From Tetradesmus obliquus (lineage: Eukaryota; Chlorophyta; Chlorophyceae; Sphaeropleales; Scenedesmaceae), in NCBI GenBank assembly GCA_030272155.1, contig CP126192.1, positions 7,970,501 through 8,034,500 of the forward strand: a stretch of 64,000 nt of DNA, read 5' to 3'. A program made the translations under genes and the position numbers. Under the pieces are notes generated by a model. That model was not told the DNA's origin. It was given only the letters and a program-made list of their open reading frames with translations, and did not search any database. Each line of letters starts with the position of its first letter. Within the stretch, counting starts at the first letter, position 1. This document shows, piece by piece, positions 1 through 64,000 of the stretch.

Positions 1-64
1 CTGTGCACGCGTCACACAGTCCAGCACCTGTTACATGCATCCCTGCCTGGTGGTTTATTGCCTT

Positions 65-560
65 GCAGGATGACGTTAAGAACGAGCTGGACGCGATGTT
101 TGCCATCACATTAAACCCACCAGCTCACTCCTCAAAGCTGACTACAATCTGCCTGCGTGCCTGCCTGCCTGCCTGCCTGGTGTTGTATTGCCTTGCCTTG
201 CAGAATGACGACAAGAACGAGCTGGACGCGATGTTTGCCATCACATCAAACCCACCAGCTCACTCCTCATAGCTGAACACAATCTGCCTGCGTGCCTGCC
301 TGCCTGCCTGGTGTTGTATTGCCTTGCAGGATGACGACAAGAACGAGCTGGACGCGATGTTTGCCATCACCAGACACCCATGCACCTCTTGCTGTAGCTG
401 AACACATGCCTGCTTGCCTAATTCTTGTATTGCTTTACAGGATGACGACAAGAGTGAGCTGGACGCGATGTTTGCCATTGCGCGCATGGCGCCGGAGGAG
501 ATGTGGCGCACGCGCATGGGCCTCGACGAGCTGCGCAACAAGATGAACAGCAGGGCCACG
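65..560 (+). repeat. Exon-edge array, acceptor side, 4 copies
   Basis: Copies of the first part of one exon (DDDKNELDAMFAI) start at 69, 204, 330 and 441, each directly after a TTGCAG or TTACAG acceptor. Spacing is 135, 126 and 111 bp. The first three diverge into intron sequence (CCACCAGCTCACTCCTCA) after about 45 bases; the fourth is the full exon. The array may continue left of the window. Confidence 0.85.
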
Positions 561-996
561 GGTGAGAGGGCCACAGGGAATTAAATGCATCCATATGCTG
601 TACTACTGTGCTGCAGGGGTTACTACTTTACTGCACTCATCTGCTGTGTCAGCTGGTGGCTGCCGTTATGCTGTCTGCAGGGCTGTTCGCTCTATGTGCT
701 TTGCATTTGGCCACAGTTGCCTTCATAGCCCTGCATGGCCCAAAGCACGTGTATAAGCTCATTGATGACATCTGTACCTGCGCTTGCTGGGGATCGGCAT
801 TGCCCCTGCAGGGCTGCTACTGGGCTGGCTCAAAGAGAAGGGCCTGGAGCCAGACACCAAGGTGGAGGGCCAAGGCGCACACCGGCGGCTCAGTAGCAGC
901 AGCAGTAGCGGTGGGCGGCGGCAGCTGCTGTCGCCGCTGTGGCTGCTGGAGCTGGCTGGGCAGCAGGCAGCAAAGGAGGCAGGCTTACTGCTTTGA
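441..996 (+). CDS. 3' end of an unrecognised protein gene (last two exons)
   Basis: Two exons join cleanly. Exon 441-561 starts after a TTTACAG acceptor, begins DDDKSELDAMF and ends in phase 1 before GTGAGA. Exon 812-996 starts after CCCTGCAG and runs to TGA with a hydrophilic Ser-rich tail ending KEAGLLL. The joined tail reads ...MNSRATG-LLLGWLKEKG... I do not recognise the family; the gene continues to the left of the window. The first 50 bases of the exon at 441 are present three more times upstream (69, 204, 330), each after its own CAG acceptor. The product is unknown; coding status rests on frame and phase only. Confidence 0.5.
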
Positions 997-1830
997 AGTT
1001 AGAAGGATCGTTTGCATAGCCATGTTTTTTATGCTGCTGGCCACAGATGCCATGGGATGCAGGGTTTCAGTGTGACTGACCTGCCATTCGCCAGGCCCTG
1101 GGCCACCATACTAGGTGAGGTGACAAGCCTGATGTAAGCTGATTAGGTTGTCACATGGTGGGCTGGAGATGTACCTACATGTTTCCGGTGCAACTGCCAT
1201 TTGCAGTTGTGCGATTGGGCAGTGATGCCTTTGCGCAGCGGGAGCGGGAGCTCATGATGGGCAGTGAGCATGATCTGCAACACTGGATATGTGCCTGGGG
1301 TGGTCTTCTGGTCCTCTGCTGCACAAGCATTTGGACGATGTTGATGGTCATCTCGGTAACTGTTCACAAACATGGATTGAGTCCTTGCAACGATCCTCGT
1401 CTGTGCCGACTCCGGACCTGAGAAGTTGGCTCGATTAGCTGTAATCAGCAGAAGGATTATCAGTGGTCTGCAGCTGCTTTACTGGCAAGACCGATGCTAG
1501 CAAGTTATAGCTTTAGACGGCTTTAATAATCATGAAGCGCGGAATTGCATTGTCGTGCTGACATCTCCCGGCCCGTCACTTCCGGAATTGTCCATTGCTA
1601 CCCAGCTGCTAGCTTGCTATGTAGGTGCTGCACGCCGAGAAAGTAAGATAATAATGTACAGCTAGTGCTTTGATGGCGACTTCAACGACGTGCTTTCACA
1701 ATTGAACCTGCAGGGCCGCTCCACGAAACTCCCGGGCGCTGGCTGCCTTGCTCCTAGTGCGATTAAATACTCCGTGATACATATGCAGGCGAACTAGCAA
1801 CGAAATCGCTTGGTTCACACACTCTTCAGC
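997..1830. other. Intergenic / 3' flank, no gene supported
   Basis: An open frame exists at 1155-1421 but it has no homology I can recognise and no splice context. The segment probably holds the 3' UTR of the left gene and the promoter of the next one. Confidence 0.4.
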
Positions 1831-2802
1831 ATGCTGCGCACGCCGGTGCTCCTGCTTTTCATGGTGGCTGGAGCAGCAGCAGCAGCAGTAAAAGCTGAGG
1901 ACTGGCAGCAGTGTGGAGTCACCAAGCAGTCAATACAGTGGTGCGTGACACCAAAGAACTGGCAGCATGTCTTGAAGGCTGGCTTTGATTTGGGATCAAG
2001 TTAGGCATGCGCTGCTGTATGCTGCCATTGGCAGGCCAGTTGATCACCAGGCTAACACACCAGTCAAGCGCTCGGCGCTGTTCACTGCAGTTGTAACTGC
2101 TGCGGCATGCCTTTTGTGGCTTGTTAGCTCAATGCCTTCTGTTTCTTGATGCCTTTGGGTGTTTTCTGCAGCGTGCAAGGATCCAGCTGCATCAAGCGTA
2201 GCAGCAGCTGTTGGCAATGCGTGCCACAAGCACTTGCCAAGTTCCCCTGGCGCTTTCCTGCAAGCCAGGGAATGAACAGCAGCGCCAGATCTGCCAACTC
2301 TTTCACAAGGAATGTCCTGCAAGTGCGCCAGGTGCCACAGCCAACCACACATGCAGTGCGCCTGACAGCCGCACAGACGTCTGCAGAAGCCATGCAAGAA
2401 GCTCCTGCAAAAGCAGCAACACCAGTCCCAGCCAAAAGCAGTTCTGCACCAACCGCTGCAGCTGCGCAGCCCAGCAGTGTAAGCGCAACCGGCGGGAAAA
2501 CAAATGCCACAGCCGCGCCTGCACCTGCCAGCAACAGCAGCGGGTTGGCACCTGTCAACGCTGCGCCAGTGCTGCTGCCGGCAACTGTTCCTGGCCTGAC
2601 AAAGGCTGCTGCAGCAGATGCTGAACTTGCAGCTGGCATCATGGCCAGCAATGCGGCGCTGACACGTAAGTATGGCATACCGGTTGTCCAGGAACCTCCG
2701 TACACGCTGAAGACTGCAGTGTCAGGGGCCAAGATATGCTGCCGTGCTGCAGCGATGGCCTTGCTGCCATTGATGACTGTGGCGCTGGTGGCCGTGTTTT
2801 GA
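1831..2802 (+). CDS. Small secreted Ala/Pro/Ser/Thr-rich protein with GPI-anchor-like tail
   Basis: Exon 1 starts at ATG 1831 (MLRTPVLLLFMVAGAAAAA), a clear signal peptide, followed by EDWQQCGVTKQSIQWC. A second exon begins after TTTTCTGCAG at about 2172. In the frame that stays open to the TGA at 2800-2802 it is rich in Ala, Pro, Ser and Thr and ends with a hydrophobic stretch (MALLPLMTVALVAVF) preceded by Ser/Gly/Ala residues, as in GPI-anchored cell-wall proteins. The junction is ambiguous: the donor at 1943 (GTGCGT) keeps this frame, while the donor at 2001 (GTTAGG) enters a frame that stops early. Function unknown; a wall or surface glycoprotein is an inference from composition. Confidence 0.45.
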
Positions 2803-4353
2803 AACAACCTGCAGTGTCAAAGGATGATTTTTTATCGTCTTCAAGTAGTGTACCTGTAATCTAAACCATGCGTAACGTGCCGTGATTTGTTCCACAGACA
2901 CTGCATCCATTGCTAAGCGGCGATTGTTGTCCAGCAGGCATTCTAGGCTCTCATGCTGCTGTGCAGTTGAGGTGCTGGCCTCATCATTTGGCTGCAGAAC
3001 ACTTCATGCTCACAATATTGCGTTTACGTTGCAATCACACACTCGGTGGTGTCAGAGAGATGGAAATTCACTAGCATGCTAGCATGTCCATGAAAATTGA
3101 CAGCTGTGAGCTGTTTGGCAGGTTGTGCACGGCACTTGTGTTGTAAGTGCTGTTCTGCTGCACCTGTCCTTGCAAGAAGCAATGTAGTGCATCCATCACA
3201 GCAATGTTGCTGCATGCAGGCATATGTGTGCTGCTGGTTTTGAAAACTTATACCCAATGACGCATCCAGCGTGTTGCATGTTCTGCCAATGTCTGCATGA
3301 TATGCCTGCAATTCACTTGCAGGAGTCCTGCAAGCAGATGCAGAAGGGCTTGCTGCCAATAGAGCGTAGCCAGGTGCATGGTACTTTAGTGCATGCTACC
3401 GTGCAGGCAGACATATTCTGCCTCGCCTCGCTCCTGCAAGTCCTGCAAGTCCTTCCAGCAGGCACAAAGCAATGGGACCTTGAGCTGAACATGTCCTGCA
3501 AGGAAAGTCGTCATGGTGCACACGCATACTTCTCATGCGCTGATATGTATGCACAGAGCCTGCAAGTTTGCGGCTGAGAGAATCTCAATCAGCATATAAA
3601 CTTGTGTTTGAGTTCACGAGCAGACAGCTGCGCTTCTGTGGCTGCAACTTGCTGTAGATCTGCTGCATGTGGGGTTTTGGCGGGATACATGATGCTGACT
3701 CAGCACATGAGCTGTGTTGGCAGATAGATTGGGCTGCACAGCCAAGGACACGTGGTGTGAAGCCTGGGCATGAACCCCCTCCTAGCCCCCTCTAAGAATG
3801 CATGCAGCAAAGGCTGTGATCTCATATCTGCATGGCCTGCGCAGACATGCCTGGTGGCAAGCAGTACTGCTGGCAGCTGCAACTTCAGACTGTTGACATC
3901 TCTGCTCATTCAAATGCTGGCAATGTACTTGTCCTGCATGAATTTGGGTTGACACTAGAGGTGCCAATGGTGTTGCCAGCAGCCAGCAGCAGCACTGCTC
4001 CTGCACACTGCGGAGCAGCAGCTGCTGCTTAGGCTGACTCAGTGCTGCTGATTGTGAGGTGCGAGTCTTGCGGGTCACATTCAATGAGAAATTTGAGATG
4101 ATAGCTTGGCAAGTGAACTATATGGAATCGTTGAGCAATTGATGCGTTCCATCTGATGCTCGTAACTGTCAAACCTCCATTCCTAACCTCTGTCGCTTGC
4201 ACACGCCTTAGGAGGTAAACGAGGTGCACACGTAGACAACACACATGCTCAGTTTGCGTTGACTTTTGTAAATCCGGTGCTGGTCATTCTCCTCGACCTA
4301 CAAGGCTCACGGAAACAGCACTACACAGCTTTGGCTCCCTTGCACTCATACCC
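2803..4353. other. Intergenic, no gene supported
   Basis: Only short open frames, none with recognisable protein features. Short reiterations of TCCTGCAAG occur near 3315 and 3435-3455. This should include the 3' UTR of the secreted protein and the promoter of the glycosyltransferase. Confidence 0.4.
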
Positions 4354-4383
4354 ATGCACGTAGGAACAACGAAGTCGACAAAA

Positions 4384-6057
4384 ATGCGACCCGTATTGTT
4401 ATGCGTGTGTTTGCTTGTTGCAGCCATGGCGGTGCTGCCAGGCGCGAATGCCTACAAGCTGCTGTTTTACCCGCTCAGCGAGCGCACTCACATGATGGTT
4501 CACCTTAAGTTAGCAACAGAGCTGGCAATGCGTAATAATACAGTTTACTTCATGACCGGCGACTGCCTTCAGGACTTTGCGGAGAGCACTGCCAGACAGA
4601 TGGCGCCGAACGCCAGCTTGCACTTCATCGTCTACAGGGTGGACTGCGAGCGGCATGAACGGGAAAAGAAGGCCTCGCAGTTTGTCAATGCCGTCAGTGC
4701 AGCAAAGGCCATCTTGGCCAACGTCTTCACACGCTCTGATGAGGAGGTGCTCAGCAACAGCACACTGATACAGCAGCTGCAGCAGCTAGCACCAGAGATT
4801 GACCTCATGGTGAATGACATCCTCAGCTATGGAATGCTTCTGTCAAACCTACTGGGCAAACAGTATATTGATGTCGACGTGGGCACAGCAGGCATCCTCT
4901 TTGAGCCCATCTTCTACGGTGCAGACCCAGCAACATCATACGTGCCAGCAGTCGGCACCTTCTTCCCTACCAATGGCATGACCTTCTGGCAGCGCTGCAT
5001 CAACCTGCTGGTCACCAAAATCACACGCGGCTACGTGCACTACGCTTACTGGCACCCCAAGCTGTGGCTGCAGACCATCATCAAGAAGCACAACATCAAC
5101 ATGCGCTGGCCATACAACCACTACATGATGCTGCTCACCAACAGCAACTTCATCACGGAGCCACCCCGCGCCATCTCCCCCAACATGAAATACATCGGCC
5201 CTATCCTTCCGGAGCCAGCAGCGCCACTTCCTGCAAGCCTAGCAGCATGGGTGGAGCAGTCAGGCCCGCTGGGCACCGTCTTTGTCAGCTTTGGCGGCAC
5301 GCTGGAAGCACCACTGGCAGCCAGCCGCACCCTCGTGCGCGTCATGCAGTCCATGCCAGACGTGCGCTTCGTCTGGAAGCTGCGCCGCGAGCAGCAGGCA
5401 GACATAGCCAGCGAGATCGCCAGCCTCAGCAACGTGCGTGTCAGCGAGTGGGTGCCGCAGAATGACCTGCTGGGCCACCCCAAGGTGCGCGCGTTCGTCA
5501 CACAAGGCGGCTACCTCAGCATGGCGGAAGCAGCGTTCCATGCAGTGCCAGTGCTTGGCATGCCCTTCATCCCTGGGCAGGGCGAGCAGATCATGTTTGC
5601 GCAGGACCAGGGCCGCGCGAAGCGCATCCCTGCAGACACGCTCATGAAGGGCGATGCAGCAGGCTTCAAGGCAGCACTGATGGACATCCTCACGTATGAC
5701 AGCTACAAGGCAGCAGCAACAGTGATCAGCAAGCGGCTGCGCGCCGTTGCGCGGCCCTACAAGCAGGTGGCAGCAGACTGGGTGGAGTATGCGGCAGCAG
5801 TCAAGGACCACGGGCCGTTCCTCAACCCCCAGAAGCTGCAGCAGCACTGGTACCAGCAGGCGATGTTGGATGTAGTGCTGTTCTATGCGGCAGTGCTGGC
5901 AGTGCCTGTGCTGCTGCTGTGGCGCTGGGTGCACCGCCTGCGCTGGGGCTTTGCAAGCAGGGGGCCAAGCAGCAGGCGTGGTGTGGTGTCGCAAGCAGCA
6001 GGAGTGGTGGCGCAGGTGACCCTGGCAGCAGCATCGCCTCACAAGAAGGCGGTGTGA
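4384..6057 (+). CDS. UDP-glycosyltransferase (GT1 family), membrane-anchored, single exon
   Basis: An intronless frame open from ATG 4354 (567 aa); I prefer the Met at 4384, which begins a typical signal peptide (MRPVLLCVCLLVAAMAV). Residues are numbered from 4354. The N-terminal half carries the acceptor-side His in ERTHMMVH (H46). The C-terminal half has the nucleotide-sugar-binding region: TVFVSFGG at 308-315 and WVPQNDLLGHPKVRAFVTQGG at 366-386. A hydrophobic segment at about 505-524 followed by a basic tail matches the type I topology of ER glucuronosyl/glucosyltransferases, with the catalytic domain in the lumen. Expected reaction: transfer of a sugar from a UDP-sugar to a small lipophilic acceptor; neither substrate can be read from the sequence. 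Oddity: the usual THGG is TQGG (Q384) and the DQxxN sugar-binding motif is altered (GQGEQ). Downstream lies the convergent SMC gene. Confidence 0.9.
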   Translation: MRPVLLCVCLLVAAMAVLPGANAYKLLFYPLSERTHMMVHLKLATELAMRNNTVYFMTGDCLQDFAESTARQMAPNASLHFIVYRVDCERHEREKKASQFVNAVSAAKAILANVFTRSDEEVLSNSTLIQQLQQLAPEIDLMVNDILSYGMLLSNLLGKQYIDVDVGTAGILFEPIFYGADPATSYVPAVGTFFPTNGMTFWQRCINLLVTKITRGYVHYAYWHPKLWLQTIIKKHNINMRWPYNHYMMLLTNSNFITEPPRAISPNMKYIGPILPEPAAPLPASLAAWVEQSGPLGTVFVSFGGTLEAPLAASRTLVRVMQSMPDVRFVWKLRREQQADIASEIASLSNVRVSEWVPQNDLLGHPKVRAFVTQGGYLSMAEAAFHAVPVLGMPFIPGQGEQIMFAQDQGRAKRIPADTLMKGDAAGFKAALMDILTYDSYKAAATVISKRLRAVARPYKQVAADWVEYAAAVKDHGPFLNPQKLQQHWYQQAMLDVVLFYAAVLAVPVLLLWRWVHRLRWGFASRGPSSRRGVVSQAAGVVAQVTLAAASPHKKAV

Positions 6058-7543
6058 TGTGCGATAACAGCGGCACGTTTGTTTTGAATGTGTCTAGCTG
6101 TTTTGCGTTGTGCTTTGTGTAGGTAGAAGCTTGCTAATCTCTTTTTCTCTTGCAGCAACTGTCGGACTCATGGACTTGGTTTGCTGTACTAGCAGTTCGA
6201 GTGTAATCTTGTGTGGTGTGGAGTGCCATGCTGGGGAGCGGGGGACAGATATGCGATGGCAGCATGCGGACAGGCAGGCACTTGACTTCCCCATGTTGCA
6301 TTTAGATCAGACTACTCTGTCTTGACATGTACAAGAAAGCGCTATGTGGGGTGGCAGCTGCAACCAGGAGCACTCGCCCACTGCTGCTGATTGCCACATG
6401 TTTTCGCTTGCTTCACCAGCGTCGGACTGTTAGGCGGGCCACAGTTATGCTGATTCATTCCAAGAAAGAGTGTGTGTTTTATCACATGTGGCACCCCCGC
6501 CTGCCAGCCGGCTTCCCAAAAGGGGCCTCTGATGCAATTGATGTTCTCATGGCTGATCCTTGCATTCTGCAGCTTGCTTCCTGCAAGCTGTGCTGTCCTC
6601 AGCAGCTCTGCTGCACAATACGGCGGCTGCATGCATTCATTCGTTGTGTAATGCCAGGCGCTGCAAAGCGCAGTGTATGACATGGGGTATCTTTTGCCTG
6701 TCATGTGCTTGCCTGGCTTGGCGCTGCTGGAAATGCGCGGCGTTGCAGCACTCCCTGCAACCGCGTGGGTGCAGCCACCAGCACCTTGGCTGTTCGGAGA
6801 GCTTTTTGCACGTGCGTGCTGCACAGCAGCATGGGATGCTGGCCGCTACTAGTAGCAACCATTCTCATTGTGTATCCTGCGCAGCTGTTGCATGCATCCA
6901 CGCTGCACCCCAAGTGATGGCAGCAGGATTGCACATACTGACACGGTTTCTGTCTCAATGATTTGATGGTAGCAGTGATTCCGTGATTCCTTGCAGCGTT
7001 TGCATATGGCATATCATGATGCTTGCCCTGATCGCTGCAGCACTTGCTTGTTAGGCAGGCTCTGCCAAGGTGCTGCCTCCTTTGGGAGTTTCTGCACACT
7101 GCTTGCAACAGCATCTTGATGAGATGCGTAGCTGAAATTGCAGCTGCAGACGTGAGTAACCGTGACACGAAGTTCATGGATTGTGTTGCAGCACGTTGTC
7201 TAAACTGTCTCAAGATGTCGAGAACGTACCACAGTGCAGAATGTTGACTTACAGCATCCGCAGACAGAGCCTGGGCCCACACGCAACTAATGCTGGCTGA
7301 AATTGATAAGGATAGTTTCCTTCAATCATGCATCATTACACATCAGCACCTCTATGCCACCCCCTACGAAATGGACAGTGATGTCACCAACAGTACCCCA
7401 ACAAAGCCACTGGCCACTTGAGAAATGCAGCTGCAACAGTAAAGGCACGTACTGGCTGTCACTGCACATTACAGCCGAACTCTTCCACTGAAGGCGCTCA
7501 GCGCAGTTTGCCAGGCCATCCGCAGCACAGCCGCAGCTTGAAC
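6058..7543. other. Convergent 3' flanks, no gene supported
   Basis: This lies between the + strand glycosyltransferase and the - strand SMC gene. Open frames on both strands (for example 6560-6961 and 7282-6701) have no recognisable content. TGTAA-type motifs, the usual green-algal polyadenylation signal, occur on the - strand near 7251 and 7327 and on the + strand near 6644. Confidence 0.4.
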
Positions 7544-10500
7544 TCAGCTGCTTTGGAACCGCACTTTCTTTGCTAACCTGCCCTCTCTTCTTCTGCTGCC
7601 CAGGCCCTGCTGGCCTGCAGCAGCAGCACCTGTACGGTCCTTGGCGTCGCTGCTGGCACCTACTTTGCCTTTCACTGCTGCCCTGCCTTTGCCCTTCTTG
7701 GATCCAGCAGCGCTGCTGTCTCTGCCGCCTTCAGGCGCTACATCTGCTGCTGCTGCTGCTGCTGCCGGCATGCTGCTGCCATGCGGTCCCCGCACCACTT
7801 GCACAAACGCATCACACACCGTTTGGAATGCCGCATTGTGTGTCACACACAGAATCTGGCAGCCGCTGCCATCTGTTGCATGCGACAGCTGCCTTAGCAG
7901 TGCTGATGCTCTAGCCTGATTATGCTCATCCAGTGCCGCATCTATCTCATCCATCAGGAACAAGCTGCTGCCGTTGCCTGACCTGGCAACAGCCAGCAGC
8001 ATAGCAAGTGACACGAGTGTCTGCTGACCACCTGAGAGCTGCCCTAGGCTGGTGATCCACTGGCTGTCGCGGCCTTCATCTGCTGCTGCTGCTGCTGCGG
8101 AGCCACTGCCGGCATCTTCCAGACGGCGAAACCTGCATGCACATGACAGGGAGAAGTGCACAGTGATCAGCATGCTTGGGCGCCTGCCTGACAACCCAGG
8201 GCAATTTTGCTTCAGCTCCTGCTTACCTCTTGTGCCAAACAATGCGGCTTCACAATGCCATGCATGCTAGAGGCACGTCCTTCCCCAGACTCCCTCGCGC
8301 AGCTTGACACACAAATGCACACTGCAAGACACACGCCTGTTGTTGGCTGTGATGTTGCTTCCGCGCACCTGAATTGCAGCCCCTCATGGGCCTGCTGCCC
8401 CGTCCTGGCCAGCTGCAGCTGCAGGGACGGCAGCAGGCTGCCACACAGCTCACTGAAGCCAGCAGCAATGTCCTCAAGCACAGCATCATTGGCAGCATGC
8501 ACCTGCAGCAGCACAGCAGCACAGCAGCAGGTCAATTGAGCAGCAGCGCAGCAGGCTGCCACACAGCTCACTGAAGCCAGCAGCAATGTCCTCAAACACG
8601 GCATCATTGGCGGCATGCACCTGCAGCAGCACAGCAGCACAGCAGCAGGTCAATTGAGCAGCAGGGTGCCACACAGCTCGCTGAAGCCAGAAGCAATGTC
8701 CTCAAACACGGCATCATTGGCGGCAGGCACCTGCAGCAACACGGCCGCAGATCAAGCAAGCAGCAGCTCAGCAGACATGCTCCATTGCGGTGGGGATATG
8801 TGTTGCCGAGAATGCAGGTGGTTGCCGAAGCTGCAGGAATGTCCACCAAAGAAGCAGCAGCGCTGCGGCAATGCAGCTATCACTGGACAATGTGCTACGG
8901 TTTGCTGCCACGCTGCTTTGCATATGCAGATAGAGTTGTGCAGCCGCACCTGCTCTGTGCAATCAGCCATGTGCTGCTCCAGTGTCGCGTGCAGCGGCAA
9001 CTGCTCTGTTCAATTTGATCTATATTGATATTTTGCAGCCACACCTGCCCTGTGCATTCATGTGCTGCTCTAATGTCCCGTGCAGCAATGCCATGCAGCC
9101 GCAACAGCTCTCTTGATTTCAATCTCTTTCAATGTTTTTGCAGCCGCACCTGCTCTGTGCAATCAGCCATGTGCTGCTCCAGCGCAGCCGCTGCCGCCTG
9201 CAGCGCCTCGCTCTGCTGCTTGAACTGCGCCACCTGAGCCACGCGGCTGGCACACAGCTCCTGCAAGCACAACAGGCAGCCACGGTGGCAAGCAGCAAGA
9301 CAGTGGAAACGGTGGGAGCGCTGTCTACACAGTGCTCCACCTAAGGCATGCGGCACGCACGGAGTTCCTGCTCCAGCTGTGCTGCCTCCTGCCCAGCTCT
9401 GGCGAGCTGCTTTGAGCATTGTATGCTGTACACGGCCGTCACGGTTGCCAGCAAGCCTGGAATCTCAAGCTAATCCAATGTCTGGCAAAATGGCACTTGT
9501 CATGTTCTAGCATGGCTTCCCTCTGTGCATAGATGTTGCAGTTGGTTCAGAATGTAGAAAATCAACGAACTCTCAGTGTGGCATGTGTTCACCTTCTGGG
9601 CTGCTGGCAGCTCTGGCAGCTGTGCCGCCTCCTGCTGCAACCGCCTGGCCTGCCGCAGCATCTGCTGCACCTCTTTGGCTGTTGGCACAGCTGCTGCTGC
9701 TGCTGTTCCATCTGCTGCGCTGCCATCTTCTACACTCTCTGCTGCAGCACCAGCAGCAGCTGCTGCCAGGTCGTGCAGTGCATCGTGGCATCCAAAGTCC
9801 TTTGCAAGCTGCTGCAGCTCCTGCTTGCATCGCTTCAAGCTAGCAGCTGCATCTTGGGCCTTTGCTTGCACCCGCTGCTGCTGCAGCAGCAGCGCCCGCT
9901 GATGCTTCTGCTGCTGCTGCAGTTCCCGGTCAAGCGCTTCAAACTTGCCCTGCAGCTGCTGCAGCTGCTGCTCGAGCTCTGCAGTAGCCGCCTGCTGCTG
10001 CGCGTGCTGCTGCTGCAGCTGCTGCAGCTGATCTTCCTGCTGCTGCAGCTGCTGTTGCCGCTGCTGGGCGTCCAGCGTGCTGCTGGCTTGCATTTCCAGG
10101 GTCTCAAGCCTCACAGACAGTTGTTCCATCTAGCATGCAGCAGCAGCAGTTTGTTGATAAGCAGCTGCTGTTGGCATGTACCTGCTGAGGTGCTCGAAAG
10201 GCTGCCATGCATGCATACTGCAGAGAATAGCGAAAGGCTGCCATGCAAGTGCAATGCAGCGGGCGGGTACAGCAATACTACGCTACGCGTGCACAGCAAC
10301 GGCATGAGCAGCAGAGTCCAACCCATACCTCTTCTTCTGCTGCTTGCAGCTGCTGCTCCGCCTCCTCAGCAGCTGCTGCTGCCTTTCGTGCATCCTCCTG
10401 CAGCTGCTGCCTTAGCGTAGCTGCAGCCTGTTTGCTACTGCCGCCACCACCAGCAGCCCCTGTCCCAGCTGCCTTGCACTGCTGCAGCCGCTGCTGCAGG

Positions 10501-13500
10501 CTGCTGTGCTGCTGCTGCAGCTCATCAAGGCAACGCTGCTCCTGCTGCAGCAGCTGCGCAGCAGCAGCCACCTGCGCTTGCTGCTGCTGCAACTCCTGCT
10601 GCAATACTTGCACCTGCTCCGCAGCTGCGAGCGCTGCTACAGCCTCACTACTCTGCTGCTCCAGGCTCCTTTGCTGCTGGTGCGCTTGAGACAGCTGCTG
10701 CTGCACTGCTGCAGCTTGTGCAGCCAAGCTGTCATTTTGCAGCTTGTATGACCAAACAGACTGCCCCTGCCGTCCTGTGTTACCTGACCAGCCACCTGAC
10801 ATTGAACCCTTCCTGCTGACTGTACCCTGCAGCGTCACTGAAGCCAGCCCATAGCGCTGCACTAGCTCTGCTGCGGTGTCATCGTCAGCTGCGATGACAT
10901 AACTGCCAAAAGCACGAAGCATGGCAGGCTCAAATGCGGCGTCATATTGCAGCAAATCGAGCGGCAGAATGACGCGGTCCCCTCCAAGCGCTTTCTGTGC
11001 TGCACGCTGCGCATGCAGCATGTTGTGTGGCCTCAGCTGCTCTAGTGGCCATATGCGGAGCTTCCCGCCGCCGCTGCTGCTGCCTCTACCTTTGCTTGGT
11101 CTAGCTGCTGCTGCTGCAGCAAGCAGCCGGTTGGCATCCTGCATTGTGCTGGCGACTAGTACTTGCAGTACTGAAGGCCCTGCGATGACTGATAGCGGCA
11201 GCAGCAGCTGCGAGAGGCTTTGTGGGTCAGCTGCACCCTTAAGGGCGAAACACTGGTGCAGCGGCCATGCAGAGCATGCATCGCTGCTACTGCTGCTGCT
11301 GCCTCCTCTGCTGCTGTTGGTGGTACGGCATGCAGACAGCAGCGATGCGATGTGGTGGGGAGTGAGCGAGCTCTGTGTCATCTCCTGGTCTGTTTGCAGG
11401 TGCAGCAGCCGCTGCTGCAGTGATGCCATCTGCGGGCCATGCGCTGCTACTGCTGCAGCGGCTGCCCTGGCTGCTGCTGCAGCAGCATCCACAGCATCAG
11501 ATGCTTTGTCAGTTGTTGTGCCAGCACCTGCTGCTGATGGCTTCATGCTAAGTAGCTGCTGCTTAATCCCAGCTGCCCTAGCTGTCGCCTGGCGCAGCTG
11601 CTCCTGCCTCTGCTCTGTTGCAGCCTGCTGCTGCACAAGTGCTGCTGCCGCTGCTGCAGCTTGCTTCTGCATCTGCAGCGTCTGCTGGCGCAAGCCATCT
11701 GCTGCACTGCTTGCGGCCTGTAGCTCCTGCAAGCTACGAGTGGCTTGTGCTGCTGCGTCTCTTTTCATTTGCAGCATAGTGCGCAGCTGCTCTGCTGTGC
11801 TTTCCTGCTGCTGCAGCCGCTCCTTGCAGGAAACCAGCTCGGCAGCCTGGCCAGCTGCTGCAGCTGCTGCTGCTTGCAGGGATTGCAGCTTGGCTTCAGC
11901 AGCAGCAATGCCCTCTGCAAGGCTGCAGGAAGCACTGCTGGTGGTGGCTGTTTTAAGCGAGGCCAGCAGCTGCGCCTGCTGCGTCACCAGCTGCTGCTTG
12001 TGGGTGGTCAGCTGCTGCAGCTGCTCAGACGCTGCGGTGCTTGAGGCCTGCATATCATGCACATCACGAGAAACTGTCAGCTTTGACAAGTTCAAGGTGC
12101 AATGTTCACAGGATTGACCAGCATGGTAGGTGTCCCATCCGTGCTCTGCAAATGATGGTGATGGTGCTGGGTGGTTGCTTGCAGGAAACCAGCAGAACAG
12201 TAGTTGAAAAGTGCATGCATCGCCCTACATTGCAATGGAGTGCAGACCCCACCCAAGTGCAGCATGCCCAGGTTGTGCAAGACGTGCACAAAGCCGAACA
12301 GTCATTCACCTGCAGCTCCTGCTGCTGCTGTGCTGCTGCAGTGACCTGGCCCTGCAGCGCTGCCTGCTGCTGCAGCATCGCAGCAGTAAGCCGCTCCAGC
12401 TGCTGCTCCAGCCCCACATCCAGTCTCGCTGCTGCAGCAGCAGCCTCCAATGCGGACGCATCAGCTGCCACTGCTGCCTGCACGTGCGCGATGTTGGCTT
12501 GGATGTCTTTCAGGGCGCGGCGCGTGCGTGCCACCTCCTGGCGAGCAGCGGTCGTCTCCTGGTTCCAACTGCAGCAGCAAGGCGCAAAAAATCTCATTCT
12601 AAATATGATTGTTGTGTATTTATTGTTGGCGGCTGGCACAGTGTCACATTGGCGCATTCCAGTAGGCACTGCAGTAACGCACACTCCTGCTGCTGCTGTT
12701 GCAGCTGCTGAACAATTTCTTGCAGCGTGAGCTGTGGGTGCTGACGCGAACCCGCCACAGTTCGTTTATGTGTATTGCAGCGCACTTTACGCCCGCGTTT
12801 CAGCAGGCAGTAGTGGATGCTGCAGGATAGGGGGTGTAGAGGCAGCTGCTGTGCGCACCTGGTGAGGCCGCTTGCAGCTGCCACGAGGTCAGCCAGGGTA
12901 GCAGGGTCTGCAGCAGTGGCATACAGCAGGCACAGACCGTTACAGCTCACCCATTTAGAAAGCATTGCTCACAACTGATCATGTCTACTTGTGCGAAGTA
13001 GATGGCAGGGGATGTGGCTGTGAAGGTGCTGTAGCTGTGCCACTGCTTGCGATCATTTGAGCAGCATGCAGCGAACCGCTGGGCTGCTGTGCCTCACAGC
13101 AGAGCGCTGCTGCGCTGCCTGATGCACTGCCTGCAGCCTGCCAATCCAAGCGCTGGTGCTCACTGTTGCTGTCGGTGAGGCGTGTGATGGATGCCTGCTG
13201 GATGACTGTTGTGGTGTCAACCACGATGCCCAGCCCCCGCAGGAACTCCTGCAAGCACAGCATGGCACCGCCCGCAGCTGAGGCCAGTTTGTTGCAGCGG
13301 CAGGAGCATGCCAGCAAGCTAACTGTATGTGCATGCAAGCTAGCACTGCAGGCTACACAGAAACATGCAATGGCTGTGTAACCTGCATGCTGATGTGCAC
13401 ATGGACTCAAAATCACAGCCGTGTAGCTTTTTGCTTGCGCTGATTCTGCCATTCTGCTCTGCCTACCTTGACTTGCGTGCCGCTCTTCAGCCTGCCGTCC

Positions 13501-14149
13501 ACTTTGAATACTCGTGCACGCTCAGCAGTGAGGCTTGCCTTGAGCATGTGGCTGCAGCTTCGCTTGCTGCCATGTGCCAGCTCCAGTTTCACTTCCGGCA
13601 GCTTGCAGGACAAGCAGACAGAAAGACAGAGAGACAGGCAGGCATGTTTTCAAGGTGCGCGTCAGCACCTCGAGCTGCATGTGTGAGTAGAACAGCCGGA
13701 AGGGCTTCAGACTGAACACGTTGATCTTACAAGCATGCAGCACTAGCAAGGCTGCCGCTCCTGCTGCTGCTGCTGCTGTCCTGCAAGCACAGCAGCTCTG
13801 TCACTGCCGCAGAGAGCAGGAAGAACTCATGATGAGCTTGCCGCAGCAGCCATAGGTCATGCCACTCTGTAACAGAAACAGACATACATACCTGGGAACC
13901 TGCATCTGTGCTGGTCACATCTTTGAAGCTCCTGCATCCACGCAGCACTGCTGTGCTGCAGCCACATGCAAAGCAGACTGCCTCTAGCAGGTTTGACTTG
14001 CCACAGCCGTTTGGGCCCACTATCCCCACCAGGCCGCTGCTGCTTATGTCGAAGCTTGCTGGGCGGCTAAATGACTTGAAAGCCTTCACCTGGATGCTTG
14101 CCAGGTGCCAGCCACTGCTGTTGCTGTTGCTGGTGTTGCGCTGCGCCAT
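7544..14149 (-). CDS. SMC-family chromosome ATPase, ten exons, 1291 aa
   Basis: Exons (high to low): 14149-13892, 13601-13467, 13248-13164, 12907-12859, 12568-12310, 12047-10329, 10129-9593, 9260-9150, 8502-8369, 8132-7544; phases close to 1292 codons. Order: N-terminal head with Walker A GPNGCGKS (45-52); first coiled coil; hinge at about 520-682 ending SRKGSMSGGW; second coiled coil, very Gln-rich; C-terminal head with signature LSGGQQ (from 1128) and Walker B/D-loop LFLMDEIDAALDEHN (from 1153); a basic Ala/Lys-rich tail. This is the full SMC layout, so the product should act in chromosome organisation. The subclass is uncertain: the signature resembles SMC2/SMC3 (LSGGQ) but the hinge and D-loop fit neither well, so an algal-specific SMC paralogue is possible. 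A further short exon near 9410-9350 cannot be excluded. It is divergent from the transporter at 14758. Confidence 0.85.
8450..8735 (-). repeat. Exon-edge array in SMC gene, acceptor side, 3 copies
   Basis: The 5' part of exon 9 (HAANDAVLEDIAAGFSELCG) starts at 8502 (complete exon), 8620 and 8730, each preceded by a GCTGCTGCAG acceptor. Spacing is 118 and 110 bp. The two upstream copies end about 70 bases in and continue as intron. Confidence 0.85.
8945..9260 (-). repeat. Exon-edge array in SMC gene, donor side, 3 copies
   Basis: The 3' end of exon 8 (LEQHMADCTEQ plus its GTGCGGCTGC donor) ends at 9150 (complete exon) and recurs ending near 9045 (degenerate) and 8950 (nearly perfect, about 34 bases). 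Confidence 0.8.
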
Positions 14150-14757
14150 TGCAGCAAACCTAGCTATGAAGAATGTAAAAGCCGATGATCAACTTCCTAT
14201 GTACGGAACCAATATGATCTGCCGACGTGCGACACCTTTCGAGCTGTCCAGCATTTAAACTTGCTGCTGCTGCTGTTGAATGGCATATGCCGTCTGTCCT
14301 GGCAGAAAACACTTTACGGCAGAAACGAGGTAATGAAAGTTTCTAAGATCGCTTTTTTGAAGCTGCTTGGGCGACACAAAGTAGGCAGGTGATGACCGAG
14401 TCTACGGCATGTCAGGCAGTACGCCCACCTAAAAATGAGCAACTAAAGCTCACGCCAGCAAGACGAGCGTAATCCTTGACCTGCGTCGCTTCACTGAGTA
14501 CCTGAACTGTGGCAGCGGTTCATCAAACAACTGTTCTCGCTCCGACTCAACAGGCATCAGTCCACAAGCACCAGCATCGAACACGCATCAGTTGAACAGT
14601 CGGACGTTATTGCTTTAAAGTAAGTTCTCGTACTGTTTGTACTGTGATTTGTACTGCTGTGCTTACAGCACCCTTGACTGACTGATCACAGCTATCAAGA
14701 GCAAGCCCGCAACATCAGCAAGCAGCCCATAGGCCGGCCAGCTGCTGTCTGGTAGTA
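14150..14757. other. Divergent promoter region (SMC / sugar-nucleotide transporter)
   Basis: 608 bp between the two start codons, transcribed outwards. It holds no open frame of note and no array. It presumably contains both promoters and 5' UTRs; I cannot point to a specific promoter element. Confidence 0.5.
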
Positions 14758-17439
14758 ATGGCAGATGTTGCAGGCAACCAGCACAGTGGGAGCAGCAACG
14801 CCTTTGCCTGGGGTCTGAATGTGTCCACATCAGTACTGATAGTGTTTGCCAACAAGGTGCTGCTGTCAACCAACGGTGGCCATGGCTTCACTTTTGGTGC
14901 GGCTCGAAGCAGCAAGAACAAGAGAAGCTTTTACTGTGCTTCTCAGCAACTGACACTTATCTACAACCTGCAGCCACTACGCTGTGTGCGCTGCACTTCT
15001 TGGCTAGTGCTGCCAGCATCTGGGCAGCACAGGCCATGGGCCTTGCAGGACAGGCCAGAATCCCAACGAAAGGTGGGTCAGAACGAATCGCGCAACTAGC
15101 AGCAGCTGCTGAACAGTATGCAGCATTCACACGCCTGGGCCAGCAAGCAAAGCATGCCAGTCTTAACATGCCCAACGTTGTACACGGCTGCATGCTGCAG
15201 TGTCTGCATACTCATCAGCTGAATACTTTGCTGCATTTTGCACCTGCAGATGCCCTGAAGTTTGCAGTGATGGCCAACATGTCCATTGCCAGCCTCAACC
15301 TGTCACTGCTAGTCAACTCAGTCGGGTTCTATCAGGTGAGGCTCAGCAGCTGCCTGCTGCCAGTGCTACCTGCCAGCGCACGTAAGCTTGCAGGACATGC
15401 TGTAAGCACACGTAGCAGGTGTATGTGGCACTACTCACGCTGCTGCTGATGCTACACTTCAGGTTGCCAAGCTGCTGATCACCCCTTGCACATGCCTGAT
15501 GGAGATGCTGGCTGTTGGCAAGACAATCACACCAGGCATTGCCGCCAGCATTGCCATGGTTGTGGCAGGCGTAGCAGTTGTGTGAGTCTCCAAGAAGGGT
15601 GGCAACATAACAGCCTGCAGCAATAGAACAATGTGCCTTGGACCAGCGTCAGCAGCTGCAGCTGGCGCAGCATTAGACAGCAGCCAGGGTGTGGCAGGTG
15701 CTTTTGTCAAGAACCCAGCAGCTGACACCAAACGATCATACCGGATGATTCATACGTATTGCCTGCTGAGCAGTTTGCAGTGCCGCTGATGCCGCACCCA
15801 CGTCAATCACCTTATTGCAGCAACAACAGCAGCAGCATGGCGACTTGGTCACCAGCGGACACATCCATATCACACACGAGCTGTTGCAAGTTCTTTGCTT
15901 TGCTGACTTGGTGCACAACCTGTTTTGCCTCTATGCAAACTTGACACACAATGAATAAGGCAATTTCTTTGTGTACGGCGTCGCTCCTGCAGGACTGTGA
16001 ACGATGTGCAGGTCAACCTGCTGGGCTTGGCCATTGCAGTTGTGTCAGTCGTGGCCAGCGGCACGCAGCAGATCATGTGCGGCACGCTGCAGCGCAAGCA
16101 CAAGCTGTCCTCGCACCAGCTGCTGTCCAACACTGCATACATCCAGGTGGGCGGCAGCAGCAGCAGCAGCAGCTGCGGTAGAGTGTTGAGCAGGCAGCTG
16201 ATTGACATGAACAACACAGCCAGCTTTTCAATAATGCTAGCAGCTCATTGGGCTTCTACAATGTGTGACATTTTGGTGCTGACAGCAAGCAAAGAGCACC
16301 CAAATTGTAGTTGGGCTGGGTGCGGCAAGCACAGCCTGCACACCACAAGCATGCGCACTGCTTTGCTTGCTGCTGACAACTTTGTTGGCTGGCTGCTGTT
16401 GCTGTCCCTAATTCGCAGGGCATGATGCTGCTGCTGGTGGGCCCCTTCATTGACCAGGCAGTGTCGCAGCGCTGGCTGCTGGACTATACCTGGACGCAGC
16501 CTGCGCTGCAGCAGCTGCTGCTGTCGTGCAGCCTCGCAGTGCTGGTCAACGTGAGCCAGTACATGTGCCTGGGGCGCTTCTCTGCTGTTACTTTTCAGGT
16601 GGGCAGCTGCACGTTGTATATGCACTGCTGTGCACTTTTGGTTTGCGGCAGCAGGACAGCAGCTGTGCTGGTCGTTGTGAGCTGGTATATGTGCCTTGGG
16701 CGCTTCTCTGCTGTCACGTTCCAGGTGGGCAGCTGCGCGTTGTGCTTCCAGTGCTGTTCACTTTTGGTTTGCGGCAGCAGGACAGCGGCTGTGCTGGTCA
16801 ATGTGAGCCAGTACATGTGCCTGGGGCGCTTCTCTGCTGTCACGTTCCAGGTGGGCTGTGATGACACCTGTGTGTTGAAATTGCACTGCTGCGCGGTGTT
16901 TGTCTGGTATGAAACAATGGTGGTTGCAGCAGCAGGACAGCCAGTGTCAGTCGGGGACTTTGTTGGCAGTTGGAACTTGGCTCGCTGTCCAGGCCTTCTC
17001 TTGCAGATGACATGTGGCTGGTTTAATTGGTGCAGCAGCCGTCAAGCTCACATGAACAGCATGTGTACTTGGCTGCCGATGGCACTAGAAATGGCAGTGC
17101 GCTTGGTGCTTGAGCCTGTGCAGAGTGTGTCAGCTGCAGGATCCCCATAGCCAGAGGCAGAAGCTCATGCATCACCATATGCTGGTTGGGCTGGCTGCTG
17201 TGTAATGGCTCCAATGCTTCTGCATCATGTATTAACCCAAAAACTTAATCTTTGTGGAGTAATGACCGATCCTATTGTTCAAATCTGCAGGTGCTGGGCC
17301 ACACCAAGACCATCCTGGTGCTGCTTGCCAGCTGGTGGGTCTTCCAGGAGCAGATGACAGCACGCAAGCTTGCAGGAATGGGCCTGGCAGTGGCAGGCAT
17401 GGTGCTGTATGGCTGGCTGGGCAGCAGCAGCAGCAGTGC

Positions 17440-17471
<32 letters not shown>

Positions 17472-17728
17472 AGGCAGCGGGTACAGCAGGCGGCAGGGGC
17501 AGTGCGGCAGGCAGGAGCCCAAACAGCAGGCGGGTTGGCAAGCAGGCGGTGATGAGTGATGCTGCTGGCATGGAGGGTGGCAGCGTTGTTGCGAGTCATC
17601 CGATTAGGCTGACGGACGATGGGCATGGGCACTTTGGTAGGGTGGAAGAGGAGGAGGAGCAGCAGCAGCAGTATGGCGGCAGCATTGCTGCTGGCGTTGT
17701 GCGGAGACACAGAGCAGCAAAGGCTTGA
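14758..17728 (+). CDS. Nucleotide-sugar transporter of the UXT/URGT type (DMT superfamily), seven exons, 404 aa
   Basis: Exons: 14758-14896, 14974-15072, 15250-15335, 15463-15581, 15993-16146, 16419-16598, 17291-17728; phases close to 405 codons. The order of hydrophobic segments and the motifs GVAVVTVNDVQVNLLG, GTQQIMCGTLQRKHK and VLGHTKTILVLLASWW match plant Golgi/ER antiporters that exchange UDP-sugars for UMP (the UXT, URGT and UUAT group). A UDP-pentose, UDP-galactose or UDP-rhamnose substrate is plausible but not decided by sequence. The C-terminal tail after about residue 310 is cytosolic-looking: Ser/Ala repeats, basic patches, an acidic Glu run and a Gln run. Likely role: supply of UDP-sugars to wall-polysaccharide or glycoprotein synthesis in the Golgi lumen. 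Confidence 0.9.
16535..16860 (+). repeat. Exon-edge array in transporter gene, donor side, 3 copies
   Basis: The 3' end of exon 6 (AVLVNVSQYMCLGRFSAVTF plus GTGGGC donor) ends at 16598 (complete exon), 16724 and 16850, exactly 126 bp apart. All three donors are intact; the middle copy has WYMC for QYMC. Confidence 0.9.
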
Positions 17729-18615
17729 GCACAGCTGTGTTACAGCATGGATGCTGATGTCATTGCCTTAGTAAAACTGCAAGAGGGGGGATGCAACATA
17801 ATCATGATGCAGTTTGGTTGGCGCGCATGCTGCTGGTACAGCTGGGTTGCTTGCAGGCAGTGGCCGGACATGCCGTGTGGCTGTTGCACAACCACGCCAC
17901 ACAGCTGGAGCCAAATATTCTCATTTGTCCTTATACAGACACTGTCAAAGTTCAAGCACAACAACAACTATTCTCAGCATTCACAGCTGAGCGTAAAGCA
18001 TGCCTTTGCAGGGCATCTTGTTTGCTGTTTTGTGGGCGTTGCACAAGCAACAGCAATCGTATCAAGGCTGAGCTGGCATTGCCTTACACGACGCATGAGT
18101 ACGAAGCTGTGGTGTAGGGAGATAACCTTGTTTGCAAGGATTTTGCGATTATGGGACATGCTGTCCTCAAATTCCAACTATAACATTTGTCATTTGCAGA
18201 TCCAGGTTGCGCGTTCTGAACTGACATCTGAGTAGGCCCATTGAGTTTGGATGCATTTTTTAGCTGGTCTTAAAGCATAGACGATGGGACCAGACTGCTG
18301 AAAAGTGCCAACCAGACACCCAGAGATTGCACCTGACGGCCAAACTATCACAGCAATGGTGGATGCTGATGATTCTACAGCTGCTGCACGCGTCGTATAG
18401 CTTTTTATTATACAGAGGCGTTTCAAGTAGTCATGTATTGTTTTGTAAACGAGAGTCTCTGATGTAGGAGCAGTACACGCTTTCTGGCAACGGTTGCCGA
18501 CATTGGACGTTCATTGGATGTCAGCGAACGCGCCTCCGAGGTACGTCAAGTGCCACGTTTGCGACAGAATTTAGCGGTAGCTTAATGAACCTATGTATGT
18601 AATCAATGTTTAACT
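17729..18615. other. Intergenic, no gene supported
   Basis: 3' flank of the transporter followed by the upstream region of the secreted-protein gene. Open frames such as 17747-18235 look incidental. A TGTAA motif lies near 18442. Confidence 0.4.
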
Positions 18616-21600
18616 ATGAATTCCCAGCCTGCAAGCACAATCGTGCTGTGCACCTTGCTGTTGCTGCAGCTGCTGTACAGCACATGTGCGTCTGCAGCCG
18701 AACACAACTCGCTGCTGCAGCGCCGCTAAGAAACGCAAGTCTATGCAGCTTACCTGGGGCCAAAGGACCTTGCACAGACCTTGCTGCGTACAGCAGCAAC
18801 CTGGGGTACTGATCCCAGCAGGTGCTGCCAATTGGCTGGAGGCTCAATGCAGTGGTCAAGGTGAGCCATCATACCATGAGCCAAAAGTGTGGATAATGAA
18901 ATGATGCTGCTATAAGTACAACTGGTTGGGCCTTGTACATCCTAAATCAATGCTCATATCTTGGTCTCTGCATACAGCTGCCTCCCTTGCTTAACTGTTG
19001 GTGGCAAGCAGCAGCACAATGCAATGGCGGTAGCAGCAACACCACCAGCAACTACCCTAAATTAGTTCAACTGATCTTCAGCTCCAGTTCCAGCACTTTG
19101 CATGCTGCGCTGCATGTTTCCTGCAAGCAGTATGACGGTTATGGGCACGGCCTGCGGAAGGTGGCTGCTGCTGCCGCCGCGCTCAACAGCAGCATCAGCA
19201 TCATGCGCCCTGAGGAGCTGGCAGCAGCAGCAACGCTCACACCCAGACCAGTAAGCATGCAACTCGCGAGATTAGTGCTGCAGCAGCACCACATAGCTTG
19301 CCTGCCAAATGATGCAATTAGTGGCAATGTCAGCTTCACATTTAGGCGATCTCAGCAGTGCTGACGTGTGTATCTGTTACCTGCTGCTCGCAGGTCATGC
19401 TGCGTATCAAGCCTGCCACATACAGCGAGGCACTGGCAGCAGCACGCGCACGGCTAGGCGTACAGGTGGGCGCCTGTTGCGCCAAAGCCCTTGCAGTGCA
19501 CCCTGAACCCTTATAGCCTGAATCTGACAGCTGTGCAGCACATCAACGTCAGAATTGTACGTCAACCTGCACAACCAGGCGGTGCCAATGGGGTTTTTTA
19601 TGCTGCACCTCATCAGATGATAGACAAGTGTATTGCACTGTGTTTGCTGCAAGGTGGCTTGGGTCAATGCCTGCCATGCAGCAGCAGCAGCCCCGGCCAC
19701 TTCGCACACAGTGCTGCCGATGCAGAATGACAGCCCCTTCCCGGAAGGCGACGCAGCTATCTACCGTTCTCTCGCCACAAACGGCATTTATCTGCTCTGT
19801 TGCCGCAGCTGTGGATTGCCGCTTGCTGCTGCAATTCTTCTGCACACACCACACATCAATCACCCTAATTATAACAGGAGACAGCTACGCCTGGCAACAT
19901 TGCTCAGCTGCTGGCTGCCGGAAGGGATGCCAACACCACCATTCCCATACACCTGTACTTATACAGGCACTACGGTGCGCCTTGGGGCTGGGAGCTCACA
20001 AACGCAACACAGCTGCAGGTATGGGTTAGGCGATACAGCTGCTGATGGCATTCATCATTGTCAGCACATGTGTTGAATCGGCTGCAGCAGCATCCCATAC
20101 ACCTGTGTGTGTTCAATCACTACAACGATGCTTGGGGCTGGGCCCCGGGCTCACAAATGCCGAACAGCTGCAGGTAAACTATGAGCCTCTCGTTGGCTCC
20201 TGACTGGGGTTCCCACTCCTCGTTGAGTGGAGCTTGTAATGTAATGTAATGTAATATGGATTGGGCGGTAGGGTAAATAAGCAGTTACGGGAACAGCAAC
20301 AACAGCACAATCATCAATGACAGCAAGTGCAGCAGCACTTCTGACTGTAGTGAACTGCTGGCATCGCAACAGCAGACGAGCCTGCTGAAACTTTAGCTGT
20401 GCTGCGTGCTGGCTGCTGCTGCTCTTACTCTGCTCCTGCTGCCACGCTTGCAACAACTCATCGCCTCTCTGAACAGGCGCTACGTGGCTGTGCGGCACAT
20501 CATGATGCATGCTGAAGGCTTCTCCAACAAGCGAGCTGCCGCCTGGCGATTCTCAGAGGTAAGTGCAGCACTGTGCATTGCCGTGTGTCCCAGCAGGTGG
20601 CCTGCCCAGCTGCTGAAAGCCTGACCCCTCAGCGCATCGCGGCCAGTGGATGTCGCAAGCTAGTGCGAGTTAAACTACCACCTGAAAGTTTGCCGGCTCG
20701 CTGCGGTCTTCTCTGATGCAAGCCCTGCATGTGCTGCTTGCAGCGGCCCCAGCACTGTGTCACTCTTGCAAAATTTGTTATGCAGGTGGCCTGCCCAGCT
20801 GCTGCCAGGCTGGCCCCTCAGGGCATATTGTGACACCGCGCAGACGGCTATGTGTACAGTGCTAGCTTCCAGCTCTTGACAACCTTTCTCCAGAGTGTGA
20901 CATTCACTCTGCATTGCTGTGTGTCTATGCAGGTGGCCTGCCCGCTGCTGCCGCCCTGGCCCCTCAGCGCATCGCAGTACATTGGATGAGCAGCAATAGC
21001 CTGCTGGAGCTGCTGCCGCCGGCCACCACAAATATAACACGTTATAACAACAAAAGTAACACAGCAGCAGCGCCCAGCAGACGGCTGCAGCTGAACCTGC
21101 CGCCGGCGTGTGCGGCTCCGAATATCGAGTTCTGGGCGAGGCTGGGATCAGCTTCGTATGGCATGTTTGCTGCTGCCCATGCTAAGCTGCCGGGAGTGCG
21201 GCCTGTGCTGCGCTGGACGTCCATGGTTACAAGGGTGAGCTGCTGTGGCGTGGCCGTAGCTAATTATAACCTTGAGCAGTGGGTTACGTGCAGACTGAGC
21301 AAGGCATCAGGAACATGTAAGGATCTCTTGGCCTGTCCTGCCTGCTAAGCTGCCGGGGGTGCGGCCTGTGCTGCGCTGGACGTCCAAGGTTACAAGGGTG
21401 AGATGCTTTGGTTGTTGACGGACAAGTGCAGCAGTTGTGAAAGTCAACATGGAGCGCCTGCCACGCTGGCGTGCAGCAGCTGCCGTTCTACAAACTGCCC
21501 CACTCGCAAACTGTGCCTACCTTTGTTGCTGACAAGGAGCGTAACACTAGAACTGCTGCTGCTGTGGTAGCTGCGGCTGCTGCGGTTGCTGCAGCAGCAG

Positions 21601-21709
21601 CAGCAGCTGTTGCTTGTAGCTTGCTTTTTCGTCGCATGTGGGACAAACCACTTAGGAGGGCCGACTGTGCCTGTAGCAGTAGATGATGTTAGCCTTGTTC
21701 GCTTTCAAA

Positions 21710-21753
<44 letters not shown>

Positions 21754-22054
21754 GCTTGCACATTGCCATTCCACTGCAGGTTGGACAGACCACACTGGAA
21801 GGCGAGGCTGTGCCTGTTGCAGTTGTCGATGTCAGCCCTGCTCGCTTCCCTGCACCCTCCTGGTGGAGCAATGCAGCTCCTTTTGTGGACAACAGCACAG
21901 CGGAAAATGATGCTAACAATGATGACAATGTTACAGCTGCATGGCAGCCCAGGCCGCAGCTATTTGTGTATATAAAGGGCCAGAGGATGCAGTTGGCAGC
22001 GCCGCCAGGCGGCAATGGCTCCATGTTTCTGGTGGATATCAGCGGGACCAGCGG

Positions 22055-22093
<39 letters not shown>

Positions 22094-22484
22094 CCCAGTG
22101 CAGCCTGGCGATGAGGTGTGCTTGCTGTGTGAGCAGCAGCCGGCAGGAGAGCTTGGCCAGGTGGGTGCTGCAGTACGTTTGAAAGCATGTTACATGACAG
22201 TGTTAGTAACACCACACGTCAGACCCAGCCAAACAGCTGCTTCTGGCTGCCATGCTGTTGTTGTCCTGCTGTCGCTGCTGCCGCAGTCGTTAAATGCTGC
22301 CGCGACTCCTGGACCCTTCATCCACTCACTGCTGCACCTGCTGCCGCCACTGCTGTCGCTGCTGCCGCTGCAGCAACTGGGTGCTGACGAGTACAACACC
22401 GCGCTGCGCCTGAGGGGGCTGTTGCCAGCGCCTGAGGCCACCCTGTTTGACGAGCTGCCGGACTGCACACCCAGAAAGGCATAG
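18616..22484 (+). CDS. Unrecognised secreted or lumenal protein, multi-exon
   Basis: ATG 18616 opens a strong signal peptide (MNSQPASTIVLCTLLLLQLL then CASAA). Likely exons downstream, with phase-0 joints: about 19131-19252 (YDGYGHGLRKVAAAAAALN), 19395-19466 (VMLRIKPATYSEALAAARA), from about 19655 (NDSPFPEGDAAIYRSLATN), about 19880-20012 (TTIPIHLYLYRHYGAPWGW), 20479-20560 (RYVAVRHIMMHAEGFSNKR), 20969-21234 (RIAVHWMSSNSLLELLPP ... LPGVRPVLRWT), from about 21473 (QLPFYKLPHSQTVPTFV), 21780-22160 (VGQTTLEGEAVPVAVVDV, N-glycosylation sequons, Ser run) and 22374-22484 ending LFDELPDCTPRKA and TAG. The frame after the signal peptide meets an in-frame TAA near 18726, so exon 1 is not settled. I cannot name the family; several Asn-X-Thr sites and the signal peptide point to the secretory pathway. 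Confidence 0.5.
19930..20175 (+). repeat. Exon-edge array, donor side, 2 copies
   Basis: An exon end (IPIHLYLYRHYGAPWGW ... QLQ then GTATGG) at 19945-20018 is repeated in degenerate form at 20091-20173 (HPIHLCVFNHYNDAWGWAPG then GTAAAC). Confidence 0.7.
20585..20985 (+). repeat. Exon-edge array, acceptor side, 3 copies
   Basis: The segment GGTGGCCTGCCC(A)GCTGCTG ... CCCCTCAGCGCATCGC occurs at about 20595-20640, 20783-20830 and 20930-20978. The last copy leads into the full exon from 20969; its CCCCTCAG is the likely acceptor. Confidence 0.75.
21180..21410 (+). repeat. Exon-edge array, donor side, 2 copies
   Basis: The exon end LPGVRPVLRWTSMVTR plus GTGAG donor at 21184-21240 recurs at 21349-21405 as LPGVRPVLRWTSKVTR plus GTGAG, about 165 bp downstream. 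Confidence 0.85.
21711..21752. repeat. (CTG)n microsatellite
   Basis: An uninterrupted run of about 13 CTG units inside the intron just before the exon at 21780. Confidence 0.95.
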
Positions 22485-24523
22485 ACGTGCAGGCATGACA
22501 GGCTAGGAGAGAGCTTTGTTTGCTGACCAAACAACAGAGGCAAAGAGAGGTGCGTTGAGAGGGTCGTGCAGAGCGGCATCAATTGTGTTGAGTTCTGTTG
22601 CTGGCGGTACTGGGGTGTGAGCTGGCTGTTGCTGTTGTGCCACGTTTTGCAGTTGCACGTGAAATGAGGGCCCCGCCACCAGAGGCCGATCATGAGGCCA
22701 CGCTGTTTAATGAGCTGCCTGACTGTGCACACCTAGCAAGGCTTATACTGAAGCGCGTGGCCGGCATGGGGCCAGGCGTGTGGAGACGCATGGGGAGAGG
22801 TGTGGCTTAGGGTAGTTGGTGAGGAGAGGAGAGGTTTTTGTGGGTCTTGGCACCAACTTGAACGGTATAAACCACAGAGATGTTACCATGTCAACTTGAC
22901 TGTGGTTGGAACCACAGCATCTCCATCAGCTCCGCACCACACATGCCAACCAGCGGCTTGGTACTGCTGGCTTGGGCGTTGATGCAATGGTGCTCAGCAA
23001 CTGAATTGTACAAGTGGATGGGCAAGAAGACACACCCAAGCATTGCAGGCATACTACCACAAAGGTACAGGCGAATCTGCAGCCAAGCGCGAAACACCCG
23101 CAGGGCATGCAGCAGAGACGTAGCGCTGGCAGCACGCCACAGCAGTGTATGCATGCTAAAATGCGCTCGCAAAAACTAGAGCACTGCATGCATAACATGC
23201 CTGGGCGTTGGCTGTTGAGGAGCGTGGTTTCTGGTGGCTGTCAACCATGTACTGCATGGTTGATGGCCAACAGCAACTACGCTCCCAAATAGCATTCAAA
23301 ACAGGTGAAAGCAACATGCTGGCGCAAGCAAGCAACGTGTGCACAAGCCACCACCTCACACCTGGCCCTGCTGAACAGGTGACAAAAAAACACGTCTCAA
23401 GATCTTCACACGATAACGTCTGCACAGCCAGCAGTCAATACGTGCGTACAGGACACAAGCAGCCAGCTGTGTGAGCCTGGCAGCAGCCATATGCCACAAC
23501 ACACGAGGTTTGTGTGCGCACTGTGCAATCATGTCGAAACCCCCAAACCCCTGAGCACTGTTTTCTCTGGCTATCGAGCAAGTGAAGGAGCCAGAGTGCA
23601 GCGAAGCACACAAAGCAACTGCACAAACTGCAGATGCTGGCATGATCAATCCCTACAGACAAACACACAACTAAATACTCAGCATTTGGAAGAAAGCATC
23701 CACAGTAAGCTACGTGATGCTTATGATCAGCCACTGCCCATCCACATGCTCAACCACCACAGGTTTCAAAGGATTGATGCACACACAGCGTGTGCAGCAT
23801 CCGAGAGTTGCACACAAATCACGCAATGCAATTTTTGACAAGCAAAGCAGAACAAAGAGCAACACACCTGCGCTGCAAAGCAAACAACAAAATGCAAAAT
23901 CTTCTGGTAGCATATGCTACTGCTGCTATGCATACGCATTCAAGCAAGCGATGGCAAAACAACAAAATGCAAAATCTTCTGCTAGCATACACATTCAAAC
24001 AAGCAGCATGGTTGCTGCTGTACAGAAACAGTGGCACAGCGCACATGCCAACCCGTTGGTCCCTAGGTTCCGGCAGAACTGCACAGCAGCAAAGGCACCA
24101 TAAATACACCTGACAAGTGCAATCCGATAAGTGACAACGGCACAAATGCATACAAGACTGTCACTACAATGCGACACAATCGCCACCCAAGACAACACAG
24201 TACAATGTGATACATCTTCCAAACTGGCCCCTTGCCTCAAGCACAAGCACAGCAAGCCAAGACTCAGCGCACAAGGATGGACACTAGAAAGTACAGTGTG
24301 CACTGAACTGTGTGAGGCCAGCATTCTTCAAAACCAGCATTGCAACAACAGCCGCGCTGCGGCAGCGGTGGCTGCCATACGTCTGATGTGATCTGTTCGC
24401 ACGTCAAATTACCACACCCCCCGGTTGTTATGCTTGGCGGCCTGTCACTTTGCTGTGTGCAGCAGGCGCCTGCCTGCATTGCCTGTGGGTAGGCCGCCGT
24501 CAGTAAGGGCTGCAGCACCAACA

Positions 24524-24563
<40 letters not shown>

Positions 24564-24850
24564 GACGAAGGGTGGCATGGGACAGCAGCAGCACTCAGCT
24601 AGTAAGCTCTACTTCAGTATGGCGAGCATGTTGTTGTGAGCTGATCAGGCTGCTTCTCATGTTCGTTGGCTAGCAGCGGTGCAGGTGGTGACGCTGTTGC
24701 CGGTTGCTGCTTGAAGAGCTGTTGTGTGATGGCAGGCGAGGCCTGCAACTGGGCATGCAGCACCTTCACAAACATGCAGGCTGACTTGGTAATAATCCTG
24801 CAAGCAGCGCTTGTAGCCATCACCCAAACAACCATCTACATGCAGGAGCT
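22485..24850. other. Long stretch without a supported gene
   Basis: 22600-22740 repeats in degenerate form the end of the preceding gene (EATLFNELPDC against EATLFDELPDC), a displaced copy of its last exon. 23000-24330 is rich in A and C (ACAACAAAATG, CACACA) with no coherent frame; it could be a 3' UTR or an untranslated transcript. A duplication of about 75 bp lies at 23885-24010, and a (CAG)n run at 24526-24561. Confidence 0.45.
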
Positions 24851-25315
24851 CTACAGAATGCTTCCTGCTTCGTGCAACACTGCGCAGTGCAGGTGGTGGT
24901 CTGCTGCTGACTGGCATTCTAACAAACCTTGTGCAAACTTCTGTGCCCCATCCTCCTCAGGCTGCTGATTTGAAGCATCCGAAGAAGTGCTGGGATTTGC
25001 TGCCAAAATAATCTTGGTATTATCAGGCAGGACCTTGGGAGTTGTTGACCGCTGCTGGGGCGTGATCACAACACCAAGGATTGGCTTCTCCTTTGTAGCA
25101 AAAGCCTGAGCGATGAGCTGTGCCGCAGTGTGGCCGTCCTGCTCCGCAATAGCGAGCTGAATGGCCTTTGCAACGGACTCTGCTGCATCGTCGCTGACCG
25201 TGGTCGTAACGGGCTGTGCTGCGGACAGCTGAAGGGCAACAGCAGCAGCCAGCAGCAGCGCCAGCAGCACTCGCATGGCCCCGGATGCCGCGAAAAGTGG
25301 AGCGCTAGAAGACAT
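24851..25315 (-). CDS. Small secreted protein, unrecognised
   Basis: The open frame starts at 25315, with a better signal-peptide start at the second Met, 25276 (MRVLLALLLAAAVALQLSA). The mature part is Ala/Gln/Asp/Thr-rich with a regular helical look (AAESVAKAIQLAIAEQDG) and ends AVLHEAGSIL with a stop at 24851. A GTTTGT at about 24933 could be a weak donor leading into frames at 24835-24657, so the C-terminus is uncertain. No family recognised; composition suggests an extracellular or vacuolar protein. Confidence 0.45.
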   Translation of the reverse strand: MSSSAPLFAASGAMRVLLALLLAAAVALQLSAAQPVTTTVSDDAAESVAKAIQLAIAEQDGHTAAQLIAQAFATKEKPILGVVITPQQRSTTPKVLPDNTKIILAANPSTSSDASNQQPEEDGAQKFAQGLLECQSAADHHLHCAVLHEAGSIL

Positions 25316-26187
25316 TTGGTGCGCTTAGACACTAAATTGAGGTGAAAGAGGCGTGAAGCGTGGCAGATCTCTACTCGTGATGAAGTCCAAGGAAGCAGTC
25401 GGCGAAGGGCAAGTCACAGAATCTACAGTCGGTAACATCAGAGCAGGGCAAAAATACGAATTTGACCAGACTGCCAGGCAGGAGTGGTTGCAGGGTTGAT
25501 GAGCGCGCCCGATGGTGTTCAGGTGTTACGTTCGCAGCTGTTGCCCGCACGTCAAACCAGGTGCAGCTTATGCACTGGTCACTGTGAAGCATTCATCATG
25601 CTCTGGATGAATGTGAGGCAGAATATAAATGCTCAAAGCAGGTTCTGTACAGAGCAGCAGCTGTCTGAGCAAGTACACCCCAAGGCAAAACTGTTACATT
25701 GCAGACGCAGTGCATTTGAAATTGCTGCTGGCGCAGCACCATCTGCCGCAGTTCTGCAAGCCAGTGTGCCTGCAAACCAGCGATCCATATCTGCTGCAGC
25801 AACAGCTCATATGCCTTGCATGGCGTGATCAGCAACACATCCACAGGATCACGTTGACGATTCCTAACACAGAGCGCTGCAAAAGCACGCAGGCACGGGC
25901 CTACACATGTAACAACAACACAGCCAGCACAAACGTAGCAGCAACAAGCTAGTGCTTCAGCTGCTGCTGCTGCTGCTGCTGCTGCTGCAGGCTTCCTCCT
26001 GCAGCCTACAGCTCATCCCTGCCCTTGCCATCACCCCAGCTTGCTGCAGATGAACTTGGCTGCTGACCTTCCACGTGCAGCGCGGAGCAACGCAGTGTGT
26101 CTACCAGGTACACATACCTTCACCGGCAGCAAGGACGTGTTGATGCTGTGCTGCTGCTGCTGTAGGAGCAGGTGGTTTCCTGCAAGC
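25316..26187. other. 3' flank of the ureidoglycolate amidohydrolase with a displaced copy of its end
   Basis: 25990-26045 (- strand) holds a second copy of the last codons of the neighbouring gene (SWGDGKGRDEL and stop), about 190 bp beyond the real end, next to a (CTG)n run at 25960-25988. The rest holds nothing I can support. Confidence 0.6.
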
Positions 26188-26235
26188 CTACAGCTCATCC
26201 CTGCTCTTGCCGTCACCCCAGCTCCCCTCTGAGAG
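25990..26235 (-). repeat. Duplicated 3' end of the UAH gene, 2 copies
   Basis: The terminal codons SWGDGKSRDEL plus stop at 26188-26223 recur at about 25998-26035 as SWGDGKGRDEL plus stop. A CTG tract accompanies each copy. Confidence 0.8.
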
Positions 26236-27591
26236 CTCTGCCATAGTTAGCGCCAGCACACCCACACCATTTCCAATATCTTTTTCAGATGCAAACTCAT
26301 CCGGCCGATGGCTCCAACCCTCTCTGCAAGGAATGAATATCATTCCAGTCGGTGCAACCCTGGCCATGAATAATGAGTCATGATACGCCCTGCTAACCAT
26401 ATGCTTTGTGGATAGACCCAGCTGCTGCGCTGCTGCTGCAATGGCACCTTGGATGCGGCTATCGCAGCTTGCAGGGGGGTCCTGGTTGATGAGGTTGGTC
26501 GTTACCTTGACTTTGCGTTTGACTGCTATCGCAGCAGCAGAGTCGAGGATTGACTGGACCACTGTGTCGCGCCGCTGACCGTCGATGTCTCTGACGTCTG
26601 TTGAGGTTGCCAGATAAGTGAGCAGAAGGCCAGCAGCAAAGCGCACATAATTGCGGCAGGGGTGAGTTACATTGGCAGTAGCAGCAGGCAATGGAGATCA
26701 CAGCAGCTTTATCATGCGCTTGTTGGGTGCGGCCAGTCAAGCACTGCTAAGCTGCAATGTATCAAATAAGGTGCATAATGCTGCTCCTGGGCCATCACTA
26801 GCACACTGCACACCCCTGCAACGGCATTCCACATGTCAGCGGAAACACAGAAACCTGCCCTATCTATTGCCCCAAAGACACACAGCAGAAACCTCTTACC
26901 TATGGCCAACCTTGCTTTGCGCGAAACGCTGTTCACAGCATTCGGGGACACCTCAAAGATACCAGAGCAGAACATAACCTAATTGTGCTCCAATGCAGTT
27001 GCATCAACCAGCCCTCCCACCTATGCCCAGCCGTGCTTCGCGTGGGACGCTGTTCACTGCATTTGGAGACACCTCAAAGATACCAGTGGTGCCCACTGTA
27101 TCTTCTGCGCCAGTGGCAAGTGTGTGTGCCTCAACAGCAATCGCCAGCTCAGCTCCTGCAAGCCCTGCGTCGTTCCTGCAAGAGCAGCAGCAGCAGCAGC
27201 AGCAGCCAAGAAGCATGTCTGTCGTTCAAGGCTGCTGTGTGTGTAGTGCTTCATGTGTGCGCCTCAACAGCAATCGCCAGCTCAGCTCCTGCAAGCCCTG
27301 GGTCATTCCTGCAAGAGCAGCAGCAGCAAAGAAGCATGTGTACCGTTCAAGATTGCCCTGTGTGTAGTGCTGCATAAGTGCCAGCGGCAAGCGTATGTGC
27401 CTCGACAGCAATCGCCAGCTCAGCTCCTGCAAGCCCTGCGTCGTTCCTGCAAGAGCAGCAGCAGCAGCAGCAGAGAAGCATGTGTACCGTTCAGAATTGC
27501 TCTGTGTAGTGCTGCATTAGTGCCAGCGGCAAGTGTGTGTGCCTCAACAGCCAGCGCAAGCTCAGCTCCTGCAACTGCCCCATCATTCCTG

Positions 27592-27639
<48 letters not shown>

Positions 27640-27750
27640 AGAAGCATGTCTGCCGTTCAAGGCTGCTGTGTGTTTAGTGCTTCATGTGTGTGCCTCAACA
27701 GCCAGAGCCGACTCAGCCCCTGCCAGCCCTGCATTGTTCCTGCAAGCGCA

Positions 27751-27793
<43 letters not shown>

Positions 27794-30700
27794 AGAAGCA
27801 TGTCTGCCGTCCAAGGTTGCTGTGTATGTAATGCTTCATGTGTGTGCCTCAACAGCCAACGCCAGCTCAGCCCCTGCCAGCCCTGCATCGTTCCTGCAAG
27901 CGCAGCAGCAGCAGCAGCAGCAGCAGACGAGGGATCTTAGCACAATGCCCTGGGTGCTGTAGCGGCTGCACTGTGTTGGGTGGCAGCAGCAGCTGCCTGG
28001 GCCTCTGTTGTCTCACAGGCATCAGCTGTGCACCTACCACAGCAGTGAACACGGGCATCAGCCATCTGCCCTGTATGCTGCAACAGCTGCACTTTGGCTG
28101 CTGGCCTCACCTCAGCGGCATCAGCTGCGCGCCTGCATGGCAGCAGCCACAGGCACCTATATATGCTGCAGCAACTGCTATTGCTGCAAATTGGCCAGCC
28201 GTATGTTGCCTCACCTCAGCGGCATCAGCTGCGCGCCTGCATGGCCGCCATCTCCGTAAAAGTGCACCTCCAGCGCTGCTGGCGCAGCGATGGCAGTCAC
28301 TACACCAATGTCCGTGCGCTCCTGCATGCAGCAAAGGTGGCGGTGTTCTGTTTGACAGCTGCACACCTTCCGTTGGGGGCATTTACCAAGGCAACATGCT
28401 GTGGCGGTCAACGACACTGCCGTCGCTGCTGCTGCTGCTGCCATCTGCTCCTCCTCTTTGCACACACTCTCCAACAGCGTCAGGTGCAGTGCATGCTGCT
28501 GGTCGCAGCCCCTGGTTTCAGCACACCGCCCGACATTCAATTTCAGTTACAAAATAACATGACCGCACCTGCTCCAGCAGGGGCCCCTTATTTATGCGCA
28601 GCTCCAAAAAGTAGTCAACTACTCCCTGTATGGGGTGGCCAGGGGTTTCAAAGTGCCACAGAACCCTGCACCCAACATGTCGCTGACCGCACCTGTTCTA
28701 GCAGCGGCCCCTGCTCTATGTGCAGCTCCACAAAGTAGTCAACCGCACCTTATGCGGGGTGTCAGTGCGCTGAAAAGCCCTAAATCATGGCAATTTGCTG
28801 ACCGCACCATGTTCCAGCAGGGGCCCCTGCTCTAAGTGCAGCTCCACAAGATAGTCAAGAGAGCCCTAGATGGGGTTTCGCTGCGCAATAGTTTCCAGGA
28901 ACAAACGGGTCATTGATCATTCAAACTCCGCTGCTCCAGCAGCGCTCTATATGCAGCTCCACACAGTAGTCAACAGAGCCCTAGATGGTTTTTTAAATGT
29001 GGCACATAAACCCTAGATTCAAGCATGTATTGGCTGCACACCTGCTCCAGCAGCGGCCCCTGCTCTATGTGCAGCTCCACAAAGTAGTCAACTACTCGCT
29101 GGATGGATTGGGCAGGTTATTACAGTGCCACAGAACCCTAAACCCAACATGTTGCCGACCGTACCTGCTCCAGCAGTGGCCCCTGCTCTATGTGCAGCTC
29201 CACAAAGTAATTAACAGAGCCCTTGGGCGTACGCGTGGCATCAAGAATCGCCTGGTGGCTCTCGCCGCCATACCCCACTGCATTGGCGGCCTGCAGGCAC
29301 ACGGCAGCGGGCAGCAGCACAGGTAGGGTTGCAAAATGGCTTCATTCGGGCAATCACAATGTTGTAAAACGAACTGCTGTAAATGCGGTTGGCATCCAGG
29401 ACGGCTTGGTGGCTCTTGCCCCCATAGCCGACTGCAATAGCGGCCTGCAGGTACAGCACATGCAGAGTTATGTGCTGGCTGCACGTGTTAGAGTTGAAGT
29501 GGTGCAAAATAACATGCAGCATAGCGTGCCTGGCATCCAGGATGGCTTGGTGGCTCTTGCCCCCATAGCCGACTGCATTGGCGGCCTGCAAGCACAGAAG
29601 CAGGCAGCAGCAGCCTAAGGAAGTGGCATTCACCTCCAGGGATTCCTCTTACCTCCAGGAAGCTTTTGCTATTCTCATCCAGCTGCTTCCGCCATGGCCC
29701 TGGCTGACATAAACAGTTGAACTTGTTGGGGTTGTGGGTTAAGGTGTGGCTCTGCTGTCGTTTGTGGGTTTCCAGCTGTGTAACTTGACAATTTCTGATG
29801 CCAAGGCGACGCAACATAAACATTCTCATCACTGTTCAACGCTTTGCTACTGCTACTGTGATGGTGGTGATGCACCCACCTCCAGGAAGCTTGTGCCGTT
29901 CTCATCCAGCTTCGCGTCTAGCGTGTCTGCTGCCAGCGACCCAGCCATGGCCCTACCTATCACATTCACTGTCATCAATGGTTGCTAGTGCTGTGTGATA
30001 ATCACAAAGGAACTTCCACTTACCTCAGGAAGCTTGTGCCGTTCTCATCCAGCTTGACATCTAGCGTGTCTGCTGCCAGTGCTCCCGCCATGGCCCTGCC
30101 CATCATCTGTTCACGATGTGTTGTCGCCTTGACACCATAACATTTAGCAAAGCTGTCATTCCTTTCATAGTGCTATTGTGATGGCAGTGGGAATTCACCA
30201 ACAGCACCCACCTCCAGGAAGCTTGTGCCGTTCTCATCCAGCTTCACGTCTAGCGTGTCTGCTGCCAGCGCTCCCGCCATGGCCCTACCTATCACATTCA
30301 CTGTCATCAATGTTTGCTAGCGCTGTGTGATAACCCCAAAGGAACTTCCACTTACCTCCAGGAAGCTTGTGCCGTTCTCATCCAGTTTGACATCTAGCGT
30401 GTCTGCTGCCAGCGCCCCAGCCATGGCCCTGCCTAGCATGAACAGTAGCTTCGCTGAAAACCCTTTGCTATTGCTGTTGTCAGAGTGCTAATCAACTTCC
30501 ACTTACCTCCAGGAAGCTTGTGCCGTTCTCATCCAGTTTGACATCCAGCGTGTCTCCTCCAGCGCCCCCGCCATGGCCCTACCTATCACATTCACTGTCA
30601 TCAATGTTTGCTAGTGCTGTGTGATAATCACAAAGGAACTTCCACTTACCTCCAGGAAGCTGGTGCCATTTTCATCCAGCTTGACGTCCAGCGTGTCTGC

Positions 30701-32980
30701 TGCCAACGCCCCCGCCATGGCCCTGCTGCCCAAATCAAACGCTGTCACCACCGTCCAACCTTTGCTGCTGCTATTGTAATGGTGGTAACGTGAGCCACCC
30801 ACCTCCAGGAAGCTTGTGCCATTCTCATCCAGCTTGATGTCCAGTGTGTCTGCTGCCAGTGCTCCAGCCATGGCCCTGCCTACCACAATCATTTCATCAC
30901 TGCAGACCCTTTGCTGTTGCTATTGCTTTGGCTTGTGCTATAACATGTTACTCACCTCCAGGAAGCTTGTGCCATTCTCATCCAGCTTGACATCAAGCGT
31001 GTCTGCTGCCAGTGCCCCAGCCATGGCCCTGCTGCCCAACATAGCCACTAGCATCGCTCAAAACCCTTTGCTATTGCTATTGCAATAGTACTAAATGGGT
31101 GTTATTTATCTCCAAGAAGCTCGTGCCATTCTCGTCCAGCTTGACATCTAGCGTGTCTGCTGCCAGTGCTCCAGCCATGGCCCTGCTGCCCAAATCAAAC
31201 ATTGTCATCACTATCAACCCTTTGCTACTGCTATCATAATGGTGGTAAAGTGATTACACGTACCTCCAGGAAGCTTGTGCCGTTCTCATCCAGCTTGACA
31301 TCAAGCGTGTCTGCTGCCAGTGCCCCAGCCATGGCCCTGCTGCCCACACAGCTCAGCTTGAAGCGCGTGGGCTCCTCACTCGTGAACATCATAACTTCCA
31401 GAGAGCGCTTTGGTTGGAAGCCCTGCAGGCAGATAACAGGCATGACACAAAAGATCAAGTGTTACTGCTTACACTCTGGGAGCTGCCGCTGCCGCTGCAG
31501 GAGCAGTAACGGGACACACACTCAAGGTACCGTTGGCCAAACCAGCAACATGCCTCGCCGCACGTTATTTAGCGAGTGCTGCCAGCGCCTCGACTGCCCT
31601 GTTGACTCCCAGCGCTCATCATACATGCCAGCTAGACCCATGCTGCCAGTGATATAAGCGGCAGCATACGTCTGTCATGTACAAGCCTTCCTGGGCGCTG
31701 CTGCTACTTTAACCAGAGCCGATACTCTGCTGCCTTTGCTGCTGGATGCACTGACAACATAACACAGACGCCGCCAGTCAATTGAACAGGCAGACAGGGG
31801 GCAGGGCCTTACCGTGCGCCTTGAGTGCTGCCCCCGCTTCAATGGCCCCAATGACCCCCAGAGTCGCGTCATGTATTGCACACGCATCTGCCTGTTTATT
31901 GGAACAACTTCCGAGCAGCTGCCGCTGCTGCTTGCGCCATTGCTGCTGCTGCTGTCACACATGAACTGCCCATCACACCGACAGCCAGCATGCCTCACCG
32001 CGCGTTTGAGTGCTGCAAGCGCTTCAATTGCCCCGATGACTCCCAGTGTGCCGTCATACATGCCAGCAAGGGGGATGGCGTCACAGTGTGACCCAGTCAG
32101 CACTGAACCCAAGGCGGGGTCTGAACCCTGCCACCTGCCGATAATGTTCCCCATGGCATCCTCCCTGCAGGAAGGCAATTGAAAAGTTGATCATTTAAAT
32201 TCCATTGAGCTTCGGGGTTGACATGCGCAATGCCATTGCAGATGAGCATGCGCAATGCCATTGCAGATGAGCACAAGTGCAGCCACAGCATAGCACGCAG
32301 CAGCAGGCAGGTGTAGCTGAGGCACACATGGTACCATCACAGGAAGCACTGTTTGCACCTCTGGCACACTGCACATGCGTGCAAACCATGATTGCATTAA
32401 TACCCTCACCTGACCTCTAAGCCAATCTCCGTCATGAGGCTCTTCACGTACCTGCGCGGCAGTGCAAGTCTGGCAGGATGAGAGTGCCTGTTGTGCTTGC
32501 TCAACAGCCTGCGTGCTTTGGCACAGCATGCGATTGACAAATGGCAACACCTCCTTACCACAATACGCTGCCCCATGTGCAGTAGGGAATGCGTTGTTTG
32601 GCGCTCGTCATAGCAGCAGCAGCGGCAGTACACGTTCCAGCAATACAGCAGTGCGCGGCACTCACGCTCTTGCCTCCATGTCTTTAGGTGTGAAGAGTAT
32701 CCGGGTGACTGCAGGGAAAGGGTCATCGCTGAAAGATGCCAGTACTTGCAGCTGCGCAGCAGGGTGCCAGTTGTTGAAGAGAAGTGAGTGCTACATTGTA
32801 GCAGCTGAGCATGGTAAGCCCTTACACCAAGGTTGCATTGAGGGTGACGATCAAGCATGTGAACGCTATTTATAAGCTTAAAATGTTATAAATGATCCCC
32901 ACGTTTTCCACTACTTTGCTTGCTTTCACGTCCAGTTTCGCTCCTTGGCACAGCGCTGCAGCACACAGCAGGGCCAGCAT
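26188..32980 (-). CDS. UAH: Ureidoglycolate amidohydrolase (M20-type, Mn-dependent), ER-targeted, about nine exons
   Basis: Exons: about 32980-32930 (signal peptide MLALLCAAALC; donor uncertain), 32751-32666, 32451-32410, 32164-31999, 31422-31264, 29290-29165, 28321-28215, 27175-27021, 26597-26188. From the second exon on, all phases close (417 codons with stop). Diagnostic stretches in order: SDDPFPAVTRILFTPKD, TGSHCDAIPLAGMYDG (metal ligands), KRSLEVMMFTSEEPTRF, ELHIEQGPLLE, GGHAGAQLMP, VSRAYHDSLFMA, GMIFIPCREGWSHRPDE. TSEEPTRF and SRAYHDS follow plant UAH rather than allantoate amidohydrolase. Known reaction: ureidoglycolate to glyoxylate, ammonia and CO2, the last step of ureide (purine nitrogen) breakdown. 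The signal peptide plus the C-terminal RDEL indicates ER residence, as known for the plant enzymes. Five of its introns carry exon-edge arrays. Confidence 0.9.
26880..27180 (-). repeat. Exon-edge duplication in UAH, donor side, 2 copies
   Basis: The 3' half of exon 27175-27021 (GIFEVSPNAVNSVPREARL plus donor) is repeated at about 26968-26899 with SVSRKARLAIG and an intact GTAAG donor. Confidence 0.8.
27110..27930 (-). repeat. Exon-edge array in UAH, acceptor side, 6 copies with CAG tracts
   Basis: The exon start NDAGLAGAELAIAVEAHT occurs with first base at 27175 (complete exon), 27308, 27446, 27588, 27739 and 27893, spaced 133-154 bp. Each follows a TTGCAG-type acceptor preceded by a (CTG)n tract (seen on the + strand as CAG) of variable length, up to about 14 units at 27597-27637 and 27752-27791. 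Copies differ by point changes (NDPG, NDGAV, NNAG). Confidence 0.9.
28010..28260 (-). repeat. Exon-edge array in UAH, donor side, 3 copies
   Basis: The exon end HAGAQLMPLR plus GTGAGGC donor at 28215 recurs ending at 28111 (CHAGAQLMPLR, donor intact) and at about 28015 (VVGAQLMPVR, donor decayed). Confidence 0.8.
28565..29240 (-). repeat. Exon-edge array in UAH, donor side, 6 copies
   Basis: The exon end YFVELHIEQGPLLEQ with its GT donor ends at 29165 (complete exon) and recurs ending near 29042, 28931, 28810, 28693 and 28569, spaced 117-124 bp. The segment contains the HIEQGP motif of the enzyme, so the intron repeats an active-site region five times. Confidence 0.9.
29220..29590 (-). repeat. 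Exon-edge array in UAH, acceptor side, 3 copies
   Basis: The exon start AANAVGYGGESHQAILDA begins at 29290 (complete exon), 29444 (AAIAVGYGGKSHQAVLDA) and 29585 (AANAVGYGGKSHQAILDA), each after CCTGCAG or TTGCAG. Confidence 0.9.
29640..31345 (-). repeat. Exon-edge array in UAH, donor side, about 11 copies
   Basis: The exon end RAMAGALAADTLDVKLDENG-TSFLE plus donor is complete at 31264 and recurs at about 31110, 30955, 30800, 30645, 30500, 30355, 30212, 30020, 29876 and, degenerate, 29650. Most copies keep a GTAAGT, GTGAGT or GTGGGTG donor and an AG in front of the fragment. Copies alternate in two flanking types, so that 29876+30020, 30212+30355 and 30500+30645 look like repeated pairs (higher-order unit about 290-340 bp). 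Confidence 0.9.
31555..32070 (-). repeat. Exon-edge array in UAH, donor side, 3 copies
   Basis: The exon end MYDGTLGVIGAIEALAALKR (donor at 31999) recurs ending at 31813 (HDATLGVIGAIEAGAALKAH, donor GTAAGG intact) and, badly decayed, at about 31640-31565 (LAGMYD then a broken frame). Confidence 0.8.
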
Positions 32981-33847
32981 AGCTGCAGCGATCCGTCTCC
33001 ATGGTTTAAACTGCGGCATTTAAACTGCTGATTCGATCAACTTCTTCAACAGCGTGAGTTTCGTGAAGCAAGCGGAGCAGGCGAGCAGCTGCAGCGAAAG
33101 CACTTGCTAAAAAGCAGTTAAATACAATCGCCAACCCTCAATGTGGGCTGCAACGTGTCTTTCAGCACGAGACTGGTCGCATAAAGGGAGTAACCCGGCA
33201 GTGGCATTGGCACATGTCATGACACGACAGCATGCACGTGCTGACAGCGCGAGGAGAAGTGCTGCGTGTGATGTTTAGTGCACTTTCTTTGTGAGCTGTA
33301 GCTGTGTGAAACCATGTTTTATTATGCAGGCATGCTACCATACTCTCTGCTGTTCTTGAGGTTGCAACTGCGCTGCTGTTGATACTGTTGGTACTGCTTC
33401 TGACCAACACATGGTGCTGCAACACATGTGTTACAGTATAGTTTCACTTGTGCCGTCACTGATAATCCAAACCGGCTTGCATTCAGTGTCTCAGCTCATA
33501 GCTGCATGTGCTGTGCATGGTCACATGTACAGGCTAGTCTGCTGATGCCCAGGCAGCAAACAGGAGCAACTGGCAATGACAAACGCTTGAAGTAAGCCTG
33601 GTAAACACACACAGTTTGACTGCAGTTTGACTGAAAAACAGCAACAGTTGTACAGCATGCGCTACAGTACGCACGGGTCATGTGTCGTGCTCTGCACAGC
33701 AGCAGCTCTTCCAGGAGAATGTGCTGCAGCAGCACTCCGATATTTAGCCCACTGCATGTATGTTTGACCAGCACCATCTCCATGTGGCCAATGTCTGTGC
33801 ACCTGCTGTTGCTGTCCGCTGTGCTGTGTGCCTGTGTCTCCTGCAGG
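32981..33847. other. Divergent upstream region between UAH and the Gln-rich gene
   Basis: No supported coding sequence. It should hold the UAH promoter and any upstream exon or 5' UTR of the + strand gene. The CTGTGTCTCCTGCAG before 33848 looks like an acceptor, which implies an unseen upstream exon in this stretch or a start inside the next exon. Confidence 0.4.
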
Positions 33848-34362
33848 CTCGAACAGCAGCTGTGATGTCTGCCGTGCAGCTGTCCTGCAGCCCTAGCACA
33901 GCAGTCAGCAGCGCTGCAGCCAGCAGTGTAGCCGTCAGCAGCGCAACAGTCAGCAGCACAACAACCAGCAGCGCAGCAGTCAACACCGCAGCAGCAGACG
34001 GATACAGCCCTTGGCAAGATGAGCAGCCACAGCAGACGTCACAACAGCCATTCCAGCAGGCATTAAAGCAGCAGACGTCACAGCAGCAGATGCAGCAGCA
34101 GCTGAACCCAAGAGCAGCAAGCAGTGCACTGCTAGGGAACTGCTTGGGCGTGATGGTTGAGGCAACTCAATCGGGAAATGTGAGCAGCAACAGCAGCAGC
34201 AGGCATGGCAGTGTCACCAGCAGCAGAAGCAGCAGCGGAAGTAGCAGAAGCAGCAGGGGCAGGAGTAGCAGGAGCAGCAGCGGTGATGACGCGATCGATG
34301 AAGCAGACAGCACTGCAGGCAACGTAGCAGATGCTGCTGCTGATACTATGGAGCAGACAGCT

Positions 34363-34413
<51 letters not shown>

Positions 34414-35422
34414 GCTTGTGAGGACCCCACAGCAGCAGGTGCCCAGGGCCCTCCTGTGTGTCTTGCTGCCTTTCAGCCAAGCACCCAAGATCAAGGCACC
34501 TGTCAGCAGCAGCAGCAGCAGCAGCAGCATCTGGATCATAACTATTTGCAGGAGGCTGCCAGCTCAGCTGTTGCACCAAAGCAGCCTACTGTGCCTAGGA
34601 AGCAGCAGCAACAGCTGGCCGCGCGAGAGGCAGCTTTAGCGCCTGCTGCACTTGCTGCTGCAGCTGCGCGAATGGTGCATGGCAGCAGCAGTGTGCCCAT
34701 TGCAGCAGCAGGCATGATGAGTTACACAGTCAGGGCAGTTGCTCGGCTGGTGGATTCTTGCATAACACAGCAGGAGCAGCAGCAGCAGCAGCAGCGGCAG
34801 TGACAGCGGCAGCGGCGGTGTACAGCGGCGCAACCCCAGGAGGCAAAGCAGCATGCAGATGGGTTCCCACAACAACAGCAGCAGCAGGGTAGCAGCACAG
34901 CAAACACATTGAGGGCACGCCACAACGGTGTGCCAGGCAGCAGGTGGTACACTCCTCAGAGTGACTGGCAGATCCTGCAGGAACAACAACAGCAGCAGCA
35001 GCCGCTGGTGAGGGGCGCTGGCAGCACCTGCCGGCTGCTCAATCCCAAACACAGCAGTAATAAGGATGGCCACAGCAGCGCTGCAGTGAGCGCAGCCTGC
35101 AGTACAGTTGGAGCCAATGGCAGCGGCCGCTGTGTTATAGGGCCAGGCAACGGACCCAGCACAGGTGCTTTCAATAGTACTGCCGCACATGGCAGCAGCA
35201 GCAGCAGCGCTATCATGTCCAGCAGGCTCATGAATAAGCACTGGCAGAAGAAACAGCCTCCAGCACGACTGAACCAGCAGAATGCGGCAGAGTCAAGCAC
35301 AGCACATGCAGCATGTGAGCTGCAGCAGCATGCATGCCGTCCTGGGCAATTGATGTGGGCAGCCGGGTGCAGCTCAGCAAGTGATTCTGATGCTTCAAGA
35401 GCACCTGCATCATCCGCGCCAG

Positions 35423-35461
<39 letters not shown>

Positions 35462-36837
35462 TGCAAGAGACCGACAGCTTGGGCAGTGACAAACATATTG
35501 GCACAGCTGGAAACAGCGGCATGCAAAACCCAGCAGGTCAGGCAGCAGCAGCAGCTGCAGCAGCAGAAGCAGCACCAATAGCAGCACCAATAGCAGGAAG
35601 AGGTCTCAGTTGCTGCAGGGAGCAGCCACTGCCAAGCATTGCTGACACGGTTGGTTCCAAAAACAGGTCTTGCAGGAATGGCAACAGCAGCAGCAGCGGC
35701 GGTGGCACAGCTGACGCATGTCTATATAACATAGGATGTTCAGGTGCAGCAGCAGCAGCGGTACCGCGCCTGAAACTTCCACAAATTCCCAGCTTGAAAC
35801 AGCAGCCGCACAGCCCAATGCATCTGCCTGAACCCATCTCTGGATCACTGGGCAACCCCAGTAGCAGCAGTGCTGCGAGTCAGGCACCACTGCACGCTGC
35901 TGCTGCTGACGCTGCAGCACACACTGATGGCAGCACAGCTTCAGCCGGAGATGCTGCTGTTGTAGCAGCGGCAGGTTCGCCTTGGCACTCCCACCGGCAG
36001 CAGTCTCCAGGGTGCCTCATGCCAGCTGTGAGCAAGAAGCAGCAACAGCAGCAGCAGCAGCAGCAGGCCTTTGTGCCTGTTGGGTATGCAGCGCTGTCCC
36101 CTCAGATATATGAATTTGGCGGTGCCCTCAGCCCCCGAGCTGCTGCATCGGAGCCAGCAGCAGCTGCTGCAGCAGCAGCACAGCCGGCAGCAACAGTGGC
36201 ACCAGCAACAGCAACAAAAGCAGGACCTCCAGCAGCGTCAGATGTAGTGCCAGAAGCAGCAGCAGCAGGAGCAGCAGTACCAGAAGTTGCAGCAGAGCCA
36301 GTATCGGAGCCTACACTCAGCAGTTTTGCTGCCGTCAGCAGCCCAGTATCTGCAGCAGCAGCGCCGCTGCCTGAGCACGCATCAGCAGCAGCCACCACAG
36401 CAGGGCGAGCAGAAGGAGCTGCACTTGACATAAGTGGCCTTTGTAGCACTTGCTGCTGTGATGAAACTGGCACGCCAAAGCTTGCCAGCAGCAGTCCTGC
36501 AAGCTACATCAGCCCTGCAGCAAAGCACAGCAGCAGCAGCAGCAGCAGCAGCAGGGGCAGCAGCGGGCGGCCCAGCAGCACCAAACCAACTGCTGTTGAC
36601 AACAAGATGCGCAGCACTGTTTGCACTAGCAGCTGCAGCAGCAGTGCCAGCAACGAGGCTCAGGCAGCAGCGTGCAGCAGGCCAAGTGGCGGCAGCAGGC
36701 CTAGCAGCAGCACGCCAAAAAGCAGCACCATCACCGGCAGCAGGAGCAGCAACGGCGGCAGCAGCAGTAGGCCAACAAGCAGCAGCAACAGCTCTACTGT
36801 ACACATGGCAGCAGCTGGGGCTGAACCAGGAATCACA

Positions 36838-36876
<39 letters not shown>

Positions 36877-38010
36877 AGCATTGTTGCTGTACAGCCTTCC
36901 ACGTCAGGTGACGTTGCCGCAGTTCGGCAGCAGCAGCAGCCGCCGCAGCAGCAGCAGCCGCCGCAGCAGCAGCAGCAGCAACTGGCAGATGGCAGCTGCA
37001 GTGCAGGCTGGGAGCCTCAGCAGGCTGCTGTGAGCAAGGAAGCCTCACCTAACGCCGAGGCTGGTGACAGCTGCAGCAGCCACACCCAACCCACTTATGA
37101 GGTTTCACTGCAGACTCTGCAACAACCACAGGCATCAGGCACGGTAGCGTCACCACCTGAAGTGCCTGCTGGTTTGCTGCTGCCAGCAGCAGCAGCAGAT
37201 GCAGCAGTTGCTGTATCAGACATAGACGGGACAGCGGCAGCAGAGTGTCCCATGCAGCATGGCCTGCAGCAGCAGCAGCAGCAGCCGGTGCACACTGCAG
37301 GCCTGCCCTTCACGCTGGTGACATCAGTGCTTGGGGAGCACAGCATGGCAGCAGCAGCAAACGCAAGCAGCAAGAGGCAGCTGCAGGCACAACTGCAGCA
37401 GCTGGAGCAGCAGGCTGCTCAGCTTCCCCCTCTGAGCCCCATGCAGACGCCCCGAGGCAACGCAGCAGCAGCAGCAGCAGCAGCGGCAGCAGTAGAAGGT
37501 GTGTTGATGTCTAGTGGCTCACATGCTAAGAAAGTGACGGCTGGCAAGGCACGTGCTGCAGCCAAGCATCTACAAGCGGCATCAGCAGCAGCAGCAGCAG
37601 CAGTGGCTGAGGCTGGTGCAGCTGGACAGCACATACACGGCAGCCGTCATACTGCGATGAGCGGTGCCAAAAGCAGCAAGACCCTGCTGTGCCCATCAGG
37701 CCCTGGTAAGCATGATGTTGCAGCAGTGCAGCACTCTGGACAGCAAAAGGTGGTTGAACAAGAAGCAGCAGCAGCAGGCAGCCACCACAGCAGCGGGTGG
37801 CTGCCATGGGTGGCTCAGCAGGCAGCTGTACAGAAGCCAGTTCCAGGCCTGGCAGTTGCCACCAGTAGCACCCATCAGATTGCTGCTGTGTCTGGCTCGC
37901 CTGCTGGTGCTGCTGGCAGCAGCAGCAGCATCAGCCCGGGTGATGATGCCAAGATTGTAAGTGCTGCCACGCGTGCAGGGCCAGCACACATGCAGGACAT
38001 CTGGGCCTGA
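33848..38010 (+). CDS. Giant Gln/Ala/Ser-rich low-complexity protein, unrecognised
   Basis: A frame open from 33760 to 38010 apart from one TGA at 34801-34803; the same frame continues for 1069 codons after it. A likely acceptor precedes 33848 and the first good Met is at 33865 (MSAVQLSC). Composition is dominated by Gln, Ala and Ser runs encoded by CAG, GCA and AGC repeats, with short ordinary islands (SRWYTPQSDWQILQ, KTLLCPSGPGKHD, HMQDIWA at the end). No catalytic domain is visible. The island sequence, the single open frame over 4 kb and the lack of arrays favour a real gene, perhaps a regulatory or scaffold protein, but that is inference. The TGA may be an assembly error, an unseen intron, or a sign of two proteins. 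Confidence 0.5.
34366..34411 (+). repeat. (CAG)n microsatellite coding for poly-Gln
   Basis: About 15 uninterrupted CAG codons inside the low-complexity gene; several shorter Gln runs follow (34503-34529, 36040-36066, 36930-36980). Confidence 0.95.
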
Positions 38011-39246
38011 TACTTGCAGGCAAATGAAGCTTGACTCGTGTAGCTCATCTGGACGTAACACTTACGGACACGTCTTATGATGGGGCTTGACAACAGCAGC
38101 ACTTCTGTGCTTCACACTGTGAAGCACACTGCTTCACATTGTGTGTGACACATGCAGCAGTGCACTGCATGGCATGTGGCAATCACTGCTGGCATGCCAT
38201 CATCATGATGGCATGACACGGCTGCAGCACTGCCTGTCTGCTTCACTTCAAATGCATGTATGATGTGTGCATGATTTGGTCGATTGTTTATGCACAGGGA
38301 TGGCTGAACATCATGTACAGCGCAGCAGCAGCTGCTGCTCTGCAGTGCTGCTCACTTGAGTCACCAGCACGTTGCATTACCACTGCACAGCAGTGCCTTG
38401 CACTGATGGAATTGTAAAATGTTGATGTAAATGACGAATTCTAGACAAAGCCAGGATGCCGAAGCACGCTGGTCATGCACAGCTACGCACCTTCAAGCAA
38501 TATTGAGCCAGAAGACCCCCGCCAAAGTCTCCTGGCACTCCGAGTGGTGGGCTGCTCATGTAGGCACGGCTGCCCGGCACCATAGCATCATGCGAAGTTC
38601 TCACCTGTAGGCACAGAGAAGGTTACAGGGCAGGGTCGTTAGGGGTCCAATGGCGGGACCACCTGTGACCCCTGCCCCCTGTCCTTCAAGTAGTCCTGGG
38701 TAGACCGTGATGTAATTGTGTACATAATATTGATGGCATCGTCAGTACTGGCATCACTGGGTTGTGCATGTTGGGCAGTGCACTGGGCAGTCTAGTGCAC
38801 TGACTGAGTCAGTGCCCAGTGGGCAGTCACATGACCGGTTCCCGGGGTCAGCCGGTGCAAGTAGTGCTGTTGCAGCCGCAGCGAACACCGCTGCTGTCGC
38901 CATTGGCAAACGAGATGGATCAACAGTCAACGAAAACGCGGTAGGATCAAACCAATGCGTGCATCAAATCAGTGTGCGTTGCCGAGAAACCGACAAGTAA
39001 CAACGCATTGCGCGTGCACATAAAGGCCGACGGTAGAGCTGACGCATCACAATTCTAGTAGCACACATATGTTATTGAGGACACACAATCACTAAGGTGA
39101 GCGCAGCAGTAAAGCACACCACTAGACGCGCGCCAACCACAGCGGTTGCATTGATGAGCTGTAGCTGCTGCAGTGATCGCCCACTAGGTTCTTCTGACAT
39201 ATATAAACTATTACATTTGTTGATATGTGTTGCTTTCAGGGTCAAG
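38011..39246. other. Intergenic with palindromes and a shared 3'-end element
   Basis: GTGCTTCACACTGTGAAGCAC at about 38108-38128 and TGCCATCATCATGATGGCA at about 38194-38212 are inverted repeats; another, GCACTGACTGAGTCAGTGC, lies at about 38798-38816. At 38425-38460 is a segment also found inverted at 52077-52113 (see separate entry). No gene supported. Confidence 0.6.
38425..38460 (+). repeat. Shared 3'-flank element, copy 1
   Basis: TGATGTAAATGACGAATTCT followed by AGACAAAGCCAGGATG matches, with one indel and one mismatch, the - strand sequence at 52113-52077. Each copy lies downstream of a gene in sense orientation (the Gln-rich gene here, PheRS there) and each contains TGTAA, the algal polyadenylation signal. 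Confidence 0.75.
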
Positions 39247-39843
39247 ATGAACACCGTCTCCCACTTCGCGGTCCTGCTCGTGGCGCTGCTGCTGTGCGGT
39301 AGCACTGTAGCAAGGAACACTCCTGAGGCATCGCCAAAGGAAGTCTTGCTGTCCGTATTGAAAAAGACTGCAACGCACAAGGCATCAGCAGCAGCACCCC
39401 TTACAATGGTCAAGGCAGCAGTCAAGGCAGCAATTCAAAAGGCTGTTACTACCAAGACAACAACAGCTCCTGCTGCCGCGCCTGCTGCAACCAAGAAGGA
39501 ATCCGCTGCTGCAAAAAACACCAAGCAGCAGTATGGCATGCCTGGAATGCCTGGAATGCCTGGCTACGGTGGCATGCCTGGAATGGGCATGCCAGGGTAT
39601 GGTGGCGGCATGATGCCAGGGTATGGTGGCGGTATGTATGTGGATCCTTGTATCGCCACATGTGCCGGCCTCTCTGGATCAGGTGCAGCAGGCGCCTGCT
39701 TCAACAGCAAGGGCAACGGGGAGTGCTGCTGCAAGAACTCAGGTGAGTGGTGTGCCACTGCGGCAGCCTGTGTACAGTTAACTTGCAGGAAGCACATTTG
39801 CAGGAAGCAGAAAATAAATAAATGCCTGTGTTCAGCCTGCTAA
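39247..39843 (+). CDS. Small secreted Met-Pro-Gly-rich, Cys-containing protein
   Basis: ATG 39247 begins a signal peptide (MNTVSHFAVLLVALLLCGS). The mature protein has an Ala/Lys/Thr-rich part, then a tract of MPGMPGYGG-type repeats (39535-39635) and a Cys-rich end (DPCIATCAGLSGSG, NGECCCKN). A good donor (GTGAGTGG) follows CKNS at about 39740. If it is used with the acceptor near 39788, the protein ends soon after at a TAA near 39815; if not, the frame runs to 39843. The repeats resemble structural wall or adhesive proteins in composition only. No family recognised. Confidence 0.55.
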   Translation: MNTVSHFAVLLVALLLCGSTVARNTPEASPKEVLLSVLKKTATHKASAAAPLTMVKAAVKAAIQKAVTTKTTTAPAAAPAATKKESAAAKNTKQQYGMPGMPGMPGYGGMPGMGMPGYGGGMMPGYGGGMYVDPCIATCAGLSGSGAAGACFNSKGNGECCCKNSGEWCATAAACVQLTCRKHICRKQKINKCLCSAC

Positions 39844-42542
39844 CGTTGTGAGCTGTCCTGGGTGCAATACTTGGTATGCCAGCGCTGTACACACACCCTG
39901 CTGCGGCATTGGCGTTTGCCGCTGGGCAGCGGTTGCACATGAACATGCCACTGATTATCGCACGAATGCCGCTGCTGACCCTCTGCCTCTCCTGCCAACT
40001 GCTCTGCTGCTGCTGCTGTGGTGTCCACATCCTCACCCAACATGTTGTTGATGGCCCCAGGCGTGATGGGAGGTGAGAGCAGTCACTAGCTACTGTTGAT
40101 TATAACACGTGTTAAAGCAGCTGGTCAGCTGTACAACATGATGCAATCAATGACATGAGCAGCTGCACCTTGTGCACTGCCACTGCTGCAGCATCATGCA
40201 AATTAGGCCAGATCTGGTGAGAACCATGTTTGTGCTGTGCCTGCTGCTGCTGCTGCTGGTGGTTTTGCTGTTGTTGTCATCCAGTTATCCATACATGCTG
40301 CCAGGCTGCTGAAAGGTCTAAAGCTATGGCTGCTGCACCTGCGTCTGACATTTTCCCTTGATCTGCGCTACTGCTACTGCTCCTGCTGCTGCCAGGCTGC
40401 TGGAAGGCCTCAAGCTTTGGCTGCTACACTTGCGTATCCGACAGCTACCACTGCTAGAGGGAGGGGCCACTTGTTTACACAGCTCCGCTTGAAGGCATCT
40501 ACACTGGTGATGGAGCTGGCTGCCGCTTTGTTGCCATAGGAAGGCCTTTGAACTATTCTGGTAGTGCCACTATGGGTGCAGCGCCGTGAGTGAGTCAAGA
40601 AAGGCTTGGACCACATGTCAGCCTCTGGCCAATGTGTGCCATTAAAGTATTGCTCATTATTCATCTGGTTTGAACTTGCTGGTGACAGGAGGATCGTGTG
40701 CCGCTGAGCTGTACTGCAGTCAGCAGAGTGCTAACCTTGGGTTTTGGTGTGGTTGTTGATCTGTCATCTCTTGTTGAGAGCGGTGCTTGTTGTGGTGAGA
40801 GACCAGCAGCAGAATTTGAAGGTGGCAGCAGTATTTGAATCAAGGTGAAGTACAAATTCCATTGTTGAAGTTGGATTTTTATTTTTAGACCAAAGAGATG
40901 GCTGAAACTGTGATGAGGTCAAATCCTTCAAGGCCTTCAAAGTTTGGGAATGCTGGCAAGCGCACAACCTGCACTGATTTGTTGCGCAGAGTGAAGCTGC
41001 TGTGATTTTGTAGTCAAGAGGTGTGGGCTGTTTTGATGAGTGGATTGATTTGTCATTACTGCTCGGGATCTTATCCGCCTCAAAGTTATATGTTCATAAT
41101 ATGATAATAAATTGATAAAATAATGGAGAAGTGCTTGCTCCTGCTGAGGCGAAAGGCAGACTTGGGATTCGATGGTATCATATTATAAGTTAGCTTGATG
41201 AAGTGTGTAGTCTTGATGGGAAGTGCCCTTCAATTCAAGGGCGCTGTGTGAGGGAATACGCATCATAAGCAGGGGTGCTGTATCCGAGTTGTGCATTAGC
41301 TTGGATCAATGTCCTATCGGATGAATGGTTCATTGCTTATATTCAATAGTTGGTGGCAAGATGTGGCTGTTGTGTAACAAGACTTGTCCCAGTGTGTGCA
41401 GTACTTCAGACAGGTTGGGCTCTGGGCTCCACTCGCATCATGCAGCATTCGCAGGTTACATGCTTGGCCACCGTGACACCTCATGTAAAGCAATAGAGTG
41501 TGTATCCTGCAAACCCTCAGTAAACCCTCATGACGCCCGCCATGAGGGCATGGGACTCACTTAAGGCACTTATCATGCACACAAGAAGCGGTGCGAGCAC
41601 ATGTCAGTAACACTTTTGCGAAAAGTTGATGCAGGATGCCACTCAAGTTGATGCAGGATGTCAGCCCCAGCCAGGAACCTTGCATGCTGCATGTGTGCAT
41701 CATATTATATGATGCCGACTGCAACCACTTTAACAGCGGCTGGTCCACCATAGCTGGCTATGCATTTTAGATGCATTCGGCGGCCAGGCTGCATGGGCCG
41801 TGCTTACAAAAACAACCTGCATGACGCCACAAGCTGGGTGCTTCAGCCACAATCTGGCAACCCAGCTCTGCATGTATGCCTCACAGCAGCTACTGCTGCA
41901 CTGCATGATGCCAAGTGCTGCTGCCTGTAGCACCTTGCGCTTGAGACAGGCTGCTACGCCTGCACCTGCCTACGCCGCCTTGAGAGCTGGCTCGGCGCCC
42001 TTTAAAGGGCGAATTTGAACCCGCTGCGAGCGCTGGAGCGCCGGATAAGCCAGCAGCCAAGGTGGCTTCGCCACTGCACCTGCTGCTGCAACCCGTCCGT
42101 CAATCTACATGCCCTCCGTCTTTATGCTAATCGCACTATCGCTGCCTGATGCACCTCAAGCTTGCATGCCCGCACACTGCTCAAGCCGCCTTGCCAGCTG
42201 ACTTCGCGCCCTTTAAATCCGCTGCCGCAAGCCTTCCCTCAATCCACATCCCCGCCATCATGGCAGCCACATCAGCGCTGCCTAAGCCGCCTTGACAGCT
42301 GGCCTTGCCGCTTCTGCGCCCGCCGCAACCCTGCCTTCAATCCACATCCCTGCCATCATTGCTGCCACATACGCCAGCCCCTGCAGCACAGGCGTGCCCA
42401 GCGCCTTGCATGCTCAAACGCTGCCTCACCTCACATGCTGCCTCAGCCAGCCCTGCACCTGGCTTGCCCGCTGCACATGCTGCTGCAATCCTTGCCATCC
42501 ATCCACATAACCGCCGTCATATGATCAACCCACCGTCGCTGC
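39844..42542. other. Mostly non-coding; small tandem duplication; transporter 3' copies at the right
   Basis: At about 40298-40350 and 40392-40450 there are two copies of a GCCAGGCTGCTG(G/A)AAGG segment, which may be the tail of an unrecognised + strand gene (frame ending MELAAALLP at 40539). 40540-42100 shows no supported gene. From about 42160 come degenerate copies of the end of the transporter gene at 42543. Confidence 0.4.
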
Positions 42543-42600
42543 CTAAGCCGCCTTAGCAGCAGGCTTTTCTGAGCCCGCCGCAATCCTGCCTTCAACCCAA
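42160..42600 (-). repeat. Displaced copies of the transporter 3' end
   Basis: Segments resembling the final codons (CCTGCCATCATTGCTGCCAC and GCCGCCTTG..AGC) recur at about 42235-42300, 42330-42380 and 42485-42550 beyond the real stop at 42543-42545. Confidence 0.6.
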
Positions 42601-43844
42601 AACCCTGCCATCATTGCTGCCACGTACGCCAGCACCTGCGGCACGGGCGCCCCCACAGCCGCCACCACTGCAGGCCCGGGGCACATGCCCGACAGGCCCC
42701 AGCCCGCACCAAACAGCACACCACCAAGCAGCAGCTTGCCGTCTATGCTGTGGCTGTTACGTGGCAGGCTGAAGGACCGCTCCATGACGGGGCGTGTTAT
42801 GACGTTATTTTTGCGGATGACGGTCTGGAAGCCGGGCAGGGCGATGAGCAGCGCGCCGCCCATTACGAAAGCCAGTGAGAGGTCCCAGGCTGGGTGGGTA
42901 GGGCTTAGGAAGGCAATGACCTGCAATACAAACAGCAAAAGGAAATTGTATGTAACATATGAGTGACAAAGGCCAGTGAGAGGTCCCAGGCGGGGTGGAA
43001 GGGGCTCAGGAAGGCAATGACCTGAAAGTGACATGGTGGGATAGCGCACGTTGCTTCTGCTGACACACACATCAAAGTTTGCAGCAGTTGCCTACAGGTT
43101 CATTGAGTGGTTGTAAATGCTCCACCAGCCGCCTCACCTTGGTGGGCCGCACCATGCCTGTGTACACCAGCCCAAACGCAAACAGGGCGCCAGACGCAAA
43201 CTCCGCTGCTAGCCCCAGCACCTGGTGGCTGCGCACCTGCAGAGACAGCACACAAACACAACAAACCTCTCTGTCAACAACCAGGCAGCAGATGAAAGGG
43301 CTATTAGGGGAGCATTTGTGCAGGCTAAAAACTGCTTAGCACATGCTGCACCAACTTGAGGTGATAAACCACAGTTGACAAGTGCAGCAAGCCCTGCGTG
43401 TATAGAAGCAGCAGTCGCAGCAGCAGCAGCAGCAGTAAAACTGCCGTTTCATGTAGCCTTGTGGCCCTCACCTGCTTGGCAATGCCAGCTAGCGCAGCCA
43501 GCGTCACCACCGCAGAGCCCAGCAGCAGCAGCCCAAAGCGCAGCACGTCATGGGCTGGCCAAAGCTCAGCCTTCTGCCTTTCTGCAAATAGACCTGCAGT
43601 ACAGCTGCTAACAGTCACGCCATTCTGCGCTCACCTGCTTTCCAATGCCAGCCAGCCCAGACAGCGTCACCATAGCAGAGCCCAGCAGCAGCCCCCCGAA
43701 GCGCAGCACATCGCTGCCTGGTTAAAGCTCAGCCCCTGACACTACCGCGAATAGACCTGAAGTACAGCTGCTAGCAGTCATGCTTTTCCACCCTCACCTG
43801 CTTTGCTATGCCAGCTAGCCTAGCCAGCGTCACCGCTGCAGAGC

Positions 43845-43905
<61 letters not shown>

Positions 43906-46279
43906 TAACACAGCCATCTTGTGTAGCCTATCCACCCTCACCTGCTTGGCAATGCCAGCTAGCCCAGACAGCGTCACCACTGCAGAGCCCAGCAGCAGCC
44001 CCCCGAAGCGCAGCACGTCCCAGGCCACAGCAGCAACAGCTGCCACGAAAACCTCAAGCATTGCCCACTATTGAGACAGGCTGCCCTAACAGCGACGGCT
44101 GGCACAGCATATCCATATTGCACCCCCGCACGCCGCATAGCGGCCTGCTTTCAATCCCCAGTACTAAAGCTGCTACGCCGCGCGCACCTGCTTCGCAATG
44201 CCAGCTAGCCCAGCCAGCGTCATCACAGCAGAGCCCAGCAGCAGCCCCCCGAAGCGCAGCACATCGCTGGCTGGCCAGGTCAGCTGTGCTGCCACGGGGG
44301 CGATGCCTGCTGCTGCTGCGCTGTTGCTGAGGGTGGCGACTGCCATGCCAGATGCCATGAACAGCAGCCTGCAGGATGATCAAACATGAGAACAGGTGTT
44401 TTTGGTGTTTGTTTACTTTGTGTGTCTGATGTTGTGCTTGTTGCTGCCATGCCGAATGCCATGAACAGCAGCCCGCAGGTCGGTCAAAAACCATAAACAC
44501 ATGACATAAATTGTTGGCTGCTTGATGCGGGTGGTGCGCTGCTTGCGGCTGCCATGCCGGATGCCATAAACAGCAGCCTGCAGGGTGAGGCGCAGCATCA
44601 GTATTTTGACAACAGCAAACAATAAGGATCGCAGAGTGAGGTGGTTACATGTGGATCTTGGCACTATAGGTGTCCTGGCACCATCCTGGCACAAAACAAA
44701 ATCAAGGATTCCACTGGATGCCGCTGTGCTCCCCAACCTGGCAACCCCCATGTGCATGTAAAGCGAGCTCCAACCACCTGATACACTTATAGATATATAT
44801 TGGCAGCTTGCGCTCACGTGTACGCCACGCTGCGGATGGAGAGGCGTGCGTTGCCGCAGATGCCGTGGCCTGAGGTGCAGCCGTTGCCCAGCGCTGCACC
44901 CAACCCCACCAGTAGGCCGCCAGCAGCAGCACGGGCCACCTGGCAGAAACATCAAAGAAACAAGCCACAGCACACAGCAGTGTGAGTGAAATGCAGCATT
45001 GTGCAAACCCAGCCCCACCAGCAGCCCGCCCAGCGCAGCACACACACCCTGCAAGAGCACAGGTAGCAGTGGGGCATGCAGTATTACAATAAAAGGCAGC
45101 ACCCAACCCCACCAGTAGACCGCCAGCAGTAGCACGGGCCACCTGGCAGCAACAGTAACATGCACAATAATAGACAGCATACATCAGTCGACTGTAATTG
45201 CTCGGCACAACTTCACCCATCCCCACCAGCAGCTGCATATAAGCTGCTGCAGAAGCAGGCAATAATGAGCAGCAGCACGATGTATGGAGCAAAGCCAAAC
45301 AGCGCAGGCTACAACACCTAATGCCTGGATCTTGGCACAGGGTTTTAGCGGCAGCCTGTGCTGTCTGTACCAGCTGCTGCACTGTCACGGTACTGATCAA
45401 TTCCGACAGATGGCGCACTACTGCTGCTGTTGCTACAGGGCATGTGATGGTCACGGTAAGCACGCAAACCACCCTGCTTCCCCAACTGCTGCATGCAACA
45501 CCTCATTGCTGCTTTAGTTCTCACTGCATATTGCCTCAAATGTAACGTAACAAAATAACATGACAGAACATCACGCAGCAGCTCCTGTGAAGGTGGCGGG
45601 CAGCACGTCAAAAACGTTGCCAGCGGGCACACTGCGGGCCGCTGCCAGCGCGCCACCCCCCAGGCCTAACACGAATACAACACGCCAGGAGGTGACGTCG
45701 CCTTGCACGAAACCCCTGCATGGGTGAACACCAGCATGAGCAGCAGCAGGAGAGGCAGAGCACATTGTCGACTGCAAAGCCCCATGAACACCAATCAGTG
45801 GATTGTGAGGGTTCACAAGGCACACTTTCTGCTGAGCTACATGCGCTGCACCGTTAATGCTGCAGCTGGCAGCACAGCAGCACGGTCAGCTGCACATCAA
45901 GCAGCAGCCAGAGGCGACTTCAAATGTTTTAAAGGTTGGCATTACTGCCGGCAATGATACAGCATGTGCTTAGGCGGCTGCGCCACTTGCTTGGCTGTTG
46001 CAGGCAGGCTGCATGAAGTATCGCACCACATGGTGTACAATGGCAACACTGCAATGGCGATCACAGGCACAGAAGCAGCTCCACAATATACGCCAGCAAA
46101 TCTTCTACAACTGCTGGCAGCAAAAGCACCAAATATCGAGGTAGAACAACTTGCTGTGGTGCTCACTTGAGTGCTCCAGAGATGCCCAGCACGCGGCCAG
46201 TGAGCAGCAGCTTGCCAGCTGCTGCCGTGCCTAGCACCAGGCCACCAACCAGAGCTGTGGTGGGTGTGAACATAATCAT
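42543..46279 (-). CDS. YeeE/YedE (TsuA-like) sulfur transporter, left paralogue
   Basis: Exons: 46279-46167, 45715-45586, 44939-44818, 44368-44188, 43236-43138, 42920-42543, giving 340 aa if the second exon is spliced at 45586. Exon lengths 122, 181 and 378 equal those of the right paralogue. Family marks: [59 protein letters not shown], and the hydrophobic segments between them. Bacterial TsuA/YeeE imports thiosulfate through conserved Cys residues; the Cys of GCTSGHG and MCPGP are present here. Oddity: the donor after VLPATFT reads ACA-GGAGC where the paralogue has ACG-GTGAGC, so the T of GT is missing. No transit-peptide exon was found upstream. The gene may therefore be damaged. Confidence 0.8.
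42865..43025 (-). repeat. Exon-edge array, acceptor side, 2 copies
   Basis: The exon start [19 protein letters not shown] begins at 42920 (complete) and at 43024 ([19 protein letters not shown]). Confidence 0.85.
43470..44275 (-). repeat. Exon-edge array, donor side, 5 copies
   Basis: The exon end [19 protein letters not shown] ... KQ plus GTGCGC/GTGAG donor is complete at 44188 and recurs ending at about 43942, 43799, 43635 and 43472. In the copy ending at 43799 the Leu codons have become a (CTG)n run of about 19 units (43846-43904 on the + strand as CAG). Confidence 0.9.
44340..44590 (-). repeat. Exon-edge array, acceptor side, 3 copies
   Basis: The exon start [13 protein letters not shown] begins at 44368 (complete), about 44473 ([10 protein letters not shown]) and about 44578 ([10 protein letters not shown]), each after CTGCAG or CTGCGGG. 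Confidence 0.8.
44890..45245 (-). repeat. Exon-edge array, acceptor side, 4 copies
   Basis: The exon start [18 protein letters not shown] begins at 44939 (complete), about 45048 ([13 protein letters not shown]), 45142 ([14 protein letters not shown]) and, decayed, about 45240. Confidence 0.8.
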
Positions 46280-47538
46280 CTCGGAGGATGTTGTTTCAAT
46301 AAAAAAAAGCTGCCTGGAGATTCCCGTGCTTCCGAAGCAGTACCAGCAGCAGCAGTAGCAGCAGAAAGAGGTAGCAGCGGATCAGACGGTTGTCTCGACG
46401 CACGATAAATAGTAGATAAGAGAGCTTTAAGCTGTTGTGCGTGGTTATGTCACGCTTAGCATACCTCCTGCAATGCTAGAGGCTGTCGTAATCTCGCGGT
46501 GTTCGGGTGCCGTCACAGTTTCTGGCAGCAACGCAATGCTTCGGACAGAACTGGATTGCTGAATTGATTCTCAATTGATAGTCATCAGATGATGCTGAGC
46601 CAGCACTCAACCCTGGCTCTCACCCACGTAACTCACCCACGTAACTCGTTCCAAGTTTTACCGGAGGTGACCAGCACACTCCCAGGCCTTTTCTCGTGCA
46701 CGTGGTTCCTTGAGTCGAAGCATCTCCACTACATGTCATCTTACACCTTATGAAATACAGGAACCATCACAGCCATCGAGCTTCTGTTGAAGGGCCTCTC
46801 CCACTTGGACTGTTGCATATACAACACTGCCCCACAATCCTGCACCTACACGCACGATACGACTGCTGTTGTCCTGCTGCGACGCATTTGTTTCCAAAAA
46901 CATGTGATATGAACCATCCAGTAACACAAGCAAGTCGAGCAATATATATTTTGACATCCTTGAGGCAACCACAACAGCCACCTGGTGCAACTTGTTTGGA
47001 CAAACAAATGCATGCAGCGCTGTGTAAGATTCATGCATGCCATTGCAGCAATGCTTGCAACAATAGAAAAAGTTTCTGCCACACATGCAGATGCATCGCT
47101 GTGCAGTGACCATGCAGGCATTTCAGCACTGCTGACGTGTCAAAACCCTATCAGCTCGCCACCTGGCTTGCTGCCTTGCTGCCCGCAACTCAACTCAGCT
47201 CAACTCATGGGCATTGGCTTGGCCTGAAGCTGCCGTTGATTCAGCTACCCGTACCATAGCCCCCCCACCCCTGCCATCATGGCCTAAACATGCATCACAA
47301 CAACAACCCGCCAACTCAGCTTGCAGGCATTGGCTTGGCCTGCTGCTTTACTAAACCCTCCCACAGCCCCTCGACCCAAAACCCTGCCTTCAGGGTCGCC
47401 ACGTACGCCAAATCAACAAGCCACCAACTCAGCTTGTAGGCATTGGCTTGGCCTGCTGCTTCACTATCCCTACCAGACCCCCTCAACCCAACAACCCTGC
47501 CTGATGGACAAAAATAGGCCAAGAAACAACCCGCCAAC
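46280..47538. other. Between the two transporter paralogues
   Basis: 46280-46700 upstream of the left paralogue has a Leu-rich frame without a start codon. 46750-47200 has no supported gene. 47310-47538 is filled with degenerate copies of the 3' end of the right paralogue. Confidence 0.5.
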
Positions 47539-47600
47539 TCAGCTCGTCGGCATCGGCTTAGCCTGCTGCTTCACTAAACCCTCCCACAGCCCCTCCACCC
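47310..47600 (-). repeat. Displaced copies of the right transporter's 3' end, 3 copies
   Basis: GGCATTGGCTTGGCCTGCTG followed by the TTCACTA...CCCTCCCACAGCCCCT segment (tail [16 protein letters not shown]) occurs at about 47330-47410, 47440-47500 and, as the real end, 47539-47600. Confidence 0.85.
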
Positions 47601-47919
47601 AAAACCCTGCCATCATTGCCGCTACGTACGCCAGCACCTGCGGCACGGGCGCCCCCACAGCCGCCACCACCGCAGGCCCGGGGCACATGCCCGACAGGCC
47701 CCAGCCCGCACCAAACAGCACACCCCCGAGCAGCAGCTTGGGATCAATCTTGTTCGATGTAGGGATCGAGAAACAGGCCTCGCAGTAGGGCTTTGCGAGG
47801 GCTTTGTATTTCAGGATGGCTTGGAAGCATGGGGTTGCCACCAGCAGGGCCCCACCCATGACAAAGGCCAGTGAGAGGTCCCAGGCGGGGTGGAAGGGGC
47901 TCAAGAAGGCGATGACCTG

Positions 47920-47952
<33 letters not shown>

Positions 47953-48514
47953 GCAGCGTAGGGCAGATGTTGGCGGCAACGGCAGTGGAACAGCTTCCAA
48001 GCCACATGTGTACAGTAGGGCTTTGCAAGGGCTTTGTAACTGAGGATGGCTTGGAAGCATGGCGCCGCCACCAGCAGGGCTCCACCCATGACAAAAGCCA
48101 GTGAGAGGTCCCAAGCTGGGTGGAAGGGGCTCAGGAATGCAATGACCTGGCAATAACATCGGCAGCAGCTGGCAGAGCGCAGCAGAGGAACAGCAGGTGT
48201 ACTTGAAGTTGGCTGTGCTAGATGGCAAAGTGTTCTTAGAAGAGCCAGCAAGATGCAGTGTGGCCGTCGCTCGATAGCATATGCGGATGCCGGTGCCTCT
48301 GGGCCCAATGACAAAGCATCAAAACATTTGTGAATAGTTATGTGCTGCTGCCGACCCATAGAACATAGTGAGCACGTTCCTAAGCCTGGGGCATCTAGAG
48401 CAACCGCCTCACCTTGGTGGGCCGCACCATGCCTGTGTACACCAGCCCAAACGCAAACAGCGCCCCGGATGCCAGCTCAGTGGCCAGGCTCACCGCCTTG
48501 GGCTCCTTGCGGAA

Positions 48515-48545
<31 letters not shown>

Positions 48546-51449
48546 ACAGGTTACAACAGTAAGGTAGGGAGGCTCCCCGCCTTGCAGAACTGCCAGCAGC
48601 ACTGGGTTTGCAGCAGCACGAGCGAGGCCTATGTGTAACAATACAGCAGTAACAGCAACAGCTGCCGCACCTGCTGTCCCGCACTCGCCAGCCCCAGCAT
48701 AGCCATAGCCTTAGGTAACCCTAAGCGACAGCTAACAGTATATCTACGACATCAACAGCACCAACTGCCGCACCTGCTGCCCTGCGCTCGCCAGGCCCAA
48801 CATCGCAAGCAGCGCAGCCGCGATCAGCAGTGCCCCACTGTTTGCAACATCACTGCTGGGCATAGCTAGCGGCGGCGGCTGCGCTGCGATGCCTGCTGCC
48901 ATCTCACAACACGAACAGGGCAGCTCACCACATGGCTAGGGTAAAAGCCCTGAAATGACCCAAGAACCACAGCTATCTGTACAAATGTCATACGGTTTGA
49001 CACAGTTGAAGTAACACCCGCCGCACCTGCTGCCCCGCACTCGCCAGGCCCAGCATAGCCAGCAGCGCAGATGCGATCAGCAGCGCCCCACTGTTTGCAA
49101 CATCACTGCTGGGCATCGCCAGAGGCGGCAGCTGCGCTGCGATGCCTGCTGCTGCTGCGCTGTTGGTAAGAGTTGCAGCTGCCATGCCGGATGCCATGAA
49201 CGCAAGCCTGCAGCATGGCCAAACAACACAACACGGTGTTGTCTGTTGCCAACTTGGCGGGCGATGCTTTGCTTGCCCCTGCCATGCTGTTCTGATTTGC
49301 AGGACAGCGTGTCGGTACATGCTAGTATGCTTGCCGCTGCCATGCCACAGCCATTTGCATGCATACAGGCGTGCCAGAACCAGCAGTAATGCGCCAGGAA
49401 GGCGGGAGAGCACAAAAATGGCTGCTTCTTTATGAGTGGTTAGTGGCAGCACGTCAGATGCAGCAACATGAAGCACGTGCAGGATGCGAGCTGCCCAGCA
49501 GAGGTACAGGTGGCATGCCCAGCGTCTGCACTCTCATAGTTTTGCAGCAATGTGTTCACAACCACATCAACATAACAAGCACAAGGCAGCTATGGCTCAC
49601 GTGTAGGCCAGGCTGCGGATAGACAGGCGTGCGTTGCCGCAGATGCCGTGGCCTGAGGTGCAGCCGTTGCCCAGAGCGGCACCCAGCCCCACCAGCAGCC
49701 CGCCCAGCGCAGCACGCGTCACCTGCAAGGGCACAGACAGCGTGCATCAGTCAACTATCATTGCTAAGCACTAGTGCACCAAGCCCCACCAGCAAGCCGC
49801 CCAGCGCGCCACGTGTCACCTGCAAGGGCACAGACAGCCTGCATCAGTCAACTATCAATGCTAAGCACTACTGCACAAGCCCCACCAGCAGCCCGCCCAG
49901 CGCAGCACGGGTCACCTGGCAGCAAACGCAGCAAAACAAGCAACACCACACAGCACTGTCAGCTCAGCACAATCAGTTGCATGCTATATGCCACATCAGA
50001 TGCACACGGGTTGACGGCTGCTGCTGCATATGCGCCCCCCAGCATGCCCAGCGTGACTGTACAAATAACAACAATCAAACCCAACAACAGCTCACCGTGA
50101 AGGTGGCAGGCAGCACGTCAAAGGCTCCTGGCGTGATGGCTGCTGCTACATATGCGCCACCAAGCATGCCCAGAGTGAACAGCACACGCCAGCTGCTGAT
50201 GCTGCCCTGCACGAACCCTCTGCAGGATGGCAGTGCAGCAGGCAGACCATCAGTCTCTGACAGCCTGAACACAGGAAAAGTGAGGGTTGCCCAACATACA
50301 AAGTTCAGCGTGAACAGCTGCTGATGGAGCCCTGCACGAAGCCCCTGCAGGACACACCACAACACGCAAATCCATGGCGGTTAGCAAATCTGACTGTTAC
50401 AGGTTCATTATCAAACTGCAGGAAACCGCATGGGCCAGCTGCTGATGGAGCCCTGCACAAAGCCCCTGCAGGACACAACACCACAGGCATATCCACAGGG
50501 GCACAGGATGGGCATGAGCTGCCAAGGCTGCTGCAGCTGTGTAACTGCCCGAAGCATTGCCTTACAGGAAGCGCCCATGCAAGCCTTATCGTGATGCATA
50601 TTGGCCTTTTCTTGCAGCTGTGCATGCACTCGGAGCAAGCAAGCTCATCTACAGCAGCAGCTGGTCATACTGCTGTGCACTGCAGCGGGCCAACCAACGT
50701 CATGCGCATGGCACCGGATAATATGAATATGAGTTGTATGAGTACATGACTTGAAGCTGCTGGGCTTACTTCAGGGCTCCAGAGATGCCCAAGATGCGCC
50801 CTGTGATGGCAAACTTGCCCACTGCTGCAATGCCCAGCACCAGTCCTCCAAGCAGCGCAGGCACTGGCGTGAACTGCACCAGTGTGGTGGCATTTCCTGC
50901 AAACGTTTGTTCCATTGCAAAGTCTTGCTCCATTGCTGAATGTTGTCTACGAACAGCGCACAGAAAGATGAGCAGCAGAGCCTGCAAGCTGTCGCAGTGA
51001 TGTGCTGCTGCTGTTGTTGATGCAAGAACTGCAGCGCACGCGTGAGGGAACAACAGCAGTGAAGTTGATGTCTCGGGTCCCTGCTACGGTTCGTATGTTG
51101 CTTACTGTTTGTAGCCTGTCCAGGCTGCCAGATTACATCATGCTGCATCATCCGCCTGCTACCTGCCAGGTCCAATGCTGGGAAGTCATAGCTCACCTGC
51201 AGCTGCGGCAGGCAGCAGAGCTGCCCACAGGTCCGCAGTAAACGACGCCTGCACTTTCACCGACGCCCTTGCCCGGTTGACTCTGTTGCAGATGTAAACA
51301 CCACTTGGCACATTTCTACTGCCAGCTGTGCTGCTGATCCTTCTGCCGCCCAGCACTGTGACGGACGCTGGGGTGGCTTTGTTGGTACAGTTCCGCTGTG
51401 AGAGAAGCCTGGTTTGCGCTGCAACGTTGACCTTTGAAGCGAGCTGCAT
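47539..51449 (-). CDS. YeeE/YedE (TsuA-like) sulfur transporter, right paralogue, with plastid transit-like N-terminus
   Basis: Exons: 51449-51197, 51010-50770, 50219-50096, 49722-49601, 49207-49027, 48514-48413, 47916-47539; phases close to 466 aa. The first exon ([20 protein letters not shown], then Ser/Thr/Arg-rich and [12 protein letters not shown]) looks like a chloroplast transit peptide; the start could instead be the Met at 50933 (356 aa). Family marks: [70 protein letters not shown]. Conserved Cys residues of the thiosulfate transporter family are retained. Likely role: movement of thiosulfate or another small sulfur compound, possibly across the plastid envelope (inference). It is a tandem paralogue of the gene at 46279-42543, with identical lengths for three internal exons. 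Confidence 0.85.
47820..48150 (-). repeat. Exon-edge array, acceptor side, 2 long copies
   Basis: The exon start [19 protein letters not shown] ... [12 protein letters not shown] begins at 47916 (complete) and 48146; the upstream copy keeps about 135 bases of coding sequence. Period 230 bp. A CAG tract (47921-47955) lies between them. Confidence 0.9.
48665..49130 (-). repeat. Exon-edge array, donor side, 3 copies
   Basis: The exon end [20 protein letters not shown] ... GQQ plus GTGCGGC is complete at 49027 and recurs ending at 48774 (about 85 bases retained) and 48671 (short). Confidence 0.85.
49680..49920 (-). repeat. Exon-edge array, acceptor side, 3 copies
   Basis: The exon start [14 protein letters not shown] begins at 49722 (complete), 49819 (VTRGALGG) and 49915, spaced 97 and 96 bp, each after TTGCAG or TGCCAG. 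Confidence 0.9.
50000..50475 (-). repeat. Exon-edge array, acceptor side, 3 copies, plus an internal copy
   Basis: The exon start [10 protein letters not shown] begins at 50219 (complete), 50344 and 50465. A separate partial copy of the middle of the exon ([13 protein letters not shown]) lies at about 50010-50062, on the donor side. Confidence 0.85.
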
Positions 51450-52218
51450 GGTTTCGACAGTATGCAGGGGTGGCCGAGAGGCGTGGTACAGTTGGAAGTA
51501 CAGTTAAGTAACCAAAAAGGTGTGATCGAGCGTAAAACACAAGACAGCGGTCCTCTGCTGGGAGTAGTCGAGCGTTTTACGACAGGGATAATGATCCGGC
51601 GAGCATGGCGATTATAGATCGAGCATGGCTTGCAAGATGTGATAAATGACTGAAAGCAGCAACTTCAACATATTAAGCGAGGATTGACAGAAGCCCGGCG
51701 TTCTTGTCATCTGTCCTGCCGAATGTCTTGCCGGTGGGCACTGGTAGCTCTGTCTCATGTTCAGCTTATTCAATCACCTGCAAATGACGTATGAACAGGA
51801 ACAACGATATACGTACCGGCTGGGTTTTTATGCCAACTGTGGCTGCAGAAGCACCTGGCACCAGCCTGACAGACGTCAGGAGCCAATGTTTCTGTATTCA
51901 GTCAATTTCATGCACTGCTGCTCCATCCACCTCATGCATTCCTAAGCTGAGCCCGGACGCGACATCAGCACATAAAGATACGTTACAGACTGCCAGCTCG
52001 CATCGCTAGCCATCACAGCACTCCAGCCCAACAGCACAAAGACACACACTTGCTGTGCTGCAAAGACAAACACATCCTGGCTTTGTCTAAAATTCGTCAT
52101 TTTACATCAGCAGCACCGCCTTGCCACTCCCAGGCCCAACCGCCTCACACACTGCCGCTCCATCATTCATACCCAAAATAACTAACAACTAACAAAGTAA
52201 CGCACTCAGAAATAACAA
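51450..52218. other. Intergenic with shared 3'-flank element
   Basis: Upstream region of the right transporter and 3' flank of PheRS. No gene supported apart from incidental frames. The element shared with 38425-38460 lies at 52077-52113. Confidence 0.5.
52077..52113 (-). repeat. Shared 3'-flank element, copy 2
   Basis: On the - strand reads TGATGTAAAATGACGAATTT then TAGACAAAGCCAGGATG, about 105 bp past the PheRS stop. It is near-identical to 38425-38460 and contains TGTAA. Confidence 0.75.
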
Positions 52219-53848
52219 CTACCGCAGCTCTACCTTGAGCTGCTCCGCCACGCCCTGCCTCACGCGTGCCTGCAGCCCGTTGATCTCTTCATCAGTCAGG
52301 CTGCGCTCCATGGAGCGGTACGTGATGCGGTAGCAGTTGCTGGTGCGCTGAGTCTTGGGGTTGGTGAAGTTGTCGATGCAAACCACCTCCTCCACCAGGT
52401 CCCCGCCAATGCCTGTAAATGAATGGGCAGCAGGATGTTATTCGGTTAATAGGTGTCAATTGAATTGCTGATGTTGTTGAGGAGCACCACCTCCTCCATC
52501 AGGTCAACCAATGCCTGCAGCAAGGAGAACATATGGCACATAAGGGTTTTGATGCTTGATAGGTGTCAAGTTGGTTGGTGAAGTTGTCGATGCACACCAC
52601 CTCCCCCACCAGGCTGTTCTTCGTAAACTCGGGTGACACCCAGAAGGCCACGTCCTTGTAATCTTACAGCAACCAAGCAGCCAGCTGGCACCAGCTCGCA
52701 CAGGTTGTTCTCTGTGAACTCGGGTGACACCCAGAAGGCCATGTCCTTTTAGCAACACAGTAACCCAGCAACACGATTCCTCACCTCGAACAAGCTCGCA
52801 CAGGTTGTTCTCGGTGAACTCGGGTGACACCCAGAAGGCCATGTCCTTGTAGCATGGCGGGAACTTGCTGTAGCTCTTGAACTTGGAGTTCAAGTCTCCC
52901 GCCTTGAACTGCTTCAGGAAGCGGTCGTCATCAGACCAGAACAGCCTGCATCATGACACATCATTTGCGTCAATGAAAAGACACACAGCATGATCAGGAC
53001 GTGGAAAGAGCGGCTGAGCAGCCTGCAGAGGCACACTCGTCGTCAACATGTCGCCATCTGGCCTTGACACATCGCTGACAGGCCGTGTGATGTTTGGATG
53101 TTGAACAGCGCTACGTCACATGTGCTCTGTGCATGATCCACCCCCTGAAACAACGCCCTGAAGGCCCTGCAGCCAGCACACGCCGCGCACGCACCTGATG
53201 TCAGGGATGTCGAACAGCACCATGGCCAGGCGCTCCAGGCCCAGGCCAAACGCCCACGCCTTGTGGCCTGCGAAGGCACGGCACAAGCAAGCAAGGCGGC
53301 AGCAGCAGCAGTAGCAGCAGGTGACGGGAGGAACCTGGTGTAGAGAGGCAGGCAGCAGGCAGATAGCTGACACCTGCAGCACATGTGCAGGCACAGTGCA
53401 CCACAAAAGCCCACACTCTCCTTGCTGAAGGCGCGCACAAAAGCATGTCCAGCATTGTAACACTGATATGACACACACCAAAGTGTTACAAAACATGCGC
53501 ACCCCCGCTGTAGGTATTTGGTCCGGGATGACATGCTCCAGCACGCCGCCGCGGCACAGCACCTCCATCCACTTGCCGTCCCAGGGCGGAGCACCTCCAT
53601 CCACATGTCAGGCAACACGTCATGTAATACACCATAAGCAACAAGATAACACAAAAAATAACATAACACTCACCCTCGCCGTAGTTCTTGTCCAGGATGA
53701 CCTGCTCCATCACGCCGCAGCCCAGCACCTCCATCCACTTGCCGTTGAAGAAGATCTCCAGCTCAAATGACGGCTCAGTGAAGGGGAAGTATGCGTCCAC
53801 CCAGCGGCACTCCACGTCACCAAACAGGTGCTTGGCCAGGCCCTGCAG

Positions 53849-53900
<52 letters not shown>

Positions 53901-53979
53901 CGGCTCAGTGAAGGGGAAGTAAGCGTCCACCCAGCGGCACTCCACGTCACCAAACAGGTGCTTGGCCAGGCCCTGCACC

Positions 53980-54018
<39 letters not shown>

Positions 54019-56284
54019 GCCGGCGGCGGGAACAGAGTTCAATTGATGAAATCAACGCACAATGCCAAAACTGCACACATCAGAGCAACAGCTAATGCAG
54101 GCTTGCGCGCAATATACAAACATATTGCACTCAACAAGCTGTCTCCCTTGCCTCCAGTGCCGCCTTCAGCTCCCGCTCTGCAAAGGCGATGGCCTCCAGC
54201 CCCGCTGCCTCCCAGTCTGCGGGGCCGTAGATGCGCACACCACATACATCAACCCACATGCCAAATACCAACCAACATCGTTACCTCAAGTGCCGACTCG
54301 AGCTCGTGCTCTGCAAAGGCGATGGCCACCAGCCCCGCCACGACCCAGCCCACGAACACGACGGTACAAAGCAGCAGGACATCCCTCATGTGCACTCACC
54401 TTGAGTGCCAATTACAGCTCCCGATCTGCATGAGCAGTCGCCTCCAGCCCCGCTGCCTCCCAGTCTGCGGGGCCGTAGATGCAGCTTGCACACATGCCAA
54501 AGCAAAGCAAAACCATAGCACACTCACTTCCAGTGCCGACTTGAGCTCCCGCTCTGCAAAGGCGGTGACCTCCAGCCCCGCTGCCTCCCAGTCTGCAGGG
54601 CCGTAGATGCGCATTGCAAACATATGATCACATGCCTGCAGGAGAACAGCCTCACCTCCAGTGCCGACTTGAGCTCCCGCTCCGCAAAGGCGGTGGCCTC
54701 CAGCCCTGCTGCCTCCCAGTCTGCGGGGCCGTAGATGCGCACACCCTCCATCTGGTGGAACACGGGGTAGTGCGTGGCGTCAATGCTGTCGCGGCGGTAC
54801 ACGTCGCCTGCACAATCATGCACAGCAAGGACAAGAATGTAAAGGGTTTGAGAATGGTTAGCGCACATGGAGGCTGGTCGTTGCTGTCGGGCCGGCACGC
54901 TTTGCCTACGCAATGCGCAAATTGAAAAAATACGCAGCAGACAGACAGGCCGCGCACGTGTGAGCAGGTCATGTGCAACAGACCCTCACGCCCCACCAAA
55001 CTTTCTACACTGTGACGAGGAGGGCTGGTCGCTTGGTGCGCGGCAGCTCACTGCCTGGTGCGCTGAGGTGTAACAGCACAGCACCTTGTTCGCCGCCACA
55101 ATCACTTGCACCAACACACATGACAGCGACTGCAAAAACACCTAATCTTTTACAGCAGGCAGCTTGCGTGCAAAATTCATCATCTGTACAAGCTGCACCT
55201 GGCACAGCGTGCTATAAACAACACAAAGCAAAGCAAACAGGTCGCCCGCACCTGTGACTAGGAAAGCCGGCTGCTTGGTGCGCAGCAGCTCCGCTTGGTG
55301 TGCCGATGTGTGGCAGCGCAGCACCTTGTCTGCTGAGACATTGATGCACTTGCACCGAGACACAAAGTATGACAAAAAAAGTCTCGTACACCGCTCGGCT
55401 TGCTGCCATTCTCATCCTCTTAAAAAGCTGTGCCAACAAAACGAATAAAAAGCAAACAGGATTCCGCACCTGTAACAAGGAAGGCCGGCTGCTTGGTGCG
55501 CAGCAGCTCCGCCTGGTGTGCTGAGGTGTGGCAGCGCAGCACCTTGTCTGCTGAGACATTGATGCACTTGCACCGAGACACATAGTATGACAAAAAAAGT
55601 CTCGTACACCGCTCGGCTTGCTGCCATTCTCATCCTTATCAGAAGCTGTGCCAACGAAACGAATAAAAGCAAACAGGATCCGCACCTGTAACCAGGAAGG
55701 CCGGCTGCTTGGTGCGCAGCAGCTCCGCTTGGTGTGCTGAGGTGTGGCAGCGCAGCACCTTGTCTGCTGACACGTAGTAGGTGTCATTCGGGCTGCGGCT
55801 GACGTGATCTGCGGGGATGAGGATCTCATCGAAATTGGCGGTGCAGGCCACCACTGGGTACATGTCATCGAAGGCCTTGAACACACCTGCTTGCAGGAAA
55901 GTGTGCAGGAACAAGCGGCAGCGGCGGCGGGCAGCAACATGAGGACGGCTATCACTGCGTGTGCATAACTGGCTGCAAGTGTTACAAGATGTGGTGAGAA
56001 ACGAGCAGCACCATGGGAAGAGGACCTCGTCGAAATTGGCAGTGCAGGCCACCACTGGGTACATGTCATCCAAGGCCTTCAACACGCCTGCTTGCAGGAA
56101 CGTTTGCAGGAGATGTGCGGCACGGCAGCAACATGAGGACGCTCTATCACTGCAAATGACAGCTCAGGCAGTTGCTGGCGGGCCGCGTCACATATGAACC
56201 ACTGTAGACACCTGACAGCAGCAGCTGGTGATCAGTATATCCAGCCAGCCGCTTGCGCTGATAGCAGCTGCCCTAGACTGTACA

Positions 56285-56319
<35 letters not shown>

Positions 56320-56898
56320 CAGCTCACACCAGACCATCTGCTAGCCCCCCGAATCATACACTGCTGCTGTCATTTGTCTACACCGCCCAATGCTTTCAAA
56401 TTGTCAATTCAAATTCAAATTCAAATTCATATTCAAATGTGACGCACCCGGGGACCCCTGCTCAAAGTAGTCGTAGATGGCCTGCTTGATGATGCCAATG
56501 GGATGGTTGGGCTGGTGGTGCAGGTTGATGCCCATCTTGCTGTAGATATATTCTGTAACGTTATTTGCAGGGTCTGACGTCAGCACCTGGTCCTTGGCAG
56601 GCGCTGCTGGCCCCCTGCGGGCCTCCACTGCTGCTGTGGCCAGCGGCCGCAGCGCGCGGCGCGAGCGGGCGCTGCTGCTGCTGTTGATGCGTGCAAAGGG
56701 CCGCTGCTGGCGCCCGCAGAGGCCCAGGCTGCTGCCGAGGGTTGCCAGAGGGCTGCTGCTGCTGCTGGTGCTGCTGTAGCTGCAGCTGCATACTGCAGGG
56801 CTGGCACTGGCAATCGTGCGGGCGCGGGCTGCCACTGGTGCAGGCATGCAGGCAGACATGAGGGCGCGATGCGCGCCCTTGAGTGTTGCTGCACGCAT
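52219..56898 (-). CDS. Organellar phenylalanyl-tRNA synthetase (monomeric), seven exons, 466 aa
   Basis: Exons: 56898-56448, 55886-55686, 54807-54656, 53842-53674, 53267-53195, 52945-52785, 52412-52219; phases close to 467 codons. The first about 100 residues are Arg/Ser/Ala-rich, a plastid or mitochondrial transit peptide. Then the class II core: [84 protein letters not shown], motif 3 [19 protein letters not shown]; then the C-terminal ferredoxin-fold anticodon-binding domain ([16 protein letters not shown] to [14 protein letters not shown] and EQLKVELR). The order and the ending match the plant organellar enzyme. It charges organellar tRNA-Phe with phenylalanine. Six of its exons have tandem copies of one edge in the adjoining intron. 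It is divergent from the SprT-like gene. Confidence 0.95.
52370..52610 (-). repeat. Exon-edge array in PheRS, acceptor side, 3 copies
   Basis: The start of the last exon ([19 protein letters not shown]) is complete from 52412; degenerate copies lie at about 52510-52455 ([12 protein letters not shown]) and 52610-52555 ([14 protein letters not shown]). Confidence 0.75.
52600..52860 (-). repeat. Exon-edge array in PheRS, donor side, 3 copies
   Basis: The exon end [20 protein letters not shown] ends at 52785 (complete), with copies at about 52680-52750 and 52615-52660. Confidence 0.8.
53510..53745 (-). repeat. Exon-edge copies in PheRS, donor side
   Basis: [19 protein letters not shown] at 53740-53680 (real exon) recurs as [19 protein letters not shown] at 53580-53525, and as a short WMEVLRPG at about 53605-53580. 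Confidence 0.75.
53775..54020 (-). repeat. Exon-edge array in PheRS, acceptor side, 2 copies, with CAG tracts
   Basis: The exon start [20 protein letters not shown] begins at 53842 (complete) and 53972, period 130 bp. Each is preceded (+ strand: followed) by an almost pure CAG run, 53851-53899 and 53981-54018. Confidence 0.9.
54150..54760 (-). repeat. Exon-edge array in PheRS, donor side, 5 copies
   Basis: The exon end [20 protein letters not shown] ... ALE plus donor ends at 54656 (complete) and recurs ending at about 54531, 54400, 54284 and 54151, spaced about 115-135 bp. Three of the copies keep a GTGAGTG, GTGAGTG or GTAACG-type donor. Confidence 0.9.
55005..55790 (-). repeat. Exon-edge array in PheRS, donor side, 4 copies
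   Basis: The exon end [20 protein letters not shown] ... FLVTG plus donor ends at 55686 (complete), 55470, 55252 and about 55009, spaced 216-243 bp. The first two downstream copies are nearly identical to the real exon over about 100 bases and share long identical intron flanks. Confidence 0.9.
55800..56095 (-). repeat. Exon-edge array in PheRS, acceptor side, 2 copies
   Basis: The exon start [19 protein letters not shown] begins at 55886 (complete) and at about 56084 ([19 protein letters not shown]). Confidence 0.85.
56404..56440. repeat. Hexanucleotide tract at the PheRS intron 1 donor
   Basis: (ATTCAA)n-type repeat, about six units, directly after the GTGCGTC donor of exon 1. Confidence 0.85.
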
Positions 56899-57555
56899 GG
56901 CTGTGGGTGTTTGACCTGCGGTTGTTTGACCAGCTGTTTGACCAGCTGCTGCTGCTGTGTGAGCTGGCTTGGCTGGGTTGCCTGCGCGTCATGTACCAGG
57001 AACAGTTGCAGCAGCTTGAGTGAGCTGTTTGAGCAACACACCAGCTGCTCAGGGTGCATATTACCCTTTATTATCCAATTCAGAAAACCAATGACTCTGG
57101 ATCCTGGGCAACTGCAAAGTTTTGCCGGCAACACAAGGCAGCAGTGGGGCAGTGCTGGTGCTGGTGTGTTCTGCTAAAACAGGTCACTGCACGCATGCGA
57201 AGCACCAATTGAGCAAATCAAATCACATTAATCCTTCTAATACGTCGTGCGAGCATCGCAGCAGGCCACACACACCTAGCACTCCGCGACAGCCACAGAA
57301 TCAAGACACCACAGCGGCACCAGGGAGCCTGAAAAGCGAACACAAAGATCGATGCAAGGTAACAAAACGAATCGCGAAATTAGCTTCAAGGTTGCAAGTG
57401 ACAAAGGGGTGGGAAGGGTTTGGAGGTGAGCACACGCACAGGTTGACGCATTGCACTGGTTCAATCCAATACTGGCTTATGTGTCTAAGTTTTGTTTACT
57501 TTGTCGTCGACACAGAACAGCAATCGCACTGCTGCGGACTGCTGTCACTTCACCT

Positions 57556-57610
<55 letters not shown>

Positions 57611-57673
57611 TTTCGTGCGTGCACAGACATACATCAGTTGAGGCACTGTATGTACATTGTTTAAAACTTCAAT
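56899..57673. other. Divergent promoter region (PheRS / SprT-like gene)
   Basis: No supported gene. It contains a (CAG)n run of about 16 units at 57560-57609, roughly 65 bp upstream of the SprT-like start codon. Confidence 0.5.
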
Positions 57674-58937
57674 ATGGCGTTGCAGTGGATGTGCATGGCG
57701 GCAGCAGCACTGGGAGCAGCTGCCATGCTGCGGCAGGAACTGCAGCAGCATAGCCAGCACGTTCAGGCTGAGGTATGTCTGCAGCTTGGCTTTACTACTG
57801 CTGCTCATCACATTTCAATAAGTTTCAGGACCTACTTGCAGCCTATGCCTGTGCTACTCACATGCATCAGCAGAAGAAAACGGCGGTGTACGGTGCAGTC
57901 AATCACCAGGCTGACAATCACAGATGAATTGCTCCAGCCCATAGCTCACAGGCAGTGCCTGTCAGCAAAGACCTAAAACCCGCTTTTCCACTTGAAACCC
58001 CTGCATCGTTCGACTCGATTCCCCTGCGCCTGCTGCACTGCTGCATGACACACAGGCACAAGGCGGCAACAGCACCAGCAGCAAGCGCAAGCGCAGCAAG
58101 CGGCAGGCGGCAGCTGCCAGCTCCCCAGCAGCCACGCCATCAACATCATCAGCAGCAGCAGGCATTCCCTTGCAGGAGCTTGATCAGCTGCAGTCTTTCC
58201 TGCAAAGGGTGTACAGCTGGAGGGGCTGGAAGGGCGGGCAGTACCATGTAACAGAGGCATGGCATGCAGCGGAGGCTGCTGCAGCAGCAGCTGCTGCAGG
58301 AAGCTGGCAGCCGGACTTTGATGCCAAGCAGGTGACAGATGCCAACTGTGATGCGCTGCTGCGTGTGATTGATGAAGTGTTCTTTGGAGGGAAACTGCTG
58401 AAACGGCTGGCTCTGAAAGTTGAGAGCCAAAAAGACGGGGTGAGCAAGAGCAGTGAGAGAGCCAGGAACGTGAGCGGCATGGAGAGGGATGGCAGTTCCG
58501 CTGACAGCACCAGCAGCATCAGCAGCAGCAGTGCAGCAGATGTAACAGGCAGCAGCAGCAATGTTAAGAAGCAGCGCATTGGCTGCAGGGTTGTCCAGCC
58601 AGGCAGCCCGCACGAGACCTGGCTGTGTTACTTTGACGTCAGTAACGTCATTTACGTCAACGCCTGGCGCTGGAACAAGCACCAGGTCACAGCACAGAAC
58701 CCTGTGAATTGCGAGGGTGTGGTGTGCAGCAGCCGGCTGCAGATGCTGCTGCACACACTGGCTCACGAGCTAGTGCATGCGATTGTGTTTCATGTGTTTT
58801 CCGAAATGGACCGCAGCAGCGCTGCCTACCTAGAAAATGACAGGCATGGTCCGGTGTTTCAGCTGCTGAACAAGCAGCTGTATGGGCACAGCTCTGATGC
58901 GTTGGAGCGCGTGCGGGTGCTGGAGTGCCGCTGCTGA
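57674..58937 (+). CDS. SprT-like zinc metalloprotease, two exons, 326 aa
   Basis: Exon 57674-57772 (MALQWMCMAAAALGAAAML ...) joins in phase 0 to exon 58056-58937. The second exon begins with a basic cluster SKRKRSKRQ (residues 42-50), a likely nuclear localisation signal, followed by a Ser/Ala/Thr linker. The SprT domain follows: DEVFFGGKLLKRLALKV, a Ser-rich insertion, NVIYVNAWRWN, and the zinc site HTLAHELVHAIVFH (HELVH at 270-274) with a third His in NDRHGPVFQLLNKQLYGH (H297). SprT-family proteases (SPRTN, GCNA and plant relatives) cleave DNA-protein crosslinks; that role here is by family. No C-terminal zinc ribbon, PIP or SHP box is visible, so the protein is short for the family. No exon-edge array was seen in its single intron. 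Confidence 0.8.
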
Positions 58938-59956
58938 CAGGTACCTGTCATTGGTGTCAAGTCGGTGTACTACTTTAGTGTGGTGTGAGCCGCAGCAAAT
59001 GGACCAGTTTCAAGGTGAAGCTTTCATCACGAGGGTAAGTATGGCCGGTATGTGATATGCAGGATCGTTCACCAACAGCCTTGCTCAGCAACTGTAGAAA
59101 CGTGCTGAAAGCTGCGTCATCAGTGCTTGCCAATGGCAGCAAGCTGAACTGAGCCCAAGATAACAGCACAACGAACTGCATACCAACAGTGTGCTGCCGT
59201 TACGCATATTTAACCCAATATCCAACTAGCCCTTTGTGATGCAAGGGCAGCAATGAATGCACATGTCACAGTGGTGTGGCCGGCCATGGGTGCGGCAGCT
59301 GAATACGGCACGTAGCATGCCGCGCTACAACCACTGCACGACACAGCACACAACTGTAGCAGCAAGACCCCCAGTGAGCTAATGGTTCTGTGATTGTGCC
59401 GCATGTAACAACTCAGTTCAGAAGTGGCCAGGCACACAAGTTCAGGTGGGCACGGATAGGTGGACATCAGGAGTCCGTGCGCTGGCCAAGCAGCATAGAA
59501 ACATGCACAACAATGCCTGGTTCAACACACTGTGTACATCGGCAATGTAATGCCATCCATTGCGTATTCAATGCTAAGATCAGCCTGTGACAGTAGCGCA
59601 CCGAGCACACTTCCCTGACAGGTTGGTTGAGATTGTAGCAGTTTTGTGTTGCTGCTTGGACAAAAACAATACCAGCCACGCAGCTGCAGCTTATTAGCTG
59701 CTGCGTCAATGCAACTACCTGCGTATATACGCACAGCCACTGGGCTGCTGGGTCAGGGTTCAACAAACTGACCTACTCTGTCAGCACAATCACACTTTAA
59801 TGCAGGGCAAAGCCAGGCCACAAACATAACAGTCATACATAGCTAGTGCCCACACGTATGGCAGTAGCAAGTGCTGTGGCAGCTGTAGCAATTCCAACTA
59901 TAATGTGTGTGAGTGTGCCTGTGTTGAACAATGCCATCAGCCGGTTCCGCCTAATC
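58938..59956. other. Convergent 3' flanks, no gene supported
   Basis: It lies between the + strand SprT-like gene and the - strand MFS gene. No coherent coding frame; probably both 3' UTRs. Confidence 0.45.
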
Positions 59957-62900
59957 CTATACATTTCCGTACTTGTGCTCGGTACCTCCTGCTGCCACCA
60001 CTGCCTCCTCCGATGAGTCATCATCTGCCTGCTCCCGCTGCTGCGCAGCCGCCGCCAGCTCACCCGCTGCTGCTGCTGCCTTCCTATTCGCATGGATCTG
60101 CACGCCTGCTACAGTTGAGCTCACCACACAGAGTCCTGCAAGCAGCGTAAAGAAGGGCCCTGCACCCATCTTCTCAACCGCCACTCCAGCAACCAACAGA
60201 AACAGCCCGCACGCAAGGAACATCAAACTCTGCACGCCCGCGCACGCTGCCGCGGCGTTTTGCTGCTTAATCGTCGTCAGGTAGCTGAACACTGCCGGCA
60301 CGTAGATTGAAGTGGCGACGCCCACTAGGAAAAGTGCGATCAGCGGAATTGCGATGTGCAGCTTGAAGTGGAAGCTCCATCCGTACAGCAGCACAGAGGC
60401 TGGCAGCAGCACGAGATTTGCCGCGTTGTTGTACAGCAGCTTGAGCTGCGGCTGCTGCGGGTTTTTGGCGTAGCCGATGTCAGAGAGCTTGCCGCCGATA
60501 GGGCAAAAGAAGAAGCCTGCGGTTGAAGCAAAGGGATGCAACATGTGTCAGCATAAGCAACCTTGGACAGACCAAGGGTAGCCGGAACGCTAAGGGTACC
60601 CGATGTTGGACAGCTTGCCGCCAATAAGGCAGAAGAAGAAGAAGAAGCCTGCGGTTGAAGAAAATGGTGCAACAGTCGTGAGCGCAAGCAGAAAATGGTG
60701 CAACAGTCGTGAGCGCAAGCAGATTGAGTTAAGGCATCAACGAATTCCTTGTGTAGCCGATGTCAGAGAGCTTGCCGCCAATCGGGCAGAACATTTAGCC
60801 TGCGGGCAGGCAGGCACAAGTTGCAAACACACAATCGCACGAGCCGCCTAGAGGCCAACAAAAACAGAACCCAACCTGTATGCGTGCCGAGCTTACACCG
60901 TTCTTGCCGCCTACTGGTCTCAGCGCTCATCTCCCAGCCGAAGTATGTAGCGTAGGATCCATGTATGTTGTCTAGGCAATTCCAGCAGATCTGCATTGAA
61001 TCAGCCTCAAGAACTCACCTGCAGCCTCAAGAAATCACCTGCAGCGTTCTGCGCCAGGCAGGCAATGCCAATCATGGCAGGGCTGAGGCAGTATGGCGCT
61101 GCCGCCAGGAACCAGCCCTGCTACCCAAAACCTGCTGCTGAGAACCCTGCTACCCAAAACCCTGCTGCCCTCACCTGCAGCGTTCTGCGCCAGGCAGGCA
61201 ATGCCGATCATTGCCGGGCTAAGGTGGTGCAGCGGCTGTGATAAATCCAGTGGTACGGCGGCTGTGTTAAAACCCTGCTGCCCAAAACCCTGCACCCTCA
61301 CCTGCAGCATTCTGCGCCAGGCAAGCAATGCCGATCATTGCCGGGCTGATGTAGTATGGCGCTGCCGCCAGGAACCATGACAGCTGCACCACGCAGCAGA
61401 ACATGGCCCCAAAAGCTACAAAGGTGGATGCTGCATGCAGCAGGATGGCACGGTCCAGCAGCAGCTGGTAGGGGTACCAGGGCGCCTGCAAAACAGGAAG
61501 GAAAATGGTTGAAGGCGTAGGCGGCAGGTGGGGCAGGAGATTCTGTGTCAACGCCATTGAGTGTATGCCAGCTGAAGCCCAGTACAGTCTACCTCGGATG
61601 AAAGTTTCTTGCCCTGCATAAACGCAGGTGACCGCAACGACTGGTGCTGAAGATGCACATGGAAGATGTAAGCGCACCGCAGCACCCATGACTCAGGCTG
61701 CTGCTAAGTGTTCAAGCACTGCCACGACTCAGCCCTGCAACAAAACCCCACCTGGAACCTGGGTGGGTGGCGCTCGATCTCAGGTGCCTCGTCAATTTCT
61801 GCTGCTGCCAGCGCATTGTTGCTCTTGAGGCGCTGCAGCACGATGTACTGGTGCGTCTCCGGCACTGCAGGCAGCGCACAGCAAACACGCAGACAGGTGA
61901 GTGATCATAGGAGTGAGCTGCAGCAAAATGTACTGGTGCGTCTTGGTCACTGCAGCACACAACAAACAATAAAATGCAAACTCACCCTTTACAACATACA
62001 GCAGGCAGGTGAGTGATTAAAGGTGCACGCTGCAGCGCAATGTACTGGCGCGTCTCAGGCACTGCAGCACACAGCCAACACGCAGACAAATGAGTGATCA
62101 TAGGAGTAAGCTGCAGCAGGATGTACTGGTGCATTTCAGGCACTGCAGGCAGCCAAGTAAAAGCGCAGACGGTGTGGCTCTAGTTGCCTCAGGATGGTGA
62201 TCATAAGTGTGCGCTGCAGCACGATGTACTGGTGCGTCTCGGGCACTGCAGCACACAACATACAGCAGAGACGCAGGCGGTGTAGCTTCAGTGGCCTTGT
62301 GTGAGTGTTGTTAAAAAGTAAACTGCTGCACGATGTACTGGTGCGTCTCAGGCACTGCAGGCGGCAGAAGAGCAGATGGATGGAACATTACCAGTGATGT
62401 CTGAGCAACAGTATACTGTGTGCATCAGCAGCACATGTGCACTGTGTACAATGGCACAGTTCACGCAGCTGATCATCGACTCCTCCACTGCCCTCTGCTG
62501 CTGCTAGCATTATAGCGACATGCAAGCAGCCGCAGCCCAGCGGCCGCCGCCAAAGCCCAGCGCCTCACCCACCAAAGTAAGCAGCAGCAGCAGGGTGACC
62601 GCGGCCGTACATGACAAGCTACGTGTTAAACAGCTATTGCTGGCGTCACTACAATGTCTAAGCCACCACTTCATCACTCACCGACAAAGATCAGCAGCGG
62701 CAGCAGGATGACTGCCGCATACATGATGACGGCCATGAAGGTGGAGCGCCAGCCAAAGGCCTGAGACAAGCCTCCACCCAGCACAGGGCCTAAGATGGGA
62801 CCTGCGGCAAAAGGCAAGTATGGGCAATGAAGGAGTTTGTACAAGATCAGCACGTTTGTGATACAAGCCATGAGGGTGGAGCGCCAGCCAAAGGCCTGAA

Positions 62901-64000
62901 ACAGGCCGCCACCAAGCACAGGACCCAAAATGGCGCCTGGAGTGACACGCAGGGATTTGAACAGCAATTTATCAGTAAGTAAAGGCCAGAAGGTGGAGCG
63001 CCAGCCAAAGGCCTGCGAGAGCCCACCACCAAGCACCGGGCCCAGGATGGGACCTGCGGCGACAGACAAAAGTGATGAAAAGAGACGAACACCAACAAGT
63101 TTGTGGTGCATGTTCATGACATGAAGATGGAGCACCAGCCAAAGGCCTGGGACAGGCCACCACCCAGCACAGGGCCCAGGATGGGACCTGCAGTTGACAC
63201 ACAGATTGGTGACACAGCAAGCTTGCTTAAGAATCAGGCCTAGTCAGTGCTGTTACTATGCAGCCAAAGGCCTGAGACAGCCCGCCACCCAGCATGAGGC
63301 CCAGACTGAGACCTGCGGCAACGCGCAGGGATTTGAAAACAAACGGCCTAGTCAGCAAGGTTTAGGTACAAGCCGTGAGGGTGGAGCGCCAGCCAAAGGC
63401 CTGGGAGAGCCCGCCACCCAGCACGGGGCCCAGGATGGGACCTGCGGCAATAGGCAAGAATTCGCGATGAACGAGTCTGTACAAGACTAGCACGTTCGTG
63501 GTACAAGCCATGAGGTGGAGCGTCAGCCAAAGGCCTGAGGCAGCCCACCACCAAGCACCGGGCCCAGGATGGGACCTGCAGTGACAGACAAGTGATGAAA
63601 AGAGACGACCAACAACATGTTTTTGGTACATGTTCATGACATGAAGGTGGAGCGCCAACCGAAGGCCTGAGACAGGCCACCACCCAGCACAGGGCCCAGG
63701 ATGGGACCTGCGGTGAAAGACAAGTGATGAAAAGAGACGAACACCAACAAGTTTGTGCTGCATGTTCATGACATGAAGGTGGAGCGCCAACCGAAGGCCT
63801 GAGACAGGCCACCACCCAGCACAGGGCCCAGGATGGGACCTGCGGTGAAAGACAAGTGATGAAAAGAGACGAACACCAACAAGTTTGTGCTGCATGTTCA
63901 TGACATGAAGGTGGAGCGCCAGCCAAAGGCCTGAGACAGCCCACCACCTAGCACCGGGCCCAGGATGGGACGTGCGGTGGCACACCAGGTTTCAAAAACA
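59957..64000 (-). CDS. MFS transporter (drug:H+ antiporter-like), 5' part beyond the window
   Basis: Exons (high to low): 62801-62682, 61864-61752, 61485-61302, 60516-59957; phases join exactly (1, 0, 1). The first visible exon carries the MFS motif C of the DHA1 group, GPILGPVLGGGLSQAFGW, and TM segment MYAAVILLPLLIFV. Then a cytosolic loop (THQYIVLQRLKSNN, acidic), further TMs (LHAASTFVAFGAMFCCVVQL, PAMIGIACLAQNAAG) and GFFFCPIGGKLSDIGYAKN, the MFS motif A-like loop. Four more TMs follow, ending in a cytosolic Ala/Glu/Asp-rich tail and TAG at 59957. Substrate unknown; export of small molecules by proton antiport is the family expectation. The upstream exon (ending in phase 1) lies to the right, beyond an array that reaches the window edge. 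Confidence 0.8.
60465..60805 (-). repeat. Exon-edge array in MFS gene, acceptor side, 3 copies
   Basis: The last-exon start FFFCPIGGKLSDIGY begins at 60516 (complete); copies at about 60650-60600 (FFFCLIGGKLSNIG) and 60802-60757 (CPIGGKLSDIG). Confidence 0.85.
61010..61380 (-). repeat. Exon-edge array in MFS gene, donor side, 3 copies
   Basis: The exon end SPAMIGIACLAQNAAG plus GTGAGG is complete at 61302 and recurs ending at about 61174 and 61039; a further short CTCACCTGCAGC lies near 61013. Confidence 0.85.
61825..62360 (-). repeat. Exon-edge array in MFS gene, acceptor side, 6 copies
   Basis: The exon start PETHQYIVLQ begins at 61864 (complete) and recurs at about 61950, 62062, 62142, 62244 and 62354, each after a CTGCAGTG acceptor. 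Spacing 80-112 bp. Confidence 0.9.
62735..64000 (-). repeat. Exon-edge array in MFS gene, acceptor side, 10 copies, running off the window
   Basis: The exon start GPILGPVLGGGLSQAFGW begins at 62801 (complete) and recurs at about 62938, 63053, 63187, 63312, 63441, 63575, 63707, 63839 and 63971, spaced 115-137 bp. The units starting at 63707 and 63839 are almost identical over their whole 132 bp, so amplification is recent. The copy at 63971 has lost its acceptor (CTGC to CGTGC). Confidence 0.9.

Follow-up and report, generated by a model that had tools for sequence, protein, structure and literature searches.

Tandem copies of coding edges in introns of Tetradesmus obliquus: conserved exon halves beside diverged intron halves

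Introduction

Introns of T. obliquus are long, with an average of 462 bp given in the accessible text of PMC5966456. In the 64,000-bp stretch analyzed here (the window; contig CP126192.1, positions 7,970,501 to 8,034,500, in an assembly of 104.66 Mb and 17 contigs), introns of several genes contain tandem copies of the edge of a neighboring exon. How do such arrays arise, and how do the copies evolve beside the working exon? A preliminary description had proposed for them a process acting at splice junctions. The literature searched, in which subscription journals were thinly covered, held no account of this exon-edge copying pattern.

Results

Exon-edge arrays in the window

TRF returned 71 rows for the window, with periods often of about 90 to 240 bp, and self-BLAST gave numerous same-strand pairs; comparison with the reversed sequence gave no match in either piece tried, the window and C1. 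Rfam searches found no family reaching its gathering score, nor were relatives of the window present in the genome set. After grouping, the window held 40 repeat arrays, of which 36 touch an exon edge, 2 partly overlap exons and 2 touch none. The 36 are spread over seven gene models, which agrees with the "at least 28 arrays in seven genes" first described, and the exon-edge arrays are confirmed. Among these models, three come from the HMM, and two of those three may fuse adjacent genes; four genes, the UAH-like gene, Y1, Y2 and the organellar PheRS gene, were checked by homology. The features are as follows.

UAH-like gene
26191..32451, minus: UAH-like gene (ureidoglycolate amidohydrolase, named after the hit list; P0160 and P0159 aligned with splicing)
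Checked exons, minus: 26191-26597, 27021-27175, 28215-28321, 29165-29290, 31264-31422, 31999-32164, 32410-32451
31546..32070, minus: donor-side copies, exon 31999-32164 (self-BLAST)
29638..31348, minus: donor-side array, exon 31264-31422 (copies within a 1973-bp intron)
29233..29612, minus: acceptor-side array, exon 29165-29290 (self-BLAST)
28560..29223, minus: donor-side array, exon 29165-29290 (self-BLAST)
28104..28248, minus: donor-side copy, exon 28215-28321 (self-BLAST)
27109..27926, minus: acceptor-side array, exon 27021-27175 (TRF and self-BLAST)
26892..27086, minus: donor-side copy, exon 27021-27175 (self-BLAST)
25962..26223, minus: copy of the CDS end, on the stop-codon side and without a splice site (self-BLAST)

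Y2
42552..46291, minus: Y2, YeeE/YedE-like gene (spliced protein alignment)
Exons counted, minus: 42552-42920, 43138-43236, 44188-44368, 44818-44939 (exons 45583-45715 and 46167-46291 were aligned but excluded from copy counts)
44893..45154, minus: acceptor-side array, exon 44818-44939 (self-BLAST)
44336..44588, minus: acceptor-side array, exon 44188-44368 (self-BLAST)
43404..44277, minus: donor-side array, exon 44188-44368 (self-BLAST)
42865..43027, minus: acceptor-side copy, exon 42552-42920 (self-BLAST)
42063..42655, minus: array across the CDS end (self-BLAST)

Y1
47542..51449, minus: Y1, YeeE/YedE-like gene (spliced protein alignment)
Exons, minus: 47542-47916, 48413-48514, 49027-49207, 49601-49722, 50096-50219, 50770-50896, 51197-51449
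50188..50495, minus: acceptor-side array, exon 50096-50219 (self-BLAST)
49679..49918, minus: acceptor-side array, exon 49601-49722 (TRF and self-BLAST)
48651..49152, minus: donor-side array, exon 49027-49207 (self-BLAST)
47783..48185, minus: acceptor-side copy, exon 47542-47916 (self-BLAST)
47196..47633, minus: array across the CDS end (TRF and self-BLAST)

Organellar PheRS gene
52222..56898, minus: organellar PheRS gene (P0001)
Exons, minus: 52222-52412, 52785-52945, 53195-53267, 53674-53842, 54656-54807, 55686-55886, 56448-56898
55814..56153, minus: acceptor-side copy, exon 55686-55886 (self-BLAST)
55010..55773, minus: donor-side array, exon 55686-55886 (TRF and self-BLAST)
54148..54745, minus: donor-side array, exon 54656-54807 (TRF and self-BLAST)
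53769..54017, minus: young acceptor-side duplicate (97.5%), exon 53674-53842 (TRF; present in the P0001 gene model)
53488..53745, minus: donor-side copy, exon 53674-53842 (self-BLAST)
52610..52854, minus: donor-side array, exon 52785-52945 (self-BLAST)
52359..52613, minus: acceptor-side array, exon 52222-52412 (self-BLAST)

HMM-modelled genes
8430..8774, minus: exon-edge array (TRF; HMM model) of a gene that we take to be SMC-like
16536..16856, plus: donor-side array (TRF; HMM model) of a transporter gene, presumably TPT-like from its appearance
60470..63988, minus: four exon-edge arrays at 60470-60805, 61035-61377, 61830-62365 and 62731-63988 (TRF and self-BLAST; HMM model) of a presumably MFS-like gene

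Geometry and intron length

In the four checked genes, the adjoining intron contained copies at 11 of the 21 donors and at 10 of the 21 acceptors. PheRS exon 1 contributed six CAG-rich rows that were dropped, so that 62 of 68 rows of exon-edge copies were kept; all donor-side copies lay downstream of their source (41/41), all acceptor-side copies upstream (21/21), and the alignment ended within 15 bp of the edge in 59 of the 62. The strict geometry first described holds for the checked genes but not for the 227 rows of an HMM-annotated sample from elsewhere in the genome (see below), where donor-side copies were downstream in 90 and upstream in 41 rows, acceptor-side copies upstream in 60 and downstream in 16, and 20 rows stopped short of the edge; such mixing is expected where copies themselves are called exons. 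The geometry had been taken as a sign of a junction-directed process, but any edge-crossing tandem duplication yields it automatically, because one copy stays on the exon and the others fall in the intron. Most copies keep their splice sites, as claimed: anchoring at the junction was possible for 47, and 40 of these had an intact splice dinucleotide. Arrays are not confined to splice junctions, since CDS ends had copies as well in three of the four checked genes.

The copies lie head to tail beside their source inside the same gene, as in introns formed by tandem duplication, and number up to 12 in a single intron. The normal protein is obtained with a single copy of each edge, as the alignments of P0121, P0122, P0125 and P0160 show, the exception being the P0001 gene model with its PheRS exon-4 duplicate. 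By eye, the left ends of donor-side copies had no consistent AGGT. Over the 21 introns of the four checked genes, intron length equals 259 bp plus 130 bp for each copy (r2 of 0.85). Edge copying is a concrete route of intron growth, at about 130 bp per event, and may help to explain the long introns recorded in the accessible text of PMC5966456. Unit lengths are indeed similar across unrelated genes, although the spread is tighter than the 80 to 240 bp given before: edge arrays of the sample had a median unit of 129 bp (quartiles, 115 to 143 bp). Partial matches are frequent, with a median of 46% of the unit aligned in 36 two-copy edge arrays.

The preliminary description had considered an assembly artefact. 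For one array at least this is unlikely, because the PheRS exon-4 duplicate is part of the gene model of P0001, a UniProt protein of T. obliquus (464 of 466 aligned residues identical).

Edge preference beyond the window

We compared array positions with random placement, as had been proposed earlier, in 250 kb made up of five random 50-kb sites elsewhere in the genome. Arrays were present at all five, which extends the pattern beyond one locus. Of 82 arrays, 5 with units over 400 bp were excluded; of the remaining 77, edges accounted for 60, introns for 8, intergenic sequence for 5 and an exon for 1, and 3 were partial. The calls were made with a gene finder (an HMM seeded with the checked genes) that reproduced 16 of 26 checked exons exactly even with these in its training set, an exon-call error that the sample annotation inherits throughout. 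Random placement on collapsed genes gave expected shares of.26,.46 and.28 for edge, intron and intergenic positions, and against an expected edge share of 0.36 the edge-to-intron count has a p of 1e-18; edge concentration goes well beyond geometry. The position independent of exon edges that a minisatellite unit should have was not found. Pairs in the window were near in 112 cases and far in 15.

Does this excess reflect a process directed at the junction, be it splicing coupled or based on R-loops, lariats or cDNA, that creates duplications at splice sites? It persists among arrays whose noncoding half is young (identity of at least 0.90; 15 edge, 2 intron, 4 intergenic), and identity drops sharply at the junction, as shown below, both of which speak for such a process. 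In the youngest arrays (noncoding half of at least 0.95) the counts were 4 edge and 1 intron (p of 0.06), and in the small set of whole-unit two-copy arrays (n = 11) they were 6 edge, 1 intron, 3 intergenic and 1 exon. Against it, stop-codon flanks are copied too, young units include the intron half (the C8 array and PheRS 53769-54017 repeat the entire unit, by eye), and some young arrays do not touch an exon. For these reasons a splicing-coupled source is not needed, and we consider a junction-directed origin unlikely. HMM models place gene ends unreliably; of their stop-codon edges, 0 of 17 had copies. Part of the edge enrichment is accounted for by the longer survival of exon halves.

Exon halves and intron halves diverge differently

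What is new here is the mode of copy evolution: exon halves are conserved, intron halves are much more diverged, and changes have a synonymous bias. In 47 of the 62 copies, identity to the source was 0.89 to 0.93 as far as the junction and 0.61 to 0.67 from 6 to 50 bp past it, where random segments gave 0.49 to 0.55 across most of the span; an identity of 0.64 was calibrated to a divergence of about 0.35 to 0.40. The dN/dS between copy and working exon was 0.25 (95% CI, 0.15 to 0.40) for 26 arrays of the checked genes and 0.38 (0.28 to 0.50) for 67 arrays of sample copies outside predicted exons; figures for sample copies overlapping predicted exons were not relied on because true coding repeats are mixed in. 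Between copies of the sample, the ratio was 0.47 (0.32 to 0.66) and hence not below 0.5. The copies' dS of 0.24 is below the 0.57 between Y1 and Y2, paralogues with intron positions and phases in common. Mutation bias was rejected as the cause of the synonymous excess, since the spectrum-corrected neutral expectation is still a nonsynonymous fraction of 0.735.

These data bear on one-way duplication of the working exon into the intron followed by neutral decay, with edges just recognizable for longer. The spread of whole-unit two-copy arrays over several classes, the copy-copy ratio of the sample and the older residues retained in UAH copies would all fit, but such decay bounds the nonsynonymous fraction at about 0.58, compared with 145 of 374 differences in the checked genes, and exon halves diverge far below the two-thirds of the intron rate that it allows. 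As a complete account it is rejected on these two values, and we regard one-way decay as very improbable.

Are the copies then functional themselves, as alternative exons or as decoy or backup splice sites, each selected in place? Their dN/dS below 0.5 in the checked genes and their intact splice dinucleotides agree with this, as do private changes, whose nonsynonymous fraction of 0.53 is below neutral (p of 4e-5), so that the copies may be under some direct constraint. However, private changes (48 nonsynonymous, 42 synonymous) are far less filtered than shared variants (4 and 20; Fisher p of 0.0013, 6 arrays). Moreover, donors of the copies are mostly intact, but the left ends of donor-side copies have no consistent acceptor AG (by eye), and P0160 and P0121 align with a single copy of each edge. 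Some copies are called exons by the HMM. Altogether, direct function appears to be an unlikely reason for the conservation. In the sample, shared variants had no synonymous bias (6 nonsynonymous, 3 synonymous, 7 arrays).

Discussion

A probable account: tolerated duplications and exchange with the working exon

The account that we consider probable is that ordinary short tandem duplications are tolerated and re-expanded at coding edges and that their exon halves probably exchange with the functional exon. Tandem duplications of about 90 to 250 bp (mode, about 130) would arise within genes of the alga; one that crosses an acceptor, a donor or a stop codon would be tolerated, because the gene can still make its normal product from the copy that remains on the exon body, and the spare copy would land in the intron or 3' flank. 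Arrays already present would then re-expand. Initially, the exon half of a spare copy would record the functional exon as it stood, and it would probably go on exchanging with that exon by conversion or contraction, either of which would let the spare copy become the working edge. By such exchange, selection on the working exon would reach the copies, while the intron half, with no tie to the working exon, would drift. We infer random origin, selective retention and exchange, the last from one genome and partly by eye. In favor of the account are the edge excess at the five sites, the whole-unit repeats of young arrays, intron growth with copy number, the copied stop-codon edges, the contrast between exon and intron halves, the low dN/dS of copies, the stronger synonymous bias of shared than of private variants in the checked genes, and, in UAH, the residues that copies share with P0160 together with the seemingly separate histories of the two halves (the latter also in the C8 array). 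Several results count against this account: the edge bias of arrays with a young noncoding half, which re-expansion or targeting could give, the 6:1 ratio of edge to intron among whole-unit arrays, the lack of copies at HMM stop edges, the unbiased shared variants and copy-copy dN/dS of the sample, and the low nonsynonymous fraction of private changes. The interpretation in the preliminary description is, on the whole, partly supported.

Intronic minisatellites form head-to-tail arrays that expand and build higher-order units, all of which is seen alike in the arrays of the alga. Unlike them, units of the alga contain a coding edge more frequently than random placement gives, and their exon half is slow to evolve, with a synonymous bias. 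In concerted evolution and gene conversion, part of the unit stays similar through exchange between adjoining tandem copies; here, unlike the usual case, the partner would be a working exon, with the exon half alone keeping pace. In the potato RdRp gene, the accessible text of PMC4974935 describes a duplicated stretch as an intron-exon structure with its own splice signals. As in ATP2A1 and potato RdRp, tandem duplication is local to the gene and tolerated with splicing restoring the normal frame, whereas in the alga it mainly lengthens introns that already exist, and does so at numerous edges of each gene and at several genome sites. Partial exon tandem duplication in Drosophila, as far as described in the accessible part of PMC2891723, likewise turns part of duplicated exonic sequence intronic, but those novel introns depend on a duplicated AG/GY proto-splice site within the exon, whereas the unit of the alga spans an existing edge, including stop codons. 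With introners, as presented in the accessible part of PMC9860276, the arrays share a common mode of origin for many introns of one genome, but no dispersed family was found: searched against the whole genome, one UAH exon matched at least 10 places, all in its own locus.

Older edge copies beside a live exon are a natural test of splicing choice among near-identical edges, and the arrays one of whether selection reaches unexpressed copies by exchange. The coding look retained by intron copies is a local record of each gene's change.

Residues retained in UAH copies

A further reading, which is conceivable but doubtful, is that spare exon edges in introns swap with the working edge and that coding ends evolve as small multi-copy families. 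If so, purifying selection would extend to non-coding copies, and each intron would be a parts store and fossil record of its gene, as exemplified by UAH copies, which retain a K and a D that the working exon has since replaced by E and N. In P0160, K and D occupy the positions for which working exon 29165-29290 encodes E and N. The K is present in both copies on the acceptor side, and the D in at least three of the five on the donor side. Another genomic source of the UAH copies was rejected: genome-wide searches with one exon and P0160 gave, among the best candidates scored, the own locus and two weak C15 matches. The spacings of UAH copies, 143 to 189 bp, are a multiple of three in 4 of 9 cases. 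By eye, the exon half and the intron half of the unit appear to differ in history in both UAH and the C8 array.

Gene models

The genome containing the window (C2:7970501-8034500) comprises 104,662,953 bases in 17 contigs; T. obliquus assembly GCA_030272155.1 is given as 17 contigs and 104.7 Mb (PMC12571836). Four genes, referred to here as the checked genes, had their exons defined by spliced alignment with homologous proteins (P-numbers).

Checked genes and the homologues used
PheRS, organellar: P0001
Y1 and Y2, tandem YeeE/YedE-like genes: P0125, P0122, P0121
UAH, ureidoglycolate amidohydrolase: P0160, P0159

The window's PheRS translation aligned over 466 residues with a T. obliquus protein in UniProt, 464 of them identical. 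Y2 exons 45583-45715 and 46167-46291 were excluded from copy counts because the donor after 45583-45715 could not be placed. All remaining genes of the window, and every gene in a sample of 250 kb from five other sites, are predictions of a custom HMM that recovered 16 of 26 checked exons exactly, fuses adjacent genes and is poor at gene ends. The HMM genes called SMC-, TPT-, MFS-, SprT- and UGT-like are presumed to be such from their translations.

Y1 and Y2 (42552-51449) are paralogues that share 187 of 254 aligned residues (dS, 0.57), with arrays at several corresponding edges in both. PheRS and the YeeE/YedE-like genes adjoin each other (42500-56900), and consecutive protein numbers in the match lists (Rsub_11709/Rsub_11710 and J3K34DRAFT_399590/399589) suggest the same adjacency in Raphidocelis and Monoraphidium.

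Tandem arrays at exon edges

The preliminary description had counted at least 28 junction arrays in seven genes, and indeed, 36 of the window's 40 arrays touch the edge of an exon, spread over seven gene models. In the checked genes, copies were present at 11/21 donors, 10/21 acceptors, 3/4 stop-codon ends and 1/4 first-used exon starts, the latter being an internal acceptor of Y2. Donor-side copies lay downstream in 41/41 cases and acceptor-side copies upstream in 21/21; the strict geometry described earlier therefore holds but is uninformative on mechanism, since any tandem duplication across an edge gives one-sided placement by definition. Intron length followed 259 + 130 x copies (r2 = 0.85, n = 21 checked introns), or 301 + 108 x copies (r2 = 0.65) with the 12-copy intron removed.

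The copy rate in the sample was below that of the checked genes (44/227 donors, 34/230 acceptors and 2/14 CDS starts in HMM models; 0/17 CDS stops, in models whose gene ends are poor) and was uneven between sites.

Exon edges with copies at the sample sites
C1: 12/122
C2: 3/90
C3: 13/88
C5: 30/110
C8: 22/78

Array density thus contrasts strongly among chromosome sites, as seen for pieces L024-L028 versus L029-L033 (C8 versus C2).

Preference for edges

For a null model, arrays were collapsed on the annotation and units of observed size were placed randomly; 77 of 82 sample arrays, with units up to 400 bp, were kept. Sixty were edge arrays, 8 intronic, 5 intergenic, 3 partial and 1 exonic, versus random expectations of.26 edge,.46 intron and.28 intergenic when these three tolerated classes were kept. 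The proposed non-random preference for junctions is upheld in number, but survival must account for some of the excess, because edge copies stay recognisable once their intron halves have diverged. In two-copy arrays the aligned share of the unit had a median of 46% at edges (n = 36), 48% in introns (n = 5) and 87% between genes (n = 5). Noncoding-half identity of ≥0.90 was found in 15 edge, 2 intron and 4 intergenic arrays, and of ≥0.95 in 4, 1 and 4, several of these being re-expansions within existing arrays; the 11 whole-unit two-copy arrays comprised 6 edge, 1 intron, 3 intergenic and 1 exon. These age counts are compatible with both retention plus re-expansion and mild targeting and do not decide between them.

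At four of the five sites, introns had higher repeat coverage than the sequence between predicted genes, with the opposite at C2. At positions 460-5844 of piece L033 (C2:4040001-4050000), young tandem duplications (best pairs, 95-99%) cluster where no exon is predicted, possibly a mobile or satellite region.

Divergence and selection

Junction identity was profiled for 47 of the 62 copies, those aligned up to the junction and not lying at the gene's end. The exon part was 0.89-0.93 identical to the working exon, the one used in the gene's product; intron-side identity was 0.78 at 2-6 bp, 0.61-0.67 at 6-50 bp (0.48-0.55 for random segments) and 0.53 at 50-60 bp (0.41 for random segments). In simulation, a matched fraction of 0.64 corresponds to a divergence of about 0.35-0.40.

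Mismatches to the working exon numbered 92, 48 and 234 at codon positions 1, 2 and 3. Copy versus working exon, dN/dS was 0.25 (CI, 0.15-0.40; one copy per array, 26 arrays) in the checked genes and 0.38 (0.28-0.50; 67 arrays) for those copies of the sample that lay outside exon predictions; copy versus copy, it was 0.29 (0.16-0.53; 17 checked arrays) and 0.47 (0.32-0.66; 21 sample arrays). By reasoning, copies neutral from birth and made solely from the working exon should show a floor of about 0.5; the checked genes lie below it, and the sample copy-copy value is not clearly below. In six arrays the synonymous bias sits mainly in variants common to at least two members (4 nonsynonymous, 20 synonymous; private, 48 and 42), a contrast absent from the seven sample arrays that have four or more members (shared, 6 and 3; private, 31 and 25). 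Synonymous differences strongly predominated at UAH exon 31264-31422, with means of 4.8 synonymous to 1.3 nonsynonymous over 45 copy pairs; no such bias appeared at PheRS exon 52222-52412 (0 to 8 in its single pair) or Y2 exon 44188-44368 (3.4 to 5.3).

Probable exchange and older states

By eye, a UAH array contains copies that share near-identical intron halves but have exon halves differing at synonymous sites, and in a C8 array the working exon's end is unlike copies with nearly matching intron halves. Mosaics of this kind are consistent with conversion or recombination within a unit. At two residues of UAH exon 29165-29290 the working exon and P0160 disagree, with E and N in the former and K and D in the latter; K is encoded in 2/2 acceptor-side copies and D in at least 3/5 donor-side copies, D also being present in P0159, a more distant homologue. 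Read from these translations, the copies retain an older state than the working exon.

We propose that short tandem duplications arise, that those straddling a coding edge would survive best and lengthen the intron, and that the exon halves would track the working exon through descent and, probably, exchange as well. The closest known cases are the duplicated intron-exon structure of potato RdRp (PMC4974935) and Drosophila exon duplications of the AG/GY type (PMC2891723); listings from a search of mostly open-access literature showed no description of a form with many copies that span an edge.

At 53769-54017, a duplicated exon start is translated in the P0001 gene model, giving a 14-residue stretch twice. 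The array has probably led to a wrong annotation here, since five related proteins (P0002, P0003, P0011, P0015 and P0004) have the exon start once. CAG/GCA runs are abundant in coding and noncoding DNA (e.g., 34183-37492 and 53851-54017), some at the ends of duplicated units. Within predicted exons of a sample locus (L019:7337-9953), a long repeat whose step is 225 bp looks like a true coding repeat.
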